Of a stretch of 64,000 nucleotides of DNA, positions 1 through 64,000 are shown one piece after another; position 1 is the stretch's first letter; every line of letters starts with the position of its first letter. The translations under genes were made by a program, and so were the position numbers. The stretch is taken from positions 76,226 through 140,225 of the forward strand of contig CADBZI010000013.1 of the NCBI GenBank assembly GCA_902799015.1. The letters are read 5' to 3'. A model generated the notes under the pieces. That model searched no databases and was not told where the DNA came from. It saw nothing but the letters and a program-made list of their open reading frames with translations. The DNA comes from an uncultured Lachnospiraceae bacterium (GTDB lineage: Bacteria > Bacillota > Clostridia > Lachnospirales > Lachnospiraceae).

Positions 1-1
1 C

Positions 2-1222
2 GGCGACCTGACTGTCGCGCAGAACATTTTCATCGGAAGAGAATTCAAGAAGGGCTTCATGATCGATGACCGGAAGATGATCCAGGAATCGAAGAAGCTG
101 TTCGACGAGCTGCACATCAATATCGACCCGAAGGCCAAGATGAGCGATCTGACGGTCGGAAAGCAGCAGATGTGCGAGATCGCGAAGGCCATCTCCCACC
201 AGGCGAAGGTCATCATCTTTGATGAGCCGTCCGCCGCGCTGACGGAGAAGGAGATCGAGGATCTGTTCGCGATTATCCGCGATCTGCGCAAACAGAACCT
301 GGGCATCATCTACATCTCTCACAGAATGGACGAGATCAAGGTCATCACGGACCGTGTGACGGTCATGCGTGACGGTGCCTATGTCGGCACACTGATCACG
401 GACGAGTGCACGAAGGAAGACATCATCAACATGATGGTCGGCCGTGTGATCTATGAAGATCCGAAGACGCACAGCATGGTACCGGCAGACGCGCCGGTGG
501 TGCTGAAGGTGGAGCACCTGAATGCAGGAAAGATGGTGCAGGACGTCAGCTTCGAGCTGCGCAAGGGCGAGATCCTCGGCTTCTCCGGACTGATGGGCGC
601 CGGGCGGACCGAGACGGCAAGAGCCCTGTTCGGCGCGGATCCGAAGACAGGCGGCGACATCTACATCAATGGAAAGAAGGTCACGATCAACTCTCCGGAG
701 GACGCCGTGAAGAACGGAATCGGCTATCTTTCCGAGGACCGCAAGCGCTTCGGCGTCGTGCTCAAGAAGAATATCACGGAGAATTCCACGCTGGCCACGC
801 TGCCAAAGTATATGTCCGGACTGTTCATCAACAAAGGCGCAGAGAAAGAGGTAACGGAGCGGTACATCAAAGAGTTGGATACCAAGACACCCAGCGCGGA
901 CCAGCTGGTTGTCAACCTTTCCGGCGGAAACCAGCAGAAGGTCGTTATCGCGAAGTGGCTGGTCAGAAACTGCGATATCCTGATCTTTGACGAGCCCACC
1001 AGAGGAATCGATGTCGGCGCGAAGAACGAGATCTACAAGCTGATGAACCGGCTTGCCGCGGAAGGCAAATCCATCATCATGATCTCTTCCGAGATGACGG
1101 AGATCCTTCGTATGAGCGATCGCATCATTGTCATGTGCGAAGGGAAGAAGACGGGTGAGATCTCGATTGAAGAAGCGACACAGGAAGCGATCATGGATAA
1201 GGCAACCCGCGACATCAAGTAA
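2..1222 (+). CDS. Sugar ABC importer ATP-binding protein, RbsA/MglA family (5' end outside window)
   Basis: This is the larger part of a double-domain ATPase that powers a CUT2-type sugar importer at the inner face of the membrane. The frame is open to the window edge (GDLTVAQNIF precedes the first internal Met at position 59), so the true start and first Walker A are missing. Visible are the first-domain signature region LTVGKQQM and Walker B (VIIFDEPSAALTEKE), then a second domain with Walker A GLMGAGRTE, signature LSGGNQQK and Walker B LIFDEPTRGID. The GAGRTE form of the second P-loop is normal in this family. The permease follows after 15 bp and the binding protein after that, so this is one transport operon. 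The substrate cannot be read from sequence; the class II aldolase downstream hints at a deoxy-sugar or pentose. Confidence 0.95.
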   Translation, partial: GDLTVAQNIFIGREFKKGFMIDDRKMIQESKKLFDELHINIDPKAKMSDLTVGKQQMCEIAKAISHQAKVIIFDEPSAALTEKEIEDLFAIIRDLRKQNLGIIYISHRMDEIKVITDRVTVMRDGAYVGTLITDECTKEDIINMMVGRVIYEDPKTHSMVPADAPVVLKVEHLNAGKMVQDVSFELRKGEILGFSGLMGAGRTETARALFGADPKTGGDIYINGKKVTINSPEDAVKNGIGYLSEDRKRFGVVLKKNITENSTLATLPKYMSGLFINKGAEKEVTERYIKELDTKTPSADQLVVNLSGGNQQKVVIAKWLVRNCDILIFDEPTRGIDVGAKNEIYKLMNRLAAEGKSIIMISSEMTEILRMSDRIIVMCEGKKTGEISIEEATQEAIMDKATRDIK

Positions 1223-1237
1223 GGAGAGAGATAGAAG

Positions 1238-2206
1238 ATGACGAAGAAGAAATCAATCTTTACGCAGGAAGTGATTGTTGGAATCGTTCTGGTTGCCCTT
1301 TATTTCATATTCCGCACGATCAGTTCAGACTTCGGAAAGTACACGACCTTCCTGAGCATGATGGATATTTCCTACTATTACGCCCTGATGGCGATTGGTG
1401 TCGCGTTTCCGCTGATTACCGGCGGCGTGGATCTGTCCATCGGAACCGGCATGATCTGCTACGCGCTTGCGGGCGGCTGCCTGATCCGTTTCTACAATGT
1501 GCCGACCGGTCTGGCGATGCTGGTATCCATCCTGTTTGGATTGGGAATCGGCCTTGCCAACGGAGTGCTGATCTCTGTCATGGGACTTCCGCCGTTCCTG
1601 GCGACGCTGTGTACCTGTATGATTACGCGCGGACTTGGCTCGGTTGTGACCGGTTCCTTCGCGATTCCGTGGCCGACGGCCAAGCAGGACAACGGCTGGT
1701 TCCATTCGATCTTTAAGATAACGCTGGCAGACAAAACCAAGCTTCCCCTGGGCCTTGTGTGGATCATCCTGCTGATGCTGATCATGCAGTTTGTGCTGGC
1801 GCACACCCGGTTCGGCCGTTATACGATCGCGATCGGGTCCAACAAAGAAGCGGCGATTCTGTCAGGTATCAATGTGAAGTTCTACCACATCATGGTTTAT
1901 GCAGTCAGCGGACTGTTCGCCGGACTGGCGTCCATCGCGTACGCCGCTGTCATCAAGACGGTGCAGCCGGGCACGGGCGCCGGCATGGAACTGGATGCCA
2001 TAGGAGGCGCGATCGTAGGCGGTGTGTCCGCCTCCGGCGGCTATGGAACCATATACGGAACCGTAATTGGCGCGTATGTCATCCTGTTCCTGAAACAGGG
2101 CCTTCCCTATATCGGATTCAATGCGAACATGCAGCAGATCATAACAGGCTTCGTCCTGATCGGCGCGGTCACGATCGATATCATCAAGAGGAAGGTTATT
2201 AAGTAA
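1238..2206 (+). CDS. Sugar ABC importer permease, RbsC/MglC family
   Basis: A 322-residue polytopic membrane protein of the BPD_transp_2 family, which forms the translocation channel of CUT2 sugar importers, probably as a homodimer with the upstream ATPase. It has about eight to ten hydrophobic segments. Two family landmarks are visible: GGVDLSIGTG around residues 60-70 and the glycine-rich GGAIVGGVSASGGYGT near residue 255. The ATG has a good ribosome site (AAGGAGAG, about 10 nt upstream) and lies 15 bp after the ATPase stop. Length is typical. Nothing looks truncated. Substrate is unassigned. Confidence 0.95.
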   Translation: MTKKKSIFTQEVIVGIVLVALYFIFRTISSDFGKYTTFLSMMDISYYYALMAIGVAFPLITGGVDLSIGTGMICYALAGGCLIRFYNVPTGLAMLVSILFGLGIGLANGVLISVMGLPPFLATLCTCMITRGLGSVVTGSFAIPWPTAKQDNGWFHSIFKITLADKTKLPLGLVWIILLMLIMQFVLAHTRFGRYTIAIGSNKEAAILSGINVKFYHIMVYAVSGLFAGLASIAYAAVIKTVQPGTGAGMELDAIGGAIVGGVSASGGYGTIYGTVIGAYVILFLKQGLPYIGFNANMQQIITGFVLIGAVTIDIIKRKVIK

Positions 2207-2285
2207 AGGGTAATGATTGCAGATCGGCAACACAGCCGGATCTGTATCAATAGATTCATTCAACCAACAAAAGGAGGAAAAGAGA

Positions 2286-3392
2286 ATGAAGAAGAAAATG
2301 CTGGCAGTTATGATGAGCGCTGCGCTGGTTGGAAGCCTGATGGCAGTTCCGGCATTCGCGGCGGAGAACCTTTCCGACACCACGGAAGGTATCGCACAGT
2401 TCGATGGTCTGGAAGCAAAAGAAGCGTATGATTTCCAGATCGTTGTCAAGAGCTTCCAGTCCACCTACTGGCAGGCAGCTCTGCAGGGCATGGATCAGGC
2501 AGCCGAGGAGCTCGGTGTCACCTATTCCGCACAGGGCCCGGCTTCTGAGTCTGATATCGCTGACCAGGTGAACATGCTCAACAGTGCCATCAACGGCGCT
2601 CCGGCTGGTGTCGGCCTTGCTGCATGTGATACCTCTTCCGTACTGGAATCCCTTCAGGCTGCGGCTGACGCCGGTGTTCCGATCGTTGCGTTCGATACCG
2701 GTATCGCGGATGCGCCGGAAGGATCGGTTGTCTGCACGGTTGTGACCGACAATACCGCAGCCGGCGAAGTTGCTGCTGTTAACCTGTATGAGGCAATTAA
2801 GGACCAGCTGGGCAACGGCACTGTCCGTATCGGTGAGATCAACCAGGACAACTATGCACTGAACATCCAGCAGAGAGGCCTTGGCTTCATCAACAAGCTC
2901 ATCGAGCTTGCTGCAGCTGATGGCTACACCGTAGCGATGGAAGGTAATGAGTTCTATGTTGACGCGGCTGAGGGCGCTGTCGAGGGCGATGCTGACATCA
3001 TCCTTGAAGTCCGTGTTCCGGCGCAGACCACTGTTGACCTTTGCTCCACCGAGGCTGGAACCATCCTGGATAAGGAAGACACCATCGCGGTATTCGGCTC
3101 CAACCAGACTGCTGCGGAAGGTCTGCTGGTCGCAAATGACAACCGTGAAGTTCTTGGCGACACTGTCGTTGGCGTAGGCTTCGATGCCGGTACCTCCATC
3201 AAGGCTGCTGTCGAAGATGGCACCTTCCTTGGCGCTGTGACCCAGTCTCCGCTGATGATGGGCTACTACTGCATCTATGCTCTGACCGCTGCTGCAAACG
3301 GCGAGGAGCTGATCGATGTCCCGACCGATGGTTATTGGTATGATGCTTCCAACATGGATGACGAGAACATCGCACCGAACCTGTATGACTGA
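2286..3392 (+). CDS. Sugar ABC importer substrate-binding protein, Peripla_BP_4 type
   Basis: A 368-residue extracytoplasmic solute-binding protein that would deliver sugar to the preceding permease. I chose the ATG at 2286 because AAAGGAGG lies just upstream and a signal peptide begins there (MKKKMLAVMMSAAL, then a VPAFA-AEN cleavage site). An in-frame start at 2217 has no ribosome site. The mature chain carries the ribose-binding-protein fold features: repeated residue patterns of a two-lobed sugar binder, with hinge segments AGVPIVAFDTG and AAEGLLVAND. Oddly for a Gram-positive binding protein there is no lipobox cysteine in the signal peptide, so nothing visible tethers it to the membrane. 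Strong but T-poor dyad symmetry follows the gene. Fold and role are secure; the ligand is not. Confidence 0.93.
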   Translation: MKKKMLAVMMSAALVGSLMAVPAFAAENLSDTTEGIAQFDGLEAKEAYDFQIVVKSFQSTYWQAALQGMDQAAEELGVTYSAQGPASESDIADQVNMLNSAINGAPAGVGLAACDTSSVLESLQAAADAGVPIVAFDTGIADAPEGSVVCTVVTDNTAAGEVAAVNLYEAIKDQLGNGTVRIGEINQDNYALNIQQRGLGFINKLIELAAADGYTVAMEGNEFYVDAAEGAVEGDADIILEVRVPAQTTVDLCSTEAGTILDKEDTIAVFGSNQTAAEGLLVANDNREVLGDTVVGVGFDAGTSIKAAVEDGTFLGAVTQSPLMMGYYCIYALTAAANGEELIDVPTDGYWYDASNMDDENIAPNLYD

Positions 3393-3448
3393 TGAATTCC
3401 TGAACGGAAATTCGTGACAGCGAAACAGGATAGTTAACTGAATACGCG

Positions 3449-3494
3449 GGGCGCATTGCGAAGGTCGGCTGACCGGTCGATGCGCCCTGCTTTG
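3449..3494 (+). terminator. Possible terminator of the sugar transport operon
   Basis: GGGCGCAT (3449-3456) pairs with ATGCGCCC (3480-3487), enclosing a smaller GGTC/GACC hairpin, and is followed by a weakly T-rich stretch (TGCTTTGTGCCTT). Position just after the binding-protein gene fits termination, but the T run is poor. Confidence 0.45.
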
Positions 3495-3508
3495 TGCCTT
3501 CTGACTTG

Positions 3509-3592
3509 ATCTCAGTGGGGGAGACTCCCGCCTCTATAGACGGTGAGTAACTATTCTGTCTCAGTGGCGGGTGTCAATCCCCCCACTGAGAT
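3509..3592 (+). repeat. Inverted-repeat element bounded by ATCTCAGTGGGG
   Basis: ATCTCAGTGGGG at 3509-3520 is perfectly complementary to CCCCACTGAGAT at 3581-3592. Inside lies a second copy of the arm (TCTCAGTGGCGGG, from 3560), so two nested hairpins are possible. It abuts the 84-bp repeat that follows. The same arm sequence occurs as a compact hairpin at 35448-35474, again directly before a member of that repeat family, which indicates a composite mobile or regulatory element rather than a chance dyad. Confidence 0.75.
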
Positions 3593-3595
3593 AAA

Positions 3596-3679
3596 GCCTC
3601 CGGCGGATCGCAGCCGCGCTCATAGGAAGGTGCTTCGCACCGAGCGCAGCGCGGCAAGAACGCCGTTGGCGTTCTTGAA
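3596..3679 (+). repeat. 84-bp structured dispersed repeat, copy A
   Basis: One of three 84-bp copies in this window (others at 12182 and 62197), each running from GCCTCCGGCGGATCGCAG to GGCGTTCTTGAA. Predicted fold of the + strand: an 8-bp outer stem (GCCGCGCT 3613-3620 with AGCGCGGC 3648-3655) enclosing a GGTGC/GCACC hairpin (3629-3641), then a 9-bp hairpin AAGAACGCC-GTT-GGCGTTCTT (3656-3676). This copy ends 31 nt before the aldolase start codon, so it should be in that gene's leader. Confidence 0.85.
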
Positions 3680-3710
3680 AGGAGACTCAGCACAATAGGA
3701 GACATAGCAC

Positions 3711-4397
3711 ATGTTAATGGAAGAAGCGAGAAACAAAATTGTGGAATTCGGCAAGCGGATGTCAGCGGACGGCCTGGCGCCGGGGACTGCCGGAAACATC
3801 AGTATCTATGATCCGGAGACAGGCTATATGGCAATCAGTCCGTCCGGCGTTCCGTACGATAAGACGCTGCCGGAGGACGTTGTCATACTGGATCTGGATG
3901 GAAATGTGATCGACGGAGATAAGAAGCCGTCCAGTGAGCACGGCCTGCATGCCGTGTTTTACCGGACAGATCCGGAGGCAAGGGCGGTTGTGCACAATCA
4001 CTCCATGTACTGTACCATTCTTGCGTGCATGGGAGAGCCGCTGCGGTCCGTGCATTACGCGCTTGCGGAAGCACAGTGCAGCGAGATCCCGCTGGTGCCG
4101 TATCACACCTTCGGAACGCCGGAGCTGGCGGACGCTGCCGCCGAGGCGCTTAAGAAGAAAGGCCATGGCCTGATTCTCCAGAACCACGGAATGTGCGCTT
4201 ATGGTCCCACGATCGAGAGCGCTTACGGGCTTGCCCTGACCATGGAATGGTGTGCGCAGGTGCAGTGGCACTGCATGGCCGCCGGAAAGATGAATGTCCT
4301 GACGGATGAGCAGATGGAAGTTGCCATGGAGCACTATAAGACATACGGACAGAAGAAGAGCGACGGCAGCCACACGGGTGGCTACAGTGTTGTGTGA
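3711..4397 (+). CDS. Class II aldolase/adducin family protein, L-fuculose-phosphate aldolase-like
   Basis: A 228-residue zinc-dependent aldolase or epimerase of the FucA/AraD family, cytoplasmic. FucA cleaves L-fuculose 1-phosphate to dihydroxyacetone phosphate and L-lactaldehyde; AraD relatives epimerise L-ribulose 5-phosphate. Conserved elements seen are GTAGNIS near residue 24, PSSEHGLH with the catalytic acid, the zinc-ligand pair in VVHNHSMY and the third ligand in NHGM. Length is normal. It sits alone between the sugar-transporter operon and the FMN-riboswitch unit, and its leader contains repeat copy A. Co-location with a CUT2 importer suggests use of an imported deoxy-sugar or pentose. 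The choice between fuculose, rhamnulose and ribulose phosphate cannot be made here. Confidence 0.88.
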   Translation: MLMEEARNKIVEFGKRMSADGLAPGTAGNISIYDPETGYMAISPSGVPYDKTLPEDVVILDLDGNVIDGDKKPSSEHGLHAVFYRTDPEARAVVHNHSMYCTILACMGEPLRSVHYALAEAQCSEIPLVPYHTFGTPELADAAAEALKKKGHGLILQNHGMCAYGPTIESAYGLALTMEWCAQVQWHCMAAGKMNVLTDEQMEVAMEHYKTYGQKKSDGSHTGGYSVV

Positions 4398-4540
4398 GCG
4401 GGAAACGGATGTCGCAAAGCGTGAAATGTTTGCCAAGGCTGGTAAAAGGTGATATCATCCCCACTGTAGAGGGTGAAACAAAGCTGAAACATTGAAACAG
4501 ACAAAAGCCTTCAAACCCTCGTATTATGAACAATTTCAGT

Positions 4541-4652
4541 CTTCAGGGCGGGGTGAAAGTCCCCACTGGCGGTAACAGTCCGCGAACTGCCACAGGGCAG
4601 CTGATTCGGTGTGATTCCGATACCAACGGTATAGTCCGGATGGAAGAAGATA
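4541..4652 (+). ncRNA. FMN riboswitch (RFN element)
   Basis: The conserved RFN blocks appear in order: AGGGCGGGGTGAAAGTCCCC, ACTGGCGGTAACAGTCCGCGA, GATTCGGTGTGATTCCGATA and ACGGTATAGTCCGGATGG ending in AAGAAGAT. It binds flavin mononucleotide. An intrinsic terminator lies 18 nt downstream and the riboflavin transporter gene follows, the usual arrangement for transcription attenuation when FMN is plentiful. The 143 bp between the aldolase stop and the riboswitch hold nothing else that I recognise. Confidence 0.97.
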
Positions 4653-4670
4653 GCGATCCTGTATGAGAGA

Positions 4671-4704
4671 GCCCAAAGATCTGAGTTCAGGTCTTTGGGC
4701 TTTT
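4671..4704 (+). terminator. Riboswitch-controlled terminator ahead of ribU
   Basis: GCCCAAAGA(T) pairs with GTCTTTGGGC around a short loop and is followed by TTTT. It lies between the FMN aptamer and the transporter start codon, so it is the expression platform. Confidence 0.93.
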
Positions 4705-4766
4705 CTGGATCCGCTTCCATCTCCTGAATCATTGCGGGAGTCCCGCGAAGAAAGGAGAAGAAACCT

Positions 4767-5432
4767 ATGAACATGTCAGGAGAAAACACAGAAAACAGAC
4801 GGCGTGCCGGATCCGGGAGAGCAGCCGGCGTGCAGGCCGGTTCCGTCACCCGGTATCTTGTCTCGGCAGCCATGCTGAGCGCCGTGGCGGTCGTTCTGCA
4901 GTATATTGAGTTCTCGATTCCGATCATGCCGTCCTTCATCAAGCTGGATCTGTCTGACCTGCCGTCCCTGATCGGCGCCTTTGCGATGGGACCTTTGTGG
5001 GGTGTCGCGATTGCGGGAATCAAGAACCTGATCCATCTTCTGGTCTCTCAGTCCGGCGGGGTCGGAGAGCTGGCGAACTTTCTGATGAATGCAGTCTTTG
5101 TCGCGGCAGCGGGACTGATCTATCAGTATCACCGGACCAGGAAGGGGGCGCTGGCGGGCTCTGTGATCGGGGCTGTGATCATGGCATTGGTCAGCGTGCC
5201 GGTCAACTATTTTATCGTGTATCCTTTCTATACGGCCTTTATGCCGATGGAGGCAATCATCGGCGCGTACCAGGTCATTTACCCTGGCATCCAGGATGGG
5301 AACCTGCTTCAGTGCCTGCTGGTCTTTAACCTTCCGTTCACCTTTGTAAAGGCGATGCTGTCGGTTGTGATCGTCATGCTGATCTACAAGAGGATCTCTC
5401 CGATCATCCGCGGAACATCCCGCCGGGGATGA
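4767..5432 (+). CDS. ribU: Riboflavin transporter, ECF S-component RibU
   Basis: A 221-residue membrane protein that binds riboflavin and works with the shared energy-coupling factor module (not in this window). After a hydrophilic 27-residue N-terminus it shows about six hydrophobic segments, with the family-typical IPIMPSFIKLDLSDLPSLIG near residue 53 and GVAIAGIKNLIHLL shortly after. The start has AAAGGAGAAG upstream. Assignment rests on this ECF-S signature together with the FMN riboswitch directly upstream, which also predicts repression when FMN is abundant. The gene appears monocistronic. Confidence 0.95.
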   Translation: MNMSGENTENRRRAGSGRAAGVQAGSVTRYLVSAAMLSAVAVVLQYIEFSIPIMPSFIKLDLSDLPSLIGAFAMGPLWGVAIAGIKNLIHLLVSQSGGVGELANFLMNAVFVAAAGLIYQYHRTRKGALAGSVIGAVIMALVSVPVNYFIVYPFYTAFMPMEAIIGAYQVIYPGIQDGNLLQCLLVFNLPFTFVKAMLSVVIVMLIYKRISPIIRGTSRRG

Positions 5433-5533
5433 CGGTAATCCACCGGATTTTCCACTTTTCCTCAGCAACATCTCTTCCATATGTGTTATGATAACGTTGC
5501 GATTTACGAAATTCAAAAGGATGACGTTAGTTT

Positions 5534-6628
5534 ATGAATGATCTTACTGTCAAAATGGGACGGCCGGTGAATAAGCTGTCCTTGATGCTTGCGGCAATCG
5601 TTGTTGCTGCTGTGCTATCTTTGTGCGCCGGCTGCGGGAAGAAGGAGGTATCCTCTGAGCATACGGATGCGGGATACACGGCGAATGAGGCTTCTGACTT
5701 CCGCAGCGCGGAAGCTTCTTTCCGGGAAGCGGTTGACGCGGGCGAGGATCCGATTCTTGCCTGGCGCGGTCTCGGGATTGCATTGATGGGACAGGCAAAG
5801 TATGAGGATGCGCTGGACGCATTTGACCATGCAGTCTCCTGCACGGACGACAAGATGCCGCAGACGGTCCAGGATCTTCTGCAGTACAGGATTACCTGTC
5901 AGTACCGCCTGAAAGACTATGAGGGCTGCATCAAGACGGGAGAGGAACTGACCAGACTGGATGAAAAGCTGGTAATGGCCTATTACTACATTGGCGCAGC
6001 CCGGCTGAATCTGGGCAATTCGGAGGATGCGGAGGCGAACTTTGACTACGCGGTGTCTCTGCAGCCGGAGGATTATAAGCTTTACCTTGATATCTACAGT
6101 GTTTATGAGGAAGCGAAGCTGTCCGGCGTTGGGGATGAGTACCTGCAGACAGCACTCGGAATTGCGCCGAAGACAACGGAAGACCATTACAATGTCGGAA
6201 GAATCTATTTCTACCTGGAGGAATATGATGAAGCGGCTTCCGCGCTGATCGTGCCGGTACAGGAGCAGTATGAGCCGGCTCTTTCGCTGATGGGGCAGAT
6301 CTATCTTGCGAGAAAGGATTATGACAACGCAAAGGCAACCTATTCGCAGATTCTAAGCCTGAACAGCGAGAGCAAGGATGCTTACAATGGACTGGCGCTG
6401 TGCGCGCTTGCGGTGCAGGATCCCGATGCGGCACTGGACTACATTGCGCAGGGCCTGAGCCTGGACACAGAAGAGGGAAAGCAGGAGCTGTACTTCAATG
6501 AGATTGCCGCCTACGAACAGAAGCTTGACTTCCTGACGGCACGGGATAAGTGCAGGACATATGTTGAGATGTATCCGACTGATGAAGACGGCGTTAAGGA
6601 AATGAAGTTCCTGAATACGAGAGATTGA
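5534..6628 (+). CDS. Tetratricopeptide-repeat lipoprotein
   Basis: A 364-residue predicted lipoprotein with a lipobox (LCAGC, Cys about residue 34) after a hydrophobic signal segment, followed by roughly eight TPR-like helical pairs through to the C-terminus. TPR proteins are protein-interaction scaffolds; no catalytic motif is visible and the partner is unknown. The start is uncertain. ATG 5534 has an AAAGG about 13 nt upstream; ATG 5555 and GTG 5567 are in-frame alternatives that give a more standard signal-peptide length. A TG-T-TATGAT extended -10 at 5484-5492 may drive it. The gene stands alone between ribU and the convergent cspA. Confidence 0.82.
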   Translation: MNDLTVKMGRPVNKLSLMLAAIVVAAVLSLCAGCGKKEVSSEHTDAGYTANEASDFRSAEASFREAVDAGEDPILAWRGLGIALMGQAKYEDALDAFDHAVSCTDDKMPQTVQDLLQYRITCQYRLKDYEGCIKTGEELTRLDEKLVMAYYYIGAARLNLGNSEDAEANFDYAVSLQPEDYKLYLDIYSVYEEAKLSGVGDEYLQTALGIAPKTTEDHYNVGRIYFYLEEYDEAASALIVPVQEQYEPALSLMGQIYLARKDYDNAKATYSQILSLNSESKDAYNGLALCALAVQDPDAALDYIAQGLSLDTEEGKQELYFNEIAAYEQKLDFLTARDKCRTYVEMYPTDEDGVKEMKFLNTRD

Positions 6629-6636
6629 ACAAAACA

Positions 6637-6656
6637 CCCCGCTCCGGAGAGCGGGG
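6637..6656. terminator. Bidirectional terminator between the TPR lipoprotein gene and cspA
   Basis: A perfect 8-bp stem CCCCGCTC/GAGCGGGG with a CGGA loop lies between two convergent genes. On the - strand it is followed by a T-containing tail (GTGTTTTG), which suits cspA best; on the + strand the T run is lacking. Confidence 0.7.
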
Positions 6657-6716
6657 AAGACTGTTCAATCGTGTCTCTTATATAGTCAGAATATATATAA
6701 AAGAATCAGGTTATGA

Positions 6717-6914
6717 TCAAAGCTTGGTAACATTAGAAGCCTGCATGCCGCGCTGACCTTCCGTCAGATCATACTCGACCGCCTGGCCTTCATCCAGCGT
6801 CTTGAAGCCTTCGCCCTGGATTGCGGAAAAATGAACGAATACGTCCTTCCCGTCCTCACCGGTGATAAAGCCATAACCTTTTTCTGCGTTGAACCACTTA
6901 ACTGTACCCTTCAT
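6717..6914 (-). CDS. cspA: Cold-shock protein, CspA family
   Basis: A 65-residue single cold-shock domain that binds single-stranded RNA and DNA and acts as an RNA chaperone. The RNP-1 motif KGYGFITG and RNP-2 motif DVFVHFSAI are both intact. The start at 6914 ([13 protein letters not shown]) is set by a GGAGGT ribosome site and by the family length; upstream Met codons in the same frame would add an unrelated tail. A strong promoter on the - strand lies about 70-100 bp upstream, leaving a leader of about 60 nt. Cold-shock genes often carry regulatory leaders, but I see no defined fold here. Confidence 0.97.
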
Positions 6915-6983
6915 TACGGGACCTCCATAAATGAAAAAAACAAGGATTGAACCGGCTTTGGAGCAATCCAGATATCGGGATTT

Positions 6984-7013
6984 ATTATATCGCCCGATTG
7001 CATAATGTGTCAA
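6984..7013 (-). promoter_or_regulatory. Sigma-A-type promoter of cspA
   Basis: On the - strand TTGACA (7008-7013) is separated by 18 nt from TATAAT (6984-6989), both consensus-perfect. Start of transcription is expected near 6977. Confidence 0.85.
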
Positions 7014-7145
7014 CCGTTAAATACATCAATCTTATCCTTATTTCACGAATGAGCAAAGCTTGTATATGCACCGCTTGTGCATTTTCGGTAAGATTCCACG
7101 CCGGCGCGAAGAGCGGTTTGGTTGGGCAGAAAGGAGAGCGCCAGA

Positions 7146-8498
7146 ATGGGAGACAGCAGAATAAAAACGGAAAGGATCCGGATCCCGCGTTTTGCGGCGA
7201 AGGTGATTGACAGACTGCATGCGCTCGGGTATGAGGCGTGCATTGTGGGAGGATGTGTGCGTGACAGCCTTCTCGGATATACACCGCAGGACTGGGACGT
7301 TACAACCTCTGCAAGGCCGGAGCAGATCCGTGAGGCGTTTGAGAGGACCATCGATACCGGGATCGCGCACGGGACGGTGACAGTGCGCATGGACAATGAG
7401 AGCGTGGAGGTCACCACATACCGGATTGACGGGAAGTATGCGGATCACCGGCATCCGGATCAGGTGCGTTTCACCTCCAGCCTGGAAGAAGATCTGAAGC
7501 GAAGGGACTTTACCATCAATGCGATGGCATACAATGACCGGGATGGACTGATCGACCTGTTTCACGGTACGCAGGATCTGGAGGATGGAATTGTCCGGTG
7601 CGTCGGGGACGCGAAGGCGCGTTTTACCGAGGATGCGCTCCGGATCTTCCGGGCGGTCCGGTTTTGTGCGAAGCTGGGCTTTGTACTGGATCCGGCAACG
7701 AAACAGGCGGCACAGGAGCTTGCGCCTTCCCTGCAGTATGTCAGCCAGGAACGGATTCGCGCAGAGCTGGAAAAGCTGCTGATCTCTCCGCATCCGGAGA
7801 TGATCCGCCTTGCGTGGGAGTGCGGGATCACCCGGATCATCCTTCCGGAGTTCGATGCCATGATGGAGGCGGTGCAGAACAATGCGCACCATAAGATCAC
7901 AGTGGGAGAGCATACCATCCGGACTATGTGTGCCTGTGAAAGTGACCGCATTCTCCGGCTGACGATGCTGCTTCACGACAGCGGGAAGCCGGCCTGCCAG
8001 ACAATTGATGACAACGGCGTGTATCATTATCATGGCCATGCTGCGCCGGGTGCCGTGATCGCGCGTCAGGTGATGGAGCGGCTGAAGTATGACAAGGCGA
8101 CCGAGCGCACGGTTGTGCATCTGATCCGGAATCATTCGCTGTATCCGGAGCTGACGCCGGAGGGTGTCAGGCGGGCTGTTGTACAGCTCGGAGAGGATCT
8201 GTTTCCGGTCTTTTTGAAGGTAAAGCGGGCAGACATCGGAGGCCAGAATCCGGAAGTGCAGGAGAAAAAGCTCCGGTATATGGATGAGGTGGAAGCGATC
8301 TACCGGCAGATTCTCGAACGAGGAGACTGCCTGTCCCTCAAAGCGCTGGCAGTGACGGGGGATGACCTGATTGCGGCCGGCATCCCAAAGGGCAAAAAGA
8401 TCGGCACGGTTCTGCAGGCGCTTTTGGAGGAGGTGCTCTCAGATCCGGAGCGGAATCAGAGAGAGGTCCTGATAGAGCGGGCCAGAGAGCTTCGCTGA
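7146..8498 (+). CDS. cca: CCA tRNA nucleotidyltransferase with HD domain
   Basis: A 450-residue enzyme that adds or repairs the 3'-terminal CCA of tRNAs from CTP and ATP. The nucleotidyltransferase head shows VGGCVRDSLLG, the metal-binding DWDVTT and RRDFTINAMAYN. The tRNA-binding middle is followed by an HD phosphohydrolase domain (HKITVGEHTIRT, LLHDSGKP, HYHGH) near residues 255-305. I prefer ATG 7146, which has AAAGGAG about 9 nt upstream, over a TTG at 7122. It is the first gene after a divergent cspA. An 8-bp dyad GCAGTGAC/GTCACTGC just after the stop lacks a T run. Confidence 0.95.
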   Translation: MGDSRIKTERIRIPRFAAKVIDRLHALGYEACIVGGCVRDSLLGYTPQDWDVTTSARPEQIREAFERTIDTGIAHGTVTVRMDNESVEVTTYRIDGKYADHRHPDQVRFTSSLEEDLKRRDFTINAMAYNDRDGLIDLFHGTQDLEDGIVRCVGDAKARFTEDALRIFRAVRFCAKLGFVLDPATKQAAQELAPSLQYVSQERIRAELEKLLISPHPEMIRLAWECGITRIILPEFDAMMEAVQNNAHHKITVGEHTIRTMCACESDRILRLTMLLHDSGKPACQTIDDNGVYHYHGHAAPGAVIARQVMERLKYDKATERTVVHLIRNHSLYPELTPEGVRRAVVQLGEDLFPVFLKVKRADIGGQNPEVQEKKLRYMDEVEAIYRQILERGDCLSLKALAVTGDDLIAAGIPKGKKIGTVLQALLEEVLSDPERNQREVLIERARELR

Positions 8499-8535
8499 TG
8501 GGCAGTGACACGTCACACCCTGACCGTATGTGAAC

Positions 8536-8564
8536 TTGTCACTGCAGGGCAGAAAGGGTATACT
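8536..8564 (+). promoter_or_regulatory. Probable promoter of hisS
   Basis: TTGTCA (8536-8541), a 17-nt spacer and TATACT (8559-8564) match a sigma-A promoter and lie 45 bp before the hisS start. I looked for a T-box leader here and found none. Confidence 0.65.
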
Positions 8565-8608
8565 TGTTTTGGCATCCGGCAAACGCGGATGCAGGGAGGC
8601 AGAAGAAT

Positions 8609-9922
8609 ATGGCATTGATACAGACACCGGTGAAGGGCATGCAGGATTTCCTGCCTGCGGATATGGCGCTGAGACAGCATGTACTTGGTTTGATTCGCGA
8701 TACCTACGGAAGGTATGGATTTTCTCAGATCGGGACCCCCTATATGGAGCATATCGGGAACCTGACCGGGAAGAATGGCGGGGAGAATGAGAAGCTGATC
8801 TTCAAAGTGGAGAAGCGGGGGCGCGAGCTGGAGAAGAGCCTTCAGAAGGTTCGCCAGTCAGAGGACCTTCGCGCGGATGAAGCAGGTACGGAGCTTGCGG
8901 ACAGTGCACTGCGGTATGATCTGACCGTTCCGCTGTGCAGATATTATTCGAATCACAAGAATGAGCTGCCGACGCCGTTCAAGGCGCTTCAGATCGGGGA
9001 CGTGTTCCGCGCGGACAGACCGCAGAAGGGCAGATTCCGCCAGTTTACCCAGTGTGATATCGACATCATCGGGGATGCTTCCGTGATGGCGGAGATTGAG
9101 CTGATCGCCGCGACGTCCGAGGCGCTGCACAGAATCTTCGCTGAGGTCGGCGTATCCGGCTTCACGGTACACGTGGGAGACAGAAGGATTCTTCGCGCGA
9201 TGGCAAAGAGCGCGGGGTTTGAGGAAGACACCTTCGATGAGGTGTTTATCATCCTGGACAAGATGGATAAGATCGGCCTTGACGGTGTCACCCAGGAATT
9301 GATCCACAGCGGATACAGCGAAGAAAGCGTCGAAAAGTACGTTGGATTCTTTCATGAATTCCGGGAGAATCCGGATCAGGATCCGGCCTCCTTTATCCGA
9401 AAGGCCTGTGCGGACTGCATTGAGGAAGACGCTCTGAAGGATCTGACCATGATCCTTTCCACGGTGCGCGCCATGATCAGCAATGACATCACGCTGAAGT
9501 TCGATCCCACGCTGGTGCGCGGCATGAGCTATTACACCGGGACGATCTTTGAGATCTCCATCGATCACTATTCCTTCTCCATTGCGGGCGGCGGCAGATA
9601 TGACCGCATGGTCGGAAAGTTCTGCGGGCAGGATGCGCCGGCATGCGGGTTCTCGATTGGCTTTGAGCGCATTGTTACAATTCTGCGGGACCTGGGATGG
9701 AAGGATCAGGGAGAAAGCCTGAAGAAGGCTTATCTGGTCGATCAGAAAAGTGCATCCGGGCGGATCGGGGAGGTCTTCTCCCTTGCCGCGAAGGAACGTG
9801 CCCAGGGCATCTGTGTTGTTGTTCAGCCCTTGAAGAAGAATGCGAAGTTCCAGGTGGAGACCCTTGAAAAAGAAGGCTTCACACAGATCAGGAAGGTTTT
9901 TGGAGATACTCCGTTGGCATAG
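8609..9922 (+). CDS. hisS: Histidine--tRNA ligase (divergent C-terminus)
   Basis: A 437-residue class II aminoacyl-tRNA synthetase of the HisRS type, which charges tRNA-His in the cytoplasm. Motif 1 and 2 regions are clear (LRYDLTVPLCRYY; FRADRPQKGRFRQFTQ), as are the HisRS-specific LVRGMSYYTGTIFE (Arg about residue 304) and the motif 3 segment CGFSIGFERI. In the HisRS signature the usual RGLDYYTG reads RGMSYYTG. The C-terminal anticodon-binding domain is short and poorly conserved and lacks the usual GEDE-type end. ATG 8609 is chosen because GGAGGC lies 8 nt upstream. It could be the sole HisRS or a second, specialised copy. Confidence 0.85.
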   Translation: MALIQTPVKGMQDFLPADMALRQHVLGLIRDTYGRYGFSQIGTPYMEHIGNLTGKNGGENEKLIFKVEKRGRELEKSLQKVRQSEDLRADEAGTELADSALRYDLTVPLCRYYSNHKNELPTPFKALQIGDVFRADRPQKGRFRQFTQCDIDIIGDASVMAEIELIAATSEALHRIFAEVGVSGFTVHVGDRRILRAMAKSAGFEEDTFDEVFIILDKMDKIGLDGVTQELIHSGYSEESVEKYVGFFHEFRENPDQDPASFIRKACADCIEEDALKDLTMILSTVRAMISNDITLKFDPTLVRGMSYYTGTIFEISIDHYSFSIAGGGRYDRMVGKFCGQDAPACGFSIGFERIVTILRDLGWKDQGESLKKAYLVDQKSASGRIGEVFSLAAKERAQGICVVVQPLKKNAKFQVETLEKEGFTQIRKVFGDTPLA

Positions 9923-10003
9923 ATCAGAAACAGAAAACCGGAACTTTTTGAACCCTGCAGCCATGATCGCAGGGAAGCATATGGGAAAATGACAGGAGGC
10001 AGT

Positions 10004-11740
10004 ATGGAAGAGTATAGCAAGAGATACCATCAGTGGCTGGAGGATCCTTATTTTGATGAGGAGACCAAAGCAGAGCTTCGTGCCCTGGAAGGGAATGAGA
10101 ACGAGATCAAAGAGCGGTTCTATATGGATCTCGAGTTCGGCACAGCCGGTCTTCGCGGAATCATAGGAGCCGGAACAAACCGCATGAATATCTATGTGGT
10201 GCGCAAGGCGACCCAGGGCCTGGCGAATTATATTCTGAAGGCAGGCGGCAAGGAGAAGGGGGTTGTGATCGCCCATGATTCCCGCCGTATGTATCAGGAG
10301 TTTACGGATTGCGCCGCACTGACGCTGGCCGCAAACGGGATCAAGGCTTATGTCTTTGACGCGCTGCGCCCGACACCGGAGCTTTCTTACGCGGTCCGTC
10401 ATCTTGGATGTATCGCCGGCATCAACATTACCGCCAGCCACAATCCGCCGGAATATAATGGCTACAAGGTGTACTGGGAGGATGGTGCCCAGATCACGCC
10501 GCCGCATGACACCGGAATCATGGATGAGGTCAAGGCCATCACGGATTACGCCTCCTGCAAGACCATGGAGAAGTCGGAAGCGGTGGAGAAGGGGCTCTAT
10601 ATCGAGGTCGGTGACAAGGAAGTGGATACCGATTACATCGAAGAGCTGAAGAAGAACGTGCTCCATCCGGAGGCGATCCGCGCTGAGGCAAAGAACCTGA
10701 AGATCGTCTACACCCCGCTTCACGGAACAGGCCTTGTTCCGGCAAAGAGGGTTTTGAAAGAGCTGGGATTTGAAAATGTCCTGGTGGTTCCGGAGCAGGA
10801 GAAGCCGGACGGAGAGTTCCCGACCGTTTCTTATCCCAACCCGGAGGCGGATGAGGCATTTACCCTTGGCCTGAAGCTGGCACAGGAGACCGGCGCGGAC
10901 CTTGTTCTTGCCACAGATCCGGATGCGGACCGGCTTGGTGTGCGGGTGCGCGATAAGGACGGTGTCTATCATACGCTGACAGGAAACATGTCAGGAAGTC
11001 TTCTGGCCGACTATGAGATCGGACAGAGAAAGGCGCTGAAGGGGCTGCCGGAGGACGGCCTTCTCATCAAGACAATTGTTACCACAAACCTTGCGGATGC
11101 CATCTGCAAATACTATGGTGTTGCAGAGTATGAGTGCCTGACCGGCTTCAAATGGATCGGACGCCAGATTCTGAAGATGGAGAACGAGGGGAAGGGAACC
11201 TATCTGTTCGGATTTGAGGAAAGCTATGGATGCCTGATCGGCACGCACGCGCGGGATAAGGATGCGATCGTTGCGGTGATGGCGCTGTGCGAGGCGGCTG
11301 CGTACTACAGGACAAAGAACATGACCCTGTGGGATGCCATGCTGGATCTCTATGAGCGGTGCGGATACTATCGGGACAATGTTACGGCGATCGGCCTGAA
11401 GGGGATCTCAGGTCTTCAGAAGATCCAGGAGATCATGACCACGCTGAGACAGAACACTCCGGCTGAGATTGCCGGCTGCAAGGTGCTCTCTGTCCGTGAC
11501 TATGAAACAGATAAGATCCGGAATCTGGTTACCGGTGAGGAAACCGGTACCGGCCTTCCGAAGTCAAATGTTCTCTACTACGAGCTGGAAGGGGACGCGT
11601 GGCTGTGCGTACGGCCGTCCGGAACAGAACCGAAGATCAAGTTCTACTATGGCATCGTAGGCACGTCGCTTGAAGATGCGCAGCGCAAGGATGATGACTT
11701 CAAGGTGAAAATTGACGCCATGGTCAATGAAATGCTTTGA
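10004..11740 (+). CDS. pgcA: Alpha-phosphoglucomutase (phosphohexomutase family)
   Basis: A 578-residue enzyme interconverting glucose 1-phosphate and glucose 6-phosphate, feeding glycogen and UDP-glucose synthesis. Seen in order are the phosphoserine loop TASHNPPEYNGYKVY (near residue 145), the metal-binding DPDADRLGV, the sugar-binding GFEESYGCLIG and the phosphate-binding RPSGTEPKIKFY. Length and order match the PgcA/PGM2-like subgroup. ATG 10004 follows AGGAGG at 4-nt spacing; an in-frame ATG at 9989 is possible. Within this window it links functionally to glgC, glgD, malQ and glucokinase, though they are not adjacent. Confidence 0.95.
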   Translation: MEEYSKRYHQWLEDPYFDEETKAELRALEGNENEIKERFYMDLEFGTAGLRGIIGAGTNRMNIYVVRKATQGLANYILKAGGKEKGVVIAHDSRRMYQEFTDCAALTLAANGIKAYVFDALRPTPELSYAVRHLGCIAGINITASHNPPEYNGYKVYWEDGAQITPPHDTGIMDEVKAITDYASCKTMEKSEAVEKGLYIEVGDKEVDTDYIEELKKNVLHPEAIRAEAKNLKIVYTPLHGTGLVPAKRVLKELGFENVLVVPEQEKPDGEFPTVSYPNPEADEAFTLGLKLAQETGADLVLATDPDADRLGVRVRDKDGVYHTLTGNMSGSLLADYEIGQRKALKGLPEDGLLIKTIVTTNLADAICKYYGVAEYECLTGFKWIGRQILKMENEGKGTYLFGFEESYGCLIGTHARDKDAIVAVMALCEAAAYYRTKNMTLWDAMLDLYERCGYYRDNVTAIGLKGISGLQKIQEIMTTLRQNTPAEIAGCKVLSVRDYETDKIRNLVTGEETGTGLPKSNVLYYELEGDAWLCVRPSGTEPKIKFYYGIVGTSLEDAQRKDDDFKVKIDAMVNEML

Positions 11741-11755
11741 CACGGCGCCTATCGC

Positions 11756-11783
11756 TTGACAAACATAGAGATATGTGTATAAA
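11756..11783 (+). promoter_or_regulatory. Promoter of the HU gene
   Basis: TTGACA (11756-11761), 16-nt spacer, TATAAA (11778-11783), 63 bp before the HU start codon. Confidence 0.75.
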
Positions 11784-11846
11784 TTAAGTCGATATGTATA
11801 TTGCCATTGCAGGCAGAAATAAAAAGAATAGAAGGAGTATAATCTC

Positions 11847-12119
11847 ATGAATAAGACAGAACTGATCGCGGCTATGGCCGAGAACTCGGGATTGAGCAAG
11901 AAGGACTCTGAAGCAGCGCTGAAGGCTTTCGTAGAGGCTGTCAGCGAAGCCCTGAAGAAGGATGACAAGGTCCAGATTGTTGGATTCGGAACGTTTGAAG
12001 TTGCGAAGAGAGCTGCTCGTGAGGGCAGGAATCCGCAGACCGGTAAGGCCATGAAGATCAAGGCTTCCAAGAGCCCGAAGTTCAAAGCCGGCAAGGCGCT
12101 GAAGGATGCGCTGAACTGA
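11847..12119 (+). CDS. hup: DNA-binding protein HU
   Basis: A 90-residue histone-like protein that bends and compacts DNA as a dimer. The N-terminal helices (MNKTELIAAMAENSGLSKKD), the GFGTFEV strand and the DNA-intercalating arm with R-NPQTG are all present, ending in the typical KPKFKAGK-like helix (SPKFKAGKALKDAL). The ribosome site AGAAGGAG is strong, as expected for a highly expressed gene. It has its own promoter and terminator and the RqcP gene follows, the same HU-RqcP order found in many Bacillota. Confidence 0.97.
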   Translation: MNKTELIAAMAENSGLSKKDSEAALKAFVEAVSEALKKDDKVQIVGFGTFEVAKRAAREGRNPQTGKAMKIKASKSPKFKAGKALKDALN

Positions 12120-12143
12120 GACTGATTCAGAGATGGAATCTAT

Positions 12144-12174
12144 GCGGAGCGGGATGATGTCCTGCTCCGTTTTG
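12144..12174 (+). terminator. HU gene terminator
   Basis: GCGGAGCGGGA pairs with TCCTGCTCCG (one G-T) across a TGATG loop and is followed by TTTTG. Confidence 0.8.
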
Positions 12175-12181
12175 CATCTCA

Positions 12182-12265
12182 GCCTCCGGCGGATCGCAGC
12201 CGCGCTCAGAGGAAGGTGCTTCGCACCGGGTGCGGCGTGGTAAGAACGCCGTTGGCGTTCTTGAA
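12182..12265 (+). repeat. 84-bp structured dispersed repeat, copy B
   Basis: Same length and boundaries as copy A. Against A it has six changes, five of them in the segment of the 3' outer arm (12230-12246). The three that fall in the outer stem turn A-U or G-C pairs into G-U wobbles, so the + strand RNA fold is kept while the - strand fold would be broken. It lies directly after the HU terminator and ends 19 nt before the rqcP start. A leftover ATCTCA precedes it, matching one edge of the inverted-repeat element seen before copies A and the 35.5-kb variant. Confidence 0.85.
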
Positions 12266-12284
12266 TATGGGAGGAGGTGGCAAT

Positions 12285-12524
12285 ATGAGGCTTGACAAAT
12301 ACCTCAAGGTGTCCCGGCTGATCAAGCGCCGCACGGTCGCGAATGAAGCCTGTGATACGGGAAGGGTAACGATTAACGGCAAGGTGGCAAAGGCGTCCGC
12401 CCAGGTAAAGGCCGGCGATGTGATTGAGATTGCATTTGGCTCTCGCAGCGTGAAGGCGGAAGTGCTCAGCGTTGCTGAGACTGTGCGGAAAGAGGAGGCA
12501 CAGGAGCTGTTTCGGTATCTCTGA
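12285..12524 (+). CDS. rqcP: RNA-binding S4 domain protein, RqcP (YabO/Hsp15-like)
   Basis: A 79-residue S4-domain protein. RqcP works with RqcH on obstructed 50S subunits, stabilising tRNA during alanine tailing in ribosome quality control. The S4 motif begins at once (MRLDKYLKVSRLIKRRTVAN) and continues with GRVTINGKVAK and GDVIEI. ATG 12285 follows GGGAGGAGG; an upstream in-frame start at 12216 would translate through the repeat and is unlikely. The leader consists almost entirely of repeat copy B, so this gene may be influenced by that structure. Confidence 0.93.
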   Translation: MRLDKYLKVSRLIKRRTVANEACDTGRVTINGKVAKASAQVKAGDVIEIAFGSRSVKAEVLSVAETVRKEEAQELFRYL

Positions 12525-12592
12525 GCTTGGAAACAGATTAATTTTTTGTAACAATTCGGTGGAATTGTCAGATAAGGGTTGAATTCGGCGGG

Positions 12593-12620
12593 TTGACAGT
12601 TTAGAATAAATCTGTATCTG
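12593..12620 (+). promoter_or_regulatory. Possible promoter of the DivIC-like gene
   Basis: TTGACA (12593-12598), 16-nt spacer and TATCTG (12615-12620). The -35 is perfect, the -10 weak. Confidence 0.45.
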
Positions 12621-12643
12621 AAATTGATGAGGGGAAGGGAACG

Positions 12644-12946
12644 ATGTCGTCGAACAGATATCCGGTTTCGAGGGAAAATCGTCGGGGAATGATTATGATT
12701 ATTGTCGTGGTGTGCATTATCATCACGGCGCTGGCGGTGAAGTGCCGCTCCCTCTCAGATAAGAATGATGCCTACGCGCAGCAGATTGCGACGCTGGAGG
12801 ACAAGATTTCGGAAGAAGAGGGAAGAGGCGAAAGCATCGAGACCTTCCGGAACTATACACATTCAAACGCTTACATTGAAAAGGTCGCCCGCGAAAAGCT
12901 GGGGCTTGTTTATCCGGACGAGGTTATCTTCCAGCCTCAGGAATGA
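12644..12946 (+). CDS. Septum formation initiator, DivIC/FtsB family
   Basis: A 100-residue bitopic membrane protein of the divisome. The N-terminus is basic and cytoplasmic, one transmembrane helix spans residues 16-34, then a coiled coil (DKNDAYAQQIATLEDKISEE) leads into the C-terminal motif YIEKVAREKLGLVYPDE, which is the DivIC/FtsB hallmark. Family members bridge FtsL/DivIB to septal peptidoglycan synthesis. The RBS GAGGGGAAGGGA is strong. It is followed by a terminator and tilS, the order also common elsewhere in Bacillota (divIC near tilS-hpt-ftsH). DivIC and FtsB cannot be distinguished here. Confidence 0.92.
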   Translation: MSSNRYPVSRENRRGMIMIIVVVCIIITALAVKCRSLSDKNDAYAQQIATLEDKISEEEGRGESIETFRNYTHSNAYIEKVAREKLGLVYPDEVIFQPQE

Positions 12947-12972
12947 TTGCCGGAATAAGAATGACATGATTG

Positions 12973-13008
12973 CGCTCTGCGGATCGATTCCGCAGAGCGT
13001 TCTTCTTC
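12973..13008 (+). terminator. Terminator after the DivIC-like gene
   Basis: Perfect 11-bp stem CGCTCTGCGGA/TCCGCAGAGCG with a 5-nt loop, followed by TTCTTCTT. It separates the division gene from tilS, or attenuates read-through into it. Confidence 0.8.
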
Positions 13009-13033
13009 TGAAGGGAACAGAAAGAACATCGGA

Positions 13034-14536
13034 GTGAGAACGGAACACAGTATGAAGCATCCTGTCCTTGACAGAATCAAAAGAACCATGGAGGGGAAAG
13101 CGTTTGCTGCCGTGCCGGCAGGAAGCAGAATTCTGGCTGCCGTTTCGGGCGGGGCGGATTCCGTGTGCCTGATGCTCTCGCTCAGACAGCTGGGCTATGA
13201 TGTGTGCGCGGTCCATGTGGAACATGGGATCCGCGGAGAAGAGAGCCTGGAAGACTGCGCTTTTGTTCGGAAGCTATGTGAGGAACAAGGGATTGCGCTC
13301 ACGGTGGTGCCGGTGAACGCCCCCTCCGCCGCACAGGAATTCTCCCTGTCCTTGGAGGAGGCTGCGCGCCTGGTGCGGTGGAAAGCGCTGATGGAGACTT
13401 CCGACAGGCTCGGAATCCGCGTGATTGCCACCGCTCATCACCGGACGGATCAGGCGGAGACCGTCCTGTGGAATTTGATCCGGGGAAGCTCTCTGACAGG
13501 TCTTGGCGGGATACGGGCAGTACGGCAGGAAGACGGGCGGCTGATCATCCGGCCGATGATTGACTGCGAGAGAGGGCAGATTGAGGATTATCTCCGGCAG
13601 AGGAAGGTTTCCTGGCAAACCGACAGTACCAATGCCGATACCCGTCTGACCAGAAATGCGATTCGCAGGAAGGTTCTGCCTCTTTTGGAAGAATTGAATC
13701 CGCAGTCTGTGCTGCATATCACACAGGCAGCCTCTGACCTGCAGCAGGCGGAAGACTGGCTCAGCGAACAGACAGAAAGCACCTTCCGGGATGTGATACG
13801 GAAAAATGGAGACGGGAAAGAGAAGGATCTGACCGCGGACCGGAATGCGCTGAGACAATGTCCGGATTTTCTTCGCGCAAGGGTTCTCCGCCGCATGATC
13901 GCACAGTGTGAAGGCGGAGAAAAGGACATAGCGAGAGCGCATGTAGCGGCGCTTGAAAAGCTGGTGGACGGGCCGAACGGAGGACAGGCAAGTCTTCCGG
14001 ATCATCTGACTGCGTTCAGTGAGGAGGGGATTCTGAGGCTGACACGCAGTGTGGCGGAAAAGACAGAGGAGGTGGCGCTCCTTCGGGAAGACGGGACTTA
14101 TTGCCTGGGCTGCTGCAGCCCACTTTCAGACGAAGGAAGCCAGGACAGCCGGTGGGAAGCGAAGCCGGATCAGACCATTTCTGCAGAGGTTTCTTTCCTT
14201 ACCTGGCAGGGAGGAGAGGTGCCGAAAAAGAGGTACACGAAGTATCTGGCATATGATACAATGGCACCGTGTCCCGTCCTGCGTACCAGGCGGGAAGGAG
14301 ACTATCTGATTGTCAGCTCCGACTCAGGACGCAAGAAGCTGAAGGATTACCTGATTGACGAGAAGGTTCCCCGGCTCAGACGGGATCATATTCCGTTGAT
14401 TGCGCAGGGAAGTCACGTTCTGTGGGTGGTCGGGATGCGGATCAGTGAGAAGGCGAAGGTCTTTGAAGGAGCAAAGGCGATGCGGGTCACGGTACACTTG
14501 AAGGCAGGCGGTATGGAATCGAAGGAGGAACTATGA
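13034..14536 (+). CDS. tilS: tRNA(Ile)-lysidine synthase TilS
   Basis: A 500-residue ATP-dependent enzyme that converts C34 of the CAU-anticodon tRNA-Ile to lysidine so that it reads AUA. The PP-loop SGGADS sits near residue 40 in AVSGGADSVCLML, followed by HVEHGIRGEES and the RREGD-type C-terminal segment TRREGDYLIV with the DYLIDEKVP stretch. Length is at the upper end of the family. The start is GTG 13034 or ATG 13052; neither has a strong ribosome site. The stop overlaps the hpt start by four bases, so the two are translationally coupled in a tilS-hpt-ftsH operon. Confidence 0.95.
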   Translation: MRTEHSMKHPVLDRIKRTMEGKAFAAVPAGSRILAAVSGGADSVCLMLSLRQLGYDVCAVHVEHGIRGEESLEDCAFVRKLCEEQGIALTVVPVNAPSAAQEFSLSLEEAARLVRWKALMETSDRLGIRVIATAHHRTDQAETVLWNLIRGSSLTGLGGIRAVRQEDGRLIIRPMIDCERGQIEDYLRQRKVSWQTDSTNADTRLTRNAIRRKVLPLLEELNPQSVLHITQAASDLQQAEDWLSEQTESTFRDVIRKNGDGKEKDLTADRNALRQCPDFLRARVLRRMIAQCEGGEKDIARAHVAALEKLVDGPNGGQASLPDHLTAFSEEGILRLTRSVAEKTEEVALLREDGTYCLGCCSPLSDEGSQDSRWEAKPDQTISAEVSFLTWQGGEVPKKRYTKYLAYDTMAPCPVLRTRREGDYLIVSSDSGRKKLKDYLIDEKVPRLRRDHIPLIAQGSHVLWVVGMRISEKAKVFEGAKAMRVTVHLKAGGMESKEEL

Positions 14537-15063
14537 AAGAAACCGTTAGAGTGCTGATTCCGGAAGACAAGGTTGACGAGAGAATTGCCCAGCTGGGTGC
14601 GCAGATCAGTCAGGATTACGCCGGCAGGCAGGTGCATCTGATCGGCATTCTGAAAGGAAGTATCTTTTTCATCTGTGAGCTCGCGAAACGGATCACAGTG
14701 CCGGTGACCATGGACTTCATGTCTGTGTCAAGCTATGGCGCCGGAACGAAGTCGAGCGGTGTTGTCAAGCTGATCAAGGATCTGGATGAGCCGGTCAACG
14801 GGAAGGACATACTGGTGGTGGAGGACATCATTGACTCCGGGCGTACGCTGAGCTATCTTCTGAAGAATCTCTCCGACCGGCAGCCTGCGTCGATCAGCCT
14901 GTGCACGCTTCTGGATAAACCGGAGCGGCGTGAGGTAGATGTCGAGGTGGATTATCAGGGATTCCACATCCCGGATGAGTTCGTGGTCGGATATGGCCTG
15001 GATTATGACCAGAGATACCGTAATCTGCCCTATATCGGGGTATTGTCTCTGACAGAGGAGTGA
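14533..15063 (+). CDS. hpt: Hypoxanthine phosphoribosyltransferase
   Basis: A 176-residue purine-salvage enzyme that makes IMP (and GMP) from hypoxanthine or guanine plus PRPP. The PRPP-binding loop ILVVEDIIDSGRTLSYL is near residue 97 and the purine-recognition end FVVGYGLDYDQRYRNLPYIG is intact. It sits between tilS (4-bp overlap) and ftsH (6-bp gap), the classic Bacillota trio. The ribosome site GAAGGAGGAA lies inside the end of tilS. Confidence 0.96.
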   Translation: MKETVRVLIPEDKVDERIAQLGAQISQDYAGRQVHLIGILKGSIFFICELAKRITVPVTMDFMSVSSYGAGTKSSGVVKLIKDLDEPVNGKDILVVEDIIDSGRTLSYLLKNLSDRQPASISLCTLLDKPERREVDVEVDYQGFHIPDEFVVGYGLDYDQRYRNLPYIGVLSLTEE

Positions 15064-15069
15064 TAGAAC

Positions 15070-16914
15070 TTGAACAAAGGAGCGAGAGGAACCGGCCTTT
15101 ATATTATGCTGGGGCTGCTGCTGATCCTGCTGATCTTTGCGCTGCGCGACAGCTTTAACGGACGCAGTGATATCACAACAAAGGAACTGGAGTCCATGCT
15201 GGAAGACGGCAGCGTTTCCATGGTAGAGGTCGTTCAGAATGAAGAGGTTCCGACCGGATCATTAAAGATCACGACGACGCAGAACGATCAGCTGTCTCTG
15301 AATGTCACGGATGTGAATCAGGCAGTGGCGATGGTGAGCGCATATGATGTGACGGTCCGGGTGCAGGATGTTTCCAGACGCAGCACTCTGTTTTCGACTT
15401 TCCTTCCGGTGCTTCTTACCGGGCTCATGGTGCTTTTCCTGTTTATGATGATGAATCGGCAGCAGGGCGGCGGAGCCATGATGATGAATTTCGGCAAGAG
15501 CCGCGCGCGGATGTTCACGCCGGACGCGAAGAAGATTACGTTCGCGGATGTCGCCGGACTGCAGGAGGAGAAGGAGGAGCTGCAGGAGATTGTCCAGTTT
15601 CTCTCGAGTCCGGAACGGTTCCTGAACGTAGGTGCGAGAATCCCGAAGGGGGTTCTGCTGGTCGGCCCTCCCGGGACGGGTAAAACGCTGATGGCCAGAG
15701 CGGTTGCCGGAGAGGCGGGGGTACCGTTTTTCTCCATTTCGGGTTCTGACTTCGTGGAAATGTTTGTCGGTGTCGGAGCCAGCCGTGTGCGCGACCTGTT
15801 CGAGGAAGCGAAGAAGAATCAGCCCTGCATTGTCTTCATCGATGAGATAGACGCAGTCGGGCGCCGCAGAGGCACCGGCATGGGCGGCGGCCATGATGAG
15901 AGAGAGCAGACGCTCAACCAGCTTCTTGTGGAGATGGACGGGTTCTCGGAGAACCAGGGCATTATCGTGATGGCGGCGACCAACCGGGTCGACATTCTGG
16001 ACCCCGCGATTCTCAGAGCGGGAAGATTCGACCGGCAGGTGCATATCGGCCGCCCCGATGTCAGAGGCCGGCTGGAGATTCTCAAGGTACATTCCAGAAA
16101 GAAGCCCCTGGCGGATGATGTGGATCTGGAGACCATAGCACGGACCAGCGCCGGCTTTACCGGGGCGGATCTCGAGAACCTCATGAATGAAGCGGCAATC
16201 TGTGCGGCGAAGGACAGCCGGGCGTTCCTGAAGCAAAGCGACATTGAGCAGGCGTTTATCCGGATCGGCATCGGCTCGGAGAAGCGCAGCCGCCTGATTT
16301 CCGACAAGGAGAAGCGCATTACCGCCTGCCATGAATCCGGGCATGCCATCCTGTTCCACCTTCTTCCGGATGTCGGTCCGGTTCATACGATCTCGATTAT
16401 TCCGACCGGACACGGCGCTGCGGGATATACCATGCCGCTTCCGGAAGGCGATGAGATGTTTGAGACAAAGAGCAGAATGCAGCAGACCATCGTTGTCACG
16501 CTGGGCGGACGTGCCGCGGAATCTCTGGTCTTCGGAGATGCGGAGATCACGACCGGAGCTTCTCAGGACATCAAGCAGGCGACGGCCATTGCCAGAGCGA
16601 TGGTGACCAAATATGGTTTCTCGGATCGTCTCGGACTGATCAACTATGAACAGAGCGAGGAAGAGATCTTTATCGGGAAGGACCTTGCCCATACGCGCCA
16701 GTATGGGGAGCGGGTTGCTTCCATTATCGATGAGGAAGTCAAGAAGCTGATTGATGAAGCCTATGAAACGGCACGCAGACTGATTGCGGAAAACCGGAAG
16801 ATCCTGGATCGCTCGACGCTGCTTCTTCTGGAAAAAGAGAAGCTCAGCCGCGACGAATTCGAAGCATTGTTTGAAACGCCGGCAGCATCGGCGTCAGAGG
16901 CGGATCTGATCTAA
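15070..16914 (+). CDS. ftsH: ATP-dependent zinc metalloprotease FtsH, first copy
   Basis: A 614-residue membrane AAA+ protease that removes damaged membrane and regulatory proteins. Two transmembrane segments flank a small extracytoplasmic domain (about residues 6-24 and 112-130). The AAA module has Walker A GPPGTGKT, Walker [12 protein letters not shown] and the second-region-of-homology [20 protein letters not shown]. The M41 zinc site is HESGH (His about 421). The start is TTG with GAGGAG about 9 nt upstream, six bases after hpt. A second ftsH lies at 50900; this copy lacks that gene's repetitive tail and has a short acidic end. Confidence 0.96.
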
Positions 16915-17053
16915 TACACCGGAAGGCCGGTCCGGTCCATCGCTTTTATTTTGCTCCTGCGCTGTGGAGCAGGATAAGAGCAATATGGACATAATGCACA
17001 AATATTACAGGATTTATTCAGACAAGTTTGGGCAGACTTCGGCCGGGTTTCAT

Positions 17054-17061
17054 GCTATAAA
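17054..17061 (+). promoter_or_regulatory. Possible extended -10 promoter of the GH13 gene
   Basis: TGCTATAAA (TG at 17053-17054, hexamer 17056-17061) with no good -35. It lies in the 277-bp gap between ftsH and the amylase gene, which otherwise holds only a partial GC hairpin near 16950 and the hairpin at 17130. Confidence 0.35.
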
Positions 17062-17129
17062 TATACATGTAAAACCCCAATACATTATATAGTTTTTGCT
17101 ACACCCCATAAGAGAATACCTTCTCCAAG

Positions 17130-17163
17130 GAAGAGGAACAGCGCGAGAGTGCTGTTCCTCTTC
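17130..17163 (+). terminator. Strong hairpin ahead of the GH13 gene
   Basis: A 13-bp perfect stem GAAGAGGAACAGC/GCTGTTCCTCTTC with an 8-nt loop ends 28 nt before the amylase start. It has no clear T run, so it may be a weak terminator of the ftsH operon or a leader structure of the amylase mRNA. Confidence 0.5.
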
Positions 17164-17191
17164 TCAATCATAGATCAATAAAGGAAAGCAT

Positions 17192-19345
17192 GTGCAGATG
17201 TACAGAAAAACATTCAGTCAGGCAGCACGTACAGCGAGATATGTCATGGAGATGCTTCCGACGCTGAACCTTGACGCCTTGTTCTCGGATGAAAGCCCTT
17301 CCTATATAGAGCCGTTTGAACCACAGGTCGGAGATACGGTAACGATCCGCGTGCGGACGGCAAGAGCAAATGTGGATGAAGTCTGGATCCTGAGCGACCA
17401 TATGCGTGAGCGCATGGAGTATGAAAGGTCGTCCGGCCTTTTTGACTATTATGCCGCGAAGATCCGCCTCGGCCGGCAGGCCATGAGCTATTGCTTCGAG
17501 ATTATCAGCGGACCGATGCGGGTCGTACTGAACAAGAAGGGTATATCGGAACGGGCGGACAGCGAGAGCAGATTCCGGATCTGTCCGGGATTCTCTACGC
17601 CCGGCTGGGCAAAGGGAGCGGTCATGTACCAGATCTATACGGACCGTTTCTGCCGGGGGGATCAGAAGAACGATGTGCTTGATAACGAATACTCGTACAT
17701 CGGGAACCCGGTGCATCATGTACAGGACTGGTTTCAAAGACCCGCGGCGATGGATGTGGGGAATTTCTACGGAGGAGATCTGGAGGGGGTAAGGCAGAAG
17801 CTGGATTATCTGCAGGACCTCGGGATCGAAGTCATCTATTTCAATCCTCTGTTTGTATCCCCCTCCAATCATAAATATGACACGCAGGATTATGATCATA
17901 TCGATCCGCACATCGGTGTCCTTCAGGTGGATGAGGGCGAGGTGCTTGCGCCGGGATGCACAGAGAATGCCGATTCTTCCCGGTATGTCTGCAGAGTGAC
18001 GAGAAAAGAGAATCTGGAAGCCTCGGACCGGCTCTTCATCGAGCTGGTGAAGGAAGCGCACAGCCGTGGGATCCGCGTAATCCTGGACGGTGTATTCAAT
18101 CACTGCGGTTCCTTCAACAAATGGCTGGACCGCGAAAAGATCTACAGCTCCTCGCAGGAATATGAGAAGGGAGCCTATCTCAGCAGTGAGTCTCCGTATG
18201 CGGATTTTTTCCTGTTTCAGGAGAAGGATCCCTCCGCGTGGCCGGACAACGATTCCTATCAGGGGTGGTGGGAGCATAAAACTCTCCCGAAGCTGAATTA
18301 TGAGGGATCGGAACATCTGACCGCCTACATCCTGAAAATCGCCCGAAAATGGGTTTCCCCCCCTTATTGTGCGGACGGATGGCGGCTTGATGTGGCGGCG
18401 GACCTCGGCCAGAGTCCGGAGTTCAATCACAGATTCTGGAAGGCGTTCCGCCATGAAGTCAAGAAGGCGAACCCGGATGCGCTGATCATCGCAGAACATT
18501 ACGGGGACGCCGGGCTGTGGCTTCAGGGAGATGAATGGGACACCATCATGAACTATGATGCGTTCATGGAACCGGTCACCTGGTTTTTCACCGGGATGGA
18601 GAAACACTCCGACGAATATCTGGAGGGACAGTACGGGAACGCGGACTCCTTCTTCGGATCCATGCGTTACCATATGTGTGAATTCATGGAGCCGTCGCTT
18701 CTGTGTTCCATGAATCAGCTCTCGAATCATGATCATTCCCGTTTCCTGACAAGAACGAATCATCTTGTCGGACGCGCGGCGGATTTTTCCTATGACGCGG
18801 CTTCCGAGGGGGTGGATCCGGCCGTGATGCGGGAGGCGGTTCTCCTGCAGATGACATGGCCCGGGGCTCCCACGCTGTATTATGGAGACGAAGCCGGGCT
18901 GACGGGATTTACCGATCCGGACAACCGGAGAACCTATCCGTGGGGAAGAGAAGACAGGCAGATGCTCGCATTTTATAAGAGTGCAATCGCGATGCATAAG
19001 AACCATCCGGTTCTGAAGACGGGCTCGATCAAGTTTCTCGGCGGCGGTTATCAGTATATTGCGTATGCCAGATTTGATGACAGAGAGCAGATCGCCTGCC
19101 TGTTTAACAACGGATCGGAGCAGATTCAGGTTACAGTTCCTGTCTGGACAGCCGGCGTGAACACAGATTCCACGATGACGCGGATCTTCCTCACAGACGC
19201 CGCGTCGTATACGACGCAGCGGAAGGTATACCGCGTCAATCAGGGAGAACTGACGATCAGCCTTGACGCGCGCTCCGGCGTGGTGCTTTCCTCCCGGCCT
19301 GAGAGGGAGATGAAAAGCAGCCGGCTGAAGCAGGTCCGATCATGA
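17192..19345 (+). CDS. Glycoside hydrolase family 13 alpha-amylase (neopullulanase/cyclomaltodextrinase-like)
   Basis: A 717-residue GH13 enzyme acting on alpha-1,4 and possibly alpha-1,6 glucans. Residues 40-130 form an N-terminal beta-sandwich like that of cyclomaltodextrinases. The barrel has the four conserved regions: DGVFNHCG, GWRLDVA with the nucleophile Asp, LIIAEHYG with the acid/base Glu, and LSNHDHSR with the transition-state Asp. There is no signal peptide, so it should act inside the cell on imported maltodextrin or cyclodextrin. It is longer than typical family members, mainly from an insert near residues 245-270 between the first catalytic strands. Start is GTG 17192 or ATG 17198. 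The ddl gene follows after 44 bp. Confidence 0.93.
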   Translation: MQMYRKTFSQAARTARYVMEMLPTLNLDALFSDESPSYIEPFEPQVGDTVTIRVRTARANVDEVWILSDHMRERMEYERSSGLFDYYAAKIRLGRQAMSYCFEIISGPMRVVLNKKGISERADSESRFRICPGFSTPGWAKGAVMYQIYTDRFCRGDQKNDVLDNEYSYIGNPVHHVQDWFQRPAAMDVGNFYGGDLEGVRQKLDYLQDLGIEVIYFNPLFVSPSNHKYDTQDYDHIDPHIGVLQVDEGEVLAPGCTENADSSRYVCRVTRKENLEASDRLFIELVKEAHSRGIRVILDGVFNHCGSFNKWLDREKIYSSSQEYEKGAYLSSESPYADFFLFQEKDPSAWPDNDSYQGWWEHKTLPKLNYEGSEHLTAYILKIARKWVSPPYCADGWRLDVAADLGQSPEFNHRFWKAFRHEVKKANPDALIIAEHYGDAGLWLQGDEWDTIMNYDAFMEPVTWFFTGMEKHSDEYLEGQYGNADSFFGSMRYHMCEFMEPSLLCSMNQLSNHDHSRFLTRTNHLVGRAADFSYDAASEGVDPAVMREAVLLQMTWPGAPTLYYGDEAGLTGFTDPDNRRTYPWGREDRQMLAFYKSAIAMHKNHPVLKTGSIKFLGGGYQYIAYARFDDREQIACLFNNGSEQIQVTVPVWTAGVNTDSTMTRIFLTDAASYTTQRKVYRVNQGELTISLDARSGVVLSSRPEREMKSSRLKQVRS

Positions 19346-19389
19346 GACGGGAAAGCAGCATCATTGAGAATAAAGGGGAGGGGCATATT

Positions 19390-20427
19390 ATGAAAATTGT
19401 TGTGCTGGCCGGAGGAATCAGTACGGAACGGGAGATCTCGATCGTATCGGGAACACAGGTATGCAAAGCGCTTCGAAGCAGGCATCACAGAGCGATCCTG
19501 ATCGATGTGTTCTGCGGGGACAACCGGATCGGAGAAGATCTGAAAGGCGCATTTGCGAAGGACTACGATGTGGACGCGGATGCGGCGTATATCCGCTCCT
19601 TTGACAGCAAGCTGGAAAAGATGAAATCGCGCAGGTCTTTCTTCGGTCCGAATGTGGTAGCGCTGTGCATGGAAGCAGATTGCGTTTTCATGGCGCTGCA
19701 TGGATCAAACGGAGAAGACGGGAAGATCCAGGCGGTTTTTGAACTGATGGGGATTGCCTACACCGGGTGCAGCTATCTGGGAAGCGCGCTGGCCATGGAT
19801 AAGGACATGACCAAGCAGCTGTTCCGCGAGAACGGCGTGCCGACTCCGCACGGGATCGTTCTGCACAAGGGGGATCAGGTGAAGAAGGCATCGGAAAACG
19901 GCGTCGGTCTTCCCTGCGTGGTCAAGCCTGCCTGCGGCGGGTCGAGCGTCGGCGTCAGCATCCCGAGGACAGAGAAGGCGTACCGGGAAGCGGTTGAAGA
20001 CGCGTTCTCCTATGAGGATGTGCTGATCGTGGAGCAGTACGTCAGCGGACGAGAGTTCTCCTGCGGTATCGTGGACGGAGAGGCTTATCCGGTCATCGAG
20101 ATTGCGCCGCTCCACGGATTTTATGATTACACGAACAAATACAAGGCGGGATCTACGGTGGAGACATGTCCTGCGGACATCTCCAAAGAGCTGTCGAACC
20201 GGATTCAGAAAGCGAGCCTGGCTGCGTACCACGCGCTTCATCTGAACAGCTACGGCAGAATCGATGTGATGATGGATGAGAATGAGAATGTCTACTGCCT
20301 CGAGGCGAATACCCTTCCGGGCATGACGCCGACCAGCCTGCTTCCGCAGGAAGCTGCCGCAATCGGCATGGATTTTCCTGCTTTGTGTGAGAAGCTGATT
20401 GAAGTGTCCTTAAAGAGAGGAAATTGA
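19390..20427 (+). CDS. ddl: D-alanine--D-alanine ligase
   Basis: A 345-residue ATP-grasp enzyme that joins two D-alanines for the peptidoglycan stem peptide. The N-terminal GGISTEREIS, the grasp region VVKPACGGSSVGVS, and the ENVYCLEANTLPGMTPTSL metal-binding end are present. ATG 19390 is chosen for its GGGGAGGGG ribosome site; an in-frame start at 19342 would overlap the amylase stop. Next to murF, so the D-Ala-D-Ala product and the enzyme that uses it are encoded together. The gene is not a vanA-type ligase by context, but the specificity loop was not checked in detail. Confidence 0.95.
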   Translation: MKIVVLAGGISTEREISIVSGTQVCKALRSRHHRAILIDVFCGDNRIGEDLKGAFAKDYDVDADAAYIRSFDSKLEKMKSRRSFFGPNVVALCMEADCVFMALHGSNGEDGKIQAVFELMGIAYTGCSYLGSALAMDKDMTKQLFRENGVPTPHGIVLHKGDQVKKASENGVGLPCVVKPACGGSSVGVSIPRTEKAYREAVEDAFSYEDVLIVEQYVSGREFSCGIVDGEAYPVIEIAPLHGFYDYTNKYKAGSTVETCPADISKELSNRIQKASLAAYHALHLNSYGRIDVMMDENENVYCLEANTLPGMTPTSLLPQEAAAIGMDFPALCEKLIEVSLKRGN

Positions 20428-20437
20428 GGAGAACGGT

Positions 20438-21979
20438 ATGCAGGGTCTTACGATCGGAATGATAGAAGAAGCGACAGGCGGAATGCTCCACCTGTCTTTT
20501 CAAAACGAGGACGGAAGCTTTGTGGATCTGGACCGGACGAATCTGTCTATGGCGGATGCGCGGGGGATGGAGGCTTATGAACGGACGTTGAAGACGGAGG
20601 TGTCCTCGATTGTGACAGACAGCCGGAAGGCACAGGAAGGCTCTGTGTTCGGGGCAATTGCCGGCGCGCGCTCGGACGGACATGATTATATTCCATCCGT
20701 ATTCCGGCAGGGAGCCGTCTGCGCGCTGTCGGAACGTCTGCTGGACAAAAAGGCTGTGTTCGGGGAAGACACAGCTTTTGCGGGTGTGCGCGCATGGATC
20801 CTGGTTGAGAATACCATCGCAGCGCTTGGAGCGATTGCGAAGTGCTATCTTGATCTGCTCCGGATTCCGGTGGTCGGGATTACCGGCTCGGTGGGGAAGA
20901 CCTCGACCAAGGAGATGATCGCATCGGTTCTGTCTGTCCGGTTCCGGACAAAGAAAACGGAAGGGAATTTTAACAATGAGCTTGGCCTTCCGCTGACGGT
21001 GTTCGGACTGGAAAAAGAGGATGAGATCGCGGTTCTGGAGATGGGCGTGAGCCATTTCGGGGATATGACGACGCTTGCGAAGATCGCGCGTCCCGGGAGG
21101 ATGGTCATCACAAACATCGGAACCTGCCACCTGGAATTTCTGAAGGACCGGGAGGGTGTCTTCCGCGCCAAAACCGAGGTCTTTGACTATATGCGGCCGG
21201 GATCTTCCGTTTTCCTGAACGGAAATGACGATCTTCTGAGAAGGGTCAGCGAGGCAGCCGGAAGCGCACCGGTATTCTTTGGCGTAGACAGCACTCTGGA
21301 GGGCGTATCGGATCTTTCCGCAGGCAGCATGATTGCGTATCCGGCTGACCTTCCCGCCAAGCGGTGCGTCAGGGTTACCTCCGTCAAAGGACTGGGCTTC
21401 GAAGGCTCCGCGTGTACCATCGAAACTCCGGAGGGGACCTTTACGGCGAGGATTCCGGTTCCGGGGATTCACAACTGCTCCAATGCCGCGGCCGCGACGG
21501 CAGTGGGCTTAAGCTTCGGCATGACCCTGGAAGAGATCAGAAAGGGAATCGAATCCGCCCAAACGATCTCCGGACGCTTCCGGATCAGAAAAACGGAAGA
21601 CAAAACCGTGATCGATGACTGCTACAACGCGAATCCCGTTTCCATGAAGTCTTCGCTGATGGTTCTGTCCCAGGCACAGGGGAGAAGATGTGCCGTGCTC
21701 GGAGACATGGGAGAGCTTGGCGAGGAGGAGGTCCTTCTGCACGAAAAAACCGGCGCATTTGCGGCTGCGTGTGTGGATCATCTCATCACGATCGGCCCCC
21801 TTTCCCGTGCCATGTATGAAGCGGCACGCAAGGCGGCTCCTTCTTTGTCTGTGTCCTGGTATGAAAGCGTGGAGGCGTTTCTGGAACATGCCGGGGAGGA
21901 GATCAGGGCCGGAGATACGGTTCTGGTCAAGGCGAGCCATTTCATGCAGTTTGACAGGATTGTGGAGGCGCTGACATGA
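20438..21979 (+). CDS. murF: UDP-N-acetylmuramoyl-tripeptide--D-alanyl-D-alanine ligase
   Basis: A 513-residue Mur ligase that adds D-Ala-D-Ala to the UDP-MurNAc-tripeptide in the cytoplasm. The N-terminal substrate domain carries VTDSRKAQEGSVFGAI, the central domain the P-loop GITGSVGKTSTKEMI (near residue 147), then EGNFNNELGLPLT and the C-terminal DDCYNANPVSMK. A stretch of about 30 residues near the N-terminus (residues 18-50) is longer than usual. It overlaps pth by four bases and follows ddl by 10 bp. Confidence 0.96.
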   Translation: MQGLTIGMIEEATGGMLHLSFQNEDGSFVDLDRTNLSMADARGMEAYERTLKTEVSSIVTDSRKAQEGSVFGAIAGARSDGHDYIPSVFRQGAVCALSERLLDKKAVFGEDTAFAGVRAWILVENTIAALGAIAKCYLDLLRIPVVGITGSVGKTSTKEMIASVLSVRFRTKKTEGNFNNELGLPLTVFGLEKEDEIAVLEMGVSHFGDMTTLAKIARPGRMVITNIGTCHLEFLKDREGVFRAKTEVFDYMRPGSSVFLNGNDDLLRRVSEAAGSAPVFFGVDSTLEGVSDLSAGSMIAYPADLPAKRCVRVTSVKGLGFEGSACTIETPEGTFTARIPVPGIHNCSNAAAATAVGLSFGMTLEEIRKGIESAQTISGRFRIRKTEDKTVIDDCYNANPVSMKSSLMVLSQAQGRRCAVLGDMGELGEEEVLLHEKTGAFAAACVDHLITIGPLSRAMYEAARKAAPSLSVSWYESVEAFLEHAGEEIRAGDTVLVKASHFMQFDRIVEALT

Positions 21980-22557
21980 TGATTATCGCCGGGCTCGGGA
22001 ATCCCGGACGCAAATATGAAAAGACAAGACATAACTGCGGATTCGAAGCGCTGGACATCCTTGCCGACAGCTGCGGGATCCGCGTAACGCAGGAGAAGTT
22101 CCGTTCCCTGTGCGGCAGCGGTGTGATCGACGCTGTTCCGGTGCTGCTGATCAAGCCGCAGACCTTTATGAACCTCAGCGGTGAGGCGGTGCGCGCCGCC
22201 TGCGATTATTACCAGGCAGATCCCGCTTCCCAGCTGATTGTCCTGTATGATGACATCAGCCTGGAGCCGGGCCGGATCCGCGTCCGCCAAAGAGGCTCGG
22301 CGGGCGGACACAATGGAATGAAGAGTATTATCCAGATGCTTGGAACGGATCAGTTTCTCCGGGTCCGGATCGGCACGGGGCACAAGCCGGAAGCCTATGC
22401 GCAGGTGGACTGGGTGCTGGGGCATTTTCCCCTGTCAGAGCGCGTGACCATGGCGGAAGCTTTTGAAAAGGCTTCGAGCGCTGCCAGAGCGCTTCTGACA
22501 CAGCCGCCGGAGAAGGTCATGAGTGCGTTTAACGCAGCAGGAGAGTCAGCTATATGA
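21976..22557 (+). CDS. pth: Peptidyl-tRNA hydrolase
   Basis: A 193-residue enzyme that releases peptides from stalled peptidyl-tRNA, recycling tRNA. Conserved elements are GLGNPGRKYEKTRHNCGF with the catalytic His, KPQTFMNLSGEAV, and DDISLEPGRIRVRQRGSAGG with the catalytic Asp region and HNG. Start is ATG 21976 or the next codon, ATG 21979; both overlap or abut the murF stop. It is followed by mfd with a four-base overlap, the usual pth-mfd order of Bacillota. Confidence 0.96.
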   Translation: MMIIAGLGNPGRKYEKTRHNCGFEALDILADSCGIRVTQEKFRSLCGSGVIDAVPVLLIKPQTFMNLSGEAVRAACDYYQADPASQLIVLYDDISLEPGRIRVRQRGSAGGHNGMKSIIQMLGTDQFLRVRIGTGHKPEAYAQVDWVLGHFPLSERVTMAEAFEKASSAARALLTQPPEKVMSAFNAAGESAI

Positions 22558-25500
22558 TAAAAGCTTTGTATGCGCCGATGGAGGAGATGGAAGCGTTCCA
22601 GCAGATCCGGCGCAGAATGCAGAAGGCATATCAGGGAATGATTCTTGCAGGCGGCTGTATTGATTCCCAGAAAGCGCACCTGATCGGGTGCCTTTCCCGG
22701 GATTATCCGGTCACCTGCATTCTTGCGCCGGATGACCTGCGCGCACGGGAGATCTGTGAGAATTACCGGATCTTTGACGAGCACGTACTTCTCTACCCGG
22801 CGCGGGATTTCCTTTTCTTTCAGGCAGATCTGCAGAGTCGTACGCTGACGACGCAGCGGGTGCGTTGTATGAAGGCGCTCGCGGATATCACAGCAGGACT
22901 CGGCCATGAGCGGGTTACGATTGTTCTGACACAGCGTTCTCTCATGAGCCACTGTATGAAGGCGGAAGACTGGATGGACGCGATTCGCTCCTACGCGCAG
23001 GGCGATGAGATGGATCCGCAGGAGGAGAAGAAGGTTCTCTCCCTCATGGGATATGAGCGGGTGGATCTGGTGGAGGAGGCCGGACAGTATGCGTCCAGGG
23101 GAGGAATTCTGGATATCTTCCCTCTGACGGAGGAGAATCCGGTCCGGATCGAGCTGTGGGGAGATGAGATCGACAGCATTCGATACTTCGACGCACAGTC
23201 CCAGAGAACGAAGGAACAGATTCAGCAGGTACGGGTCTATCCGGCCGCGGAATTCGTCACATCCCCATCGATTACGCGCAACGGACTGGAGCGGATCGAA
23301 AAAGAGGCAAAGGCGCTGGAGAAAAAGCTGCGCGGAATACAGAAAAACGAGGAGGCTTCGCGCGCCGCGAGAATCGCGAAGGATGTGAGAGAGCGGCTTG
23401 AGGACTTTGGGGACACCTCGGTGATGGAAGGTCTGTGCGACTATTTCTATCCGGATGCCGTCTCTTTGCTCGATTATTTCCCCGAGGGAACCGTATTCTT
23501 TATGGATGAGCCGTCCCGCGCGTCTCAGAGCACAAAAGAAGCGGAAGAAGAGTTCCAAGGCAGCCTGTCGCACAGGCTTGAAAAGGGGTCTGTACTGCCC
23601 GGACAGGCGAAGATGCTGTTTACCGGGAAACAGATCGAGGATCGGCTGTCGGCCAGAGGACTGGTCGGCCTGACGACCCACTCGGGTGCGAAGAGTCCCT
23701 ACCCGGTGTGCGCGCGCTATGAGATTCAGGCAGCCGGATGCGGTGTCTATAACAGCAATTTCGAGATGCTGGTGAAGGACCTGACCCGCTACAAGAGACA
23801 GAAATACCGCATCATACTGCTCTGTGCCTCGCGGACCAGGGGACAGCGCCTGGCACGGGATCTGACCGACAACGGCGTGATTGCATTTTACTCGGAGAAG
23901 GAGGACCGCATTCTTCAGGGCGGCGAGGTCATGGTCACCTACGGGAACACGCACCGGGGATACGAATACCCGATGCTGAAGTTCGCCGTGCTGAGCGAAT
24001 CGGATATCTTCGGACATCAGAGAAAGAAAAAGCGCAGGGCCCAGGAGCGTACCGGCAAGACCATTGCTTCCTTCACTTCGCTGAATCCCGGGGATTATGT
24101 GGTGCATGAGAATCACGGGATCGGAATCTACCGCGGCATAGAGAAGATCCTTTCAGACGGTGTCCAGAAGGACTACATGAAGATCGAGTATGCCGGGAAT
24201 TCCAATCTGTATGTCCTGGCAACGCAGCTGGACCTGATCCAGAAATACGCCGGAGCCGACGCAAAGAAGCCGAAGATCTCAAAGCTGGGCGGGGAGACCT
24301 GGTCGCGGACAAAGACCAGGGTCAGAGCCGCGGTGGAGGAGGTCGCGCAGGATCTTGTGGATCTGTACGCGGTGCGGGCAAACCGGAAGGGATACGCCTA
24401 CGGACCGGATACCTCGTTCCAGACGGAATTCGAGGAACTGTTTCCCTTCGACGAAACCCAGGATCAGCTGCAGGCGATCGAAGAGACAAAGAAGGATATG
24501 GAATCTTCGAAGATCATGGACCGGCTGATCTGCGGAGACGTGGGCTACGGCAAGACGGAAATTGCGATCCGCGCAGCCTTCAAGGCGGTATGTGAGAGCC
24601 GCCAGGCAGCCTTCCTGGTTCCGACGACGATCCTTGCGCAGCAGCATTACAATACCTTTCTTCAGAGAATGAAGGATTATCCGGTGCGCATCGGTATGCT
24701 GAGCCGCTTCAGCTCAAAGGCGGAAATGCAGCAGACGCTGAAGGATCTTGCATCCGGGCAGGTGGATATCGTGATCGGAACGCATCGCCTGCTCTCGGCC
24801 GATGTGAAGTTTAAGGATCTGGGACTTCTGATCATCGATGAAGAACAGCGCTTCGGCGTCGCACATAAGGAAAAGATCAAGAAAATGCGCAGTGACGTGG
24901 ATGTCCTCACCTTGACGGCCACGCCGATTCCGCGCACCCTGCATATGAGTCTTGCCGGGATCCGCGACATGAGCGTTCTGGAGGAGGCGCCGCAGGACCG
25001 TCTGCCGGTGCAGACCTTTGTCATGGAGTACAGTGACGAAACGATCCGGGAGGCGATTATCCGCGAGATCGCGCGGGGCGGCCAGGTCTATCTGGTATAC
25101 AATCATGTATCGACCATTGCCGATATGGCAGCAAGGGTTGCAGGCCTGGTGCCAGAGGCGCATGTGGTGTACACGCATGGCAGGATGCCGGCGAACAAGA
25201 TTGAGGATATCATGTATGATTTCATCAATCAGGAAGCGGATGTGCTGGTCACGACAACGATCATCGAGACAGGACTGCTGCGACGCGGATCGTCTCGGTC
25301 TGTCCCAGCTGTATCAGCTGCGCGGCCGCGTCGGGAGATCAAACCGGACTGCTTATGCATTTCTCATGTATCGTCCGGACCGGATTCTTCAGGACGCAGC
25401 CGAAAAGCGCCTTGGCGCGATCCGGGAGTACACGGAGCTGGGATCGGGATTTCGGATTGCCATGCGGGATCTTGAGATCCGCGGAGCCGGAAATCTCCTG

Positions 25501-26067
25501 GGAAAGGCACAATCCGGCCATATGGCGGAAGTCGGGTATGACCTTTACTGTAAGCTTCTGAATCAGTCGGTGATGCGGCTGAAAGGAGAGTCCGAGATCC
25601 GGGATGAATTTGAGACAGCCATCGACCTGAATATCGACGCGTTCCTTCCGGATTACTATATTCCGAACGAGGCACAGAAGCTGGACCTGTATAAGAGGAT
25701 CGCATCGATCACGGGGGAGGATGACTACGAAGATATGCTCGACGAGCTGATGGACCGCTATGGGGAGCCGCCGGCAAATGTTCAGAATCTTCTGAAGGCG
25801 GCGCTGATCAAGAGCATGGCGCACGACGCGTTTTTGACGGAGCTGACCCAGAAAGGAGCGGAGCTGCGCTTTACCTTCTGGGCAAAAGCGCCGATCAATG
25901 TAGACAAGGTCGGTCCGTTTATGGGAAAATACAAACGCAGGATGCGGTTTGTTGCCGGCGCGGACTCCTACTTCACTTATGCGCTGCCCGTGACAGGGGG
26001 TGTTGTGACGGATGTGCTCTCACAGGCAGGGGAGCTGATTGCGGCGATGAAGGAGGAGCTTTTCTGA
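22554..26067 (+). pseudogene. mfd: Transcription-repair coupling factor Mfd, interrupted by a deletion/frameshift
   Basis: Mfd removes RNA polymerase stalled at DNA damage and recruits UvrA. Two overlapping frames together encode it. The first (from 22554) holds the UvrB-like N-terminal part, the CarD-like RNA polymerase domain (NPGDYVVHENHGIGIYRG) and the translocase core GDVGYGKTE, IIDEEQRFGV and TATPIPRTLHM, up to TTTIIETGL at 25277. The second frame resumes at GAC 25282 with DADRLGLSQLYQLRGRVGRS and runs to the proper C-terminus. The family segment between them (about DI-N-N-TMIIH) is missing. A 29-bp loss at 25278-25281 would restore the frame and give about 1180 residues, the normal Mfd length. 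As written, the protein lacks motif VI and the C-terminal domain. A sequencing or assembly error is possible. Confidence 0.9.
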
Positions 26068-26078
26068 GTGAATAGCGG

Positions 26079-26107
26079 TTGAAGTTCCCGCGCAAACAAT
26101 ATATAAT
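26079..26107 (+). promoter_or_regulatory. Promoter of the PrsA-like gene
   Basis: TTGAAG (26079-26084), exact 17-nt spacer, TATAAT (26102-26107), 54 bp before the start codon. Confidence 0.75.
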
Positions 26108-26160
26108 GATCGGGTGTCCTTTGGGACACAGGAATCGGTAGCAAGAAGGAGAAGAGATCA

Positions 26161-27570
26161 ATGAATAAGGTTTGGAAGAAGGGCGCGGCGGTTGCGCTTG
26201 CAGCCGTGATGTGTGCGGGTGCCCTGAGCGGCTGCGGAAAGAAGTCCGAGGCGATCTCGGCTTTTACATTCAACGGGAAGAAGGTTGACGGAGACTTTGT
26301 GAATTTTGTTCTCCGGTTTGAGCAGGCCTCGCTTGACGATATCTATGCCTACTATGCATCGATGATGCAGCAGGATATCTGGTCGATGGATGACGGCCAG
26401 GGTCTGGGCGTTACCACATGGGACAACTTCAAGTCGAATATCGGAACCGATATCGAGAAGCTTCTTCTGGCCGAAGAGCATGCGGCAGATTTTGACGCAG
26501 TCCTGACGGAGGATGAGAAGAAGGCGATTTCGGATGCGACGGCGAAGTTCCTTGCGGATAATGATAAAGATGCCCTTGCTTCCATGAGCGCAACGCAGGA
26601 GACGGTAGAGCGTTATCTGACACTCAGCACCATCAAGTCCAAGGTTGAGGCCGGAATGTGTGTGGACGTTGACACGAACGTGTCTGACGAAGAAGCGGCC
26701 CAGAGAACGGTGGAATATATCCGTTACACTCCGTCGACCGAGTCACAGACCGAGGCACAGTCCGAGAGCGAGATGGCCGGAACCGAGGCAGAGGCGCCGA
26801 ATACGGTTGAGACGGAAGCTGAGACAGCCGTGGCTATGACAGAAGGGGAGACCAGCGTTGTCGAAACCGAGCCGGCGAAGAAGACAAAGGCTTCCGGAGC
26901 CGCAAAGGAGGAGACCGAGCGCGCGCAGGCAGTGACGGAAGCAGAGCAGACTGTCACGGAAGCGCAGCAGGCTGTGACGGAAGCTCAGAGCGAGACCGAG
27001 GATCCGGCGATGGCCGAGGCGAAGGTCAAATACCGTGCGATGGCGGAAGAAAAGCTCGAAGAGATCAAGAGCGGCGAGACAGATTTCGAGACAGCCGCTG
27101 CGGCAGTCACAGAGGAAGCGATTCCGGGCGTGACGAATTCTTCTTACACATTCGGCAAGGATGACACCTATCCGGATGCCGCGATCATCGAAGCCACGAA
27201 TGACCTTGAGGATGACACGCTGGTGGAGGAGCTCGTCGAGGTGGATGACTCCTGGTACATCCTGTATGTCAAGGACGCATTCGATGAGGGAGCCACTGAG
27301 AAGAAGAAGGAAGAGATCGTTGAGGAACGCAAGACGGAAAAGATCAACGAGGTATACGACGAGTGGATGAAGGACGCGAAGTTTGAGGCGGACTCCGCCA
27401 AGCTTGCCGAGATCCTGAAGGATCGCAGCTACACCGCGCCCAAGTCAAATGAAACCGAGGCGGAAACACAACAGGGCGGTACACTGGGAGATGCTTCCGT
27501 AGAGACGGAGCTTCATCTGGAAGTGACGTATGAAACCGATATGGTCGTGGAGACGGAATCGGAAACATAA
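26161..27570 (+). CDS. PrsA/SurA-like peptidylprolyl isomerase lipoprotein with an inserted linker
   Basis: A 469-residue lipoprotein (lipobox LSGC, Cys 25) predicted to help secreted proteins fold at the outer membrane face. Residues 30-185 resemble the SurA/PrsA N-terminal helical domain. A parvulin-like domain seems to begin at VEYIRYTP (184-191), but instead of continuing it is interrupted by about 90 residues rich in Thr, Glu and Ala, including repeats of the AVTEAQ type (257-276). The parvulin helix then resumes with AKVKYRAMAEEKLEEIKSG (287 on) and runs to DDSWYILYVKDAF. The C-terminus is again Thr/Glu-rich. Catalytic residues of parvulin are not clearly recognisable, so isomerase activity is uncertain. 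It has its own promoter and terminator. Confidence 0.8.
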   Translation: MNKVWKKGAAVALAAVMCAGALSGCGKKSEAISAFTFNGKKVDGDFVNFVLRFEQASLDDIYAYYASMMQQDIWSMDDGQGLGVTTWDNFKSNIGTDIEKLLLAEEHAADFDAVLTEDEKKAISDATAKFLADNDKDALASMSATQETVERYLTLSTIKSKVEAGMCVDVDTNVSDEEAAQRTVEYIRYTPSTESQTEAQSESEMAGTEAEAPNTVETEAETAVAMTEGETSVVETEPAKKTKASGAAKEETERAQAVTEAEQTVTEAQQAVTEAQSETEDPAMAEAKVKYRAMAEEKLEEIKSGETDFETAAAAVTEEAIPGVTNSSYTFGKDDTYPDAAIIEATNDLEDDTLVEELVEVDDSWYILYVKDAFDEGATEKKKEEIVEERKTEKINEVYDEWMKDAKFEADSAKLAEILKDRSYTAPKSNETEAETQQGGTLGDASVETELHLEVTYETDMVVETESET

Positions 27571-27582
27571 AGATCCATCATG

Positions 27583-27612
27583 AAAACGGCAGGAATTCTT
27601 CCTGCCGTTTTT
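27583..27612 (+). terminator. Terminator of the PrsA-like gene
   Basis: AAAACGGCAGGAA/TTCCTGCCGTTTT stem with a short TTC loop, ending in a TTTTT run. The symmetry would also allow function on the - strand. Confidence 0.92.
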
Positions 27613-27676
27613 GAAATGATCTTACCTGGAATCTGGAATCAAGTTGGATGGAAAACAGGACAGGAGGGACCACTGA

Positions 27677-28261
27677 ATGAAGCTGCTGGAAGAACGCATC
27701 AGAAAGGACGGAGTTGTCAAGGAAGGAAATATCCTGAAGGTGGACAGTTTTCTGAATCATCAGATGGATGTGGATCTGTTCAATGAGATGGGGGAAGAAT
27801 TCCGCCGCCTGTTTCAGGACCGGCCGGTCAATAAGATTCTTACCATTGAGGCGTCCGGGATCGGAATCGCCGTGATCGCCGCACAGCATTTCCATGTGCC
27901 GGTTGTCTTTGCGAAGAAGGCACAGAGCGTGAACCTGGACGGTGAGATCTATTCCACAAAGATCGAGTCCTTCACGCACAAAAGAACCTATGACGTGATT
28001 GTATCGAAGAAGTTCCTGAGCAAAGAGGACCACATTCTTGTCATCGATGATTTCCTCGCAAACGGCTGTGCCGTGAACGGACTGATCGATCTGATCCGCT
28101 CCGCCGGGGCAGAGGTTGAGGGTGTAGGGATCGCCGTAGAGAAGGGCTTCCAGACCGGCGGGAAGCTGATTCGTGACAAGGGAATCCGCGTGGAATCCCT
28201 TGCGATTATTGAAAGCATGGACGCGAAGACGGGAGAGATCGTCTTCCGCAGGCAGGACTGA
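27677..28261 (+). CDS. xpt: Xanthine phosphoribosyltransferase
   Basis: A 194-residue purine-salvage enzyme that makes XMP from xanthine and PRPP. The start [12 protein letters not shown], the base-specific segment SFLNHQMDV and the PRPP loop [17 protein letters not shown] (near residue 118) are typical of Xpt. Xpt genes in Bacillota are often preceded by a purine riboswitch; I examined the 106-bp gap and found only the upstream terminator and no such aptamer, so regulation here appears different. Ribosome site is CAGGAGG. Convergent mscL lies downstream. Confidence 0.94.
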
Positions 28262-28302
28262 AAGAAAAGTGCGGTCTGCAGGCAGGCCTGCACCGCGGTC
28301 TG

Positions 28303-28320
28303 GTCTGCCGGAGGCAGAAC
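28303..28320 (+). repeat. Isolated GTCTGCC-GGA-GGCAGA hairpin, related to the repeat family
   Basis: TCTGCC-GGA-GGCAGA here matches the terminal hairpin of the repeat variant at 35509-35525 (GTCTGCC-GGT-GGCAGAC). It follows another GC-rich dyad (28271-28297) after xpt. It may be a remnant of the element; the match is short, so chance is not excluded. Confidence 0.4.
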
Positions 28321-28327
28321 GAAAAAA

Positions 28328-28353
28328 ACGAGCAGGGACTTATCCCTGCTCGT
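28328..28353. terminator. Bidirectional terminator between xpt and mscL
   Basis: ACGAGCAGGGA/TCCCTGCTCGT, an 11-bp stem with a 4-nt loop. On the - strand it is followed by seven Ts (strong, for mscL); on the + strand by CTGTTTT. Confidence 0.92.
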
Positions 28354-28393
28354 CTGTTTTCCTGATGGATACAGGATCGGATTCCGGATGCTG

Positions 28394-28834
28394 TTATTTT
28401 GACAATTCGCTGGTGCAGAATCCGCATCTGGTCGCCTCGATCGGCACCTCGTTCTTGCAGAACGGGCAGATCTTGGTGGTCGGAGCCTTTTCCGGTTCCG
28501 GCTTGCGCAGCTTGTTCATTCCCTTGATAACAAGGAACAGGACGAAAGCGACAATCAGGAACTGCAGAACATTCTGGATGAAGCTGCCGTAGGCAAACAC
28601 CGCCGCGCCTTCTTCCTTAGCCTGTGCCAGGCTCTTGTAGGAACCGCCGTCAAGGGCGATGAAAAGGCTTGTGAAATCAATCTTGCCGGTTGCAAGTGAG
28701 ATCACAGGCATAATAATGTCATCTACCAGAGAACTGACAATTGTGTTGAAGGCTCCGCCGACGATGACACCGACTGCCATGTCCATGACGTTGCCGCGCA
28801 TGATGAATTCTTTGAATTCGCTGATCATACCCAT
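28394..28834 (-). CDS. mscL: Large-conductance mechanosensitive channel with C-terminal zinc ribbon
   Basis: A 146-residue inner-membrane channel that opens under membrane tension to release solutes after osmotic downshock. The N-terminal helix and TM1 (FIMRGNVMDMAVGVIVGGAF), the periplasmic loop and TM2 (FLIVAFVLFLVIKGMNKL) are standard. The C-terminus, instead of the usual charged helix alone, ends in a CPFC-12-CGFC zinc-ribbon-like module. Start 28834 is set by AAGGGAG about 9 nt upstream; ATG 28828 is the alternative. A palindrome overlaps its probable promoter. Confidence 0.95.
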   Translation of the reverse strand: MGMISEFKEFIMRGNVMDMAVGVIVGGAFNTIVSSLVDDIIMPVISLATGKIDFTSLFIALDGGSYKSLAQAKEEGAAVFAYGSFIQNVLQFLIVAFVLFLVIKGMNKLRKPEPEKAPTTKICPFCKNEVPIEATRCGFCTSELSK

Positions 28835-28904
28835 AAGATTCAACTCCCTTCTGTGAATAATTTTCCTCATCGGATTCAACTTGCTGCATCATTTCATCGC
28901 AACC

Positions 28905-28935
28905 AGTATACCATGGATTCAAGGTTGAATCCATG
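28905..28935 (-). promoter_or_regulatory. mscL promoter -10 with overlapping palindromic operator candidate
   Basis: CATGGATTCAA-GG-TTGAATCCATG (28912-28935) is an 11-bp perfect inverted repeat in the divergent gap between mscL (-) and the nuclease gene (+). Its left arm touches an extended -10 for mscL on the - strand (TGGTATACT, 28905-28913). A dimeric repressor bound there would block mscL and could also affect the rightward gene. Confidence 0.55.
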
Positions 28936-28987
28936 ATAAAATATGCATTGTTCGCGGCACGTGAATGCGTTGGAGGGACCTGACACA

Positions 28988-30031
28988 ATGAAGTTTATCC
29001 ATATGGCGGATGTCCATCTTGGCTGTGAGCCGGACGGCCGGTCGGAGTGGGCACAGGAAAGAAAGAGAGAACTCTGGGAGACTTTCCGCGATTCGATTGC
29101 GGATGCCAAGGGAAAAAAGGCGGATCTGGTTCTCATCGCGGGAGACCTGTTCCACCGGACCCCGGAGCTTTCACAGCTTCGGGAGGTGAATTATCTCCTG
29201 GGATCCTATCCGGAGATCTGCTTTGCGCTGATCGCGGGCAATCATGACTGCTGCAGCCCGGGCAGTGCCTGGGAGGATTTTGATTTTGCACCGAACGTGG
29301 CGTTTTTGGGAAGCCGCGCTGTGGAGTGCATCCGCTTTCCTGCCCTGTCCTGCGAGGTATATGGCTTCTCCTATGACAGGAGCCAGATTACACAGAACGT
29401 ATACGACAGCCTGCATCCGTCGGAGAATGATTGCTTTCACATCCTTCTCGCGCATGGCGGGGACCGTGACCACATTCCGATCGACCCGCGCCGGCTGGCG
29501 CTCTCCGGATTCGATTACATTGCGCTGGGGCATATCCATAAACCGACTGTGATGCTTCCGGGACGGGCCCTCTATCCGGGCGCACTGTCGCCGATCGATG
29601 CGGGAGATGAGGGACCGCACGGATATCTGGAGGGGGAGACACACGGAACTTCGGTTCAGGTGCATTTTGTCAAGAAGGCGCTCCGGGAGTATGTATCTCT
29701 GGCCGTAGACGCAGACGAGTCGGATACCGTGTTCTCCATGCGTGATAAGGTGCAGGCGGCGATCACCCGCCGGGGAAAGGAAAATATCTATAAGATTGTG
29801 ATCCGGGGACAGAGACATCCCGCTGTGCAGTTTGACACAGAGCTGATCCGGTCGGCCGGGATGATTCTGGACGTGAAGGACGAGTCTGTACCGGCCCTGC
29901 ATATCGAGCAGCTGAAGGAGCGTTACCGGGGACAGCTGATCGGGCGGTATATTGAGAGCTTTGAGGCGGCAGCGCCGGGATCTGTGGAGGAGAAGGCACT
30001 GCAGATTGGCCTGGAGGCATTGCTGAGTTGA
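28988..30031 (+). CDS. Metallophosphoesterase, YhaO/SbcD-like DNA exonuclease
   Basis: A 347-residue calcineurin-like phosphoesterase. All metal-site motifs are visible: MADVHLG near residue 5, AGDLFHR, AGNHD, LLAHGGDRDH and ALGHIHKP. The C-terminal part is a capping domain as in YhaO and SbcD, which pair with an SMC-like ATPase to process DNA ends. The next gene, 27 bp on, encodes such an ATPase, so the two probably form a nuclease complex. Start 28988 (MKFIHMADVHLG) has GGAGGG upstream; an earlier in-frame start lacks support. The precise substrate is unknown. Confidence 0.9.
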   Translation: MKFIHMADVHLGCEPDGRSEWAQERKRELWETFRDSIADAKGKKADLVLIAGDLFHRTPELSQLREVNYLLGSYPEICFALIAGNHDCCSPGSAWEDFDFAPNVAFLGSRAVECIRFPALSCEVYGFSYDRSQITQNVYDSLHPSENDCFHILLAHGGDRDHIPIDPRRLALSGFDYIALGHIHKPTVMLPGRALYPGALSPIDAGDEGPHGYLEGETHGTSVQVHFVKKALREYVSLAVDADESDTVFSMRDKVQAAITRRGKENIYKIVIRGQRHPAVQFDTELIRSAGMILDVKDESVPALHIEQLKERYRGQLIGRYIESFEAAAPGSVEEKALQIGLEALLS

Positions 30032-30058
30032 GTATCCTGTTGCTAAGTGGAATAACCT

Positions 30059-31954
30059 ATGGAAATTATACAGCTTCACTTGAAACATTTCGGAAAGTTC
30101 ACGGATTACCGGCTTGATCTGCATGCGGGGATCAATATCATCTCCGGCGGGAATGAAACCGGGAAGAGTACGCTGCATGCTTTTATCCGTGCGATGCTCT
30201 ACGGGCTTACAAGGAACCGCTCACGGAGTCTGGATGAGTATCAGCTGCGGGAGCCATGGGAGAATCCGGCGTATTTTTCCGGTTCCATGAAACTTTTGTA
30301 TGAAGGAAAGATCTACCGGATTGACCGGAACTTCGGCCGCAGGCAGGAGCAGGTTGAGGTGATCTGTGAAACCGACGGAACGAAGGCAGCCGATCCGGCT
30401 GCGGCGATTTCGGCATTTACGGGCGGCCTTTCAGAGGCAGACTTTGACAACACCGTATTCATCCGGCAGGCGGGATCCGAGGCAGGTGGACAGCTGGGAG
30501 AGCGGCTGAGAGATTACCTGATCAATGCGGACCAGAGCGCGGATGACTCTGTGGATGTATCTGCCGCGTCGGAAAAGCTGAAGAAAAGACGGAAAAAGAC
30601 CGAGAGTGAGAAAAATGAAGCGCTGCGGGAGATAGAAGCGCAGATTCAGGAGAAAACCCGGGAATCGGAATATGTAACCAGGGACCTGGAGCGGCTGCTG
30701 GAGAAGCGGTCGAAGGAAAGCGTGCAGGGGGAGAGCAAGGCGCCCTTTGAGCGGATCGAAGAAGGAAGCATCCAGGGCGGTATGCAGCAGATCGGCGCGG
30801 CGGCAGGAGCAGCGCAGAAGGCCGGAGCCGATCAGGCCGCAGAGGCAGTGCAGGCAACGGATACAGCCACATCAGAGAAAGCAGCACAGGCGGAGGATGC
30901 GGTCCGGCCGGAAGAATCCGCAGTGCCAGGGGAGGACGCTCCGCCGGCTCAGCCGGAGGATACGGAAGGCGTACTGCTTCCGGCAGCGGTATTTCTTTCC
31001 TTTGCGGCGGCGATTCTGATGTGTGTGTGCGCCTGGATTACGACGGATCATAGAATGCGCTATGGGATGCTGGCAGGAGCAGTGCTTACCGGGATCGTGG
31101 CTGTCTGCCTGCTTTACAGAGTGCTTCATCCTGTCTCGAAGACGGAGCGGATCCGAAAGCGGGCGAAGCGGGAGGAGTTTCTGAACCGGCATCTGGGCTT
31201 TCGGGAGGATCCGGACGATCCGGCTGACCGGGCAGAGGCAATGCGCCGTCAGCAAAAGGCCCGGGACCAGATCCTGAGGGCAAGGGAAGAAGAGGCACGC
31301 AGGGAAGAAGAGGTTAGACAGCAGCAGCGCCTGGAGATGGAACAATCCCTTCAGAATCAAGAGGCGGAGGACAGGCTGCGCCGCGGCGCTCAGGTGCAGA
31401 GAATTGCCAGATCCCAGCTGCTTGACAGGGAGATCTCTCTCAGAAGAGAAAAGCTGGAGGAGCTGCGGAAGGAACTGGAGGAGCTGTACCGGAAAAAGGC
31501 GGCTCTGTCACGGTATGACGAGGAGATCCGGGCGATCGAACTGGCCCGGAGCAGGATTCAGGAGCTGTCCGGGAATCTCTATCATGAAAGCGGCGCGGAC
31601 TTCGCGAAGGAGGTATCCGCTATTCTGTCAGTGCTGACAGACGGACGTTATACCAGGATCTCTCTGGATGAGAAGAATCTGATCCGGCTGAATACGCCGG
31701 ATAAGCTGCTGAGTGTGGACCAGGTCAGCTACGGAACGATGCAGCAGGTGTACTTTGCCCTGCGCCTTGCGTCTGCAGGTCTTCTGTCAGGCGGATCCGA
31801 GGTTCCGATTCTTCTGGATGAGCCTTTTGCAATGTATGATGAGAAACGGCTGGAGCGCGCGCTTCGAATTCTGGCAGGCAGTGCAAGGCAGGTAATTCTG
31901 TTTTCCTGCCAGACAAGGGAGCTGGATCTTCTGGAGAAAATGGGTCTGGCTTGA
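30059..31954 (+). CDS. SMC-like AAA ATPase, YhaN family (short form)
   Basis: A 631-residue SMC/Rad50-like ATPase likely to partner the upstream phosphoesterase. Residues 1-150 hold the N-terminal half-site with Walker A GGNETGKST (near residue 31), and residues 510-631 the C-terminal half with signature LSVDQVSYGTMQQ and Walker B VPILLDEPFAMYD. Between them lie coiled-coil segments (residues 170-225 and 390-500), an Ala/Glu/Pro-rich linker (240-305) and two predicted transmembrane helices (about 310-350), which would anchor it to the membrane. Bacillus YhaN, which also has central membrane segments, is about 960 residues, so the coiled coils here are much shorter. Confidence 0.85.
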   Translation: MEIIQLHLKHFGKFTDYRLDLHAGINIISGGNETGKSTLHAFIRAMLYGLTRNRSRSLDEYQLREPWENPAYFSGSMKLLYEGKIYRIDRNFGRRQEQVEVICETDGTKAADPAAAISAFTGGLSEADFDNTVFIRQAGSEAGGQLGERLRDYLINADQSADDSVDVSAASEKLKKRRKKTESEKNEALREIEAQIQEKTRESEYVTRDLERLLEKRSKESVQGESKAPFERIEEGSIQGGMQQIGAAAGAAQKAGADQAAEAVQATDTATSEKAAQAEDAVRPEESAVPGEDAPPAQPEDTEGVLLPAAVFLSFAAAILMCVCAWITTDHRMRYGMLAGAVLTGIVAVCLLYRVLHPVSKTERIRKRAKREEFLNRHLGFREDPDDPADRAEAMRRQQKARDQILRAREEEARREEEVRQQQRLEMEQSLQNQEAEDRLRRGAQVQRIARSQLLDREISLRREKLEELRKELEELYRKKAALSRYDEEIRAIELARSRIQELSGNLYHESGADFAKEVSAILSVLTDGRYTRISLDEKNLIRLNTPDKLLSVDQVSYGTMQQVYFALRLASAGLLSGGSEVPILLDEPFAMYDEKRLERALRILAGSARQVILFSCQTRELDLLEKMGLA

Positions 31955-31979
31955 CTTTTGTCTATGTGATAGGTAAGAT
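31951..31979 (+). promoter_or_regulatory. Possible promoter of the IMP cyclohydrolase-AICAR transformylase pair
   Basis: TTGACT (31951-31956), 17-nt spacer, TAAGAT (31974-31979), overlapping the end of the ATPase gene, about 50 bp before the next start. Confidence 0.5.
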
Positions 31980-32029
31980 CTGAATTGCTTTTGTCGAAGA
32001 AAACCAGCACAAATGAGGTAAGATATCCT

Positions 32030-32779
32030 ATGGTACAAAAGAATCTTTCGAAGGAACTGGCGGCCAACACCTATCCGGGACGCGGGATCGTTGTCGGACG
32101 TTCCAAGGACGGACGATATGCGGTGACCGCGTATTTTATTATGGGACGGTCCGCAAACAGCAGAAACCGTGTCTTCGTGGAGGATGGAGAAGGAATCCGC
32201 ACCCAGGCAGCGGACCCGTCAAAGATGGAGGACCCGAGCCTGATCATCTACGCACCGGTGCGGGTGCTCGGAACCAATACGATTGTCACAAACGGAGACC
32301 AGACCGACACGATCTATCAGGGACTGATGGACGGCAAAACCTTTGGAGAGTCTTTGAAGGTCCGTACATTTGAACCGGACGCGCCGAACTATACGCCCAG
32401 AATCTCCGCTCTGATGGACATCCGCGGGGGCGAATACGAATATAAGATGCATATCATCAAAAGCGCGGATTCCGATCCTGATTCCAGCGTACACTTTACC
32501 TTCAGCTATGAGAATCCGAAGGCAGGGGAGGGACATTTTATCCATACCTATCTGTCAGACGGAAACCCGCTGCCGAGCTTCGAGGGAGAACCGGAGCGTG
32601 TCGGCATCAGCGGCGATATCGATGCATTCACGGATGAGGTGTGGGAGAGTCTGAATGAGGAGAACAAGGTTTCTCTGTTTGTGCGGTATATTGATATCCG
32701 GACCGGTGCATATGAGACCCGCATTGTGAACAAGCTCAGTGCTTCAGCCGCCGCAGCAGGTGAGAAAGAAAGGACATGA
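32030..32779 (+). CDS. IMP cyclohydrolase, PurO-like
   Basis: A 249-residue protein of the IMP_cyclohyd family, first known from archaeal PurO, which closes the purine ring (FAICAR to IMP). The N-terminal PGRGIVVGRSKDG and the following GRSANSRNRVF are family hallmarks. Start 32030 (MVQKNLSKELAANTYPGRG) has GAGG about 11 nt upstream. The partner transformylase is encoded 3 bp downstream, so the last two steps of IMP synthesis are split over two adjacent genes in place of a bifunctional PurH. The activity is inferred from family and context. Confidence 0.88.
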   Translation: MVQKNLSKELAANTYPGRGIVVGRSKDGRYAVTAYFIMGRSANSRNRVFVEDGEGIRTQAADPSKMEDPSLIIYAPVRVLGTNTIVTNGDQTDTIYQGLMDGKTFGESLKVRTFEPDAPNYTPRISALMDIRGGEYEYKMHIIKSADSDPDSSVHFTFSYENPKAGEGHFIHTYLSDGNPLPSFEGEPERVGISGDIDAFTDEVWESLNEENKVSLFVRYIDIRTGAYETRIVNKLSASAAAAGEKERT

Positions 32780-32782
32780 CTT

Positions 32783-33964
32783 ATGAATGAAATGACTCTG
32801 AAATATGGCTGCAACCCAAATCAGAAGCCGTCCCGCGTGTTCATGCAGGACGGAGAGGATCTTCCGATTCAGGTATTGAACGGAAAGCCGGGTTACATCA
32901 ACCTTTTGGACGCATTGAACGGCTGGCAGCTGGTCAGTGAACTGAAAAGAGAGACTTCTCTTCCGGCAGCAACGTCTTTTAAGCACGTGTCCCCCGCCGG
33001 CGCGGCGGTTGGCCTTCCGCTGACCGATGTACTGAGAAAGATCTACTGGGTGGATGATCTCAAAGAGGATCTGTCCCCGCTTGCCTGTGCCTATGCCAGA
33101 GCGCGCGGCGCGGACCGGATGAGCTCCTTCGGAGACTTTATCTCCCTGTCGGATGTGTGCGACGAGGATACCGCACGGCTGATCAAACGGGAGGTATCGG
33201 ACGGCGTGATCGCACCGGGATATACACAAGAGGCATTGGAGATTCTCAGGAGCAAGAAGAAGGGCAATTACGTTGTCCTGCAGATGGACCCGTCCTACCG
33301 GCCGCAGGAGCTGGAGCGGAAGATGGTGTATGGAATCACCTTCGAACAGGGGCGGCAGAATCTGGTGATCGATGATGATTTCCTGAAAAATGTCGTGACG
33401 AAAAACAAGGATCTGCCAAAGGCGGCGATCCGGGACATCAAGATCTCTCTGATCACGCTGAAGTATACACAGTCCAATTCCGTGTGCTTCGTCAAGGACG
33501 GCCAGGCCATCGGCATCGGTGCCGGGCAGCAGTCCAGAGTACATTGCACCAGGCTTGCGGGCTCCAAGGCAGACAACTGGTATCTGAGGCAGAGCGAGAA
33601 GGTGCTGAACCTTCCGTTCAGGAAGGACATCGGACGGGCGGACCGGGACAATGCGATCGATGTCTATATCGGGGAATGGCCGGAGGATGTGCTTGGCGAA
33701 GGTGCCTGGCAGAGGGTATTCACCGAGCGGCCGGCAGAATTCACGAAGGAAGAAAAGAGAGCGTGGCTGGACACAATGGAAGGCGTAACGCTGGGATCGG
33801 ATGCATTTTTCCCGTTCTCTGACAACATTGACCGTGCGTACAAGAGCGGTGTGAAATACGTCGCCGAGCCGGGCGGAAGCATCCGGGATGACCTGGTCAT
33901 CGAACGCTGTGACGATTTTGGAATGGTGATGGTGTTCACCGGGATCAGGCTGTTCCACCACTGA
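32783..33964 (+). CDS. AICAR transformylase (PurH C-terminal-type, stand-alone)
   Basis: A 393-residue phosphoribosylaminoimidazolecarboxamide formyltransferase that formylates AICAR using 10-formyl-tetrahydrofolate. It matches only the transformylase half of PurH: KYGCNPNQKPSRVF at the start, the catalytic SFKHVSPAGAA near residue 69, GIGAGQQSRVHCTRLAG and the C-terminal SDAFFPFSDN with VAEPGGSIRD. No MGS-like cyclohydrolase domain is present. The upstream PurO-like protein supplies that activity. Start 32783 has AAGGA at about 9 nt; an ATG three codons in is an alternative. Confidence 0.93.
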   Translation: MNEMTLKYGCNPNQKPSRVFMQDGEDLPIQVLNGKPGYINLLDALNGWQLVSELKRETSLPAATSFKHVSPAGAAVGLPLTDVLRKIYWVDDLKEDLSPLACAYARARGADRMSSFGDFISLSDVCDEDTARLIKREVSDGVIAPGYTQEALEILRSKKKGNYVVLQMDPSYRPQELERKMVYGITFEQGRQNLVIDDDFLKNVVTKNKDLPKAAIRDIKISLITLKYTQSNSVCFVKDGQAIGIGAGQQSRVHCTRLAGSKADNWYLRQSEKVLNLPFRKDIGRADRDNAIDVYIGEWPEDVLGEGAWQRVFTERPAEFTKEEKRAWLDTMEGVTLGSDAFFPFSDNIDRAYKSGVKYVAEPGGSIRDDLVIERCDDFGMVMVFTGIRLFHH

Positions 33965-33994
33965 GGAAACAATCAAAAATGAGAGGATACTGCT

Positions 33995-35392
33995 ATGTAT
34001 CAGATAGACTATAAGAATCCGGTTCATATCTACTTTTGCGGAATCGGCGGAATCAGTATGAGCGGACTGGCCTCCGTGCTGCTTGGAAGAGGATTTCGGG
34101 TGACCGGATCCGATTCGAAGCTTTCTCCGCTGACAGAACTGCTCACACAGCAGGGCGCAAAGATCTACTGTCCGCAGAGTGCCGACAACATTACCGCGGA
34201 CATTGATGTGATGGTTTGCACTGCGGCGATCCATCCGGACAACCCGGAATACGCCGCTGCGCTTTCAGCCGGTATCCCGATGCTGACCAGGGCACAGCTG
34301 CTCGGGCAGATTATGGATCACTACGAGAATTCTGTTGCTGTTTCCGGTACGCATGGCAAGACAACGGTTACCTCCATGCTCTCCTGCATTCTGCTGAGCG
34401 CGGATCTGGATCCGACAATCTCAGTCGGCGGGATACTGAAGGAGATCGGCGGCAATATCCGTGTCGGCCGCTCGGAGAATTTTATCGCAGAGGCCTGCGA
34501 GTATACCAACAGTTTCCTCAGCCTGAGACCGAAGATCGGACTGATCCTGAACATTGACGCGGATCACCTGGACTTTTTCAAGGATCTGGACGATATCAGA
34601 CGTTCCTTCCACCGCTTTGCGAAGAACATCAAAGAGGGCGGCACCCTCATCCTGAACGGAACCATTCCGCATCCGGATGAGATTACGGAAGGAATCGATG
34701 CCGGGGTGATTACCTACGGAACACCTCAGTCCGATTATACCAGTGCACAGATCACCTATGATGCATTCGGAGCGGGGACCTTCCATGTGCTTCACCGGGG
34801 CGAGGACCTGGGCGTATTCAAGCTCCATGTTCCCGGGAAGCATAATGTTTCAAACGCAGTTTGCGCCATCGCTGCCGCGGACCAGATGGGAATCTCCATG
34901 GAAGACTGCAGGAAGGGGCTTGACGCATTTCACGGAGCGGACAGAAGATTCCAGATCAAAGGCAGGCTGAAGAGCGGTGCCACCGTAATCGATGATTACG
35001 CGCACCATCCGACAGAGATCCGCGCAACCCTTGAAGCTGCCGGGAATTATCCTCACAAAAAGATCTGGTGCGTCTTCCAGCCGCACACCTACACACGGAC
35101 AAAGGCGCTGATGAACGGCTTCGCGGAAGCGCTGTGCATCGCGGACGGAGTGGTGCTTGCCCCGATCTACGCGGCGCGGGAAACCGACAACCTGGGCATC
35201 AGCTCGGATACGCTGCGCCAGAATATCGCCAACCGCGGAACCGACGCCTGGTATTTCCCGACCTTTGAAAAGATCGAAGACTTTCTGCTGACGCACGCTT
35301 CCGATGGAGATCTCGTGATCACCGTCGGCGCGGGGGATGTCGTCCGCGTAGGAGAAGAGATGCTCGCGCGGGACGAAGCGGCCGGAATCTGA
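33995..35392 (+). CDS. murC: UDP-N-acetylmuramate--L-alanine ligase
   Basis: A 465-residue Mur ligase that adds L-alanine to UDP-MurNAc, the first step of the peptide stem. The N-terminal Rossmann domain starts with HIYFCGIGGISMSGLA, the P-loop is VSGTHGKTTVTSML (near residue 110), and the C-terminal domain has DDYAHHPTEIRATL and VFQPHTYTRT. Length and layout are standard. It follows the AICAR transformylase by 30 bp and ends with a strong hairpin, apparently the last gene of that unit. The other mur genes of this window are 14 kb upstream. Confidence 0.96.
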   Translation: MYQIDYKNPVHIYFCGIGGISMSGLASVLLGRGFRVTGSDSKLSPLTELLTQQGAKIYCPQSADNITADIDVMVCTAAIHPDNPEYAAALSAGIPMLTRAQLLGQIMDHYENSVAVSGTHGKTTVTSMLSCILLSADLDPTISVGGILKEIGGNIRVGRSENFIAEACEYTNSFLSLRPKIGLILNIDADHLDFFKDLDDIRRSFHRFAKNIKEGGTLILNGTIPHPDEITEGIDAGVITYGTPQSDYTSAQITYDAFGAGTFHVLHRGEDLGVFKLHVPGKHNVSNAVCAIAAADQMGISMEDCRKGLDAFHGADRRFQIKGRLKSGATVIDDYAHHPTEIRATLEAAGNYPHKKIWCVFQPHTYTRTKALMNGFAEALCIADGVVLAPIYAARETDNLGISSDTLRQNIANRGTDAWYFPTFEKIEDFLLTHASDGDLVITVGAGDVVRVGEEMLARDEAAGI

Positions 35393-35405
35393 GAGATCAG
35401 GGAAA

Positions 35406-35442
35406 CCGGGGATCTGTACAGGAGGATTGTACAGATCCCCGG
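35406..35442 (+). terminator. Hairpin after murC
   Basis: A 15-bp perfect stem CCGGGGATCTGTACA/TGTACAGATCCCCGG with a 7-nt loop. No T run follows, so it may stabilise the mRNA end rather than terminate alone. Confidence 0.65.
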
Positions 35443-35447
35443 CTGAC

Positions 35448-35474
35448 ATCTCAGTGGGGTGCCCCCACTGAGAG
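35448..35474 (+). repeat. Compact ATCTCAGTGGGG hairpin, companion of the 84-bp repeat
   Basis: ATCTCAGTGGGG is followed after three bases (TGC) by CCCCACTGAGAG, giving an 11-bp stem. It is the same arm as at 3509-3592, without the inner material, and again sits directly 5' of a repeat-family member. Confidence 0.75.
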
Positions 35475-35476
35475 CA

Positions 35477-35530
35477 GCCTCCGGCGGATGCCGCGCGCTC
35501 GGGCGCAGGTCTGCCGGTGGCAGACTTGAA
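35477..35530 (+). repeat. Short variant (54 bp) of the structured repeat
   Basis: It opens with the same GCCTCCGGCGGAT and closes with the same CTTGAA as the 84-bp copies, but the middle is shorter and the terminal hairpin is GTCTGCC-GGT-GGCAGAC in place of AAGAACGCC-GTT-GGCGTTCTT. The stem sequence is replaced while hairpin, 3-nt loop and flanks are kept. The next 75 bp up to the -10 at 35609 show nothing I recognise. Confidence 0.7.
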
Positions 35531-35605
35531 TATGTCTCACATATTCATGTGGATTTCTTTGTAGATAAGTCGTGGACAGATTCCCTTAAAAGAATCTGCC
35601 GGATA

Positions 35606-35614
35606 TGGTATACT
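35606..35614 (+). promoter_or_regulatory. Extended -10 promoter of the DnaD-like gene
   Basis: TGGTATACT (hexamer 35609-35614) with a weak TTAAAA-like -35. The same TGGTATACT string occurs before glgC and on the - strand before mscL. Confidence 0.5.
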
Positions 35615-35691
35615 TCAAAGCGTCGGCTGCGCTCTGTCTTAGGGAGACGACAGAGCACAGCCGTTTGGCTTAAGGGGCCGGGGGAGTGCGT

Positions 35692-36792
35692 ATGAAATCA
35701 TACACGATCAGAATGAAGGGGGATACTATAAGCAGGAAAGGCGGTGTTTTCATGCGGGTTCATCTGCCGGAGAATGGCGGCATGACCATGATTGAGAACA
35801 CATTTATCGATCAGCTCATGCCCTCGTCAAGCGGGGATTTTGTAAAAATATACCTGTATCTGATGCGCTGCGCACAGAGTGGACAGACGGATGTTTCGAT
35901 TCCGGAGATTGCGGATGCTCTGCACTATACCGAGTCAGATGTTACGCGTGCGATGGGATACTGGCAGAAGAAGAAGTGTCTGGATCTCATAGAGGAGGAA
36001 GAGGAGACAGACGGGAGGGCATATGTGGATGCCGCTTCCGCGGATGCTGTGTCCATGCCCTCACCTGCCGGACGTAAGATCACGGAATTCCGGCCGGCGC
36101 AAAAGCACTCGAAGGAAGAGATCCGCAGCCTGATCTTTGTCGCGGAGAATTATCTTGGCCGGCCGCTGTCCCCGTCAGAGCAGGAGACTTTGGTATACTT
36201 CATAACGGATCTCGGAATGGAGATCGACCTGGTTGATTATCTGCTGGATTATTGTATCTCGATGCATCATACCAGCTTCCATTATATCCGCAGGGTTGCC
36301 ATGAACTGGGCAGAGAAGGGGATATGCAGTGTGGAGCAGGCACGCCGGGAGGGGTCTGCCCTCCGTGCGGAGTATTATGAGATCTTCCGGGCACTTGGCA
36401 TCCAGGATCATGCCCCGACGCCGTCGGAGCGGGAGTATATGGACCGCTGGCTCTGGGAATACGCGCTTCCCATGGAGGTCATTCAGCTTGCCTGCACGCG
36501 TACGATTCTCCGGACCGGGAAGGCCAGACTTTCCTATACTGATTCGATTCTGAAAAGCTGGAGCCGGAATGGGGTGAAGTCTGCGGCGGATGTTGAGAGA
36601 CTGGATCAGGCACACGAACAAGCCTCCGGCAGGCAGCCGAATGCCTCGGCGCTTCAGACCGGCAAGGGTGGTGCTGCCTCCGCAGCCGGACGCTTTCTCA
36701 ACTTCGAACCTTCCGGCACCGACTGGGATGCGGTCGCGGATCGTGTCATGAAGGCGCAGGAGACGAAGGAGATGCTGTCACAGGAGTCCTGA
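35692..36792 (+). CDS. DnaD-domain replication protein
   Basis: A 366-residue protein with DnaD-like architecture: an N-terminal winged-helix part (residues about 35-95, with SIPEIADALHYTESDVTRAM) and two DnaD/DnaB-C domains (about 145-215 and 225-300, the latter with YTDSILKSWSRNGVKSAADV). Proteins of this type help load the replicative helicase at origins and restart sites. The next gene, sharing one base, encodes a DnaI/DnaC-like helicase loader, so this looks like a primosome pair. ATG 35692 follows GGGGGAG; a Met at 35752 is possible. The C-terminal 60 residues are low-complexity and probably disordered. Confidence 0.9.
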   Translation: MKSYTIRMKGDTISRKGGVFMRVHLPENGGMTMIENTFIDQLMPSSSGDFVKIYLYLMRCAQSGQTDVSIPEIADALHYTESDVTRAMGYWQKKKCLDLIEEEEETDGRAYVDAASADAVSMPSPAGRKITEFRPAQKHSKEEIRSLIFVAENYLGRPLSPSEQETLVYFITDLGMEIDLVDYLLDYCISMHHTSFHYIRRVAMNWAEKGICSVEQARREGSALRAEYYEIFRALGIQDHAPTPSEREYMDRWLWEYALPMEVIQLACTRTILRTGKARLSYTDSILKSWSRNGVKSAADVERLDQAHEQASGRQPNASALQTGKGGAASAAGRFLNFEPSGTDWDAVADRVMKAQETKEMLSQES

Positions 36793-37829
36793 TGGGAATT
36801 ACAAATTCACAGTATGACGCGCTGATGCGTGTCTACGAAAAGAGAAGGATCGACAACCACCATGTTGAAGAGGCACGCCGGGAGAAGGCTTATGAAATGA
36901 TTCCGGAGCTGGGGCAGCTTGACAAGGCGGTTGCTTCTTTGTCTGTTCAAACATTGAAATCTTCGCTGGCGTCAGGAGACGGCAGCGCTCAAAGTATGTC
37001 CGCCTCTTTCCTGGCGCATCTGAAAGAGGCGGCGGGAGGAATGCTGCCGCAGGAGCGGCGCGCGCTTTTGCTGAGAGAGCACGGTTTTCCGGAGAATTAT
37101 CTGGATTCGGTGTATACATGCCCGGACTGCAGGGATACCGGATGGATCGGCGGGAAGCACTGCCACTGTCTTGAGAAGGAGATCATCTCTTTGTTCTATA
37201 CACAGTCAGGGCTGTCCGGGATTCTTCAAAAGGAAAACTTCGATACCTTCGACCTTTCGTATTACCGGAAGGATCTGATGGATGAGAAGACGGGAAAGAG
37301 CTCTTATGAGATCATGTCCGGTGCTCTTGGCACCTGCAGGACATTTGCGCAGCAGTTCCAGCGCGGAGCGGAAAAGAACAGCCTGCTTCTGACGGGAGCT
37401 GCAGGGCGCGGAAAAACATTTCTTACACATTGTATCGCGAAAGAACTCATTGACAAGGGACACTCCGTCATCTACTATTCAGCCGGAGAACTGTTTGATC
37501 TGATTGCGAAGAACCGGTTTGGCCGGGTCCAGGAAGAGGATGACCAGATGCCTGATGACCAATACCTGTCAGGCTGTGATCTGCTGATCATAGATGATCT
37601 CGGAACAGAACTAACGAACAGCTTTGTGGGAACTGCTCTGTTTCAGCTGCTGAATACCCGGATACTCCGCGGGAGGGGAATTGTCATTTCGACCAACCTG
37701 TCCCCAAGCGAGATCGGAAAGGTCTACTCAGACCGCATTTCTTCGCGTATCATGGAGAACTTCATCCTGGTGAGGGTATTCGGAGAGGATATCCGTATTC
37801 TGAAAAGAATCGGGACACGACAGACCTGA
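36792..37829 (+). CDS. DnaI/DnaC-like helicase loader ATPase
   Basis: A 345-residue AAA+ ATPase of the DnaC/DnaI family, which loads DnaB-type helicase on DNA. An N-terminal helicase-interaction region precedes a zinc-binding segment (CPDCRDTGWIGGKHCHC, near residues 114-130), then Walker A GAAGRGKT (near residue 201), Walker B DLLIIDDLGTE and the sensor-1 VISTNLS, ending with RVFGEDIRILKR. The start codon overlaps the stop of the DnaD-like gene by one base, so translation is coupled. No replication origin signal is visible nearby. Confidence 0.93.
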   Translation: MGITNSQYDALMRVYEKRRIDNHHVEEARREKAYEMIPELGQLDKAVASLSVQTLKSSLASGDGSAQSMSASFLAHLKEAAGGMLPQERRALLLREHGFPENYLDSVYTCPDCRDTGWIGGKHCHCLEKEIISLFYTQSGLSGILQKENFDTFDLSYYRKDLMDEKTGKSSYEIMSGALGTCRTFAQQFQRGAEKNSLLLTGAAGRGKTFLTHCIAKELIDKGHSVIYYSAGELFDLIAKNRFGRVQEEDDQMPDDQYLSGCDLLIIDDLGTELTNSFVGTALFQLLNTRILRGRGIVISTNLSPSEIGKVYSDRISSRIMENFILVRVFGEDIRILKRIGTRQT

Positions 37830-37906
37830 TCCCTTGCAACTTCGTCAGACCGTTTCCGCAGGCAGGCAGGAACGGCCATTCCGTACACACAGGAGGCTGG
37901 CAGAAT

Positions 37907-39169
37907 ATGCAGATTGGCACAAGAAACACCAAAGCAAAGACTCCAAAGACAAAAGCCGCCGGAACAAAGAGTACTTCCGTCAAGCGTGTCGGCACGAGGG
38001 CAGCGGCCAAAAAAAACCGTGATGTTCTTCCTGTCGGCGATCTTGGGATCATTGCGCTTCCGTCCAGCGAGGAGATGGGACGCAAGGTCAATGACTACAT
38101 TGTGGAATGGCGGACAGAGCGGGAACATAAACACTCCGCCCATCCGCAGCTGTCCGGTTACCTGCGTGACAATTATCTGGTCCGCACCGAGACACCGCGC
38201 TTCGGGTCCGGAGAGGGCAAAGCGACAATCTATGACACAATTCGGGGACATGATATCTTCCTGCTTCTTGATGTATGCAACTACAGCATCACCTATAAGA
38301 TGCGCGGCCAGATCAACCACATGTCTCCGGACGATCATTTTATCGATCTGGAACGGGTGATTGCCGCGATCGGCGGAAAAGCACGGCGGATCAATGTGAT
38401 CATGCCCTACCTCTATGAGAGCCGGCAGCACCGCCGCTCGGGGAGAGAATCGCTTGACTGCGCGCAGGCTCTGAAGGAGCTGGTGCGCATGGGGGTGGAT
38501 AATATCATTACATTCGACGCGCATGACCCGCGCATTCAGAATGCCATTCCACTGTCAGGCTTTGAAAACTTTCTTCCCACCTACCAGTTCCTCAAAGGGC
38601 TTTTCCGGGCAGCTCCCGACTTCTCGGTGTCCCCGGATAAGCTGATGATTGTCAGCCCCGATGAAGCCGGAACCTCCCGTGCTGTATACATGGCAAATGT
38701 GCTCGGCGTAGAGATGGGCATGTTCTATAAGAGAAGAAACTATACGTTGACGGTGAACGGGGAGAACCCGATTGTTGCGCATGAATTCCTTGGCGCTCCC
38801 GTAAAAGGGAAGGATGTTGTTCTTCTGGATGATATGATTTCCTCCGGGAATGCCGCCCTGCAGATCTCCCGCGAACTGAAGGCGCTGGGCGCAAAGAGAA
38901 TCTTTATCTGCGCAACCTTCGGACTGTTCACGGACGGGCTCGAAAAGTTTGATGAGGCGTGGGAAAAGAAGATCTTCCACTCGATTCTCACAACGAACCT
39001 GGTCTATCAGAAGCCGGAGCTTTTGTCCAAGCCTTATTATCGCAGCTGTGATCTGAGCAAGTTTGTGGCACTGATTATCGATTCTTTGAACCATGACAGC
39101 TCTCTGAGCGATCTTCTGGATCCGGTGGACCGCATCAATCGGTTCCTGAAGCGCAAAGGGGCAAAATAA
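37907..39169 (+). CDS. Ribose-phosphate pyrophosphokinase-like protein (divergent)
   Basis: A 420-residue member of the PRPP synthetase/phosphoribosyltransferase fold family. Recognisable are the ATP-site-like RINVIMPYLYESRQHRR, the FDAHDPRIQNAIPL segment and the PRPP/ribose-phosphate loop VVLLDDMISSGNAAL. It differs from standard Prs (about 315 residues): the first 45 residues are a Lys/Thr/Ala-rich basic tail, and extra segments occur between residues 60 and 110 and at the C-terminus. It could be a functional PRPP synthetase or a regulatory relative. ATG 37907 has GGAGG upstream. Confidence 0.82.
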   Translation: MQIGTRNTKAKTPKTKAAGTKSTSVKRVGTRAAAKKNRDVLPVGDLGIIALPSSEEMGRKVNDYIVEWRTEREHKHSAHPQLSGYLRDNYLVRTETPRFGSGEGKATIYDTIRGHDIFLLLDVCNYSITYKMRGQINHMSPDDHFIDLERVIAAIGGKARRINVIMPYLYESRQHRRSGRESLDCAQALKELVRMGVDNIITFDAHDPRIQNAIPLSGFENFLPTYQFLKGLFRAAPDFSVSPDKLMIVSPDEAGTSRAVYMANVLGVEMGMFYKRRNYTLTVNGENPIVAHEFLGAPVKGKDVVLLDDMISSGNAALQISRELKALGAKRIFICATFGLFTDGLEKFDEAWEKKIFHSILTTNLVYQKPELLSKPYYRSCDLSKFVALIIDSLNHDSSLSDLLDPVDRINRFLKRKGAK

Positions 39170-39210
39170 TTACAAAAAAGCAGCCTGCCTGCCAGAGGAA
39201 TACATGTTTG

Positions 39211-39239
39211 TTCACAAATAAATTTCCATGTGGTATACT
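39211..39239 (+). promoter_or_regulatory. Promoter of glgC-glgD
   Basis: TTCACA (39211-39216), exact 17-nt spacer and an extended -10 TGGTATACT (hexamer 39234-39239), 44 bp before the start. Confidence 0.7.
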
Positions 39240-39282
39240 GTTTGTGTAAATATCTCTGCGCAGCTTGTCGGGGAGGGATGAC

Positions 39283-40557
39283 GTGGTTAAGAAAGAGATG
39301 ATTGCAATGCTGCTGGCAGGCGGACAGGGCTCAAGGCTTGGTGTCCTGACAGCGAAGGTTGCAAAACCTGCAGTTGCTTTCGGTGGGAAGTACCGGATCA
39401 TTGATTTTCCGCTCAGTAACTGCATCAACTCCGGGATCGACACGGTTGGAGTCCTCACACAGTATCAGCCGCTGCGGCTGAATACGCATATCGGAATCGG
39501 CATACCGTGGGATCTGGATCGCAACCAGGGCGGCGTAACGGTTCTTCCGCCATATGAGAAAGTCGGAAAGACAGAGTGGTATACAGGAACCGCAAACGCG
39601 ATATACCAGAATCTGGCGTACATGGAGAGCTTCCATCCGGATTATGTGCTGATTCTTTCAGGGGATCACATCTATAAGATGGATTATGAGGTAATGCTGG
39701 ACTATCATAAGTCCCATAACGCGGATGTAACAATTGCCGTTATGCCGGTACCGCAGGAAGAAGCAGGAAGATTCGGGATCGTCGTTGCCGATGAGGACGG
39801 AAAGATCCGTGAATTCCAGGAGAAGCCGGAGCATCCGAAGAGCAATCTGGCGTCGATGGGAATCTATATCTTCAGCTGGCCGGTGTTGCGTGACGCACTG
39901 GTTGCCCTGAGTGAACAGGAAGGATGTGATTTTGGAAAGCATGTAATTCCTTACTGCTGGGAAAGAGGGAAGCGGCTGTCGGCCTATGAGTTCAACGGCT
40001 ACTGGAAGGATGTCGGAACGCTCGGCTCTTACTGGGAAGCGAATATGGAGCTGATCGATATCATACCCGAGTTCAATCTCTACGAGGAGTTCTGGAAGAT
40101 CTATACCAAGAATGACATCATTCCGCCACAGTATATTTCTTCTGATGCCAGGGTTTTCCGGAGTCTGATCTCAGACGGAACGGAGGTTTACGGAGAGGTA
40201 TCGAATTCCATTATCGGAAGCGGCGTTACGATCGGCGCAGGAGCTGTTGTACGTGATTCCATCATCATGCAGAATAGCGTCATAAAAGCCGGTGCAATTC
40301 TGGACCGGGCAATTGTGGCAGAGAACAGCGTGATCGGAGAGAAGAGTGTAATTGGGTGGGGCGACCCGGCACCGAACAGGATCAGACCTGACATCTATGC
40401 TTTCTCTCTGGCGGTGGTCGGAGAGGATACTGTCATACCGGGCGGTGTCAGAGTCGGCAGGAATACCGCGGTAACCGGCGTTACCGTTCCGGAGGATTAT
40501 CCGGACGGCATCCTCGCCAGCGGCGAGATTCTGGATAAGGCAGGTGTTGTGACATGA
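39283..40557 (+). CDS. glgC: Glucose-1-phosphate adenylyltransferase, catalytic subunit
   Basis: A 424-residue enzyme making ADP-glucose for glycogen synthesis. The nucleotidyltransferase domain starts with [15 protein letters not shown] and has [29 protein letters not shown] and [15 protein letters not shown] and the left-handed beta-helix C-terminal domain follow. The GTG start at 39283 has GGGAGGG 5 nt upstream; the frame also opens at TTG 39265. It overlaps glgD by four bases. GlgC/GlgD pairs form heterotetramers in many Bacillota, GlgC being the catalytic partner. Confidence 0.95.
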
Positions 40558-41672
40558 GAGCAGTCGGTATGATCCTGGCCGGCGGCAACAGCTACCGGAT
40601 GAAGGAACTGTCCAATAAGAGAGCGATTGCGGCTATGCCGATCGCGGGGTCATTTCGCAGCATCGACTTTGCGCTGAGTTCCATGTCCAACTCCCGCATA
40701 CAGAAGGTTGCCGTGCTGACCCAGTATAATTCCAGGTCCCTGAATGAGCATCTGTCGTCATCCAAGTGGTGGGACTTTGGAAGGAAGATGGGAGGTCTTT
40801 ACGTGTTTCCGCCGACCGTTACGGTGGACAACAATTTCTGGTACAGAGGCACAGCGGATGCATTGTATCAGAATCTGGACTTCCTGAAGAATTGCCACGA
40901 GCCTTATGTGGTGATTGCGTCCGGAGACGGAGTCTATAAGCTTGATTACAACAAGGTACTGGAGTACCATATCGCCCGCAAGGCCGATATTACGGTTGTA
41001 TGCAAGCAGCTGCTCCCTCAGGAGGATGTGACAAGATTCGGCGTTCTGAAGATGAATGAGGAATGCAGGATCGAACAGTTCGAGGAGAAGCCGATGGCTT
41101 CCGACGCAAATACGATTTCCTGCGGTATCTACGTGATCCGGAGGCGGCAGCTGATCGAACTGATTGAAAAGAGCGCGGAGGAGGGAAGGTTCGACTTCGT
41201 GCGTGACGTCTTAATCCGCTATAAGAGCGTCAAGAGAATCTATGGGTATAAGATCGACAGCTACTGGAATAATATCGCTTCTGTAGACTCTTATTACAGA
41301 ACGAATATGGATTTCCTGAAGCCGGAGGTGAGGGATTATTTCTTCCGGCAGTATCCGGAGGTCCACTCCAAGGTCGACGACCTTCCGCCGGCCAAGTACA
41401 ATCCGGGAAGCGAGGTAAAGAACAGTCTTGTTTCCGCGGGGTCGATCATCAATGGATATGTAGAGAATTCTCTCATATTCAAGAATGTCTTTGTTGGTGA
41501 AAACTGTGTGATCAGGAATTCCATCGTGTTGAACGATGTGTATCTTGGTGACAATGTTCATTTGGAGAACTGCATCGTGGAAAGCCGCGATACCATCAGG
41601 GCTAATACTTACTACAACGGGGATAATGGTATCAAGATTGTCATCGAATCAGATGAACGGTACATTTTGTAA
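40554..41672 (+). CDS. glgD: Glucose-1-phosphate adenylyltransferase regulatory subunit
   Basis: A 372-residue paralogue of GlgC. The N-terminal loop is [19 protein letters not shown], lacking the complete GGxGxRL of active subunits, and the expected metal-site residue patterns are weaker ([11 protein letters not shown]). This fits GlgD, which modulates GlgC in a heterocomplex rather than acting alone. Beta-helix repeats ([20 protein letters not shown]) fill the C-terminus. Start overlaps the glgC stop. No glgA or glgB lies in this window. Confidence 0.94.
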
Positions 41673-41711
41673 CAGTTTTGCAAAGAAAAGAAAGTCTGAT
41701 AGGTGTATAGG

Positions 41712-41987
41712 ATGACAATTACTGATGTGAGGGTTAGAAAGATTGCGAAAGAAGGCAAGATGAAAGCGATAGTATCGGTGACTTTGGACGACGAATTTGT
41801 TGTCCATGACATCAAGGTGATAGAGGGCGAAAAGGGCCTTTTCATTGCGATGCCGAGCAGAAAGACAACCGATGGAGAATACCGTGATATCGCCCATCCA
41901 ATCAATTCAGAGACCAGACAGCAGATGCAGGATGTCATTTTGCGCGAGTATGAGAAAGCCATTCCGACCGAGGAAGAAGCAGAATAA
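41712..41987 (+). CDS. spoVG: SpoVG family regulator
   Basis: A 91-residue nucleic-acid-binding protein with the SpoVG hallmarks [31 protein letters not shown] and [20 protein letters not shown]. Family members affect septation in sporulation and virulence or metabolic regulation in non-sporulating species. Their presence alone does not prove spore formation. ATG 41712 is preceded by AGGTG; a GTG at 41703 is in frame. It has a strong bidirectional terminator downstream and follows glgD by 39 bp, so it may share that transcript. Confidence 0.96.
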
Positions 41988-42013
41988 CCGGTAATGGCCG
42001 TTTTTGAAAAAGG

Positions 42014-42057
42014 AAAGCGCTGCGGGCAATCGTACCCGCGGCGCTTTGTTTTTTTAT
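42014..42057. terminator. Bidirectional terminator between spoVG and plsC
   Basis: AAAGCGCTGCGGG pairs with CCCGCGGCGCTTT across a short loop, followed by TTGTTTTTTT on the + strand and CCTTTTTC on the - strand. It serves the convergent transcripts. Confidence 0.93.
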
Positions 42058-42097
42058 TATCATACTTTTTCCGGGTTTGTGTACCCGACTTCAGCCG

Positions 42098-42838
42098 TCA
42101 GATCAGATCATGGTTGCGCTTCACCATCTCCTGTATGATCGCGCGGCACTTTGCCCCGATTCCTTTCAGCTCCTCCCGGGATGCGTCTGCGGTCTCAATC
42201 GGTTTTCCGTACTCGATGATGACATGTCCGGCGCGCGCTTTCGGAAACTGCCGCTCAAAGCATTCACGGGTCCCCACAACAGCAACGGGAATAATCGGGC
42301 ACTTTGTCCTGGTGGCAATCTTGAAGGATCCTTCGTGGAACTCCAGCAGATCGCGCTCGTCCTGGGCGGTATTGCGTTTTCCCTCCGGATAGATATACAT
42401 CGAAACGCCCTGGTTCACATTCTCGATTGCGGCGAGAATCGACTGCAGGTTCTGACGGAGGTCTCCCTCCACCAGGAACTGGCAGTACAGTCTGCGCATC
42501 CAGATCGGAAGAATCGGAAACTTCGTGAAGTCATTTTTCGCGACGAATCCAGTCAGGAAGGGCAGCGTCGGATATCCGAGCACGACATCCAGATAGCTGC
42601 GGTGGTTCCCGATGAACAGGCACGCTCGTCCGGCCGGTATGTTCTCCTTGCCGATCACATCAAGCTTGATGCCCAGAGGCAGACTCACCAGTTTAAATGC
42701 GAACTGCATAAAGCGGAAGCTGCCCCGTTCTCCGAAATGCGGCCATTTTTTCTGAAGCAGCCACTGAAGCCCCAGGAAGGGCAGGGATACGATCAGAATC
42801 ACTGCCACAAGCAAAACTGCGATGATTGTTCTGATCAT
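42098..42838 (-). CDS. plsC: 1-acyl-sn-glycerol-3-phosphate acyltransferase
   Basis: A 246-residue membrane-bound acyltransferase that makes phosphatidic acid from lysophosphatidic acid. An N-terminal transmembrane helix (residues 3-22) is followed by the catalytic HX4D motif in NHRSYLD, the glycerophosphate-binding IYPEGKRN (family form EGTRS) and the IIPVAVVGT segment. The last codons overlap nothing, but the start overlaps the malQ stop by four bases, so it is the second gene of a malQ-plsC operon. Functional linkage between the two is not obvious. Confidence 0.93.
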   Translation of the reverse strand: MIRTIIAVLLVAVILIVSLPFLGLQWLLQKKWPHFGERGSFRFMQFAFKLVSLPLGIKLDVIGKENIPAGRACLFIGNHRSYLDVVLGYPTLPFLTGFVAKNDFTKFPILPIWMRRLYCQFLVEGDLRQNLQSILAAIENVNQGVSMYIYPEGKRNTAQDERDLLEFHEGSFKIATRTKCPIIPVAVVGTRECFERQFPKARAGHVIIEYGKPIETADASREELKGIGAKCRAIIQEMVKRNHDLI

Positions 42839-44400
42839 AGCCTGTCATACACCTTTGTGTAGCGCCTCAGCCAGTCACGGCGCCATGCTTCGTCAATGTC
42901 TCTTTGCTCATACCGGAATGCCCAGTTGGCTGCGGCAACTCCCGGCGTATTCATGCGCGCATCGCTGCCCAGCTGGAGCAGATCCTGGATCGGGAAGATC
43001 GCGAAGCGTGCGATGGAGGACATTGCAAACCGGATGAAATCAAGGGATACGCCCTGCCCGTCGCAGTTCCCCATCAGACGGATCCGGTCCTTGACTTCTT
43101 CGCTCTGATTCTGGTACCAGCCGACGGTTGTATCATTGTCGTGCGTGCCGGTATAGCAGACACAGTTTGGCGTATCATAATGATGCGGAATGTACTTGGT
43201 GTCCTTCATGTTCTCAAAACCGAACTGCAGCACTTTCATGCCCGGGAAACGGAACTGATCTCTCAGCGCCTCCACATCTTCCGTGATTACGCCCAGGTCT
43301 TCCGCGATGATCGGCAGATTCTTTCCGAACTTTTTCTGCATGGCAAGGAACAGCTTCTCGCCCGGCCCCTCTTTCCAGACTCCTTCGATTGCCGTCTCGG
43401 CATCCGCCGGAACCGCCCAGTAGTTGACAAAGCCGCGGAAGTGATCAATCCTGACATAATCAACCAGCTCGAGCTGACGCTGAAGACGGCGGATCCACCA
43501 GTCATAACCGGTCTTCTCATGCCAGGCCCAATCGTAGAGCGGATTGCCCCACAGCTGACCTGTCGCGGAGAAGTAATCGGGCGGGACTCCGGCAACCTCA
43601 GTCGGGTATCCTTTGGAATCCAGCTTGAACAGCTTCCTGTCTGCCCAGACGTCACAGTTGTCGATTGCCATGAAGATCGGGATATCGCCGATGATGGCCA
43701 CATCACGCTCGGCAGCATACAGACGCAGTGCCATCCACTGCTCCTGGAACAGGAACTGCGTGAACTTATAGTACCGAATCTCCTGATGAAGCTTTTGGGC
43801 ATACTCTTTCTTCGCGGCGCTCTTCCCCTCGCGAAGATCCGCGTCCCAGTCAAGCCAGCAGCGCCCCTGAAAATGATCCTTCAGCGCGCTGAACAGAGCA
43901 AAGTCATCCAGCCAGTCCGCCTGCTCTTTGGCAAATGCCTGGAAGCGTTCGCTGATGGACGGCTCTGCCGTTTTCTCCGAGGGAGAATGCGCCTCAATCT
44001 CCAGGAAATGGGCATAGGCCTTCTTCAGAAGACGAACCTTGAATGCAATCACCTGTCCGTAATCGACCTTTCTCGGGTCCCAGGCGGGCTCCCCCTCGAA
44101 GTCCTGATCTGTGAGAAGTCCTTCCCGTTTCAGATCCTCCGGACTGATAATATAGGTCTGGCCTGCAAACGCAGACAGACTCTGATAGGGAGAATCCCCG
44201 AAGCCGGTCGGCCCAAGCGGGAGCACCTGCCACAGATGCTGCCCCGTATCCTTCAGAAAATCAATAAAATCCCGGGCACCCTGCCCCAGATCACCGATTC
44301 CGTGCGGTGACGGAAATGAAGTCGGATGCACGATGATGCCGCTCATTCTGTCATTCAGATGCCGGGCATCCAGTGCCAATTCCAGTTCTTTCTGATCCAT
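42835..44400 (-). CDS. malQ: 4-alpha-glucanotransferase (amylomaltase)
   Basis: A 521-residue GH77 enzyme that transfers alpha-1,4-glucan segments during maltodextrin and glycogen metabolism. Family regions visible are HPTSFPSPHGIGDLG at the N-terminus, YVRIDHFRGFVNYW with the nucleophile Asp, IIAEDLGVIT with the catalytic Glu and YTGTHDNDTTVGW with the third carboxylate. Length is standard. The start ATG has AAGGAAG upstream, and a - strand promoter (TTGCGA-17-TAGAAT) lies 60-90 bp further up. Together with GH13, pgcA, glgC/glgD and glucokinase it forms the glucan module of this region. Confidence 0.96.
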   Translation of the reverse strand: MDQKELELALDARHLNDRMSGIIVHPTSFPSPHGIGDLGQGARDFIDFLKDTGQHLWQVLPLGPTGFGDSPYQSLSAFAGQTYIISPEDLKREGLLTDQDFEGEPAWDPRKVDYGQVIAFKVRLLKKAYAHFLEIEAHSPSEKTAEPSISERFQAFAKEQADWLDDFALFSALKDHFQGRCWLDWDADLREGKSAAKKEYAQKLHQEIRYYKFTQFLFQEQWMALRLYAAERDVAIIGDIPIFMAIDNCDVWADRKLFKLDSKGYPTEVAGVPPDYFSATGQLWGNPLYDWAWHEKTGYDWWIRRLQRQLELVDYVRIDHFRGFVNYWAVPADAETAIEGVWKEGPGEKLFLAMQKKFGKNLPIIAEDLGVITEDVEALRDQFRFPGMKVLQFGFENMKDTKYIPHHYDTPNCVCYTGTHDNDTTVGWYQNQSEEVKDRIRLMGNCDGQGVSLDFIRFAMSSIARFAIFPIQDLLQLGSDARMNTPGVAAANWAFRYEQRDIDEAWRRDWLRRYTKVYDRL

Positions 44401-44462
44401 ACTCTGTACTTCCTTATATCTTTATTATCGTCTGCCGGCACAAACGCACCGCAGACAGAATC

Positions 44463-44491
44463 ATTCTATCTTAACAGCCGTGATTTCGCAA
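44463..44491 (-). promoter_or_regulatory. Promoter of malQ-plsC
   Basis: On the - strand TTGCGA (44486-44491), exact 17-nt spacer, TAGAAT (44463-44468). A GTCTGC/GCAGAC hairpin follows in the leader. Confidence 0.6.
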
Positions 44492-44548
44492 CCTGCCCCG
44501 TCCGGCGAACACCCGCCCCCGACAAGACAAGATGTGATATGATGAATA

Positions 44549-44647
44549 GGGTCAAAAGCCCTGAAGCCGAGGCAAGCTGAGGAGCGCGGGAGCTGCGAAG
44601 CGATCCGTTCATCATATATAATACATATGGGTCAAAAGCCCTGAAGC
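44549..44647 (+). repeat. Two 19-bp direct repeats, each behind an AT-rich -10-like block
   Basis: GGGTCAAAAGCCCTGAAGC occurs at 44549-44567 and again at 44629-44647, 80 bp apart. Each is preceded by a -10-like stretch (GTGATATGATGAATA and ATATATAATACATAT). GGG and CCC within the unit can pair. The rest of the 379-bp gap before the response regulator holds the malQ promoter and a weak extended -10 at 44708. The arrangement suggests tandem promoters or regulator sites, or a small repeat. Confidence 0.7.
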
Positions 44648-44707
44648 AAATTAAGGATTCCTTAGAATTCTTTTACGAAGGATGTCCGCTGAAAAATGAT
44701 CGAAAAA

Positions 44708-44716
44708 TGATATATT
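44708..44716 (+). promoter_or_regulatory. Possible extended -10 promoter of the two-component system
   Basis: TGATATATT (hexamer 44711-44716) about 64 bp before the start of the response regulator; no convincing -35. Confidence 0.4.
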
Positions 44717-44779
44717 GAATGTGAAGACATTCCGATGATTCCGGCAAAGCGCGGAAAGGACAAGAGGGGAGACAAAGCT

Positions 44780-45502
44780 ATGGCGGATACGTACACGATC
44801 CTCGTATGTGACGACGAGAAGGAAATTACAGACGCGATCGAGATCTACCTGACACAGGAGGGCTATGAAGTGCGGAAGGCATATGATGCTCCGCAGGCAC
44901 TCTCCATTCTGGAGAAGGAAGAGATTCATCTTCTGATCATTGATATCATGATGCCCGGGATGGACGGACTGAGTGCCGTGCTGAAGATCCGCAGGAACAT
45001 GAAGTCCAGTATCCCGATCATTATTCTTTCTGCCAAGGGACAGGATACCGATAAGATTATGGGACTCAATTACGGCGCGGATGATTACATTACGAAGCCG
45101 TTCAGTCCGCTGGAACTGGTCGCGCGGGTTAAGAGCCAGCTTCGCAGGTATACCAGCCTGGGCACGATGCAGGAGACGGATACGGAGAATCAGAACATAT
45201 TCCACAGCGGCGGGCTGGTGATCGATGATGAGCGCAAGGAAGTTACGGTAGACGGGAACAGTGTGCGCCTGACCAGAATTGAGTATAACATTCTTCTGCT
45301 GCTGCTCAAGAACAAAGGCAAGGTGTTCTCGATTGACCAGATCTATGAAAAGATCTGGAAAGAGGAGGCCTTCTGCGCGGATAATACGGTTACGGTTCAC
45401 ATTCGCCATATCCGGGAGAAAATAGAGATTGACCCGAAGAATCCACGGTACCTCAAGGTGATGTGGGGGATCGGGTATAAGGTAGAGGACCTGGATTCCT
45501 GA
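44780..45502 (+). CDS. OmpR/VanR-family response regulator
   Basis: A 240-residue DNA-binding response regulator. The receiver domain has the acidic pair in LVCDDEKE, the phosphoacceptor Asp in IIDIMMPGMDG and the conserved Lys in YITKPFSPLELVARV. The C-terminal winged helix (LTRIEYNILLLLLKNKGKVF, then VTVHIRHIREKIE) is of the OmpR type, closest to VanR-like regulators. ATG 44780 has AGAGGGGAG upstream. It is followed 10 bp later by its cognate sensor kinase. The target genes cannot be read. Confidence 0.95.
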   Translation: MADTYTILVCDDEKEITDAIEIYLTQEGYEVRKAYDAPQALSILEKEEIHLLIIDIMMPGMDGLSAVLKIRRNMKSSIPIIILSAKGQDTDKIMGLNYGADDYITKPFSPLELVARVKSQLRRYTSLGTMQETDTENQNIFHSGGLVIDDERKEVTVDGNSVRLTRIEYNILLLLLKNKGKVFSIDQIYEKIWKEEAFCADNTVTVHIRHIREKIEIDPKNPRYLKVMWGIGYKVEDLDS

Positions 45503-45512
45503 GAGAGACAAG

Positions 45513-47849
45513 ATGAAGCAGGACAGCTATAGTATCGGATTAAAGGCTTCCATTGCCATCCTTCAGGGGGTATGCGTCGGAATTATCGCTGCAGCCCTTC
45601 TGACAATCGGCTACTGGCTGGATGGCACCTGGCAGTTTTCGCAGCTCGGCCGCTCCTTTGAGGAGACGGCCGTATTTCTGCGCGATACAAAAGAGATCAT
45701 TCAAAAAGAGATCCATAAGAGTATGGATGAAGCGCTGTTCAGCAAAGACGGCGTGACGGACCTGAGCAAAGAGATCGATATTCGTCAATATGTCTCAGGG
45801 GTTGATGACGCGGCAAACCGGAACGAGAACCTGACCTACCGGCTGAGCGATCTGATTAATTATTATCCGAAAACCGCGCAGCTGTCCCGGGTTCTGGAAC
45901 GCGTAATCGCCGCGCAGCAAGAAGCGGTATCCCCCGAGAACGAAGGAACCTGGGAGAATCTTTCCGCTCAGGCATCTTCCTGCGAAGTGATTGTGCCGGT
46001 CTCCGGATTCACTCTGGCAGAGACGGCGCGCGCGTCCCAGACTCCCTTCGAAACACTGCTTGGCTATTATCAGAGTCTGCTCCGTGCGAGCACGGAGATT
46101 CATGAACGTTATCTTTCCTATGAAGATGAGATGCATGCGAAGGAGAATGCCGCCGAGCAATTTGTGCCGAGCAACGTTGCCTATTACATCGAGAATACTT
46201 CCACCAAGCAGTACTTTACGAATCTTGGCGTGAAGGGTGTTGCGGCTGCGCGCGGGGCCATCTCGGACGATCCGGGTCTGACCTTCCTGTTTGACGGGGT
46301 CCGGACAATGGACATCATGGTGGCAAACAATGAACTGATCATGAATCAGGAGGCGGCAGCCGAATTCATGGATACGGTCTTTGTCGGCGCAAATGAGCGC
46401 GTGGTCATTGCGGTGAATCTGTCTTATCCGGCAGGCGACCAGCTGAGAAGGGACTATTATTCCTACCAGCAGAGAAGACCTGCGGTTCATCTGGCGATCA
46501 TCTGCGGCGCTGCAGCACTTTTCCTGCTGCTGGTGCTGCTTGCGATGAGTATCTCCACGGCAGGACGTTCCGGCCGCAGTGCGCTTCTTCCGCTGAGCGG
46601 CTTTGATCTGATCGCGACGGAGATTGCGGCAGGAATGTGTGTGGTCGCGGCGCTTGCCTGGCTGTATCTGAGCCGGCTGATCCTGCGGGACATTCTTCCG
46701 GAAGCGTATCGGAACATGTGGATCATCGTGACGGCGGTTGTCGAATATGAGATCCTGCTGCTGTCGCTGCTGAGTCTGATTCGCCGGATCCGGCACCAGA
46801 GCCTGTGGAAAAACAGTGTTACCTATATGTTCCTGCGCGTCAGCTCGCAGGTTCTTGAGGCGCGGGCAGCGTCAACCAGAATGCTGATCGCCTATCTGCT
46901 GCTCATTGTCCTGAATTTTCTGTTCCTGCGTTTCTTCGGGACGGTTGGCGTGGTGAGCGTGATCGTGATTGACCTGGCGGTGCTGCTGTACCTTCTGCGC
47001 GACCGGCTGGGCAACCTGAGTATCCGGACAGGACTTCGGGAGCTGTCAAAGGGCAGGCTGGATTATCGGATTGACACCTCCTCACTGACCGGCGAAAGTC
47101 TGGAGATGGCCCAGGCCGTGAACGAGATGGGAGACGGCCTCCAGGAGGCGGTAGACGCGATGGTGAACAGTGAGCGTCTGAAAGCAGAGCTGATCACGAA
47201 TCTTTCTCATGATCTGAAGACGCCTCTGACCTCGATTATCAATTACGTGGATCTTCTGAAGCGGGAGGAGATCGGGAATGAGAGGGCAAAGGGATACATC
47301 GAGATACTGGAACGAAAGTCAAACCGGCTCAAGAGCCTGATTACGGATCTCATCGATGTGAGCCGGATCAGCTCGGGGAATGTGGAACTGCACATGACGA
47401 CCCTTGACCTGCACGCTATGGTGCAGATGGCAGTGGGAGAATTTGAAGACCGCTTCCAGGAAAAGGGCCTGACGACAGAGATGGAAGCTGCCAGGGCGCT
47501 GCCGGTCAGCGCAGACGGAGATATGCTCTGGAGAGTCCTGGACAATCTTCTGGGCAATATCGCGAAATATGCCATGCCCGGGTCAACGGTCAGGATCAGA
47601 ATCTTTGAAGAAGCCGGGAAGGCGGTTGCTTCCTTTGAAAACCAGTCGAAGGAGAAACTGGAAAAGAGCGCGCAGGAGCTGGAGGAACGCTTTGTACGCG
47701 GAGATGAAAGCCGCAGCTCGGAGGGCAGCGGACTGGGACTGTCCATTGCCGGAAGCCTGACCGAGCTGATGGGAGGCACGTTCCGGATTGAAACCACGCA
47801 GACTACCTTCTGCGCAACCCTGCAATTCGATCTGCAGCCGATGCCCTGA
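45513..47849 (+). CDS. Sensor histidine kinase with large extracellular domain and six membrane segments
   Basis: A 778-residue membrane sensor kinase, partner of the upstream regulator. TM1 (about 12-35) is followed by an extracellular domain of roughly 280 residues without a fold I recognise, then five more hydrophobic segments between about residues 325 and 495. A HAMP-like linker (RELSKGRLDYRID) leads to the HisKA domain with the phosphorylated His 566 in LSHDLKTPLTSI and the ATPase domain with DNLLGNIAKYA and GSGLGLSIAGSLTELMGG. The unusually large sensor plus multi-TM layout is known from VanS-like kinases of Clostridia. The signal is unknown. Confidence 0.93.
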   Translation: MKQDSYSIGLKASIAILQGVCVGIIAAALLTIGYWLDGTWQFSQLGRSFEETAVFLRDTKEIIQKEIHKSMDEALFSKDGVTDLSKEIDIRQYVSGVDDAANRNENLTYRLSDLINYYPKTAQLSRVLERVIAAQQEAVSPENEGTWENLSAQASSCEVIVPVSGFTLAETARASQTPFETLLGYYQSLLRASTEIHERYLSYEDEMHAKENAAEQFVPSNVAYYIENTSTKQYFTNLGVKGVAAARGAISDDPGLTFLFDGVRTMDIMVANNELIMNQEAAAEFMDTVFVGANERVVIAVNLSYPAGDQLRRDYYSYQQRRPAVHLAIICGAAALFLLLVLLAMSISTAGRSGRSALLPLSGFDLIATEIAAGMCVVAALAWLYLSRLILRDILPEAYRNMWIIVTAVVEYEILLLSLLSLIRRIRHQSLWKNSVTYMFLRVSSQVLEARAASTRMLIAYLLLIVLNFLFLRFFGTVGVVSVIVIDLAVLLYLLRDRLGNLSIRTGLRELSKGRLDYRIDTSSLTGESLEMAQAVNEMGDGLQEAVDAMVNSERLKAELITNLSHDLKTPLTSIINYVDLLKREEIGNERAKGYIEILERKSNRLKSLITDLIDVSRISSGNVELHMTTLDLHAMVQMAVGEFEDRFQEKGLTTEMEAARALPVSADGDMLWRVLDNLLGNIAKYAMPGSTVRIRIFEEAGKAVASFENQSKEKLEKSAQELEERFVRGDESRSSEGSGLGLSIAGSLTELMGGTFRIETTQTTFCATLQFDLQPMP

Positions 47850-47961
47850 GCCTTCGAAGTTTTGAACGTTTGGTGAATTCGGCGACATTCTTCTTGCCTG
47901 AATGAAATAAAGTCATTATTCTATAGATTAACATTTGTTCTATATAATCGAGGTGAAAAGG

Positions 47962-48363
47962 ATGAACTGGAGAGACCGGCTGAATCGCTTTATGTATGGA
48001 CGTTACGGGCAGGATCAGTTTTCCCGCTTTCTGCTTGCTGTGTGTCTGGTGCTTCTGGTTTTGAGTTTTTTTGTCCGGATTCCCGAACTGAGCCTGCTGG
48101 TACTGTTGCTGCTTGGCTATGTGTATTTCCGGATGCTGTCCAGAAATGTACCGGCGCGATACGCGGAGAACCAGAAGTTTCTGGAACTGAAGGGTAAAGT
48201 TCTGGGATTTTTCAAAGGAAAGTCCTCCCGCGCGGAAAAACAGGGGGACCACATGATCTTCCGGTGCCCGAAGTGCAGCCAGAAGATCCGGATTCCGAGA
48301 GGCAAGGGGATGGTTGAGATTACCTGCCCGAAGTGCCGGACCAGATTCCGCAAGAGGACCTGA
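47962..48363 (+). CDS. Two-helix membrane protein with C-terminal zinc ribbon
   Basis: A 133-residue protein whose function I do not recognise. It begins with a short soluble part (MNWRDRLNRFMYGRYGQDQF), then two transmembrane helices (about 25-42 and 46-60), a basic stretch and a zinc ribbon with two CPKC knuckles (CPKCSQKIRIP and CPKCRTRF). The start has GAGGTGAAAAGG. Its stop is 2 bp before the DUF5685 gene, and a DnaJ-like gene follows that, so three genes appear to act together. Similar small zinc-ribbon membrane proteins next to the same neighbours are found in other Lachnospiraceae. Confidence 0.85.
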   Translation: MNWRDRLNRFMYGRYGQDQFSRFLLAVCLVLLVLSFFVRIPELSLLVLLLLGYVYFRMLSRNVPARYAENQKFLELKGKVLGFFKGKSSRAEKQGDHMIFRCPKCSQKIRIPRGKGMVEITCPKCRTRFRKRT

Positions 48364-48365
48364 TC

Positions 48366-49298
48366 ATGTTTGGCTATGTAACGGTCAACCGGCCGGAGCT
48401 GAAAGTGAAAGAGCTGGATCAGTACCGCAGTTATTACTGCGGTCTGTGTCATGCCCTGCTGGAAAGATATGGCAGGAGAGGCCAGCTGCTTTTGTCCTAC
48501 GACGGTACCTTTCTTGCGATTCTGCTGACCGGACTGTATGAACCGAAGGAGCAGGAGCGGAAAACAAGATGCATGGTGCACCCCCTGTCAGAACACCGGG
48601 AGAAGTCCAACCGCTGCATCGAATATGCGGCAGACATGAACGTGATGCTCGCATACCGCAAAGCGGTGGATGACTGGCGCGATGAAAAAAAGCAGCAGGC
48701 GAAGATTCTGGCCATGCTTCTGCACAAAGACTACGGCAGAATCCGTGATCAGTATCCGCGGCAGGAGAAAGCGCTGGCGAAGAACATCCGCACACTCCGG
48801 CAGCTCGAGGAACAGGGGGAAAATACTCTGACAGCCGGCAGGGCCGCTGAAGAGGGCAGACCCTTTGAGGACCGGATGTACGACATCCTGGCGGAAATTG
48901 AGAAAACCTCAGCCTGCACGGGTAACTTCCTTGCTGAGATGTGTGTTCTGCAGAAAGACCGCTGGGAGAAGGATCTGCGGGAAACAGGATTTTACCTGGG
49001 CAAGTTTATCTATCTGATGGATGCCTACGATGATCTGGACGAAGACGCGAAGAAGGATAACTTCAATGTCCTGTCCGGACTGAAGAAGCTGGATCCGGAG
49101 CACTTTGAAGAGATCCTGAAGGAGATCCTTCTGGACACGGCTGCATGCTGCTGCCGCAGTTTCGAAAGACTTCCGATCATTCAGGACGCAGCCCTGCTGC
49201 GCAATATCCTGTATTCCGGGATCTGGGTGAGATTTCATCAGATTCGCAGCAAAGAAAAAGAAGAAAAGAGGCGTCCCTCCATGTGCCGGGATACCTGA
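48366..49298 (+). CDS. DUF5685 family protein
   Basis: A 310-residue protein of the DUF5685 type, function unknown. The N-terminus MFGYVTVNRPELKVKELDQY and the cysteine-containing YYCGLCHALLERYG motif near residue 25 are its hallmark. The rest is predicted helical with Cys-rich spots (TAACCCRSFE). A helical, YANDLEDD-like segment (LMDAYDDLDEDAKKDN) recalls metal-binding helical bundles, but no enzymatic role can be claimed. ATG 48366 sits 2 bp after the preceding stop, with GAGGACC upstream. Between a zinc-ribbon membrane protein and a DnaJ protein. Confidence 0.85.
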   Translation: MFGYVTVNRPELKVKELDQYRSYYCGLCHALLERYGRRGQLLLSYDGTFLAILLTGLYEPKEQERKTRCMVHPLSEHREKSNRCIEYAADMNVMLAYRKAVDDWRDEKKQQAKILAMLLHKDYGRIRDQYPRQEKALAKNIRTLRQLEEQGENTLTAGRAAEEGRPFEDRMYDILAEIEKTSACTGNFLAEMCVLQKDRWEKDLRETGFYLGKFIYLMDAYDDLDEDAKKDNFNVLSGLKKLDPEHFEEILKEILLDTAACCCRSFERLPIIQDAALLRNILYSGIWVRFHQIRSKEKEEKRRPSMCRDT

Positions 49299-49375
49299 AG
49301 AAGCACGGATTGTGCTCTTGAATCAGTGCAGCATATGAATCAAAATATGATTGGAAGAATCATAGAGGGAGCAAA

Positions 49376-50110
49376 ATGAGAGACCCATACAATGTCCTGG
49401 GACTGGAGCGGGGCGCATCCGATGAGGAAGTGAAGAAAGCTTACAGGACACTGAGCAGGAAATATCATCCTGACGCGAACATCAACAATCCCAACAAGGA
49501 ACAGGCCGAAGAGCGGTTTAAGGAAGTTCAGCAGGCCTATGACAGCATACAGCAGGAGAAGGAAAACGGCTACGCAGGCTATGGCAGTTCCGGCAGCGGG
49601 TATGGCAGCTATGGCAGTTATGGCAGCTATGGCGGGAATACCGGTTATGGCTCGAATGCCGGCTTTGGCGGGTTCGGCGGTTTCGGCGGCTTTGGCGGTT
49701 TTGGCACGTACGGCGGCTCCCGGAGCACGGCCAGTGAGAGCGAGACGGATCTGCACCTGAAGGCTGCTGAAAACTATATCAACAGCCGGCATTACACGGA
49801 AGCGATGAATGTCCTGAACCAGATTACGGAACGGGATAGCCGCTGGTATTATCTGAGTGCTGCGGCACACATGGGAGCCGGGGATAATGTACAGGCGAAG
49901 ATCATGGCACAGCGCGCTGTTGAGATGGACCCGGATAACCTGCAGTATCGGCAGCTGCTGCAGCGCCTTGAGAGCGGAGGAAGCTGGTATCAGGGCATGG
50001 GCAGCAGCTATGGGTATCCGATGGAATCAACCTCTGATCTGTGTCCCAGAATATGCCTGGCCAGTCTTGCATGCAATATTTGCGGTCCCGGTATACTCTG
50101 CTGCATCTGA
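49376..50110 (+). CDS. DnaJ-domain protein with Gly-rich linker, TPR part and Cys-rich tail
   Basis: A 244-residue J-domain protein that should stimulate an Hsp70 (DnaK). The J domain fills residues 1-65 with the essential HPD in KYHPDAN. A GY-rich then GF-rich low-complexity linker (about 66-115, repeats of GSYGSYG and GGFGGF) precedes two TPR-like helix pairs (about 120-205). The last 22 residues are hydrophobic and hold six cysteines ([18 protein letters not shown] at the end). It lacks the canonical DnaJ zinc and substrate domains, so it is a specialised co-chaperone. Partner genes are the zinc-ribbon and DUF5685 proteins upstream. Confidence 0.9.
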
Positions 50111-50258
50111 AACAGCCCTCAGGCGGAGACGGACAGTTGCCTTGGATGGCAATAGTTGCTAAAATAAAATGATTCCGTCAAAGCGTATCGCAAGGTGTTT
50201 TGCTTGCGCAGGGCTAAGGCGCAGTGTCAGACATCAGGGGAAAAAAGGAGGTGCCCGG

Positions 50259-50879
50259 ATGGCGGCGAAAGAGATTATCACGATCGGAAGAGAATTCGGC
50301 AGCGGCGGACATGAGGTCGGCAGGCGGCTCGCGGCAGAACTTGGGTACAGGCTGTATGACAAAGAGCTTCTGAAGCTGATGGCGCAGGAGAGCAACATCT
50401 GTGAGCAGGTTCTGGAAGACTATGATGAGAAGAATACAGGAAGCCTTCTGTATTCCATTATGATGGATGTGTATCCGTCTATGAATTATGTCGGAAACTC
50501 CCTCCAGCGTCAGATCTATCAGGCCCAGTATGACACCATCCGGAAGGTCGGTGAGAAGGGCTCCTGTGTGATTGTCGGCAGGGGAGCGGATTATATCCTG
50601 CGGGATCTTCCGGGTCTTACCAGCGTGTTCATTCACGCGTCTGATGAATACCGGATCGGCAGAATCGTGGAATTCGAGCATATATCGGAGCAGAAAGCAA
50701 AGGAAACCATCGCGAAGGCGGATAAAAAGAGAGCCTCCTACTACAATTTCCAGACGGAAAAGAAGTGGGGAAATGTTTCTTCGTATCACATGTCACTGGA
50801 TACGAGCCAGATCGGAATTGACGGCTGCGTGAATGTGATCCGGTGCTATCTGGAGCAGAAGAGAGCAAGCGCAAATTAA
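50259..50879 (+). CDS. Cytidylate kinase-like family protein
   Basis: A 206-residue protein of the cytidylate-kinase-like (AAA_26) family. Its P-loop variant is ITIGREFGSGGHEVGRRLA, typical of this group, and IVGRGADYIL and the VFIHASDEYRIGRI segment follow. The family is widespread in Clostridia and its true substrate is not established; CMP kinase activity should not be assumed. Start 50259 is set by AAGGAGGTG. The frame is open upstream to 50169 without support. A second ftsH follows after 20 bp. Confidence 0.88.
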   Translation: MAAKEIITIGREFGSGGHEVGRRLAAELGYRLYDKELLKLMAQESNICEQVLEDYDEKNTGSLLYSIMMDVYPSMNYVGNSLQRQIYQAQYDTIRKVGEKGSCVIVGRGADYILRDLPGLTSVFIHASDEYRIGRIVEFEHISEQKAKETIAKADKKRASYYNFQTEKKWGNVSSYHMSLDTSQIGIDGCVNVIRCYLEQKRASAN

Positions 50880-50899
50880 GAAAGAACAGGCATTAACTT

Positions 50900-53002
50900 A
50901 TGAATGAGAACAATCAGGGCAATCATAACGGAAACGGCGGGGGCAATCAGAATCGGAATCATTCTTCGATTCTGATCTTTCTCGTGGTTACGCTGGTTAC
51001 ACTTGTGCTGATGAGCTTTTTCAACAGGATGATGAACGACTCCACCTCCATGGAGATCTCCTATGACCAGTTCCTGGACCTTCTGGAGCAGAATCTGGTG
51101 GAATCTGTCACCCTGGATTCGGATAAGCTGACCGTTGTAACCAAAAACCAGTCACTGGCAAGCCAGGGAATCGAGATGACCTACTACACAGGCCGGATGG
51201 CGGATCCCGATCTTGTAGAGCGGCTGGACAAGGCGAACGTAGAGTTTAAGCAGGAGATTCCGGACAACACAACCAGCCTGATCCTGAACGTCCTCCTGAG
51301 CTTTGCGCCGCTGATCCTGATCTGGATCCTGATGGGCGTTGTGCTGCGCAGGATGTCCGGCACAGGCGGAATGATGGGAGTCGGAAAGAGCCGTGCGAAG
51401 ATGTATATGCAGTCCGAGACAGGCGTCACCTTCAAGGATGTTGCCGGCCAGGACGAGGCGAAGGAATCTTTGCAGGAAACGGTGGAATTCCTGGAACATC
51501 CGGATAAATATGCCGAGATCGGCGCCAAGCTGCCCAAAGGCTGTCTGCTTGTCGGACCTCCCGGTACCGGTAAGACGCTGCTGGCCAAGGCTGTGGCAGG
51601 AGAGGCGCATGTGCCGTTTTTCTCACTGACCGGTTCGGACTTCGTCGAGATGTTCGTAGGCGTCGGCGCAAGCCGTGTGAGAGACCTTTTTGATGAGGCA
51701 AAGAAGAATGCGCCCTGCATCATCTTTATCGATGAGATCGATGCCATCGGCAAGAGCAGAAACTCGGGCGGCTATGGCGGAAATGACGAGAGAGAGCAGA
51801 CGCTTAACCAGCTTCTGTCAGAGATGGACGGCTTCGACACTTCGAAGGGCCTTCTGATTCTGGCGGCGACCAACCGTCCTGAGGTTCTGGATCCGGCTCT
51901 TTTGAGACCGGGACGCTTCGACCGCAGGGTAACGGTGGAGAAACCGGATCTGCAGGGCAGGATCGACGTGCTGAAGGTTCACTCAAAGGATGTGCATATG
52001 GACGAGACCGTCGATCTGAAGGAGATTGCGCTGGCGACCTCCGGAGCAGTCGGATCGGATCTTGCAAATATGATCAATGAGGCCGCCATTCTTGCGGTCA
52101 AGAATCACCGGGCAGCGGTGAGCCAGAAGGACCTGTTGGAGGCAGTGGAACTGGTACTGGTCGGCAAGGAAAAGAAGAACCGCATCCTGTCCCAGGAGGA
52201 GCGCAGGATCGTATCTTACCATGAAGTCGGTCACGCTCTTGTTTCTGCGCTGCAGAAGGATTCCGAGCCGGTGCAGAAGATCACCATTGTTCCCAGGACC
52301 ATGGGAGCTCTGGGATATGTCATGAATGTGCCGGAGGAGGAGAAGTACCTCAATACGGAGAAAGAGATCCGGGCGATGCTGGTCGAGTTTGTCGCCGGAC
52401 GCGCCGCGGAGGAGATCGTCTTCAATACCGTTACGACCGGTGCGGCAAATGACATCGAGAAGGCAACGAAAGTTGCCAGAGCGATGGTGACACAGTATGG
52501 AATGTCCGAGAAGTTCGGACTTGCTCAGCTGGAATCGCCGGCAGCCCAGTTCCTGGATGACGGCCGGATCATCATGAACTGCTCAGACGCTACGGCAGCG
52601 CAGGTGGATCAGGAGGTAATCAAGATCCTGAAGCAGTCGTATGATCAGGCAAAGCGGATTCTGTCCGAGCATCGCAAGGCGATGGATGAGATCGCGGCGT
52701 TCCTGATTGAGAAAGAGACCATCACCGGCAAGGAATTCATGGAGATTCTTCACAGGATCGAGGGGGATCAGGTATCTGCAGCCCATCAGGAAGGGCGGAT
52801 TGTGGAGCGGCCTTATGAGGCCGAAACCAAAGCCGCGCAGCCTGAGACACAGAGCAAGGCCGCGCAGCTTGAGGCAGAGAGCAAGGCCGCGCAGCTTGAG
52901 GCAGAGAGCAAGGCCGCACAGCCCGAGGCACAGAGCAAGGCCGCACAGCCTGAGGCAGAAAAGGAAGCCGCGCAGCCTGAGGAAGATGCCGAAGCTGAGT
53001 GA
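50900..53002 (+). CDS. ftsH: ATP-dependent zinc metalloprotease FtsH, second copy
   Basis: A 700-residue membrane AAA+ protease, paralogue of the one at 15070. After an Asn/Gly-rich N-terminal tail, TM1 (about 25-43), an extracytoplasmic domain and TM2 (about 130-150) lead to Walker A GPPGTGKT, Walker [12 protein letters not shown] and the zinc site HEVGH (His about 441). The last 58 residues are six near-perfect 9-residue repeats of the SKAAQLEAE type, absent from the first copy. It belongs to a transcript with the cytidylate-kinase-like gene. The two FtsH proteins could form separate or mixed hexamers. Confidence 0.96.
52826..52987 (+). repeat. 27-bp tandem repeat inside ftsH, six units
   Basis: Six in-frame units of 27 bp encode [18 protein letters not shown] (twice), [18 protein letters not shown] and KEAAQPEED. 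The first and last are more diverged. Such repeats can expand or contract by slippage and would vary tail length without a frameshift. Confidence 0.93.
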
Positions 53003-53068
53003 TTGGCAGCGACCCGCGCTTCACCTTCTCAGCGAGGCGGAGTCGTTCACATTTTATTGGAAGAGAAC

Positions 53069-53785
53069 ATGATAAAGAAAGTTGAAAAACTGATTCATCT
53101 GTTTCGGACGCACCGGGAGATCTGGTGGATCATCATCTATACAGCGATTTATATGGGCGGGTTCCAGATTATGGAGAACGCACGCCATGTGCATTATCAC
53201 GTGATCCATACCTGGCTGGATGACCAGATTCCCTTCTGTGAGTATTTCATTATTCCGTATGTAATCTGGTTCGGGTTCAATCTTGCCGTAGTCGGGTGGT
53301 TTGTTCTGCATGCGCAAAAGCATGAGTATTATCGCCTGATCACGGCGCTGATGCTTGGCATGACGGCATTTCTTGTCGTCTCTGTCGTGTATCCGAACCG
53401 TCTGGAGCTTCGCCCGTACTATGTGGATACCGGCAATCTGTGCGGGAAGCTGGTGGCGCTTTTATATCAGTCGGATACCTCAACGAATGTGCTTCCCAGT
53501 ATTCATGTGTACAACACGGTTGTACTGTGCCATGCGATCAATACGTGCGGCGCGCTGCGGCGCAGAATCGGCGTATTGGTGTCATGCAATGTCCTGGGTG
53601 TGCTGATCATATTGTCGACAATGTTTCTGAAGCAGCACTCTGTGATCGATGTCTCTCTGGGCCTGGTGATGGGCATGCTGCTTCAGATTGTCAGCGACCG
53701 GATCTTTGAGACAGAGGAAGAGCGGTCCTTTGCACGGGATGCTCTGCTGGGCAGAAGACCATCCTCCCGCAGTACGGCGCTGTGA
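53069..53785 (+). CDS. PAP2-like membrane phosphatase
   Basis: A 238-residue polytopic membrane protein of the PAP2/inositol phosphorylceramide synthase-like group, with about six hydrophobic segments. The phosphatase-like core is LPSIHVYNTV (near residue 147, matching the PSxH site) and KQHSVIDV (near 195), which supplies the catalytic His and Asp. A lipid-phosphate or undecaprenyl-pyrophosphate phosphatase is the likeliest role but is inferred. ATG 53069 has GGAAGAG upstream; an in-frame open stretch reaches back to the ftsH stop without a ribosome site. Confidence 0.85.
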   Translation: MIKKVEKLIHLFRTHREIWWIIIYTAIYMGGFQIMENARHVHYHVIHTWLDDQIPFCEYFIIPYVIWFGFNLAVVGWFVLHAQKHEYYRLITALMLGMTAFLVVSVVYPNRLELRPYYVDTGNLCGKLVALLYQSDTSTNVLPSIHVYNTVVLCHAINTCGALRRRIGVLVSCNVLGVLIILSTMFLKQHSVIDVSLGLVMGMLLQIVSDRIFETEEERSFARDALLGRRPSSRSTAL

Positions 53786-53840
53786 GGAAGCCTGCCTGAG
53801 ACCGCAGGATTCCGGAAGGAACATGTTCATGAAAGAATGG

Positions 53841-53909
53841 CTGCCGCATAGACCATACATCGCATGAAGTTATTTCTCTCATGCGGGTTCGGCTCTATGC
53901 GGCAGTTTT
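53841..53909 (+). terminator. Terminator after the PAP2 gene
   Basis: CTGCCGCATAG pairs with CTATGCGGCAG, enclosing a CGCATGA/TCATGCG hairpin, and is followed by TTTTA. It separates the ftsH/PAP2 unit from uvrC. Confidence 0.8.
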
Positions 53910-53924
53910 ATACCGGAGAGAAGG

Positions 53925-55919
53925 ATGAATCCCGATTTTGATCTGCAGGAAGAACTGAAGAAGCTGCCCCACAAGCCTGGGGTCTACATCATGCACGACA
54001 AAAAGGATGCGATCCTCTATGTCGGAAAAGCAATCAATCTGAACCGGCGTGTCCACCAGTATTTTGTACGGAAGCTCGGAAGAGGGGCCAAGATTGAGCG
54101 CATGGTCAGCAGGATCGCCTGGTTTGAATATATCGTGACAGACTCAGAGCTGGAAGCGCTGGTGCTGGAGAATAATCTGATCAAGGAGAACCGTCCGAAG
54201 TACAACACCCTTCTGAAGGATGATAAGACATATCCCTATATCAAGGTGACCGTGCAGGAGGAATATCCCCGCGTGCTGTTTACCAGGAAAATGAAAAAGG
54301 ACGGAGCACGCTACTTCGGGCCCTTTAAGAGCGCCTTTGCGGTCAAGGAAACCATAGAGCTTCTGCGGAAGCTGTACCAGGTCAGGGACTGTACGAGAAA
54401 TCTGCCGCGGGACATCGGGCTGGAGCGTCCCTGCCTGAATTATCAGATCGGCCAGTGCCAGGCCCCCTGCCAGGGAAAGATCTCAAAGGAGGCATATCAG
54501 GAAGGCATCCACAAAGCGCTGCGTTTTCTTTCCGGAAACTATAAACCGGTTGTGAAGATGCTGGAAGAGCGGATGCAGGCTGCAAGTGCGGAGATGGACT
54601 TCGAGACCGCGGCAAAGATGCGGGATCTGATGCAGAATGTGATCAGCGTGACACAGAAGCAGAAGATGGAGAGCACAGACGGTGAGGACCGCGATGTGCT
54701 GGCACTTGCAATGGACGGCACGGATGCGGTTGTCCAGGTCTTTTATGTCCGGGGCGGCAAGCTGATCGGGCGGGATCATAGCTTTCTTCGGATCGGAGAG
54801 GAGGATGAGGCCCTGCTTGCACAGGCACAGCCGGACGAGGAGACGCCGGAAGGCGGGCTGCGGGAGACAGAGCCTCAGGATGCAGGGACGGACGATGCCA
54901 GGGACCGGCAGGAGCTGCGCGTGAAAGCAAGTGTTCTTTCCACGTTCGTGCGTCAGTTCTACGCGTCTTGCGTATTCCTGCCAAAGGAGATTCTGCTGGA
55001 GACAAGGATCGAGGATCAGGAGCTGATTGAAGAATGGCTCAGCGCCAGGCGGGGCAGGGCTGTACATCTCAGAACGCCGCTAAGAGGAACCTACAGCCGT
55101 CTGGTGCAGATGGCACAGGAGAACGCCGCGCTTGTTCTGAAGATGGACCGGGAGAGAGCGCGCCTGGAAGAGGGCAGAACCATCGGTGCCATGCAGGAGA
55201 TCGCGTCCGCGCTGGGGCTTCCTCATCTGACCAGGGTGGAGGCCTATGACATTTCCAATACCTCAGGCGTAGAGTCTGTCGGTTCCATGGTGGTATTCGA
55301 AAAGGGGAAACCAAAGCGCAGCGATTACCGGAAGTTCCGGATCCGTACCGTCGAGGGGCCGAATGATTACGCCTCCCTCCGGGAGGTGATCTTTCGCAGA
55401 CTCACGCATGGGCTGGAGGAAGAAAAGAGTCTGGAGGAGCGCGCACTGGCGGCGAAAGACGGCTCATTCAGTACCTTTCCGGATCTGATCATGATGGATG
55501 GAGGAAAAGGGCAGGTACATATCGCGGAAGAGGTCTGCAAAGAACTCGGGCTTGCGATTCCCGTCTGCGGGATGGTGAAGGACGACTACCACAGAACCAG
55601 AGGGTTGTATTTTCATGACCGGGAGCTTCCGATCAATCCTGCGTCAGAAGGATTCAAGCTGATTACCAGAGTGCAGGACGAGGCGCACCGGTTCGCCATT
55701 GAATATCACCGCTCCTTGCGGGGGAAGGCACAGACCCGCTCCCTGCTCGATGAGATCGAAGGAATCGGACCGGCGAGAAGGAAGGCACTGCTGCGCAGTT
55801 TCGGCTCCCTGGAAGCAATCCGGGACGCGGATGAGGAGCAGCTGTCGCACGCACCGTCCATGAACGCGGCAAGCGCCAGGAAAGTATATGAGTTCTTCCA
55901 TCCCGTCTCGACAAAGTAG
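53925..55919 (+). CDS. uvrC: Excinuclease ABC subunit C
   Basis: A 664-residue nucleotide-excision-repair nuclease that cuts on both sides of lesions with UvrA and UvrB. The GIY-YIG N-terminus (KPGVYIMHDKKDAILYVGKA) and the Cys cluster (CLNYQIGQCQAPCQG) are followed by the UVR motif (ETAAKMRDLM), the RNase H-like UvrC domain (EAYDISNTSG, DLIMMDGGKGQVH) and the helix-hairpin-helix (EGIGPARRKALLRSFGSL). A 45-residue acidic, low-complexity insert lies near residues 290-325. With mfd interrupted, strand-specific repair may be impaired even though uvrC is intact. Confidence 0.97.
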   Translation: MNPDFDLQEELKKLPHKPGVYIMHDKKDAILYVGKAINLNRRVHQYFVRKLGRGAKIERMVSRIAWFEYIVTDSELEALVLENNLIKENRPKYNTLLKDDKTYPYIKVTVQEEYPRVLFTRKMKKDGARYFGPFKSAFAVKETIELLRKLYQVRDCTRNLPRDIGLERPCLNYQIGQCQAPCQGKISKEAYQEGIHKALRFLSGNYKPVVKMLEERMQAASAEMDFETAAKMRDLMQNVISVTQKQKMESTDGEDRDVLALAMDGTDAVVQVFYVRGGKLIGRDHSFLRIGEEDEALLAQAQPDEETPEGGLRETEPQDAGTDDARDRQELRVKASVLSTFVRQFYASCVFLPKEILLETRIEDQELIEEWLSARRGRAVHLRTPLRGTYSRLVQMAQENAALVLKMDRERARLEEGRTIGAMQEIASALGLPHLTRVEAYDISNTSGVESVGSMVVFEKGKPKRSDYRKFRIRTVEGPNDYASLREVIFRRLTHGLEEEKSLEERALAAKDGSFSTFPDLIMMDGGKGQVHIAEEVCKELGLAIPVCGMVKDDYHRTRGLYFHDRELPINPASEGFKLITRVQDEAHRFAIEYHRSLRGKAQTRSLLDEIEGIGPARRKALLRSFGSLEAIRDADEEQLSHAPSMNAASARKVYEFFHPVSTK

Positions 55920-55997
55920 GCTTTTTTTGCTACTATTTATGGATGCAATACAGTATAGTGTCATCTTGTCTGCGTGCTGTCTGAAAGAGGATCATTT

Positions 55998-56951
55998 ATG
56001 AATACAAAGTCCAGCGTCCCAATTGAAAAACTGGTCCAGAAGATGGGTCTGACCAACCGGACTGAGTCCGTTCAATTAAAGGGTAAGAAGCTTACAACCC
56101 CGGAGGTCAACCGGCCGGCGCTGCAGCTGACCGGGTACTTTGATTACTTTGACGCGGATCGTCTGCAGATCATCGGATATGTGGAATATACGTATCTGGA
56201 CACGCTGGACAGAGAGCGTAAGCGGGTGGTCTATGAACGTCTTCTTGCCGCGAAGATCCCCGCGATCGTCTATACGACCCGCACGGTTCCGGATGAGGAT
56301 ATGCTGGAGCTGGCAACACGTTATGACGTGCCGATTTTCACGACGGACCGGGAGACCAGCGCATTTGCGGCGGAGGTCCTTCGGTGGCTGAACGTAGAAC
56401 TGGCTCCGTGCATCACGATCCATGGTGTTCTGGTAGATGTGTACGGAGAAGGCGTACTGATCACGGGCGAGAGCGGAATCGGAAAGAGTGAAGCCGCGCT
56501 CGAGCTGGTCAGGAGAGGCCATCGCCTGATCACGGATGACGTCGTGGAGATTCGAAAGGTGTCGGATCATACCCTTGTGGGTACGGCTCCGGATATCACG
56601 CGGCACTTCATCGAACTGCGCGGAATCGGCATCATCAATGTCAAGACCCTGTTCGGTGTGGAAGCGGTCATGGATACGACCAACATCGATCTCGTGATCA
56701 AGCTGGAGGAATGGGATAAGGACAAGGAATATGACAGACTTGGCCTGCAGGAGGAGTACACGGAGTTCCTCGGCAACCGGGTTACCTGCCACTCCCTGCC
56801 GATTCGTCCGGGGCGGAACCTGGCGGTGATCGTGGAATCGGCCGCGGTTAACCACAGGCAGAAAAAGATGGGATACAATGCGGCCCAGGAGCTGTACAAC
56901 CGCGTACAGCAGGGCATCATGAAGAATATGGAAAAGCACGAGGAAGAATAA
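55998..56951 (+). CDS. hprK: HPr kinase/phosphorylase
   Basis: A 317-residue regulator that phosphorylates HPr at Ser46 in response to glycolytic intermediates and so controls carbon catabolite repression. The Walker A GESGIGKSE starts near residue 157 and the HprK signature follows (ELRGIGIINVKTLFG), as does the DDVVEI metal site. The N-terminal domain is typical of HprK. ATG 55998 is the start favoured by GAGGA; an in-frame Met at 55974 lacks support. Glucokinase follows 16 bp later, a common pairing. Confidence 0.96.
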   Translation: MNTKSSVPIEKLVQKMGLTNRTESVQLKGKKLTTPEVNRPALQLTGYFDYFDADRLQIIGYVEYTYLDTLDRERKRVVYERLLAAKIPAIVYTTRTVPDEDMLELATRYDVPIFTTDRETSAFAAEVLRWLNVELAPCITIHGVLVDVYGEGVLITGESGIGKSEAALELVRRGHRLITDDVVEIRKVSDHTLVGTAPDITRHFIELRGIGIINVKTLFGVEAVMDTTNIDLVIKLEEWDKDKEYDRLGLQEEYTEFLGNRVTCHSLPIRPGRNLAVIVESAAVNHRQKKMGYNAAQELYNRVQQGIMKNMEKHEEE

Positions 56952-56967
56952 GGGAGAAGAAGCGGCT

Positions 56968-57903
56968 ATGAAAAAGTATTGCTTTGGAATCGATGTCGGC
57001 GGCACCACGATCAAGTGCGGACTTTTCAGTACGGACGGAAACCTTCTCGATAAATGGGAGATCACGACCAGAACGGAGGAGAACGGAGTCCATATTCTCC
57101 CGGATATTGCGGCGGCAATCAATCAAAAGATCGAGGACAGAGGCCTCACCAAAAATGAGATCGAAGGCATCGGACTGGATATTCCCGGACCGGTCAACGA
57201 AAAGGGCGTCTGCATGCTTGCGGTGAATCTTCACTGGGGGCAGGTGAACATTGTCCGGGAGATGGAGAAGATGACCGGCATACGCACCAAGGCGCTCAAT
57301 GACGCAAATGCGGCAGCGCTCGGAGAGTGCTGGAAGGGCGGCGGCGCCGGACATAAGAATCTGATCATGGTAACGCTGGGAACCGGAATCGGCGGCGGTG
57401 TTGTCGTGGAAGGCAAGGTAATTGCCGGCGCGCATGGCTCCGGCGGCGAGATCGGACATGTCCATGTCACCGAAGAACTGAACGAACCGTGCAACTGCGG
57501 AAATGTCGGGTGTCTGGAGCAGGTTGCGTCCGCGACCGGCATTGTCCGGCTCGCGAAGATGCAGCTGGATCAGAATCCCGATCAGCCAAGTGTGCTGCGC
57601 GGAAAAGCATTTACCGCGAAGGATGTATGGGATGCGGTGAAAGCAGGAGATGAGGCAGCGGATGCCATCGCCGAGAAGTTCGGATTGTATCTGGGAAGAG
57701 CGTTGGCTGCCTTTGCCTGTGTGACGGACCCGGAGATCTATGTGATCGGCGGAGGGGTCTCCAAGGCAGGAAACGTAATTCTGGACTATGTGCAGAAGTA
57801 TTACCGGCAGTATGCCTTCCCGGGCTGCAAGGACGCGGCATTCGCGCTGGCTACCCTTGGGAATGACGCAGGCATCTACGGAGCAGCGAAGGTTGTCCTG
57901 TAA
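56968..57903 (+). CDS. ROK family glucokinase
   Basis: A 311-residue ATP-dependent sugar kinase of the ROK family, most likely glucokinase. The N-terminal phosphate loop DVGGTTIKCG, the substrate-binding DIPGPVN and the GTGIGGGVVVEGKVI segment precede the ROK signature with the zinc ligands CNCGNVGC. The catalytic Asp is in LNDANAAALGE. RBS is AGGGAGAAG. Its position after hprK fits entry of glucose from maltodextrin breakdown (GH13, MalQ) into glycolysis. Specificity for other hexoses is not excluded. Confidence 0.93.
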   Translation: MKKYCFGIDVGGTTIKCGLFSTDGNLLDKWEITTRTEENGVHILPDIAAAINQKIEDRGLTKNEIEGIGLDIPGPVNEKGVCMLAVNLHWGQVNIVREMEKMTGIRTKALNDANAAALGECWKGGGAGHKNLIMVTLGTGIGGGVVVEGKVIAGAHGSGGEIGHVHVTEELNEPCNCGNVGCLEQVASATGIVRLAKMQLDQNPDQPSVLRGKAFTAKDVWDAVKAGDEAADAIAEKFGLYLGRALAAFACVTDPEIYVIGGGVSKAGNVILDYVQKYYRQYAFPGCKDAAFALATLGNDAGIYGAAKVVL

Positions 57904-58022
57904 CGGAGCCGGTATTTCAAGTACACCATCGTTATACTTGTTCCCGACCATGGCATCCGCCGGAAGAGAGAATTCCGATGCCGTGTCTGCCGGAGGCTAA
58001 TTGGATAATGGAGGAAAAGAAC

Positions 58023-58124
58023 ATGAGAAGACGCAACAAAAAGCAGCAGACAATCGCAATTATCATCGTAGTGATTCTGGTAGCTGCCATGCTGTTCTCC
58101 CTGATCCCGGCATTTCTGCTGTAA
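58023..58124 (+). CDS. 33-residue single-helix membrane peptide
   Basis: A short ORF with a strong ribosome site (GGAGG, 8 nt before ATG). It encodes a very basic N-terminus (MRRRNKKQQ) followed by one hydrophobic helix (TIAIIIVVILVAAMLFSLIP). Its TAA is immediately followed by GGAGAG, the ribosome site of the next gene, whose GTG starts 12 bp later. The close coupling and the intact Shine-Dalgarno support translation. I do not recognise a family; small basic-TM peptides of this type are common in Bacillota and often of unknown function. Confidence 0.75.
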   Translation: MRRRNKKQQTIAIIIVVILVAAMLFSLIPAFLL

Positions 58125-58136
58125 GGAGAGAAGAAC

Positions 58137-59672
58137 GTGAAGAGAGGAACCTATCGAAGAGCAGTCCTGGCAACTTTTGCCCTGGCGGGACTGCTTTCCT
58201 TCCATACGCAGGCAGCAAAGCCTGTGGCCTTAGCTTCTGACACGACGATCGCCAATGGCGTGCAGGTGGAAGGCGTTGACCTGTCCGGCATGACACCGGA
58301 ACAGGCAAAGGCGGCACTCCAGGCGAAGGCAGACGCGCTGGCGTCCACACCGGTCAATCTGCGGATGGGGGAGAATATCATCACCACTTCCCTTGCGGAG
58401 CTCGGGTATACCTGTACGAATCTGGACATCGTCGACTCTCTCGTCCCGATCGGGAAGAGCGGAAACATCGTAGAGCGCTACAAGGAGCAGAAGGATCTGG
58501 AGAATGAGACCGTGCAGTACGCGCTGGACTTTACCGTGGATCCTTCCAGAGTACAGGCATTTGTGCAGAACTGCAGCGTTTACAATACGGATCCGGTAGA
58601 AGGAGAGCTTCTGGTCGGCGACGATGGCTATCCGTATGTGGAAGGCGGGACGAAGGGGATTACCCTGAAGCCGGAAGAGTCGGCAGAGATTGTCAGACAG
58701 GCGATTGAATCCTGGACAGGCGGGGACATTACGGTGGATCTTGTCTGTGAAGAGACAAGCCCGGAGGTGTCCTATGAAACGCTGGCACAGGTGAAGGATA
58801 TTCTGGGGATGGCGACGACGGATTACTCGGCATCCTCCGGAAACCGCGCAATCAATGTGGAAAATGGATGTGCTTTGATCAACGGGACGCTGCTGTGGCC
58901 GGGAGACGAGTTCTCGGTGACGGATGCCGTTACTCCGTTTTCCGCGGAGAACGGATATATGCCAGCCCCCACGTATGAGGAGAACCGTACCATTGACTCC
59001 TACGGAGGAGGAATCTGCCAGGTATCCACGACGCTGTACAATGCGGCGCTGAAGGCGGAGATGGATATCACCGCGCGGTCAAACCATACGATGATGGTGA
59101 CCTATGTGGAACCCTCCAAGGATGCTGCCATAGCGGAAGGCGTTATGGACATGCGGTTTGTGAACAATACAGACGCCCCGATCTATATTCAGGGCGGATG
59201 CCATGGCGGACAGATCACATTTATCATCTATGGCCATGAGACACGGCCGGAAAACCGGACCCTTGAGTTTGAGAGCCGGACGATTGCGACGATGGATGCA
59301 GACGGATACTCTCTGTACCCGGATGCGACACAGCCTGTGGGATACATTGCACAGACGCAGTCTCCCCATACCGGATGCCAGGCACAGCTGTGGAAGCATA
59401 TCTATATCGACGGCGTGGAGACGGATGAGGTTCTGGTCAATGAAAGCTATTATCAGTCCGTCGGGACCATCTATTCCGTGGGTGTGATGACCGATAACAC
59501 GTCTGTGCAGCAGGCACTTTACGGGGCGATCGGGTCAAATAACTTAGATGCGGTACAGCAGATCATCCGGACCGGAACCGCCGCGGCGCAGCCGGCCCAG
59601 GGACAGAATCAGACCGCCGGCGACGTGGATGACAACATGCCGCAGGGGCAGGATGTGACGATCTATAACTGA
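58137..59672 (+). CDS. VanW family protein with PG-binding-4 domain
   Basis: A 511-residue exported protein. A signal peptide (residues 1-26) leads into a peptidoglycan-binding-4 type domain (SGMTPEQAKAALQA, about 45-230) and the VanW domain (about 260-400) with DSYGGGICQVSTTLYNAAL. VanW proteins occur with some vancomycin-resistance clusters and in many Clostridia outside them; the function is unknown. The start is GTG, 12 bp after the small membrane peptide's stop. The C-terminus is a Gln/Ala/Asp-rich tail. Confidence 0.92.
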   Translation: MKRGTYRRAVLATFALAGLLSFHTQAAKPVALASDTTIANGVQVEGVDLSGMTPEQAKAALQAKADALASTPVNLRMGENIITTSLAELGYTCTNLDIVDSLVPIGKSGNIVERYKEQKDLENETVQYALDFTVDPSRVQAFVQNCSVYNTDPVEGELLVGDDGYPYVEGGTKGITLKPEESAEIVRQAIESWTGGDITVDLVCEETSPEVSYETLAQVKDILGMATTDYSASSGNRAINVENGCALINGTLLWPGDEFSVTDAVTPFSAENGYMPAPTYEENRTIDSYGGGICQVSTTLYNAALKAEMDITARSNHTMMVTYVEPSKDAAIAEGVMDMRFVNNTDAPIYIQGGCHGGQITFIIYGHETRPENRTLEFESRTIATMDADGYSLYPDATQPVGYIAQTQSPHTGCQAQLWKHIYIDGVETDEVLVNESYYQSVGTIYSVGVMTDNTSVQQALYGAIGSNNLDAVQQIIRTGTAAAQPAQGQNQTAGDVDDNMPQGQDVTIYN

Positions 59673-59691
59673 TGAAAGAAAGGACAATGCC

Positions 59692-60174
59692 ATGAGGGAG
59701 AAAATCCTTAATCTTCTGGAGCGCAATTCCAGGATGACGCCGGCTGAGATTGCCGTCCTGCTCGGATCGAGCAGTGAAGTGATCGCGGCTGAGATCAGGA
59801 AGATGGAGCAGGAGAACATTATCTGCGGCTACAATACACTCATCGACTGGGACAAGGCGGGTTCCGATGCCGTGACGGCACTGATCGAGGTGAGAGTCAC
59901 CCCGCAGAGAGGGCAGGGCTTCGATAACATCGCGGAGCGGATCTACAACTATCCGGAAGTGCAGTCGGTCTACCTGATCTCAGGCGCATACGATCTGCTC
60001 GTCATTCTGGAGGGCAAGACGCTGAAGGAAGTATCCGAGTTCGTATCGAGCAAGCTGTCCACACTGGACACGGTGCTCTCGACGGCAACGCATTTTATCC
60101 TGAAGAAGTATAAGGATGACGGCATCATCTTTGAGAGAAAGAAAAAGGATGAGCGGATGAGCATCATACCGTGA
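59692..60174 (+). CDS. Lrp/AsnC family transcriptional regulator
   Basis: A 160-residue regulator with an N-terminal helix-turn-helix (ILNLLERNSRMTPAEIAVLL, then SSEVIAAEIRKM) and a C-terminal RAM ligand-binding domain (VTALIEVRVTP to the GAYDLLVILEG strand). Family members sense amino acids and assemble into octamers. The aminotransferase gene starts 13 bp downstream, so it probably controls or is co-expressed with that gene. The cognate amino acid is unknown. Confidence 0.95.
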   Translation: MREKILNLLERNSRMTPAEIAVLLGSSSEVIAAEIRKMEQENIICGYNTLIDWDKAGSDAVTALIEVRVTPQRGQGFDNIAERIYNYPEVQSVYLISGAYDLLVILEGKTLKEVSEFVSSKLSTLDTVLSTATHFILKKYKDDGIIFERKKKDERMSIIP

Positions 60175-60187
60175 GGGAGAAAGAACG

Positions 60188-61375
60188 ATGAAGGAGTTGT
60201 CTGTGAGAAATGTACTCTCCGCGAAGGCGGACAGTCTGAAACCGTCGGGGATCAGGAAGTTCTTTGATATCGTAGCGGAGATGGATGATGTGGTGTCGCT
60301 GGGTGTCGGAGAACCTGATTTTGATACACCCTGGGCGGTGCGGGATGAGGGCATCTACACGCTGGAACGGGGCAAAACCTTCTATACCTCTAACGCGGGT
60401 CTGATGGAGCTGCGCAAAGAGATCACGGTATTCCTGAAGAAGCGCACAGGGGTTTCCTATGATCCGGTACATGAGTGCCTGGTAACGGTGGGCGGTTCGG
60501 AGGCGATTGACCTGGCCTTCCGCGCCATGTTCAATCCGGGGGATGAGGTTCTGATCCCGGAGCCCTGTTATGTTTCCTATACGCCGTGCGCGATCCTTGC
60601 GGACGGTGTGCCGGTACCGATTCCGCTTCAGGAAAAAAATGAATTCCGCCTGACGGCCGGGGAGCTGGAAGAACATATCACGGAGAAAACAAAGATCCTG
60701 GTTCTTCCGTTTCCGAACAATCCTACGGGAGCTGTCATGCGCAGGGAAGATCTCGAGGCGGTGGCGAAGGTATGTCTGGAGCACGATCTTTATGTCGTGT
60801 CAGATGAGATCTACTCCGAGCTGACCTACACCGGAGAGGATCATGTTTCCATCACGCAGATTCCGGGGATGAGAGAGCGGACCATCCTGATCAACGGTTT
60901 CTCGAAAGCCTTTGCCATGACCGGCTGGAGATTGGGATATTGCTGCGGACCGCAGGAGATTCTGTCCGTCATGACCAAGATCCATCAGTTCGCGATCATG
61001 TGCGCGCCGACCAACAGTCAGTACGCGGCGACGGTTGCCCTGCGGGATTGCTATGGAGAGGTTGAAAAGATGCGGGAGGCATATAATCAGAGAAGACGCT
61101 TCCTGCTGCATTCCTTCCGGCAGATGCATCTTCCCTGCTTTGAGCCCTTCGGCGCGTTCTATGTATTTCCCTGCATCAAGGAATTCGGTATGACCGCGGA
61201 AGAATTCGCGACGAAGCTGCTGGAGGAACAGCGCGTTGCGGTTGTTCCCGGAGACGCATTTGGGGCGAGCGGAGAAGGCTATATCCGCATTTCTTACGCG
61301 TATTCTCTGGATGCTCTGAAGGAAGCCGTCGGAAGACTGGAAACATTCGTTGCGAAGCTGAGAGAGCATACCTGA
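60188..61375 (+). CDS. Class I/II pyridoxal-phosphate aminotransferase
   Basis: A 395-residue aminotransferase of fold type I. PLP anchoring is visible in NGFSKAFAMTGWRLGY (Schiff-base Lys), with the NNPTGAVM substrate/PLP loop, DEIYSEL and the C-terminal Arg in YIRISYAYS. The SVGEPDF-type start (GVGEPDFDTPW) places it with aspartate/aromatic aminotransferases (AspC/PatA group). Specificity cannot be fixed. It follows the Lrp/AsnC regulator, a frequent pair in Clostridia. RBS GGGAGAAAG. Confidence 0.94.
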   Translation: MKELSVRNVLSAKADSLKPSGIRKFFDIVAEMDDVVSLGVGEPDFDTPWAVRDEGIYTLERGKTFYTSNAGLMELRKEITVFLKKRTGVSYDPVHECLVTVGGSEAIDLAFRAMFNPGDEVLIPEPCYVSYTPCAILADGVPVPIPLQEKNEFRLTAGELEEHITEKTKILVLPFPNNPTGAVMRREDLEAVAKVCLEHDLYVVSDEIYSELTYTGEDHVSITQIPGMRERTILINGFSKAFAMTGWRLGYCCGPQEILSVMTKIHQFAIMCAPTNSQYAATVALRDCYGEVEKMREAYNQRRRFLLHSFRQMHLPCFEPFGAFYVFPCIKEFGMTAEEFATKLLEEQRVAVVPGDAFGASGEGYIRISYAYSLDALKEAVGRLETFVAKLREHT

Positions 61376-61391
61376 GAAAGGAGCGCTTCGT

Positions 61392-61574
61392 ATGGGACAG
61401 GTAGATCCAAAGCTGCTGGAGATGGCAGAGGTGTTTCATATGCCAAAGAGCGCCCGGATGAAATATATCATCCTTCCCGCAAAGATGCCCGCCCTGTCCA
61501 GAATGCTTCATAAAACCGGAAAGACAGCGGCACAGGGCACTCCCGGCAAGGAGCAGAAAGGCGCCGGCAGGTGA
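61392..61574 (+). pseudogene. Remnant of an ABC transporter permease
   Basis: A 60-residue ORF with a good ribosome site (AAAGGAG). Residues 4-36 (DPKLLEMAEVFHMP, then KYIILPAKMPAL) match the cytoplasmic EAA loop of NitT/TauT-type permeases, the region that contacts the ATPase, but no membrane helix precedes or follows. The remaining residues are low-complexity (Gly/Lys/Ala-rich). It sits 17 bp after the aminotransferase and 31 bp before an ATPase gene with decayed motifs. I read it as a relic, though a retained small peptide is possible. Confidence 0.6.
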
Positions 61575-61605
61575 AAAAACACCGCAGCAGGAGGAGCAGG
61601 TACAG

Positions 61606-62190
61606 ATGACCATACAGCTAGAGAATATCTGCAAGTCAGTCGCAGGACAGAAGGTTCTGGAGAATGTCAATTGGGAGATCGGCTCGGATGACTGCTTCCT
61701 GCTCACGGGGCCGGAGGGCAGCGGCAAGACGATGCTGCTTCGGCTGATCCTCGGCCTGGAGAAGCCGGACAGCGGCAGCGTGAACCTGCTTGGTGATTAT
61801 AAGTATGCCTCCGTGAATGCCGGAGTAGTGTTTCAGGAGGACCGGCTGTGCGAGCAGTTCTCCGCCATCGAGAATGTCGCCATGGTCAATGAGCGTCTGT
61901 CCGCGATGGTCGCGGAGGAGGAGCTGGTGAAGTTTCTGCCCTCCGACAGGCTGAGCCTTCCGGTCAGTGCGCTGACGCCTCTGGAACGGCGGTTGGTTGT
62001 GATGATCCGCGCCTGCATCATCCCCTCCGACATCCTGCTCCTCGACGAGGTACTGCGCGGGATGGACGATGCACTCAGAAAGAAAGTCGTTTCATACATC
62101 CGGGACAAAGCCGGACATAAGGGAATCGTCTTTGTGCAACGGGATGACAAAGGGCTGGAATTCTGCAGACGGTTTGCGCTGGAAGGCTGA
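61606..62190 (+). CDS. Degenerate ABC transporter ATPase
   Basis: A 194-residue ABC ATPase homologue (NitT/TauT-like). The Walker A GPEGSGKT and Q-loop VFQEDRLCEQ are intact, but the signature LSGG(M/Q) is replaced by ALTPLERR, Walker B reads LLLDEVLRGMD (Pro lost after DE), and the H-loop His appears replaced (FVQRDDKG for FVTHD). The helical and C-terminal parts are also short. Such a protein should bind but hardly hydrolyse ATP. Together with the permease relic upstream this looks like a decaying transporter operon. The ribosome site GGAGGAG is still good. Confidence 0.8.
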   Translation: MTIQLENICKSVAGQKVLENVNWEIGSDDCFLLTGPEGSGKTMLLRLILGLEKPDSGSVNLLGDYKYASVNAGVVFQEDRLCEQFSAIENVAMVNERLSAMVAEEELVKFLPSDRLSLPVSALTPLERRLVVMIRACIIPSDILLLDEVLRGMDDALRKKVVSYIRDKAGHKGIVFVQRDDKGLEFCRRFALEG

Positions 62191-62196
62191 GTCAAA

Positions 62197-62280
62197 GCCT
62201 CCGGCGGATCGCAGCCGCGCTCAGAGGAAGGTGCTTCGCACCGAGCGCAGCGCGGCAAGAACGCCGGAGGCGTTCTTGAA
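62197..62280 (+). repeat. 84-bp structured dispersed repeat, copy C
   Basis: Differs from copy A at three positions: one base before the GGTGC hairpin and two bases of the 3-nt loop of the terminal hairpin (GTT to GGA). All stems are identical to A. It lies directly after the degenerate ATPase and before a terminator. Confidence 0.85.
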
Positions 62281-62290
62281 AGAATGCACA

Positions 62291-62323
62291 CAGCCGGAGC
62301 CTGTCTGGGGCTCCGGCTGTTTT
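62291..62323 (+). terminator. Terminator downstream of the degenerate ATPase
   Basis: CAGCCGGAGCC pairs with GGCTCCGGCTG across a 7-nt loop, followed by TTTTCC. It ends the Lrp-aminotransferase-relic transcript, with repeat copy C inside the 3' part. Confidence 0.9.
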
Positions 62324-62360
62324 CCGTTCAATACCTTCATGCGATTGTGACAGCTTTTGA

Positions 62361-62389
62361 TTGACAGAACGCCTTTCATACTGTATCAT
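62361..62389 (+). promoter_or_regulatory. Promoter of the NitT/TauT-type transporter
   Basis: TTGACA (62361-62366), exact 17-nt spacer, TATCAT (62384-62389), about 46 bp before the permease start. Confidence 0.75.
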
Positions 62390-62434
62390 TGCATCGTTGT
62401 AACACTGCGCTGCGTTAAAGTATCATAATTCACA

Positions 62435-63277
62435 ATGCCTATGGATAACACGATGACAAAACAGAATACAGCATCCGCAGCCGCACAGAAAAAAAGCAGG
62501 AAGATGGTAAAGAGTATGCAGTTAAAGCTCTTGTCTCTGGCCTGCTTTGTCCTGATTATCGCGCTTTGGTGCATCGCCTCGTACGGACATCTGGTGGAAG
62601 AGGTTTTTCTTCCGTCTCCGACGGCGGTGCTTTCCAGATTATTCAGCATGGCGGCGGATGGCTCTCTCTGGGCCCACTGCAGAGCATCGATTGCCCGGGT
62701 CATGATCGGATGGATCTGGTCGGTGATTGTCGCGCTTCCGATGGGGATGCTGATGGCGAACTCGAAACATTTCAGTGCCTTCGTGCAGCCGATTATCGAG
62801 TTTGCGCGCTATCTTCCGGTGGTAGCCCTGGTTCCGCTGACCCTGCTGTATCTCGGAATCGCAGAGTCGCAGAAGTATACGATTATCTTTCTGGGCACCT
62901 TCTTCCAGCTGGTGCTGATGGTGGCGGACACCGTATCGAATGTGGATATTAACATGATCAATGCGGCGAAGACGCTGGGTGCGAACCGCTTCCAGATCTA
63001 CAAGGAGGTAATTTTTCCGGCGGCATTGCCCGGCCTGATCGATGACTTCCGCCTGACCATCGGGTGGGCTTGGACGTACCTGGTTGTGGCGGAGATGGTT
63101 GCGGCCAGCAACGGACTGGGATTTATGATTCTGCGCTCGCAGAGGTACCTGGCGACAGATACCATCTTTGCCGGGTTGATCATGATCGGACTCATCGGTC
63201 TGATCACAGACTGGATCTTCCGCATCATCAGCCGGATCGCGGCCCCCTGGCAGGAGAGGCTGTCGGACAGAAAGTAA
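62435..63277 (+). CDS. ABC transporter permease, NitT/TauT/SsuC type
   Basis: A 280-residue permease of the BPD_transp_1 family with about six transmembrane segments after a hydrophilic N-terminal tail. The EAA loop is seen in NAAKTLGANRFQIYKEVIFP (near residue 175). Family members import nitrate, taurine, sulfonates or thiamine precursors. No Shine-Dalgarno sequence precedes any of the first Met codons (62435, 62441, 62453), so the start is uncertain. The ATPase follows after 197 bp; no binding-protein gene lies between. Intact, unlike the relic at 61392. Confidence 0.9.
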   Translation: MPMDNTMTKQNTASAAAQKKSRKMVKSMQLKLLSLACFVLIIALWCIASYGHLVEEVFLPSPTAVLSRLFSMAADGSLWAHCRASIARVMIGWIWSVIVALPMGMLMANSKHFSAFVQPIIEFARYLPVVALVPLTLLYLGIAESQKYTIIFLGTFFQLVLMVADTVSNVDINMINAAKTLGANRFQIYKEVIFPAALPGLIDDFRLTIGWAWTYLVVAEMVAASNGLGFMILRSQRYLATDTIFAGLIMIGLIGLITDWIFRIISRIAAPWQERLSDRK

Positions 63278-63474
63278 AACTGTTCCGGTCCAGTGGCGGA
63301 CGTCATCTGGCAAGCGTCAGGAACACGCACGGATATCATCGGCAGCAGACAGACATCAGGCATAGACAGTGAAGGCGCTTGAGCACAGACAAGTGTCAGA
63401 CATGTAATCAGAAGCGGCCAGGCAGCACCACAAAGAGCAGCTTCTTCATCACACAGGCAGGAGTCAGACCGGAA

Positions 63475-64000
63475 ATGGGTACAGAGGACGGGAAAAAGAA
63501 AGTTCTGCTTAAGGTCAGCCATCTGAGCAAGGTGTTCGGGGAAGGAGATCAGGCGGTTACTGCGCTTCAGGATGTGAACCTGGAGATCCGGCAGTCGGAA
63601 TTCGTCATGATCGTCGGACCGTCCGGCTGCGGCAAGACCACACTGATCAACATAATAGGCGGCCTGGAACGGCAGACCTCGGGGGAGATGCTTCTGGACG
63701 GGCTTGCAATCGGAGGTGCCGGAGCAGACCGCGGCATGGTGTTTCAGGGGTACAGTCTGTTTCCCTGGCTCACGGTTTTGAAAAATGTGGAGTTTGGCCT
63801 GAAGATGAAAGGCATACCCGCGCAGCACCGGGACAGGACCGCACGGAAATACCTGCGCCTGGTTGGACTGGAGGGTTTTGAAAATGCGCTCCCCAAACAG
63901 CTTTCCGGTGGAATGAAGCAAAGAGTCGCGATCGCGCGGACTCTGGCCAATGAGCCGGAGATCCTTCTGATGGACGAGCCGTTCGGCGCGCTGGACGCAC
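63475..64000 (+). CDS. ABC transporter ATP-binding protein, SsuB/TauB-like (3' end outside window)
   Basis: The frame is open from ATG 63475 to the window end without a stop, giving 175 residues. Walker A VGPSGCGKTT, Q-loop MVFQGYSLFPWL, signature LSGGMKQRVAIART and Walker B ILLMDEPFGALDA are all canonical, in contrast with the degenerate ATPase at 61606. With the permease upstream it forms a NitT/TauT-type importer. The CAGGAG about 11 nt upstream is a fair ribosome site. The 197-bp gap before it holds no feature I recognise. Confidence 0.9.
   Translation, partial: MGTEDGKKKVLLKVSHLSKVFGEGDQAVTALQDVNLEIRQSEFVMIVGPSGCGKTTLINIIGGLERQTSGEMLLDGLAIGGAGADRGMVFQGYSLFPWLTVLKNVEFGLKMKGIPAQHRDRTARKYLRLVGLEGFENALPKQLSGGMKQRVAIARTLANEPEILLMDEPFGALDA

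Follow-up and report, generated by a model that had tools for sequence, protein, structure and literature searches.

Does a short sequence that recurs between unrelated genes of an uncultured Lachnospiraceae bacterium (GCA_902799015.1) serve the gene beside it, or is it an element that spreads? We addressed this question in a window of 64 kb, the whole stretch of DNA that was analysed. The initial annotation had listed three copies of 84 nt (A, B and C), all on the + strand, and their places, length and strand were confirmed. All three are real, but a fourth and a weak fifth copy, the latter on the - strand, had been missed. The shared + strand of the three says little within the window because 53 of its 57 predicted genes are also on the + strand. 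The copies and their parts are:

3509-3595, + strand: 5' domain (P0) of copy A, stem 3509-3521/3580-3592 enclosing inner hairpins, then AAA (RNAfold of 3501-3679)
3596-3679, + strand: core of copy A, 84 nt; covariance model 101.3 bits, E 9.7e-17
3596-3608, + strand: linker of copy A, GCCTCCGGCGGAT
3609-3611 with 3651-3653, + strand: lower stem of copy A, bulged A at 3612
3613-3621 with 3642-3650, + strand: P1 of copy A, with one C.A mismatch in this copy
3622-3628, + strand: one-sided bulge of copy A
3629-3633 with 3637-3641, + strand: P2 of copy A
3655-3664 with 3668-3677, + strand: P3 of copy A
12182-12265, + strand: core of copy B, intact 5' domain absent; 96.9 bits, E 6.2e-16; four G-U substitutions
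35448-35473, + strand: 5' hairpin of the fourth copy, ATCTCAGTGGGGTGCCCCCACTGAGA
35477-35530, + strand: fourth copy, 44.6 bits, E 2.1e-6; GCC/GGC lower-stem subtype, much of P1/P2 absent
57916-57967, - strand: fifth, probable degenerate copy, weak (23.2 bits, E 0.017); P1/P2 largely absent
62187-62196, + strand: CTGAGTCAAA, resembling the 5' domain end of other copies (CTGAGATAAA in copy A)
62197-62280, + strand: core of copy C; 102.1 bits, E 6.8e-17

The core of copy A is the 3' portion of a larger unit (3509-3679), and long copies measure about 175 nt including the 5' hairpin domain. Read from 5' to 3', a long copy consists in turn of the 5' domain, which a long stem closes, the conserved unpaired linker, P1 and the terminal hairpin P3; P1 has one bulged A and bears hairpin P2 on the far side of a one-sided AGNGGAA bulge. 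The outer stem had been described as 8 bp, but in the consensus it comprises P1 with 9 bp and a lower stem of 3 bp, separated by the bulged A. Sequence resembling the 5' domain of copy A lies upstream of other copies (e.g. L007, L012, L022 and L029) and, judged by eye, of 13 of 20 copies from genome G044. Directly beside the linker, 42 of 86 copies of the genus (alignment A4) and 21 of 29 from other genera (alignment A5) have a hairpin of 9 or more net bp; after single-letter shuffling, 6 of 115 flanks do. The copies are partly modular; BOX repeats are modular. At copy C, the stop codon (62190) of an ABC-type ATPase gene lies 6 nt upstream of the core and a terminator-like hairpin (62290-62320) lies downstream. 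BLAST similarity of this region to other copies extends from 62187 on (query position 388), and CTGAGTCAAA, which overlaps the stop codon, may be a remnant of the 5' domain. The ABC gene of genome G010 likewise ends in GGCTGAG, with no element behind it; because this gene ends alike, we did not take copy C to supply the end of the ABC gene.

Comparison of the copies revealed where they tolerate change. Between A and C, 3 of the 84 positions differ; as the initial annotation had it, none of them is paired, one falling in the bulge and two in the P3 loop. Relative to A, copy B carries the five reported changes in its 3' arm segment and a sixth in the bulge. Its replacements of Watson-Crick pairs by G-U, reported as three, number four (T-A to T-G, G-C to G-U twice and C-G to U-G), the fourth lying at the base of P3, and the fifth change of the 3' arm restores a C-G pair where A and C have the C.A mismatch.

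That selection acts on the structure, as had been proposed, is strongly supported by covariation. Alignment A2 was made without structure and not fitted to the fold, whereas fitting to the covariance model makes A4 and A5 lean towards it; A3 (90 matches up to E 1) was excluded from pair counts. In A2, pairing holds in 97.4% of stem cells, and both sides have changed in 13 of 27 pairs, with 16 cells so changed versus 1.9 (sd 1.3) in shuffles, and none of 500 shuffles reached any of five measures. The genus alignment A4 (84 distinct rows) is 93.4% paired, with 23 of 27 pairs and 440 cells changed on both sides versus 140 (sd 8.8) in shuffles, 2 of 500 of which matched the number of pairs so changed. 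Across 28 distinct rows from 22 other genera (A5), 97.1% of stem cells pair, compared with 30-46% in slid controls, and all 27 pairs changed on both sides (224 cells versus 55, sd 6.1, in shuffles; 5 of 500 matched the number of pair types); throughout, the copies are related, so neither cell counts nor p values can be treated as independent. While the stem letters turn over in these genera, the linker, the bulged A and the one-sided bulge are kept: conservation in A5 is 0.71-1.00 in the linker, 0.97 at the bulged A and 0.93-1.00 in GAA of the NGGAA bulge (0.71 at the preceding G), and drops to 0.43 in P1 columns. Orthologs of copy A in genomes G002 and G008, present as rows in A2 and A4, were rejected as independent conservation because their flanks are 96-99.5% identical, against 76-78% at the hup locus; judged by these identities, the two contigs look like near-strain carry-over in bins or recent transfer.

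Changes on one side of a pair bear on which strand folds. These were counted after 174 matches had been reduced to 145 by merging identical flanks, leaving out loci L046-L054 as duplicates and, from the pair counts, matches below 75% identity. G-U cells outnumbered A-C cells 115 to 66, or 56 to 43 as distinct changes. Within the alignments, G-U exceeded A-C in A2 (11 vs 7) and A4 (95 vs 58), but in A5 there was no excess (11 vs 12) and the strand test was null. Copies whose + strand fold is the more stable outnumber those in which it is less stable 9 to 4 (A2), 59 to 19 (A4) and 18 to 7 (A5), a difference to which loop composition can contribute. The proposal that pairing survives in the + strand only is thus no more than moderately supported, and these counts suit RNA and single-stranded DNA alike.

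A search with the covariance model, as the initial annotation had suggested, showed copies that are many, dispersed and patchy in their spread. BLAST gave 28 matches in the own genome, far above chance. Within the genus, 13 of 19 genomes carry the family by the model, and so do 23 of 150 Lachnospiraceae genomes, where the model marks 130 places; numbers reach 30 matches in G044, G003 has 5, and 127 of the 150 have none. Of the 149 genera sampled, 23 share a single structural plan. A class-wide search of 291 genomes returned the own genome as sole match, and exact patterns or one 120-nt query gave no match in phages, plasmids and viral contigs. The gap that holds copy B was readable in 17 relatives, none of which had a model match there; for copy C an empty site was not demonstrable because both neighbour genes matched different places in the relatives. 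We recognised no description of this repeat family in the literature, including searches with the core sequence string.

The position of the copies relative to genes was examined with a gene caller that applied the codon usage of the window to all genomes. In gaps between tandem genes the element is co-directed in 64 cases and opposed in 13 (p 3e-9). Stems randomly disrupted, or copies in both orientations inside genes, had been named as evidence against selection on structure; stems are not randomly disrupted and copies inside predicted genes are few (11 of 145 in one set, 4 of 116 in another), but both orientations do occur, with this strong bias. The orientation bias could follow replication instead of transcription. 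Copies A and B end, as reported, 31 nt before the ATG at 3711 and 19 nt before the ATG at 12285. Of 78 copies followed by a co-directed gene, 30 have their end 8-39 nt ahead of the predicted start of that gene. The weak minus-strand copy lies between predicted genes, of which one ends at 57903 and the next starts at 57978. A terminator-like hairpin lies within 140 nt upstream of 27 of 116 copies versus 5 of 116 in a mirrored control. Insertion behind terminators was rejected as a target rule, the hairpin distances scattering from 4 to 105 nt.

Co-direction and nearness to starts, together with strong covariation around conserved unpaired motifs, would suit a cis-regulatory RNA (a riboswitch, an attenuator or a protein-binding leader) controlling the downstream gene. 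However, no constant gene type, as would mark a riboswitch or leader, accompanies the window's four clear copies, whose flanking genes are unrelated: periplasmic binding protein and aldolase, hup (HU) and an S4-domain gene (copy B), ABC ATPase and permease, and Mur ligase and DnaB_2 (fourth copy). The lack of a counterpart of copy B in the 17 relatives, and the spread from 30 matches in one genome to none in most, also speak against it. Like the initial annotation, Rfam gave no match of the element to a known RNA class: at cut-off the window yielded an FMN riboswitch only and no family on the copies, and among 8 diverse loci no match up to E 1 fell on any core. Weak matches below cut-off to Leu_leader and SorY lay over the 5' hairpin of L213, on the minus strand. 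We therefore consider control of the downstream gene very unlikely.

To find a mobiliser, we searched 17 carrier genomes, several of them incomplete, for Y1 transposase (PF01797) and for reverse transcriptase (PF00078), the hallmark of retroelements and group II introns. There was no Y1 match in 8 of the 17 (G000, G010, G001, G012, G016, G148, G175 and G123), no reverse transcriptase match in 8 (G000, G001, G012, G009, G016, G175, G114 and G113) and neither in 5. With no consistent association with carriers, both were rejected as the mobiliser. 5'-truncation was also dropped as an argument for reverse transcription. A search for the 3' end showed many copies in G001, G010 and G012 in which nothing else is left, but BLAST with a 192-nt unit showed many copies reduced to the 5' part, and also copies with internal deletions.

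A Y1 tyrosine transposase (RAYT or TnpA) could nevertheless move REP-like palindromes as single-stranded DNA. REPs, as described in PMC3733652, are short hairpins dispersed through the gaps between co-directed or convergent genes; they have alternative complementary stems and an unpaired tag that is conserved. Our family resembles REPs and REPINs, so described, in its dispersed bulged hairpins beside conserved unpaired bases, complementary stems, strand polarity and location in gaps between co-directed genes, but differs in its 84 to about 175 nt, its several helices and an unpaired part made of GCCTCCGGCGGAT and the one-sided bulge; the unpaired REP tag GTAG or CGTC is absent from the 84-nt consensus. 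REPs are further marked by a RAYT (Y1_Tnp) gene that the repeat flanks; here an element lay beside a Y1 gene in one carrier only, G059, which has it at two places, each time between tnpA and tnpB of an IS605-like element. As this was seen in G059 alone, the element was not taken as part of an IS605 transposon. Besides the carriers lacking a Y1 match, five genomes (G006, G018, G022, G046 and G058) have a Y1 match and no element match, no element was present in the Y1 loci fetched, 12 in one set and 19 of the 29 loci of another, and long RAYT-like genes adjoin, by eye, other short repeats. Movement by a Y1 enzyme is thus improbable.

Another candidate is a MITE of a DDE insertion sequence, whose inverted repeats would be cut as double-stranded DNA, the folds being by-products. 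Like MITEs and derivatives of the IS605 family, the element is short and non-coding; a 192-nt unit in G010 and G001 has, by eye, 16-nt imperfect terminal inverted repeats (TAAGGAAACACTGATT versus TAGGGAAACGCTGATT), and internally deleted copies of G010 keep both ends. Unlike them, the family showed no terminal inverted repeat throughout and no matching transposase among those searched: by eye, the ends of G044 copies share only about TTCAA/TTGAA (~5 nt), the ends of copy A form no clear inverted repeat, and no target-site duplication was recognised. Moreover, the internal stems P1 and P2 also change on both sides, and conservation in the columns of the unpaired motifs ranks among the highest. 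A MITE origin seems doubtful.

Repeats of a similar kind have been described in other hosts. BOX, RUP and SPRITE of Streptococcus pneumoniae are presented in PMC3049150 as small, extensively structured interspersed repeats that are regarded as parasitic and in some cases transcribed. Our family is likewise small, structured and interspersed; it differs in its host family and in having a common structural plan across 23 of 149 genera. The bcr1-bcr18 repeats of the Bacillus cereus group, as portrayed in PMC3446304, are intergenic like our copies, some MITE-like, some with conserved secondary structure and about half within transcripts.

Together, the data suggest small mobile elements that are recognised by their shape. 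We consider it likely that the family represents short non-autonomous interspersed elements of Lachnospiraceae that spread in trans. A trans-acting factor would recognise the folded strand, as RNA or single-stranded DNA, and spread the element; we infer recognition of the folded strand since complementarity is better preserved in the stems than sequence. An inserted copy behind or before genes would probably be carried in the mRNA as a structured UTR segment. By analogy, the best reading is that the element works like REP, BOX or bcr repeats, as a general kind. A further step, for which we see rather little likelihood, would be a new class of bacterial mobile element propagated via folded RNA or single strand by a host or mobile factor, and thus recognised by shape and not sequence, a SINE-like bacterial counterpart with a ~175-nt unit common to a bacterial family. 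Small structured repeats are common in bacteria, and their mode of movement and the level at which they are recognised are mostly unsettled. The unusually rich natural covariation and the fixed unpaired motif of this family give a handle for finding a binding partner, and the family would be well suited to testing in which form, folded RNA or single-stranded DNA, such repeats spread.

Examining the window, we found the three 84-nt copies of the initial annotation exactly where it had placed them, and a covariance model added a fourth clear copy and a weak one:

3596-3679, + strand, copy A
12182-12265, + strand, copy B
62197-62280, + strand, copy C
35477-35530, + strand, fourth clear copy (covariance model)
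57916-57967, - strand, weak copy (covariance model)

Copies A and C differ at 3 positions, every one unpaired (one in the bulge, two in the P3 loop), leaving the stems untouched as claimed. Relative to A, copy B carries four changes to G-U (not three, as counted before), which keep pairing as had been noted, one pair-restoring change and one bulge change. The consensus of the core reads, in order, GCCTCCGGCGGAT (the linker), a 3-bp lower stem, a bulged A, a 9-bp stem P1, a one-sided AGNGGAA bulge, P2 and a 10-bp P3. Stem sequences vary widely among genomes under a single structural plan: for P1, the window type has GCCGCGCTC/GAGCGCGGC, genomes G001 and G010 have GTGCTGCGC/GCGCAGCAC, and G005 and G009 have CGACCGCGC/GCGCGGTCG.

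Pair changes counted in three alignments gave covariation far above that of shuffles. In an alignment built by MAFFT without using structure (A2), 97.4% of 378 cells are paired and both partners vary in 13 of 27 pairs. In 500 shuffles, not one of the five measures was attained; slid controls were 26-49% paired, values that are low in part because the structure was derived from the same sequences. In the genus alignment (A4; 87 matches, 84 distinct, out of 90 input loci) 93.4% of cells pair, and both-side changes affect 440 cells vs 140 (sd 8.8) in shuffles, 2 of 500 of which attained one of five measures, with slid controls 29-47% paired. In the other-genera alignment (A5; 29 matches, 28 distinct, from 28 new family loci) 97.1% of cells are paired and all 27 pairs changed on both sides (224 cells vs 55, sd 6.1, in shuffles); 5 of 500 shuffles attained one measure and slid controls were 30-46% paired. 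Both latter alignments were fitted to the model and are biased towards it, a bias we deem minor because of the effect size, the slid controls and the unfitted A2. The element family is real and strongly structured, and no artefact.

On its 5' side the core adjoins a hairpin domain. Within the genus, 42 of 86 copies have a hairpin of 9 or more net bp abutting the linker; outside it 21 of 29 do, vs 6 of 115 shuffled flanks. Among the 20 copies fetched from genome G044, inspection by eye assigns 13 to a long form of ~175 nt (CTCAG..., inner hairpins, ...CTGAG, linker, P1/P2, P3), and 14 have the inner hairpin motif; the long copies form two subfamilies, and the remaining fetched copies have a shorter 5' domain or none. 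Folding and comparison with the G044 form extend copy A accordingly:

3509-3679, + strand, copy A, long-form unit

The unit of G001 and G010 is 192 nt and terminates in an extra hairpin, and internally deleted copies there retain both ends. Some copies carry another hairpin module within or ahead of the core. By eye, this second module has a one-sided GTTTA-type bulge and either interrupts the core between P1 and P3 or replaces the linker as GACCGAAGCGGAGC, its stems varying between copies; it was seen in these fetched loci:

L007, 1418-1552
L067, 1501-1635
L016, 1501-1624
L131
L161

P3-like hairpins also appear by eye solitary, doubled or apparently inside the arms of terminator-like hairpins (L068, L027, L083).

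Searching genome-wide and in relatives, as had been suggested, yielded 28 BLAST matches in the own genome (its 2.6-Mb draft has 168 contigs and is 85% complete), 6 of them spanning 83-84 nt at 93% identity or more. BLAST detected the element in 8 of 41 relatives, all within one genus, and the exact core string matched 9 named contigs (8 Lachnospiraceae, 1 Clostridiales). Covariance model R1 matched 13 of 19 genus genomes, and R2, derived from the 87-match genus alignment, matched 23 of 150 family genomes (23 of 149 genera), with 130 matches in total and at most 30 per genome. Among 291 class-wide genomes, under stricter filters and with at most 15 candidates scored per genome, the own genome alone matched; nine further family genomes within that draw gave none. 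Two additional weak matches lie in loci fetched for other purposes (L249 2795-2886, 33.1 bits; L296 311-357, 30.8 bits).

The gap between hup and the S4-domain gene, where copy B sits, had no model match in any of 17 readable relatives, and 2 weak matches lay elsewhere in those loci. By eye, G002 (L247) has a degenerate element of its own in this gap, immediately after the hup terminator, that the model did not pick up. At both places found in G059, the element lies inside an IS605-like element, with tnpA on one side and tnpB on the other. No empty site is demonstrable for copy C because its neighbour genes match different places in relatives, and the gene end there is not counted as support, since that of G010 resembles it. 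Near-identical flanks of copy A occur only in near-strain-like contigs, which also carry the element; around copy A, G002:C90 and G008:C35 (L031, L055) share 96-99.5% identity with the window, vs 76-78% at the hup locus, a contrast that likely reflects between-bin carry-over or recent transfer. Three observations support insertion of the elements: their copy number, their patchy occurrence and the site of copy B.

Elsewhere in the window, an FMN riboswitch (RF00050, 111 bits; 4535-4655) precedes gene 4767-5432, 27-nt tandem repeats (52789-53004) lie at the 3' end of gene 50900-53002, and a 300-nt stretch of the latter is 76% identical to one in gene 15070-16914.

Copies in both orientations inside genes had been named as counting against selection on RNA structure. 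Of 116 copies only 4 lie inside predicted genes, and the opposite orientation does exist: 64 lie in gaps between genes co-directed with the element, 13 between two opposed genes, 16 in convergent and 13 in divergent gaps, and 6 lack a flank. An earlier overlapping set of 145 copies gave 69 co-directed, 21 opposed, 22 convergent, 15 divergent, 11 inside genes and 7 lacking a flank. Single-side changes gave G-U vs A-C in 115 vs 66 cells (56 vs 43 distinct changes), and the + strand was the more stable in 9 vs 4 copies of A2, 59 vs 19 of A4 and 18 vs 7 of A5. By alignment, G-U vs A-C was 11 vs 7 in A2, 95 vs 58 in A4 and 11 vs 12 in A5. Copy B has predicted folding energies of -42.5 (+) and -31.3 (-) kcal/mol, and the two strands of copies A and C fold about equally. 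Base pairs provide moderate evidence for the earlier view that pairing survives only on the + strand, and the selected strand may act as RNA or as single-stranded DNA.

Candidate mobilisers were sought with Y1_Tnp and RVT_1 in 23 genomes, 17 of them carriers. Y1_Tnp had no match in 8 of the 17 carriers, RVT_1 likewise in 8, and neither matched in 5 (the own genome G000, G001, G012, G016, G175); Y1 was also matched in genomes that gave no match to the element (G006, G018, G022, G046, G058). No element lay within the fetched transposase and reverse transcriptase loci (12 + 29). In other family genomes we noticed by eye RAYT-like Y1 genes with open frames of 254-283 aa (L274, L268, L266, L276), adjoined by other short repeats, e.g. 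GGGGACGGGG and AAGAACACGTCCC.

REP repeats have a conserved unpaired tag and alternative complementary stems (PMC3733652), a logic that the present element shares, but the tested defining features of REP are absent from it. BOX repeats are, like the present element, interspersed and structured (PMC3049150), and bcr repeats combine mobility with RNA structure (PMC3446304). The literature searched, mostly outside subscription journals, gave no recognisable description of this family. Most likely, the copies belong to a new family of interspersed elements that are structured and non-autonomous.
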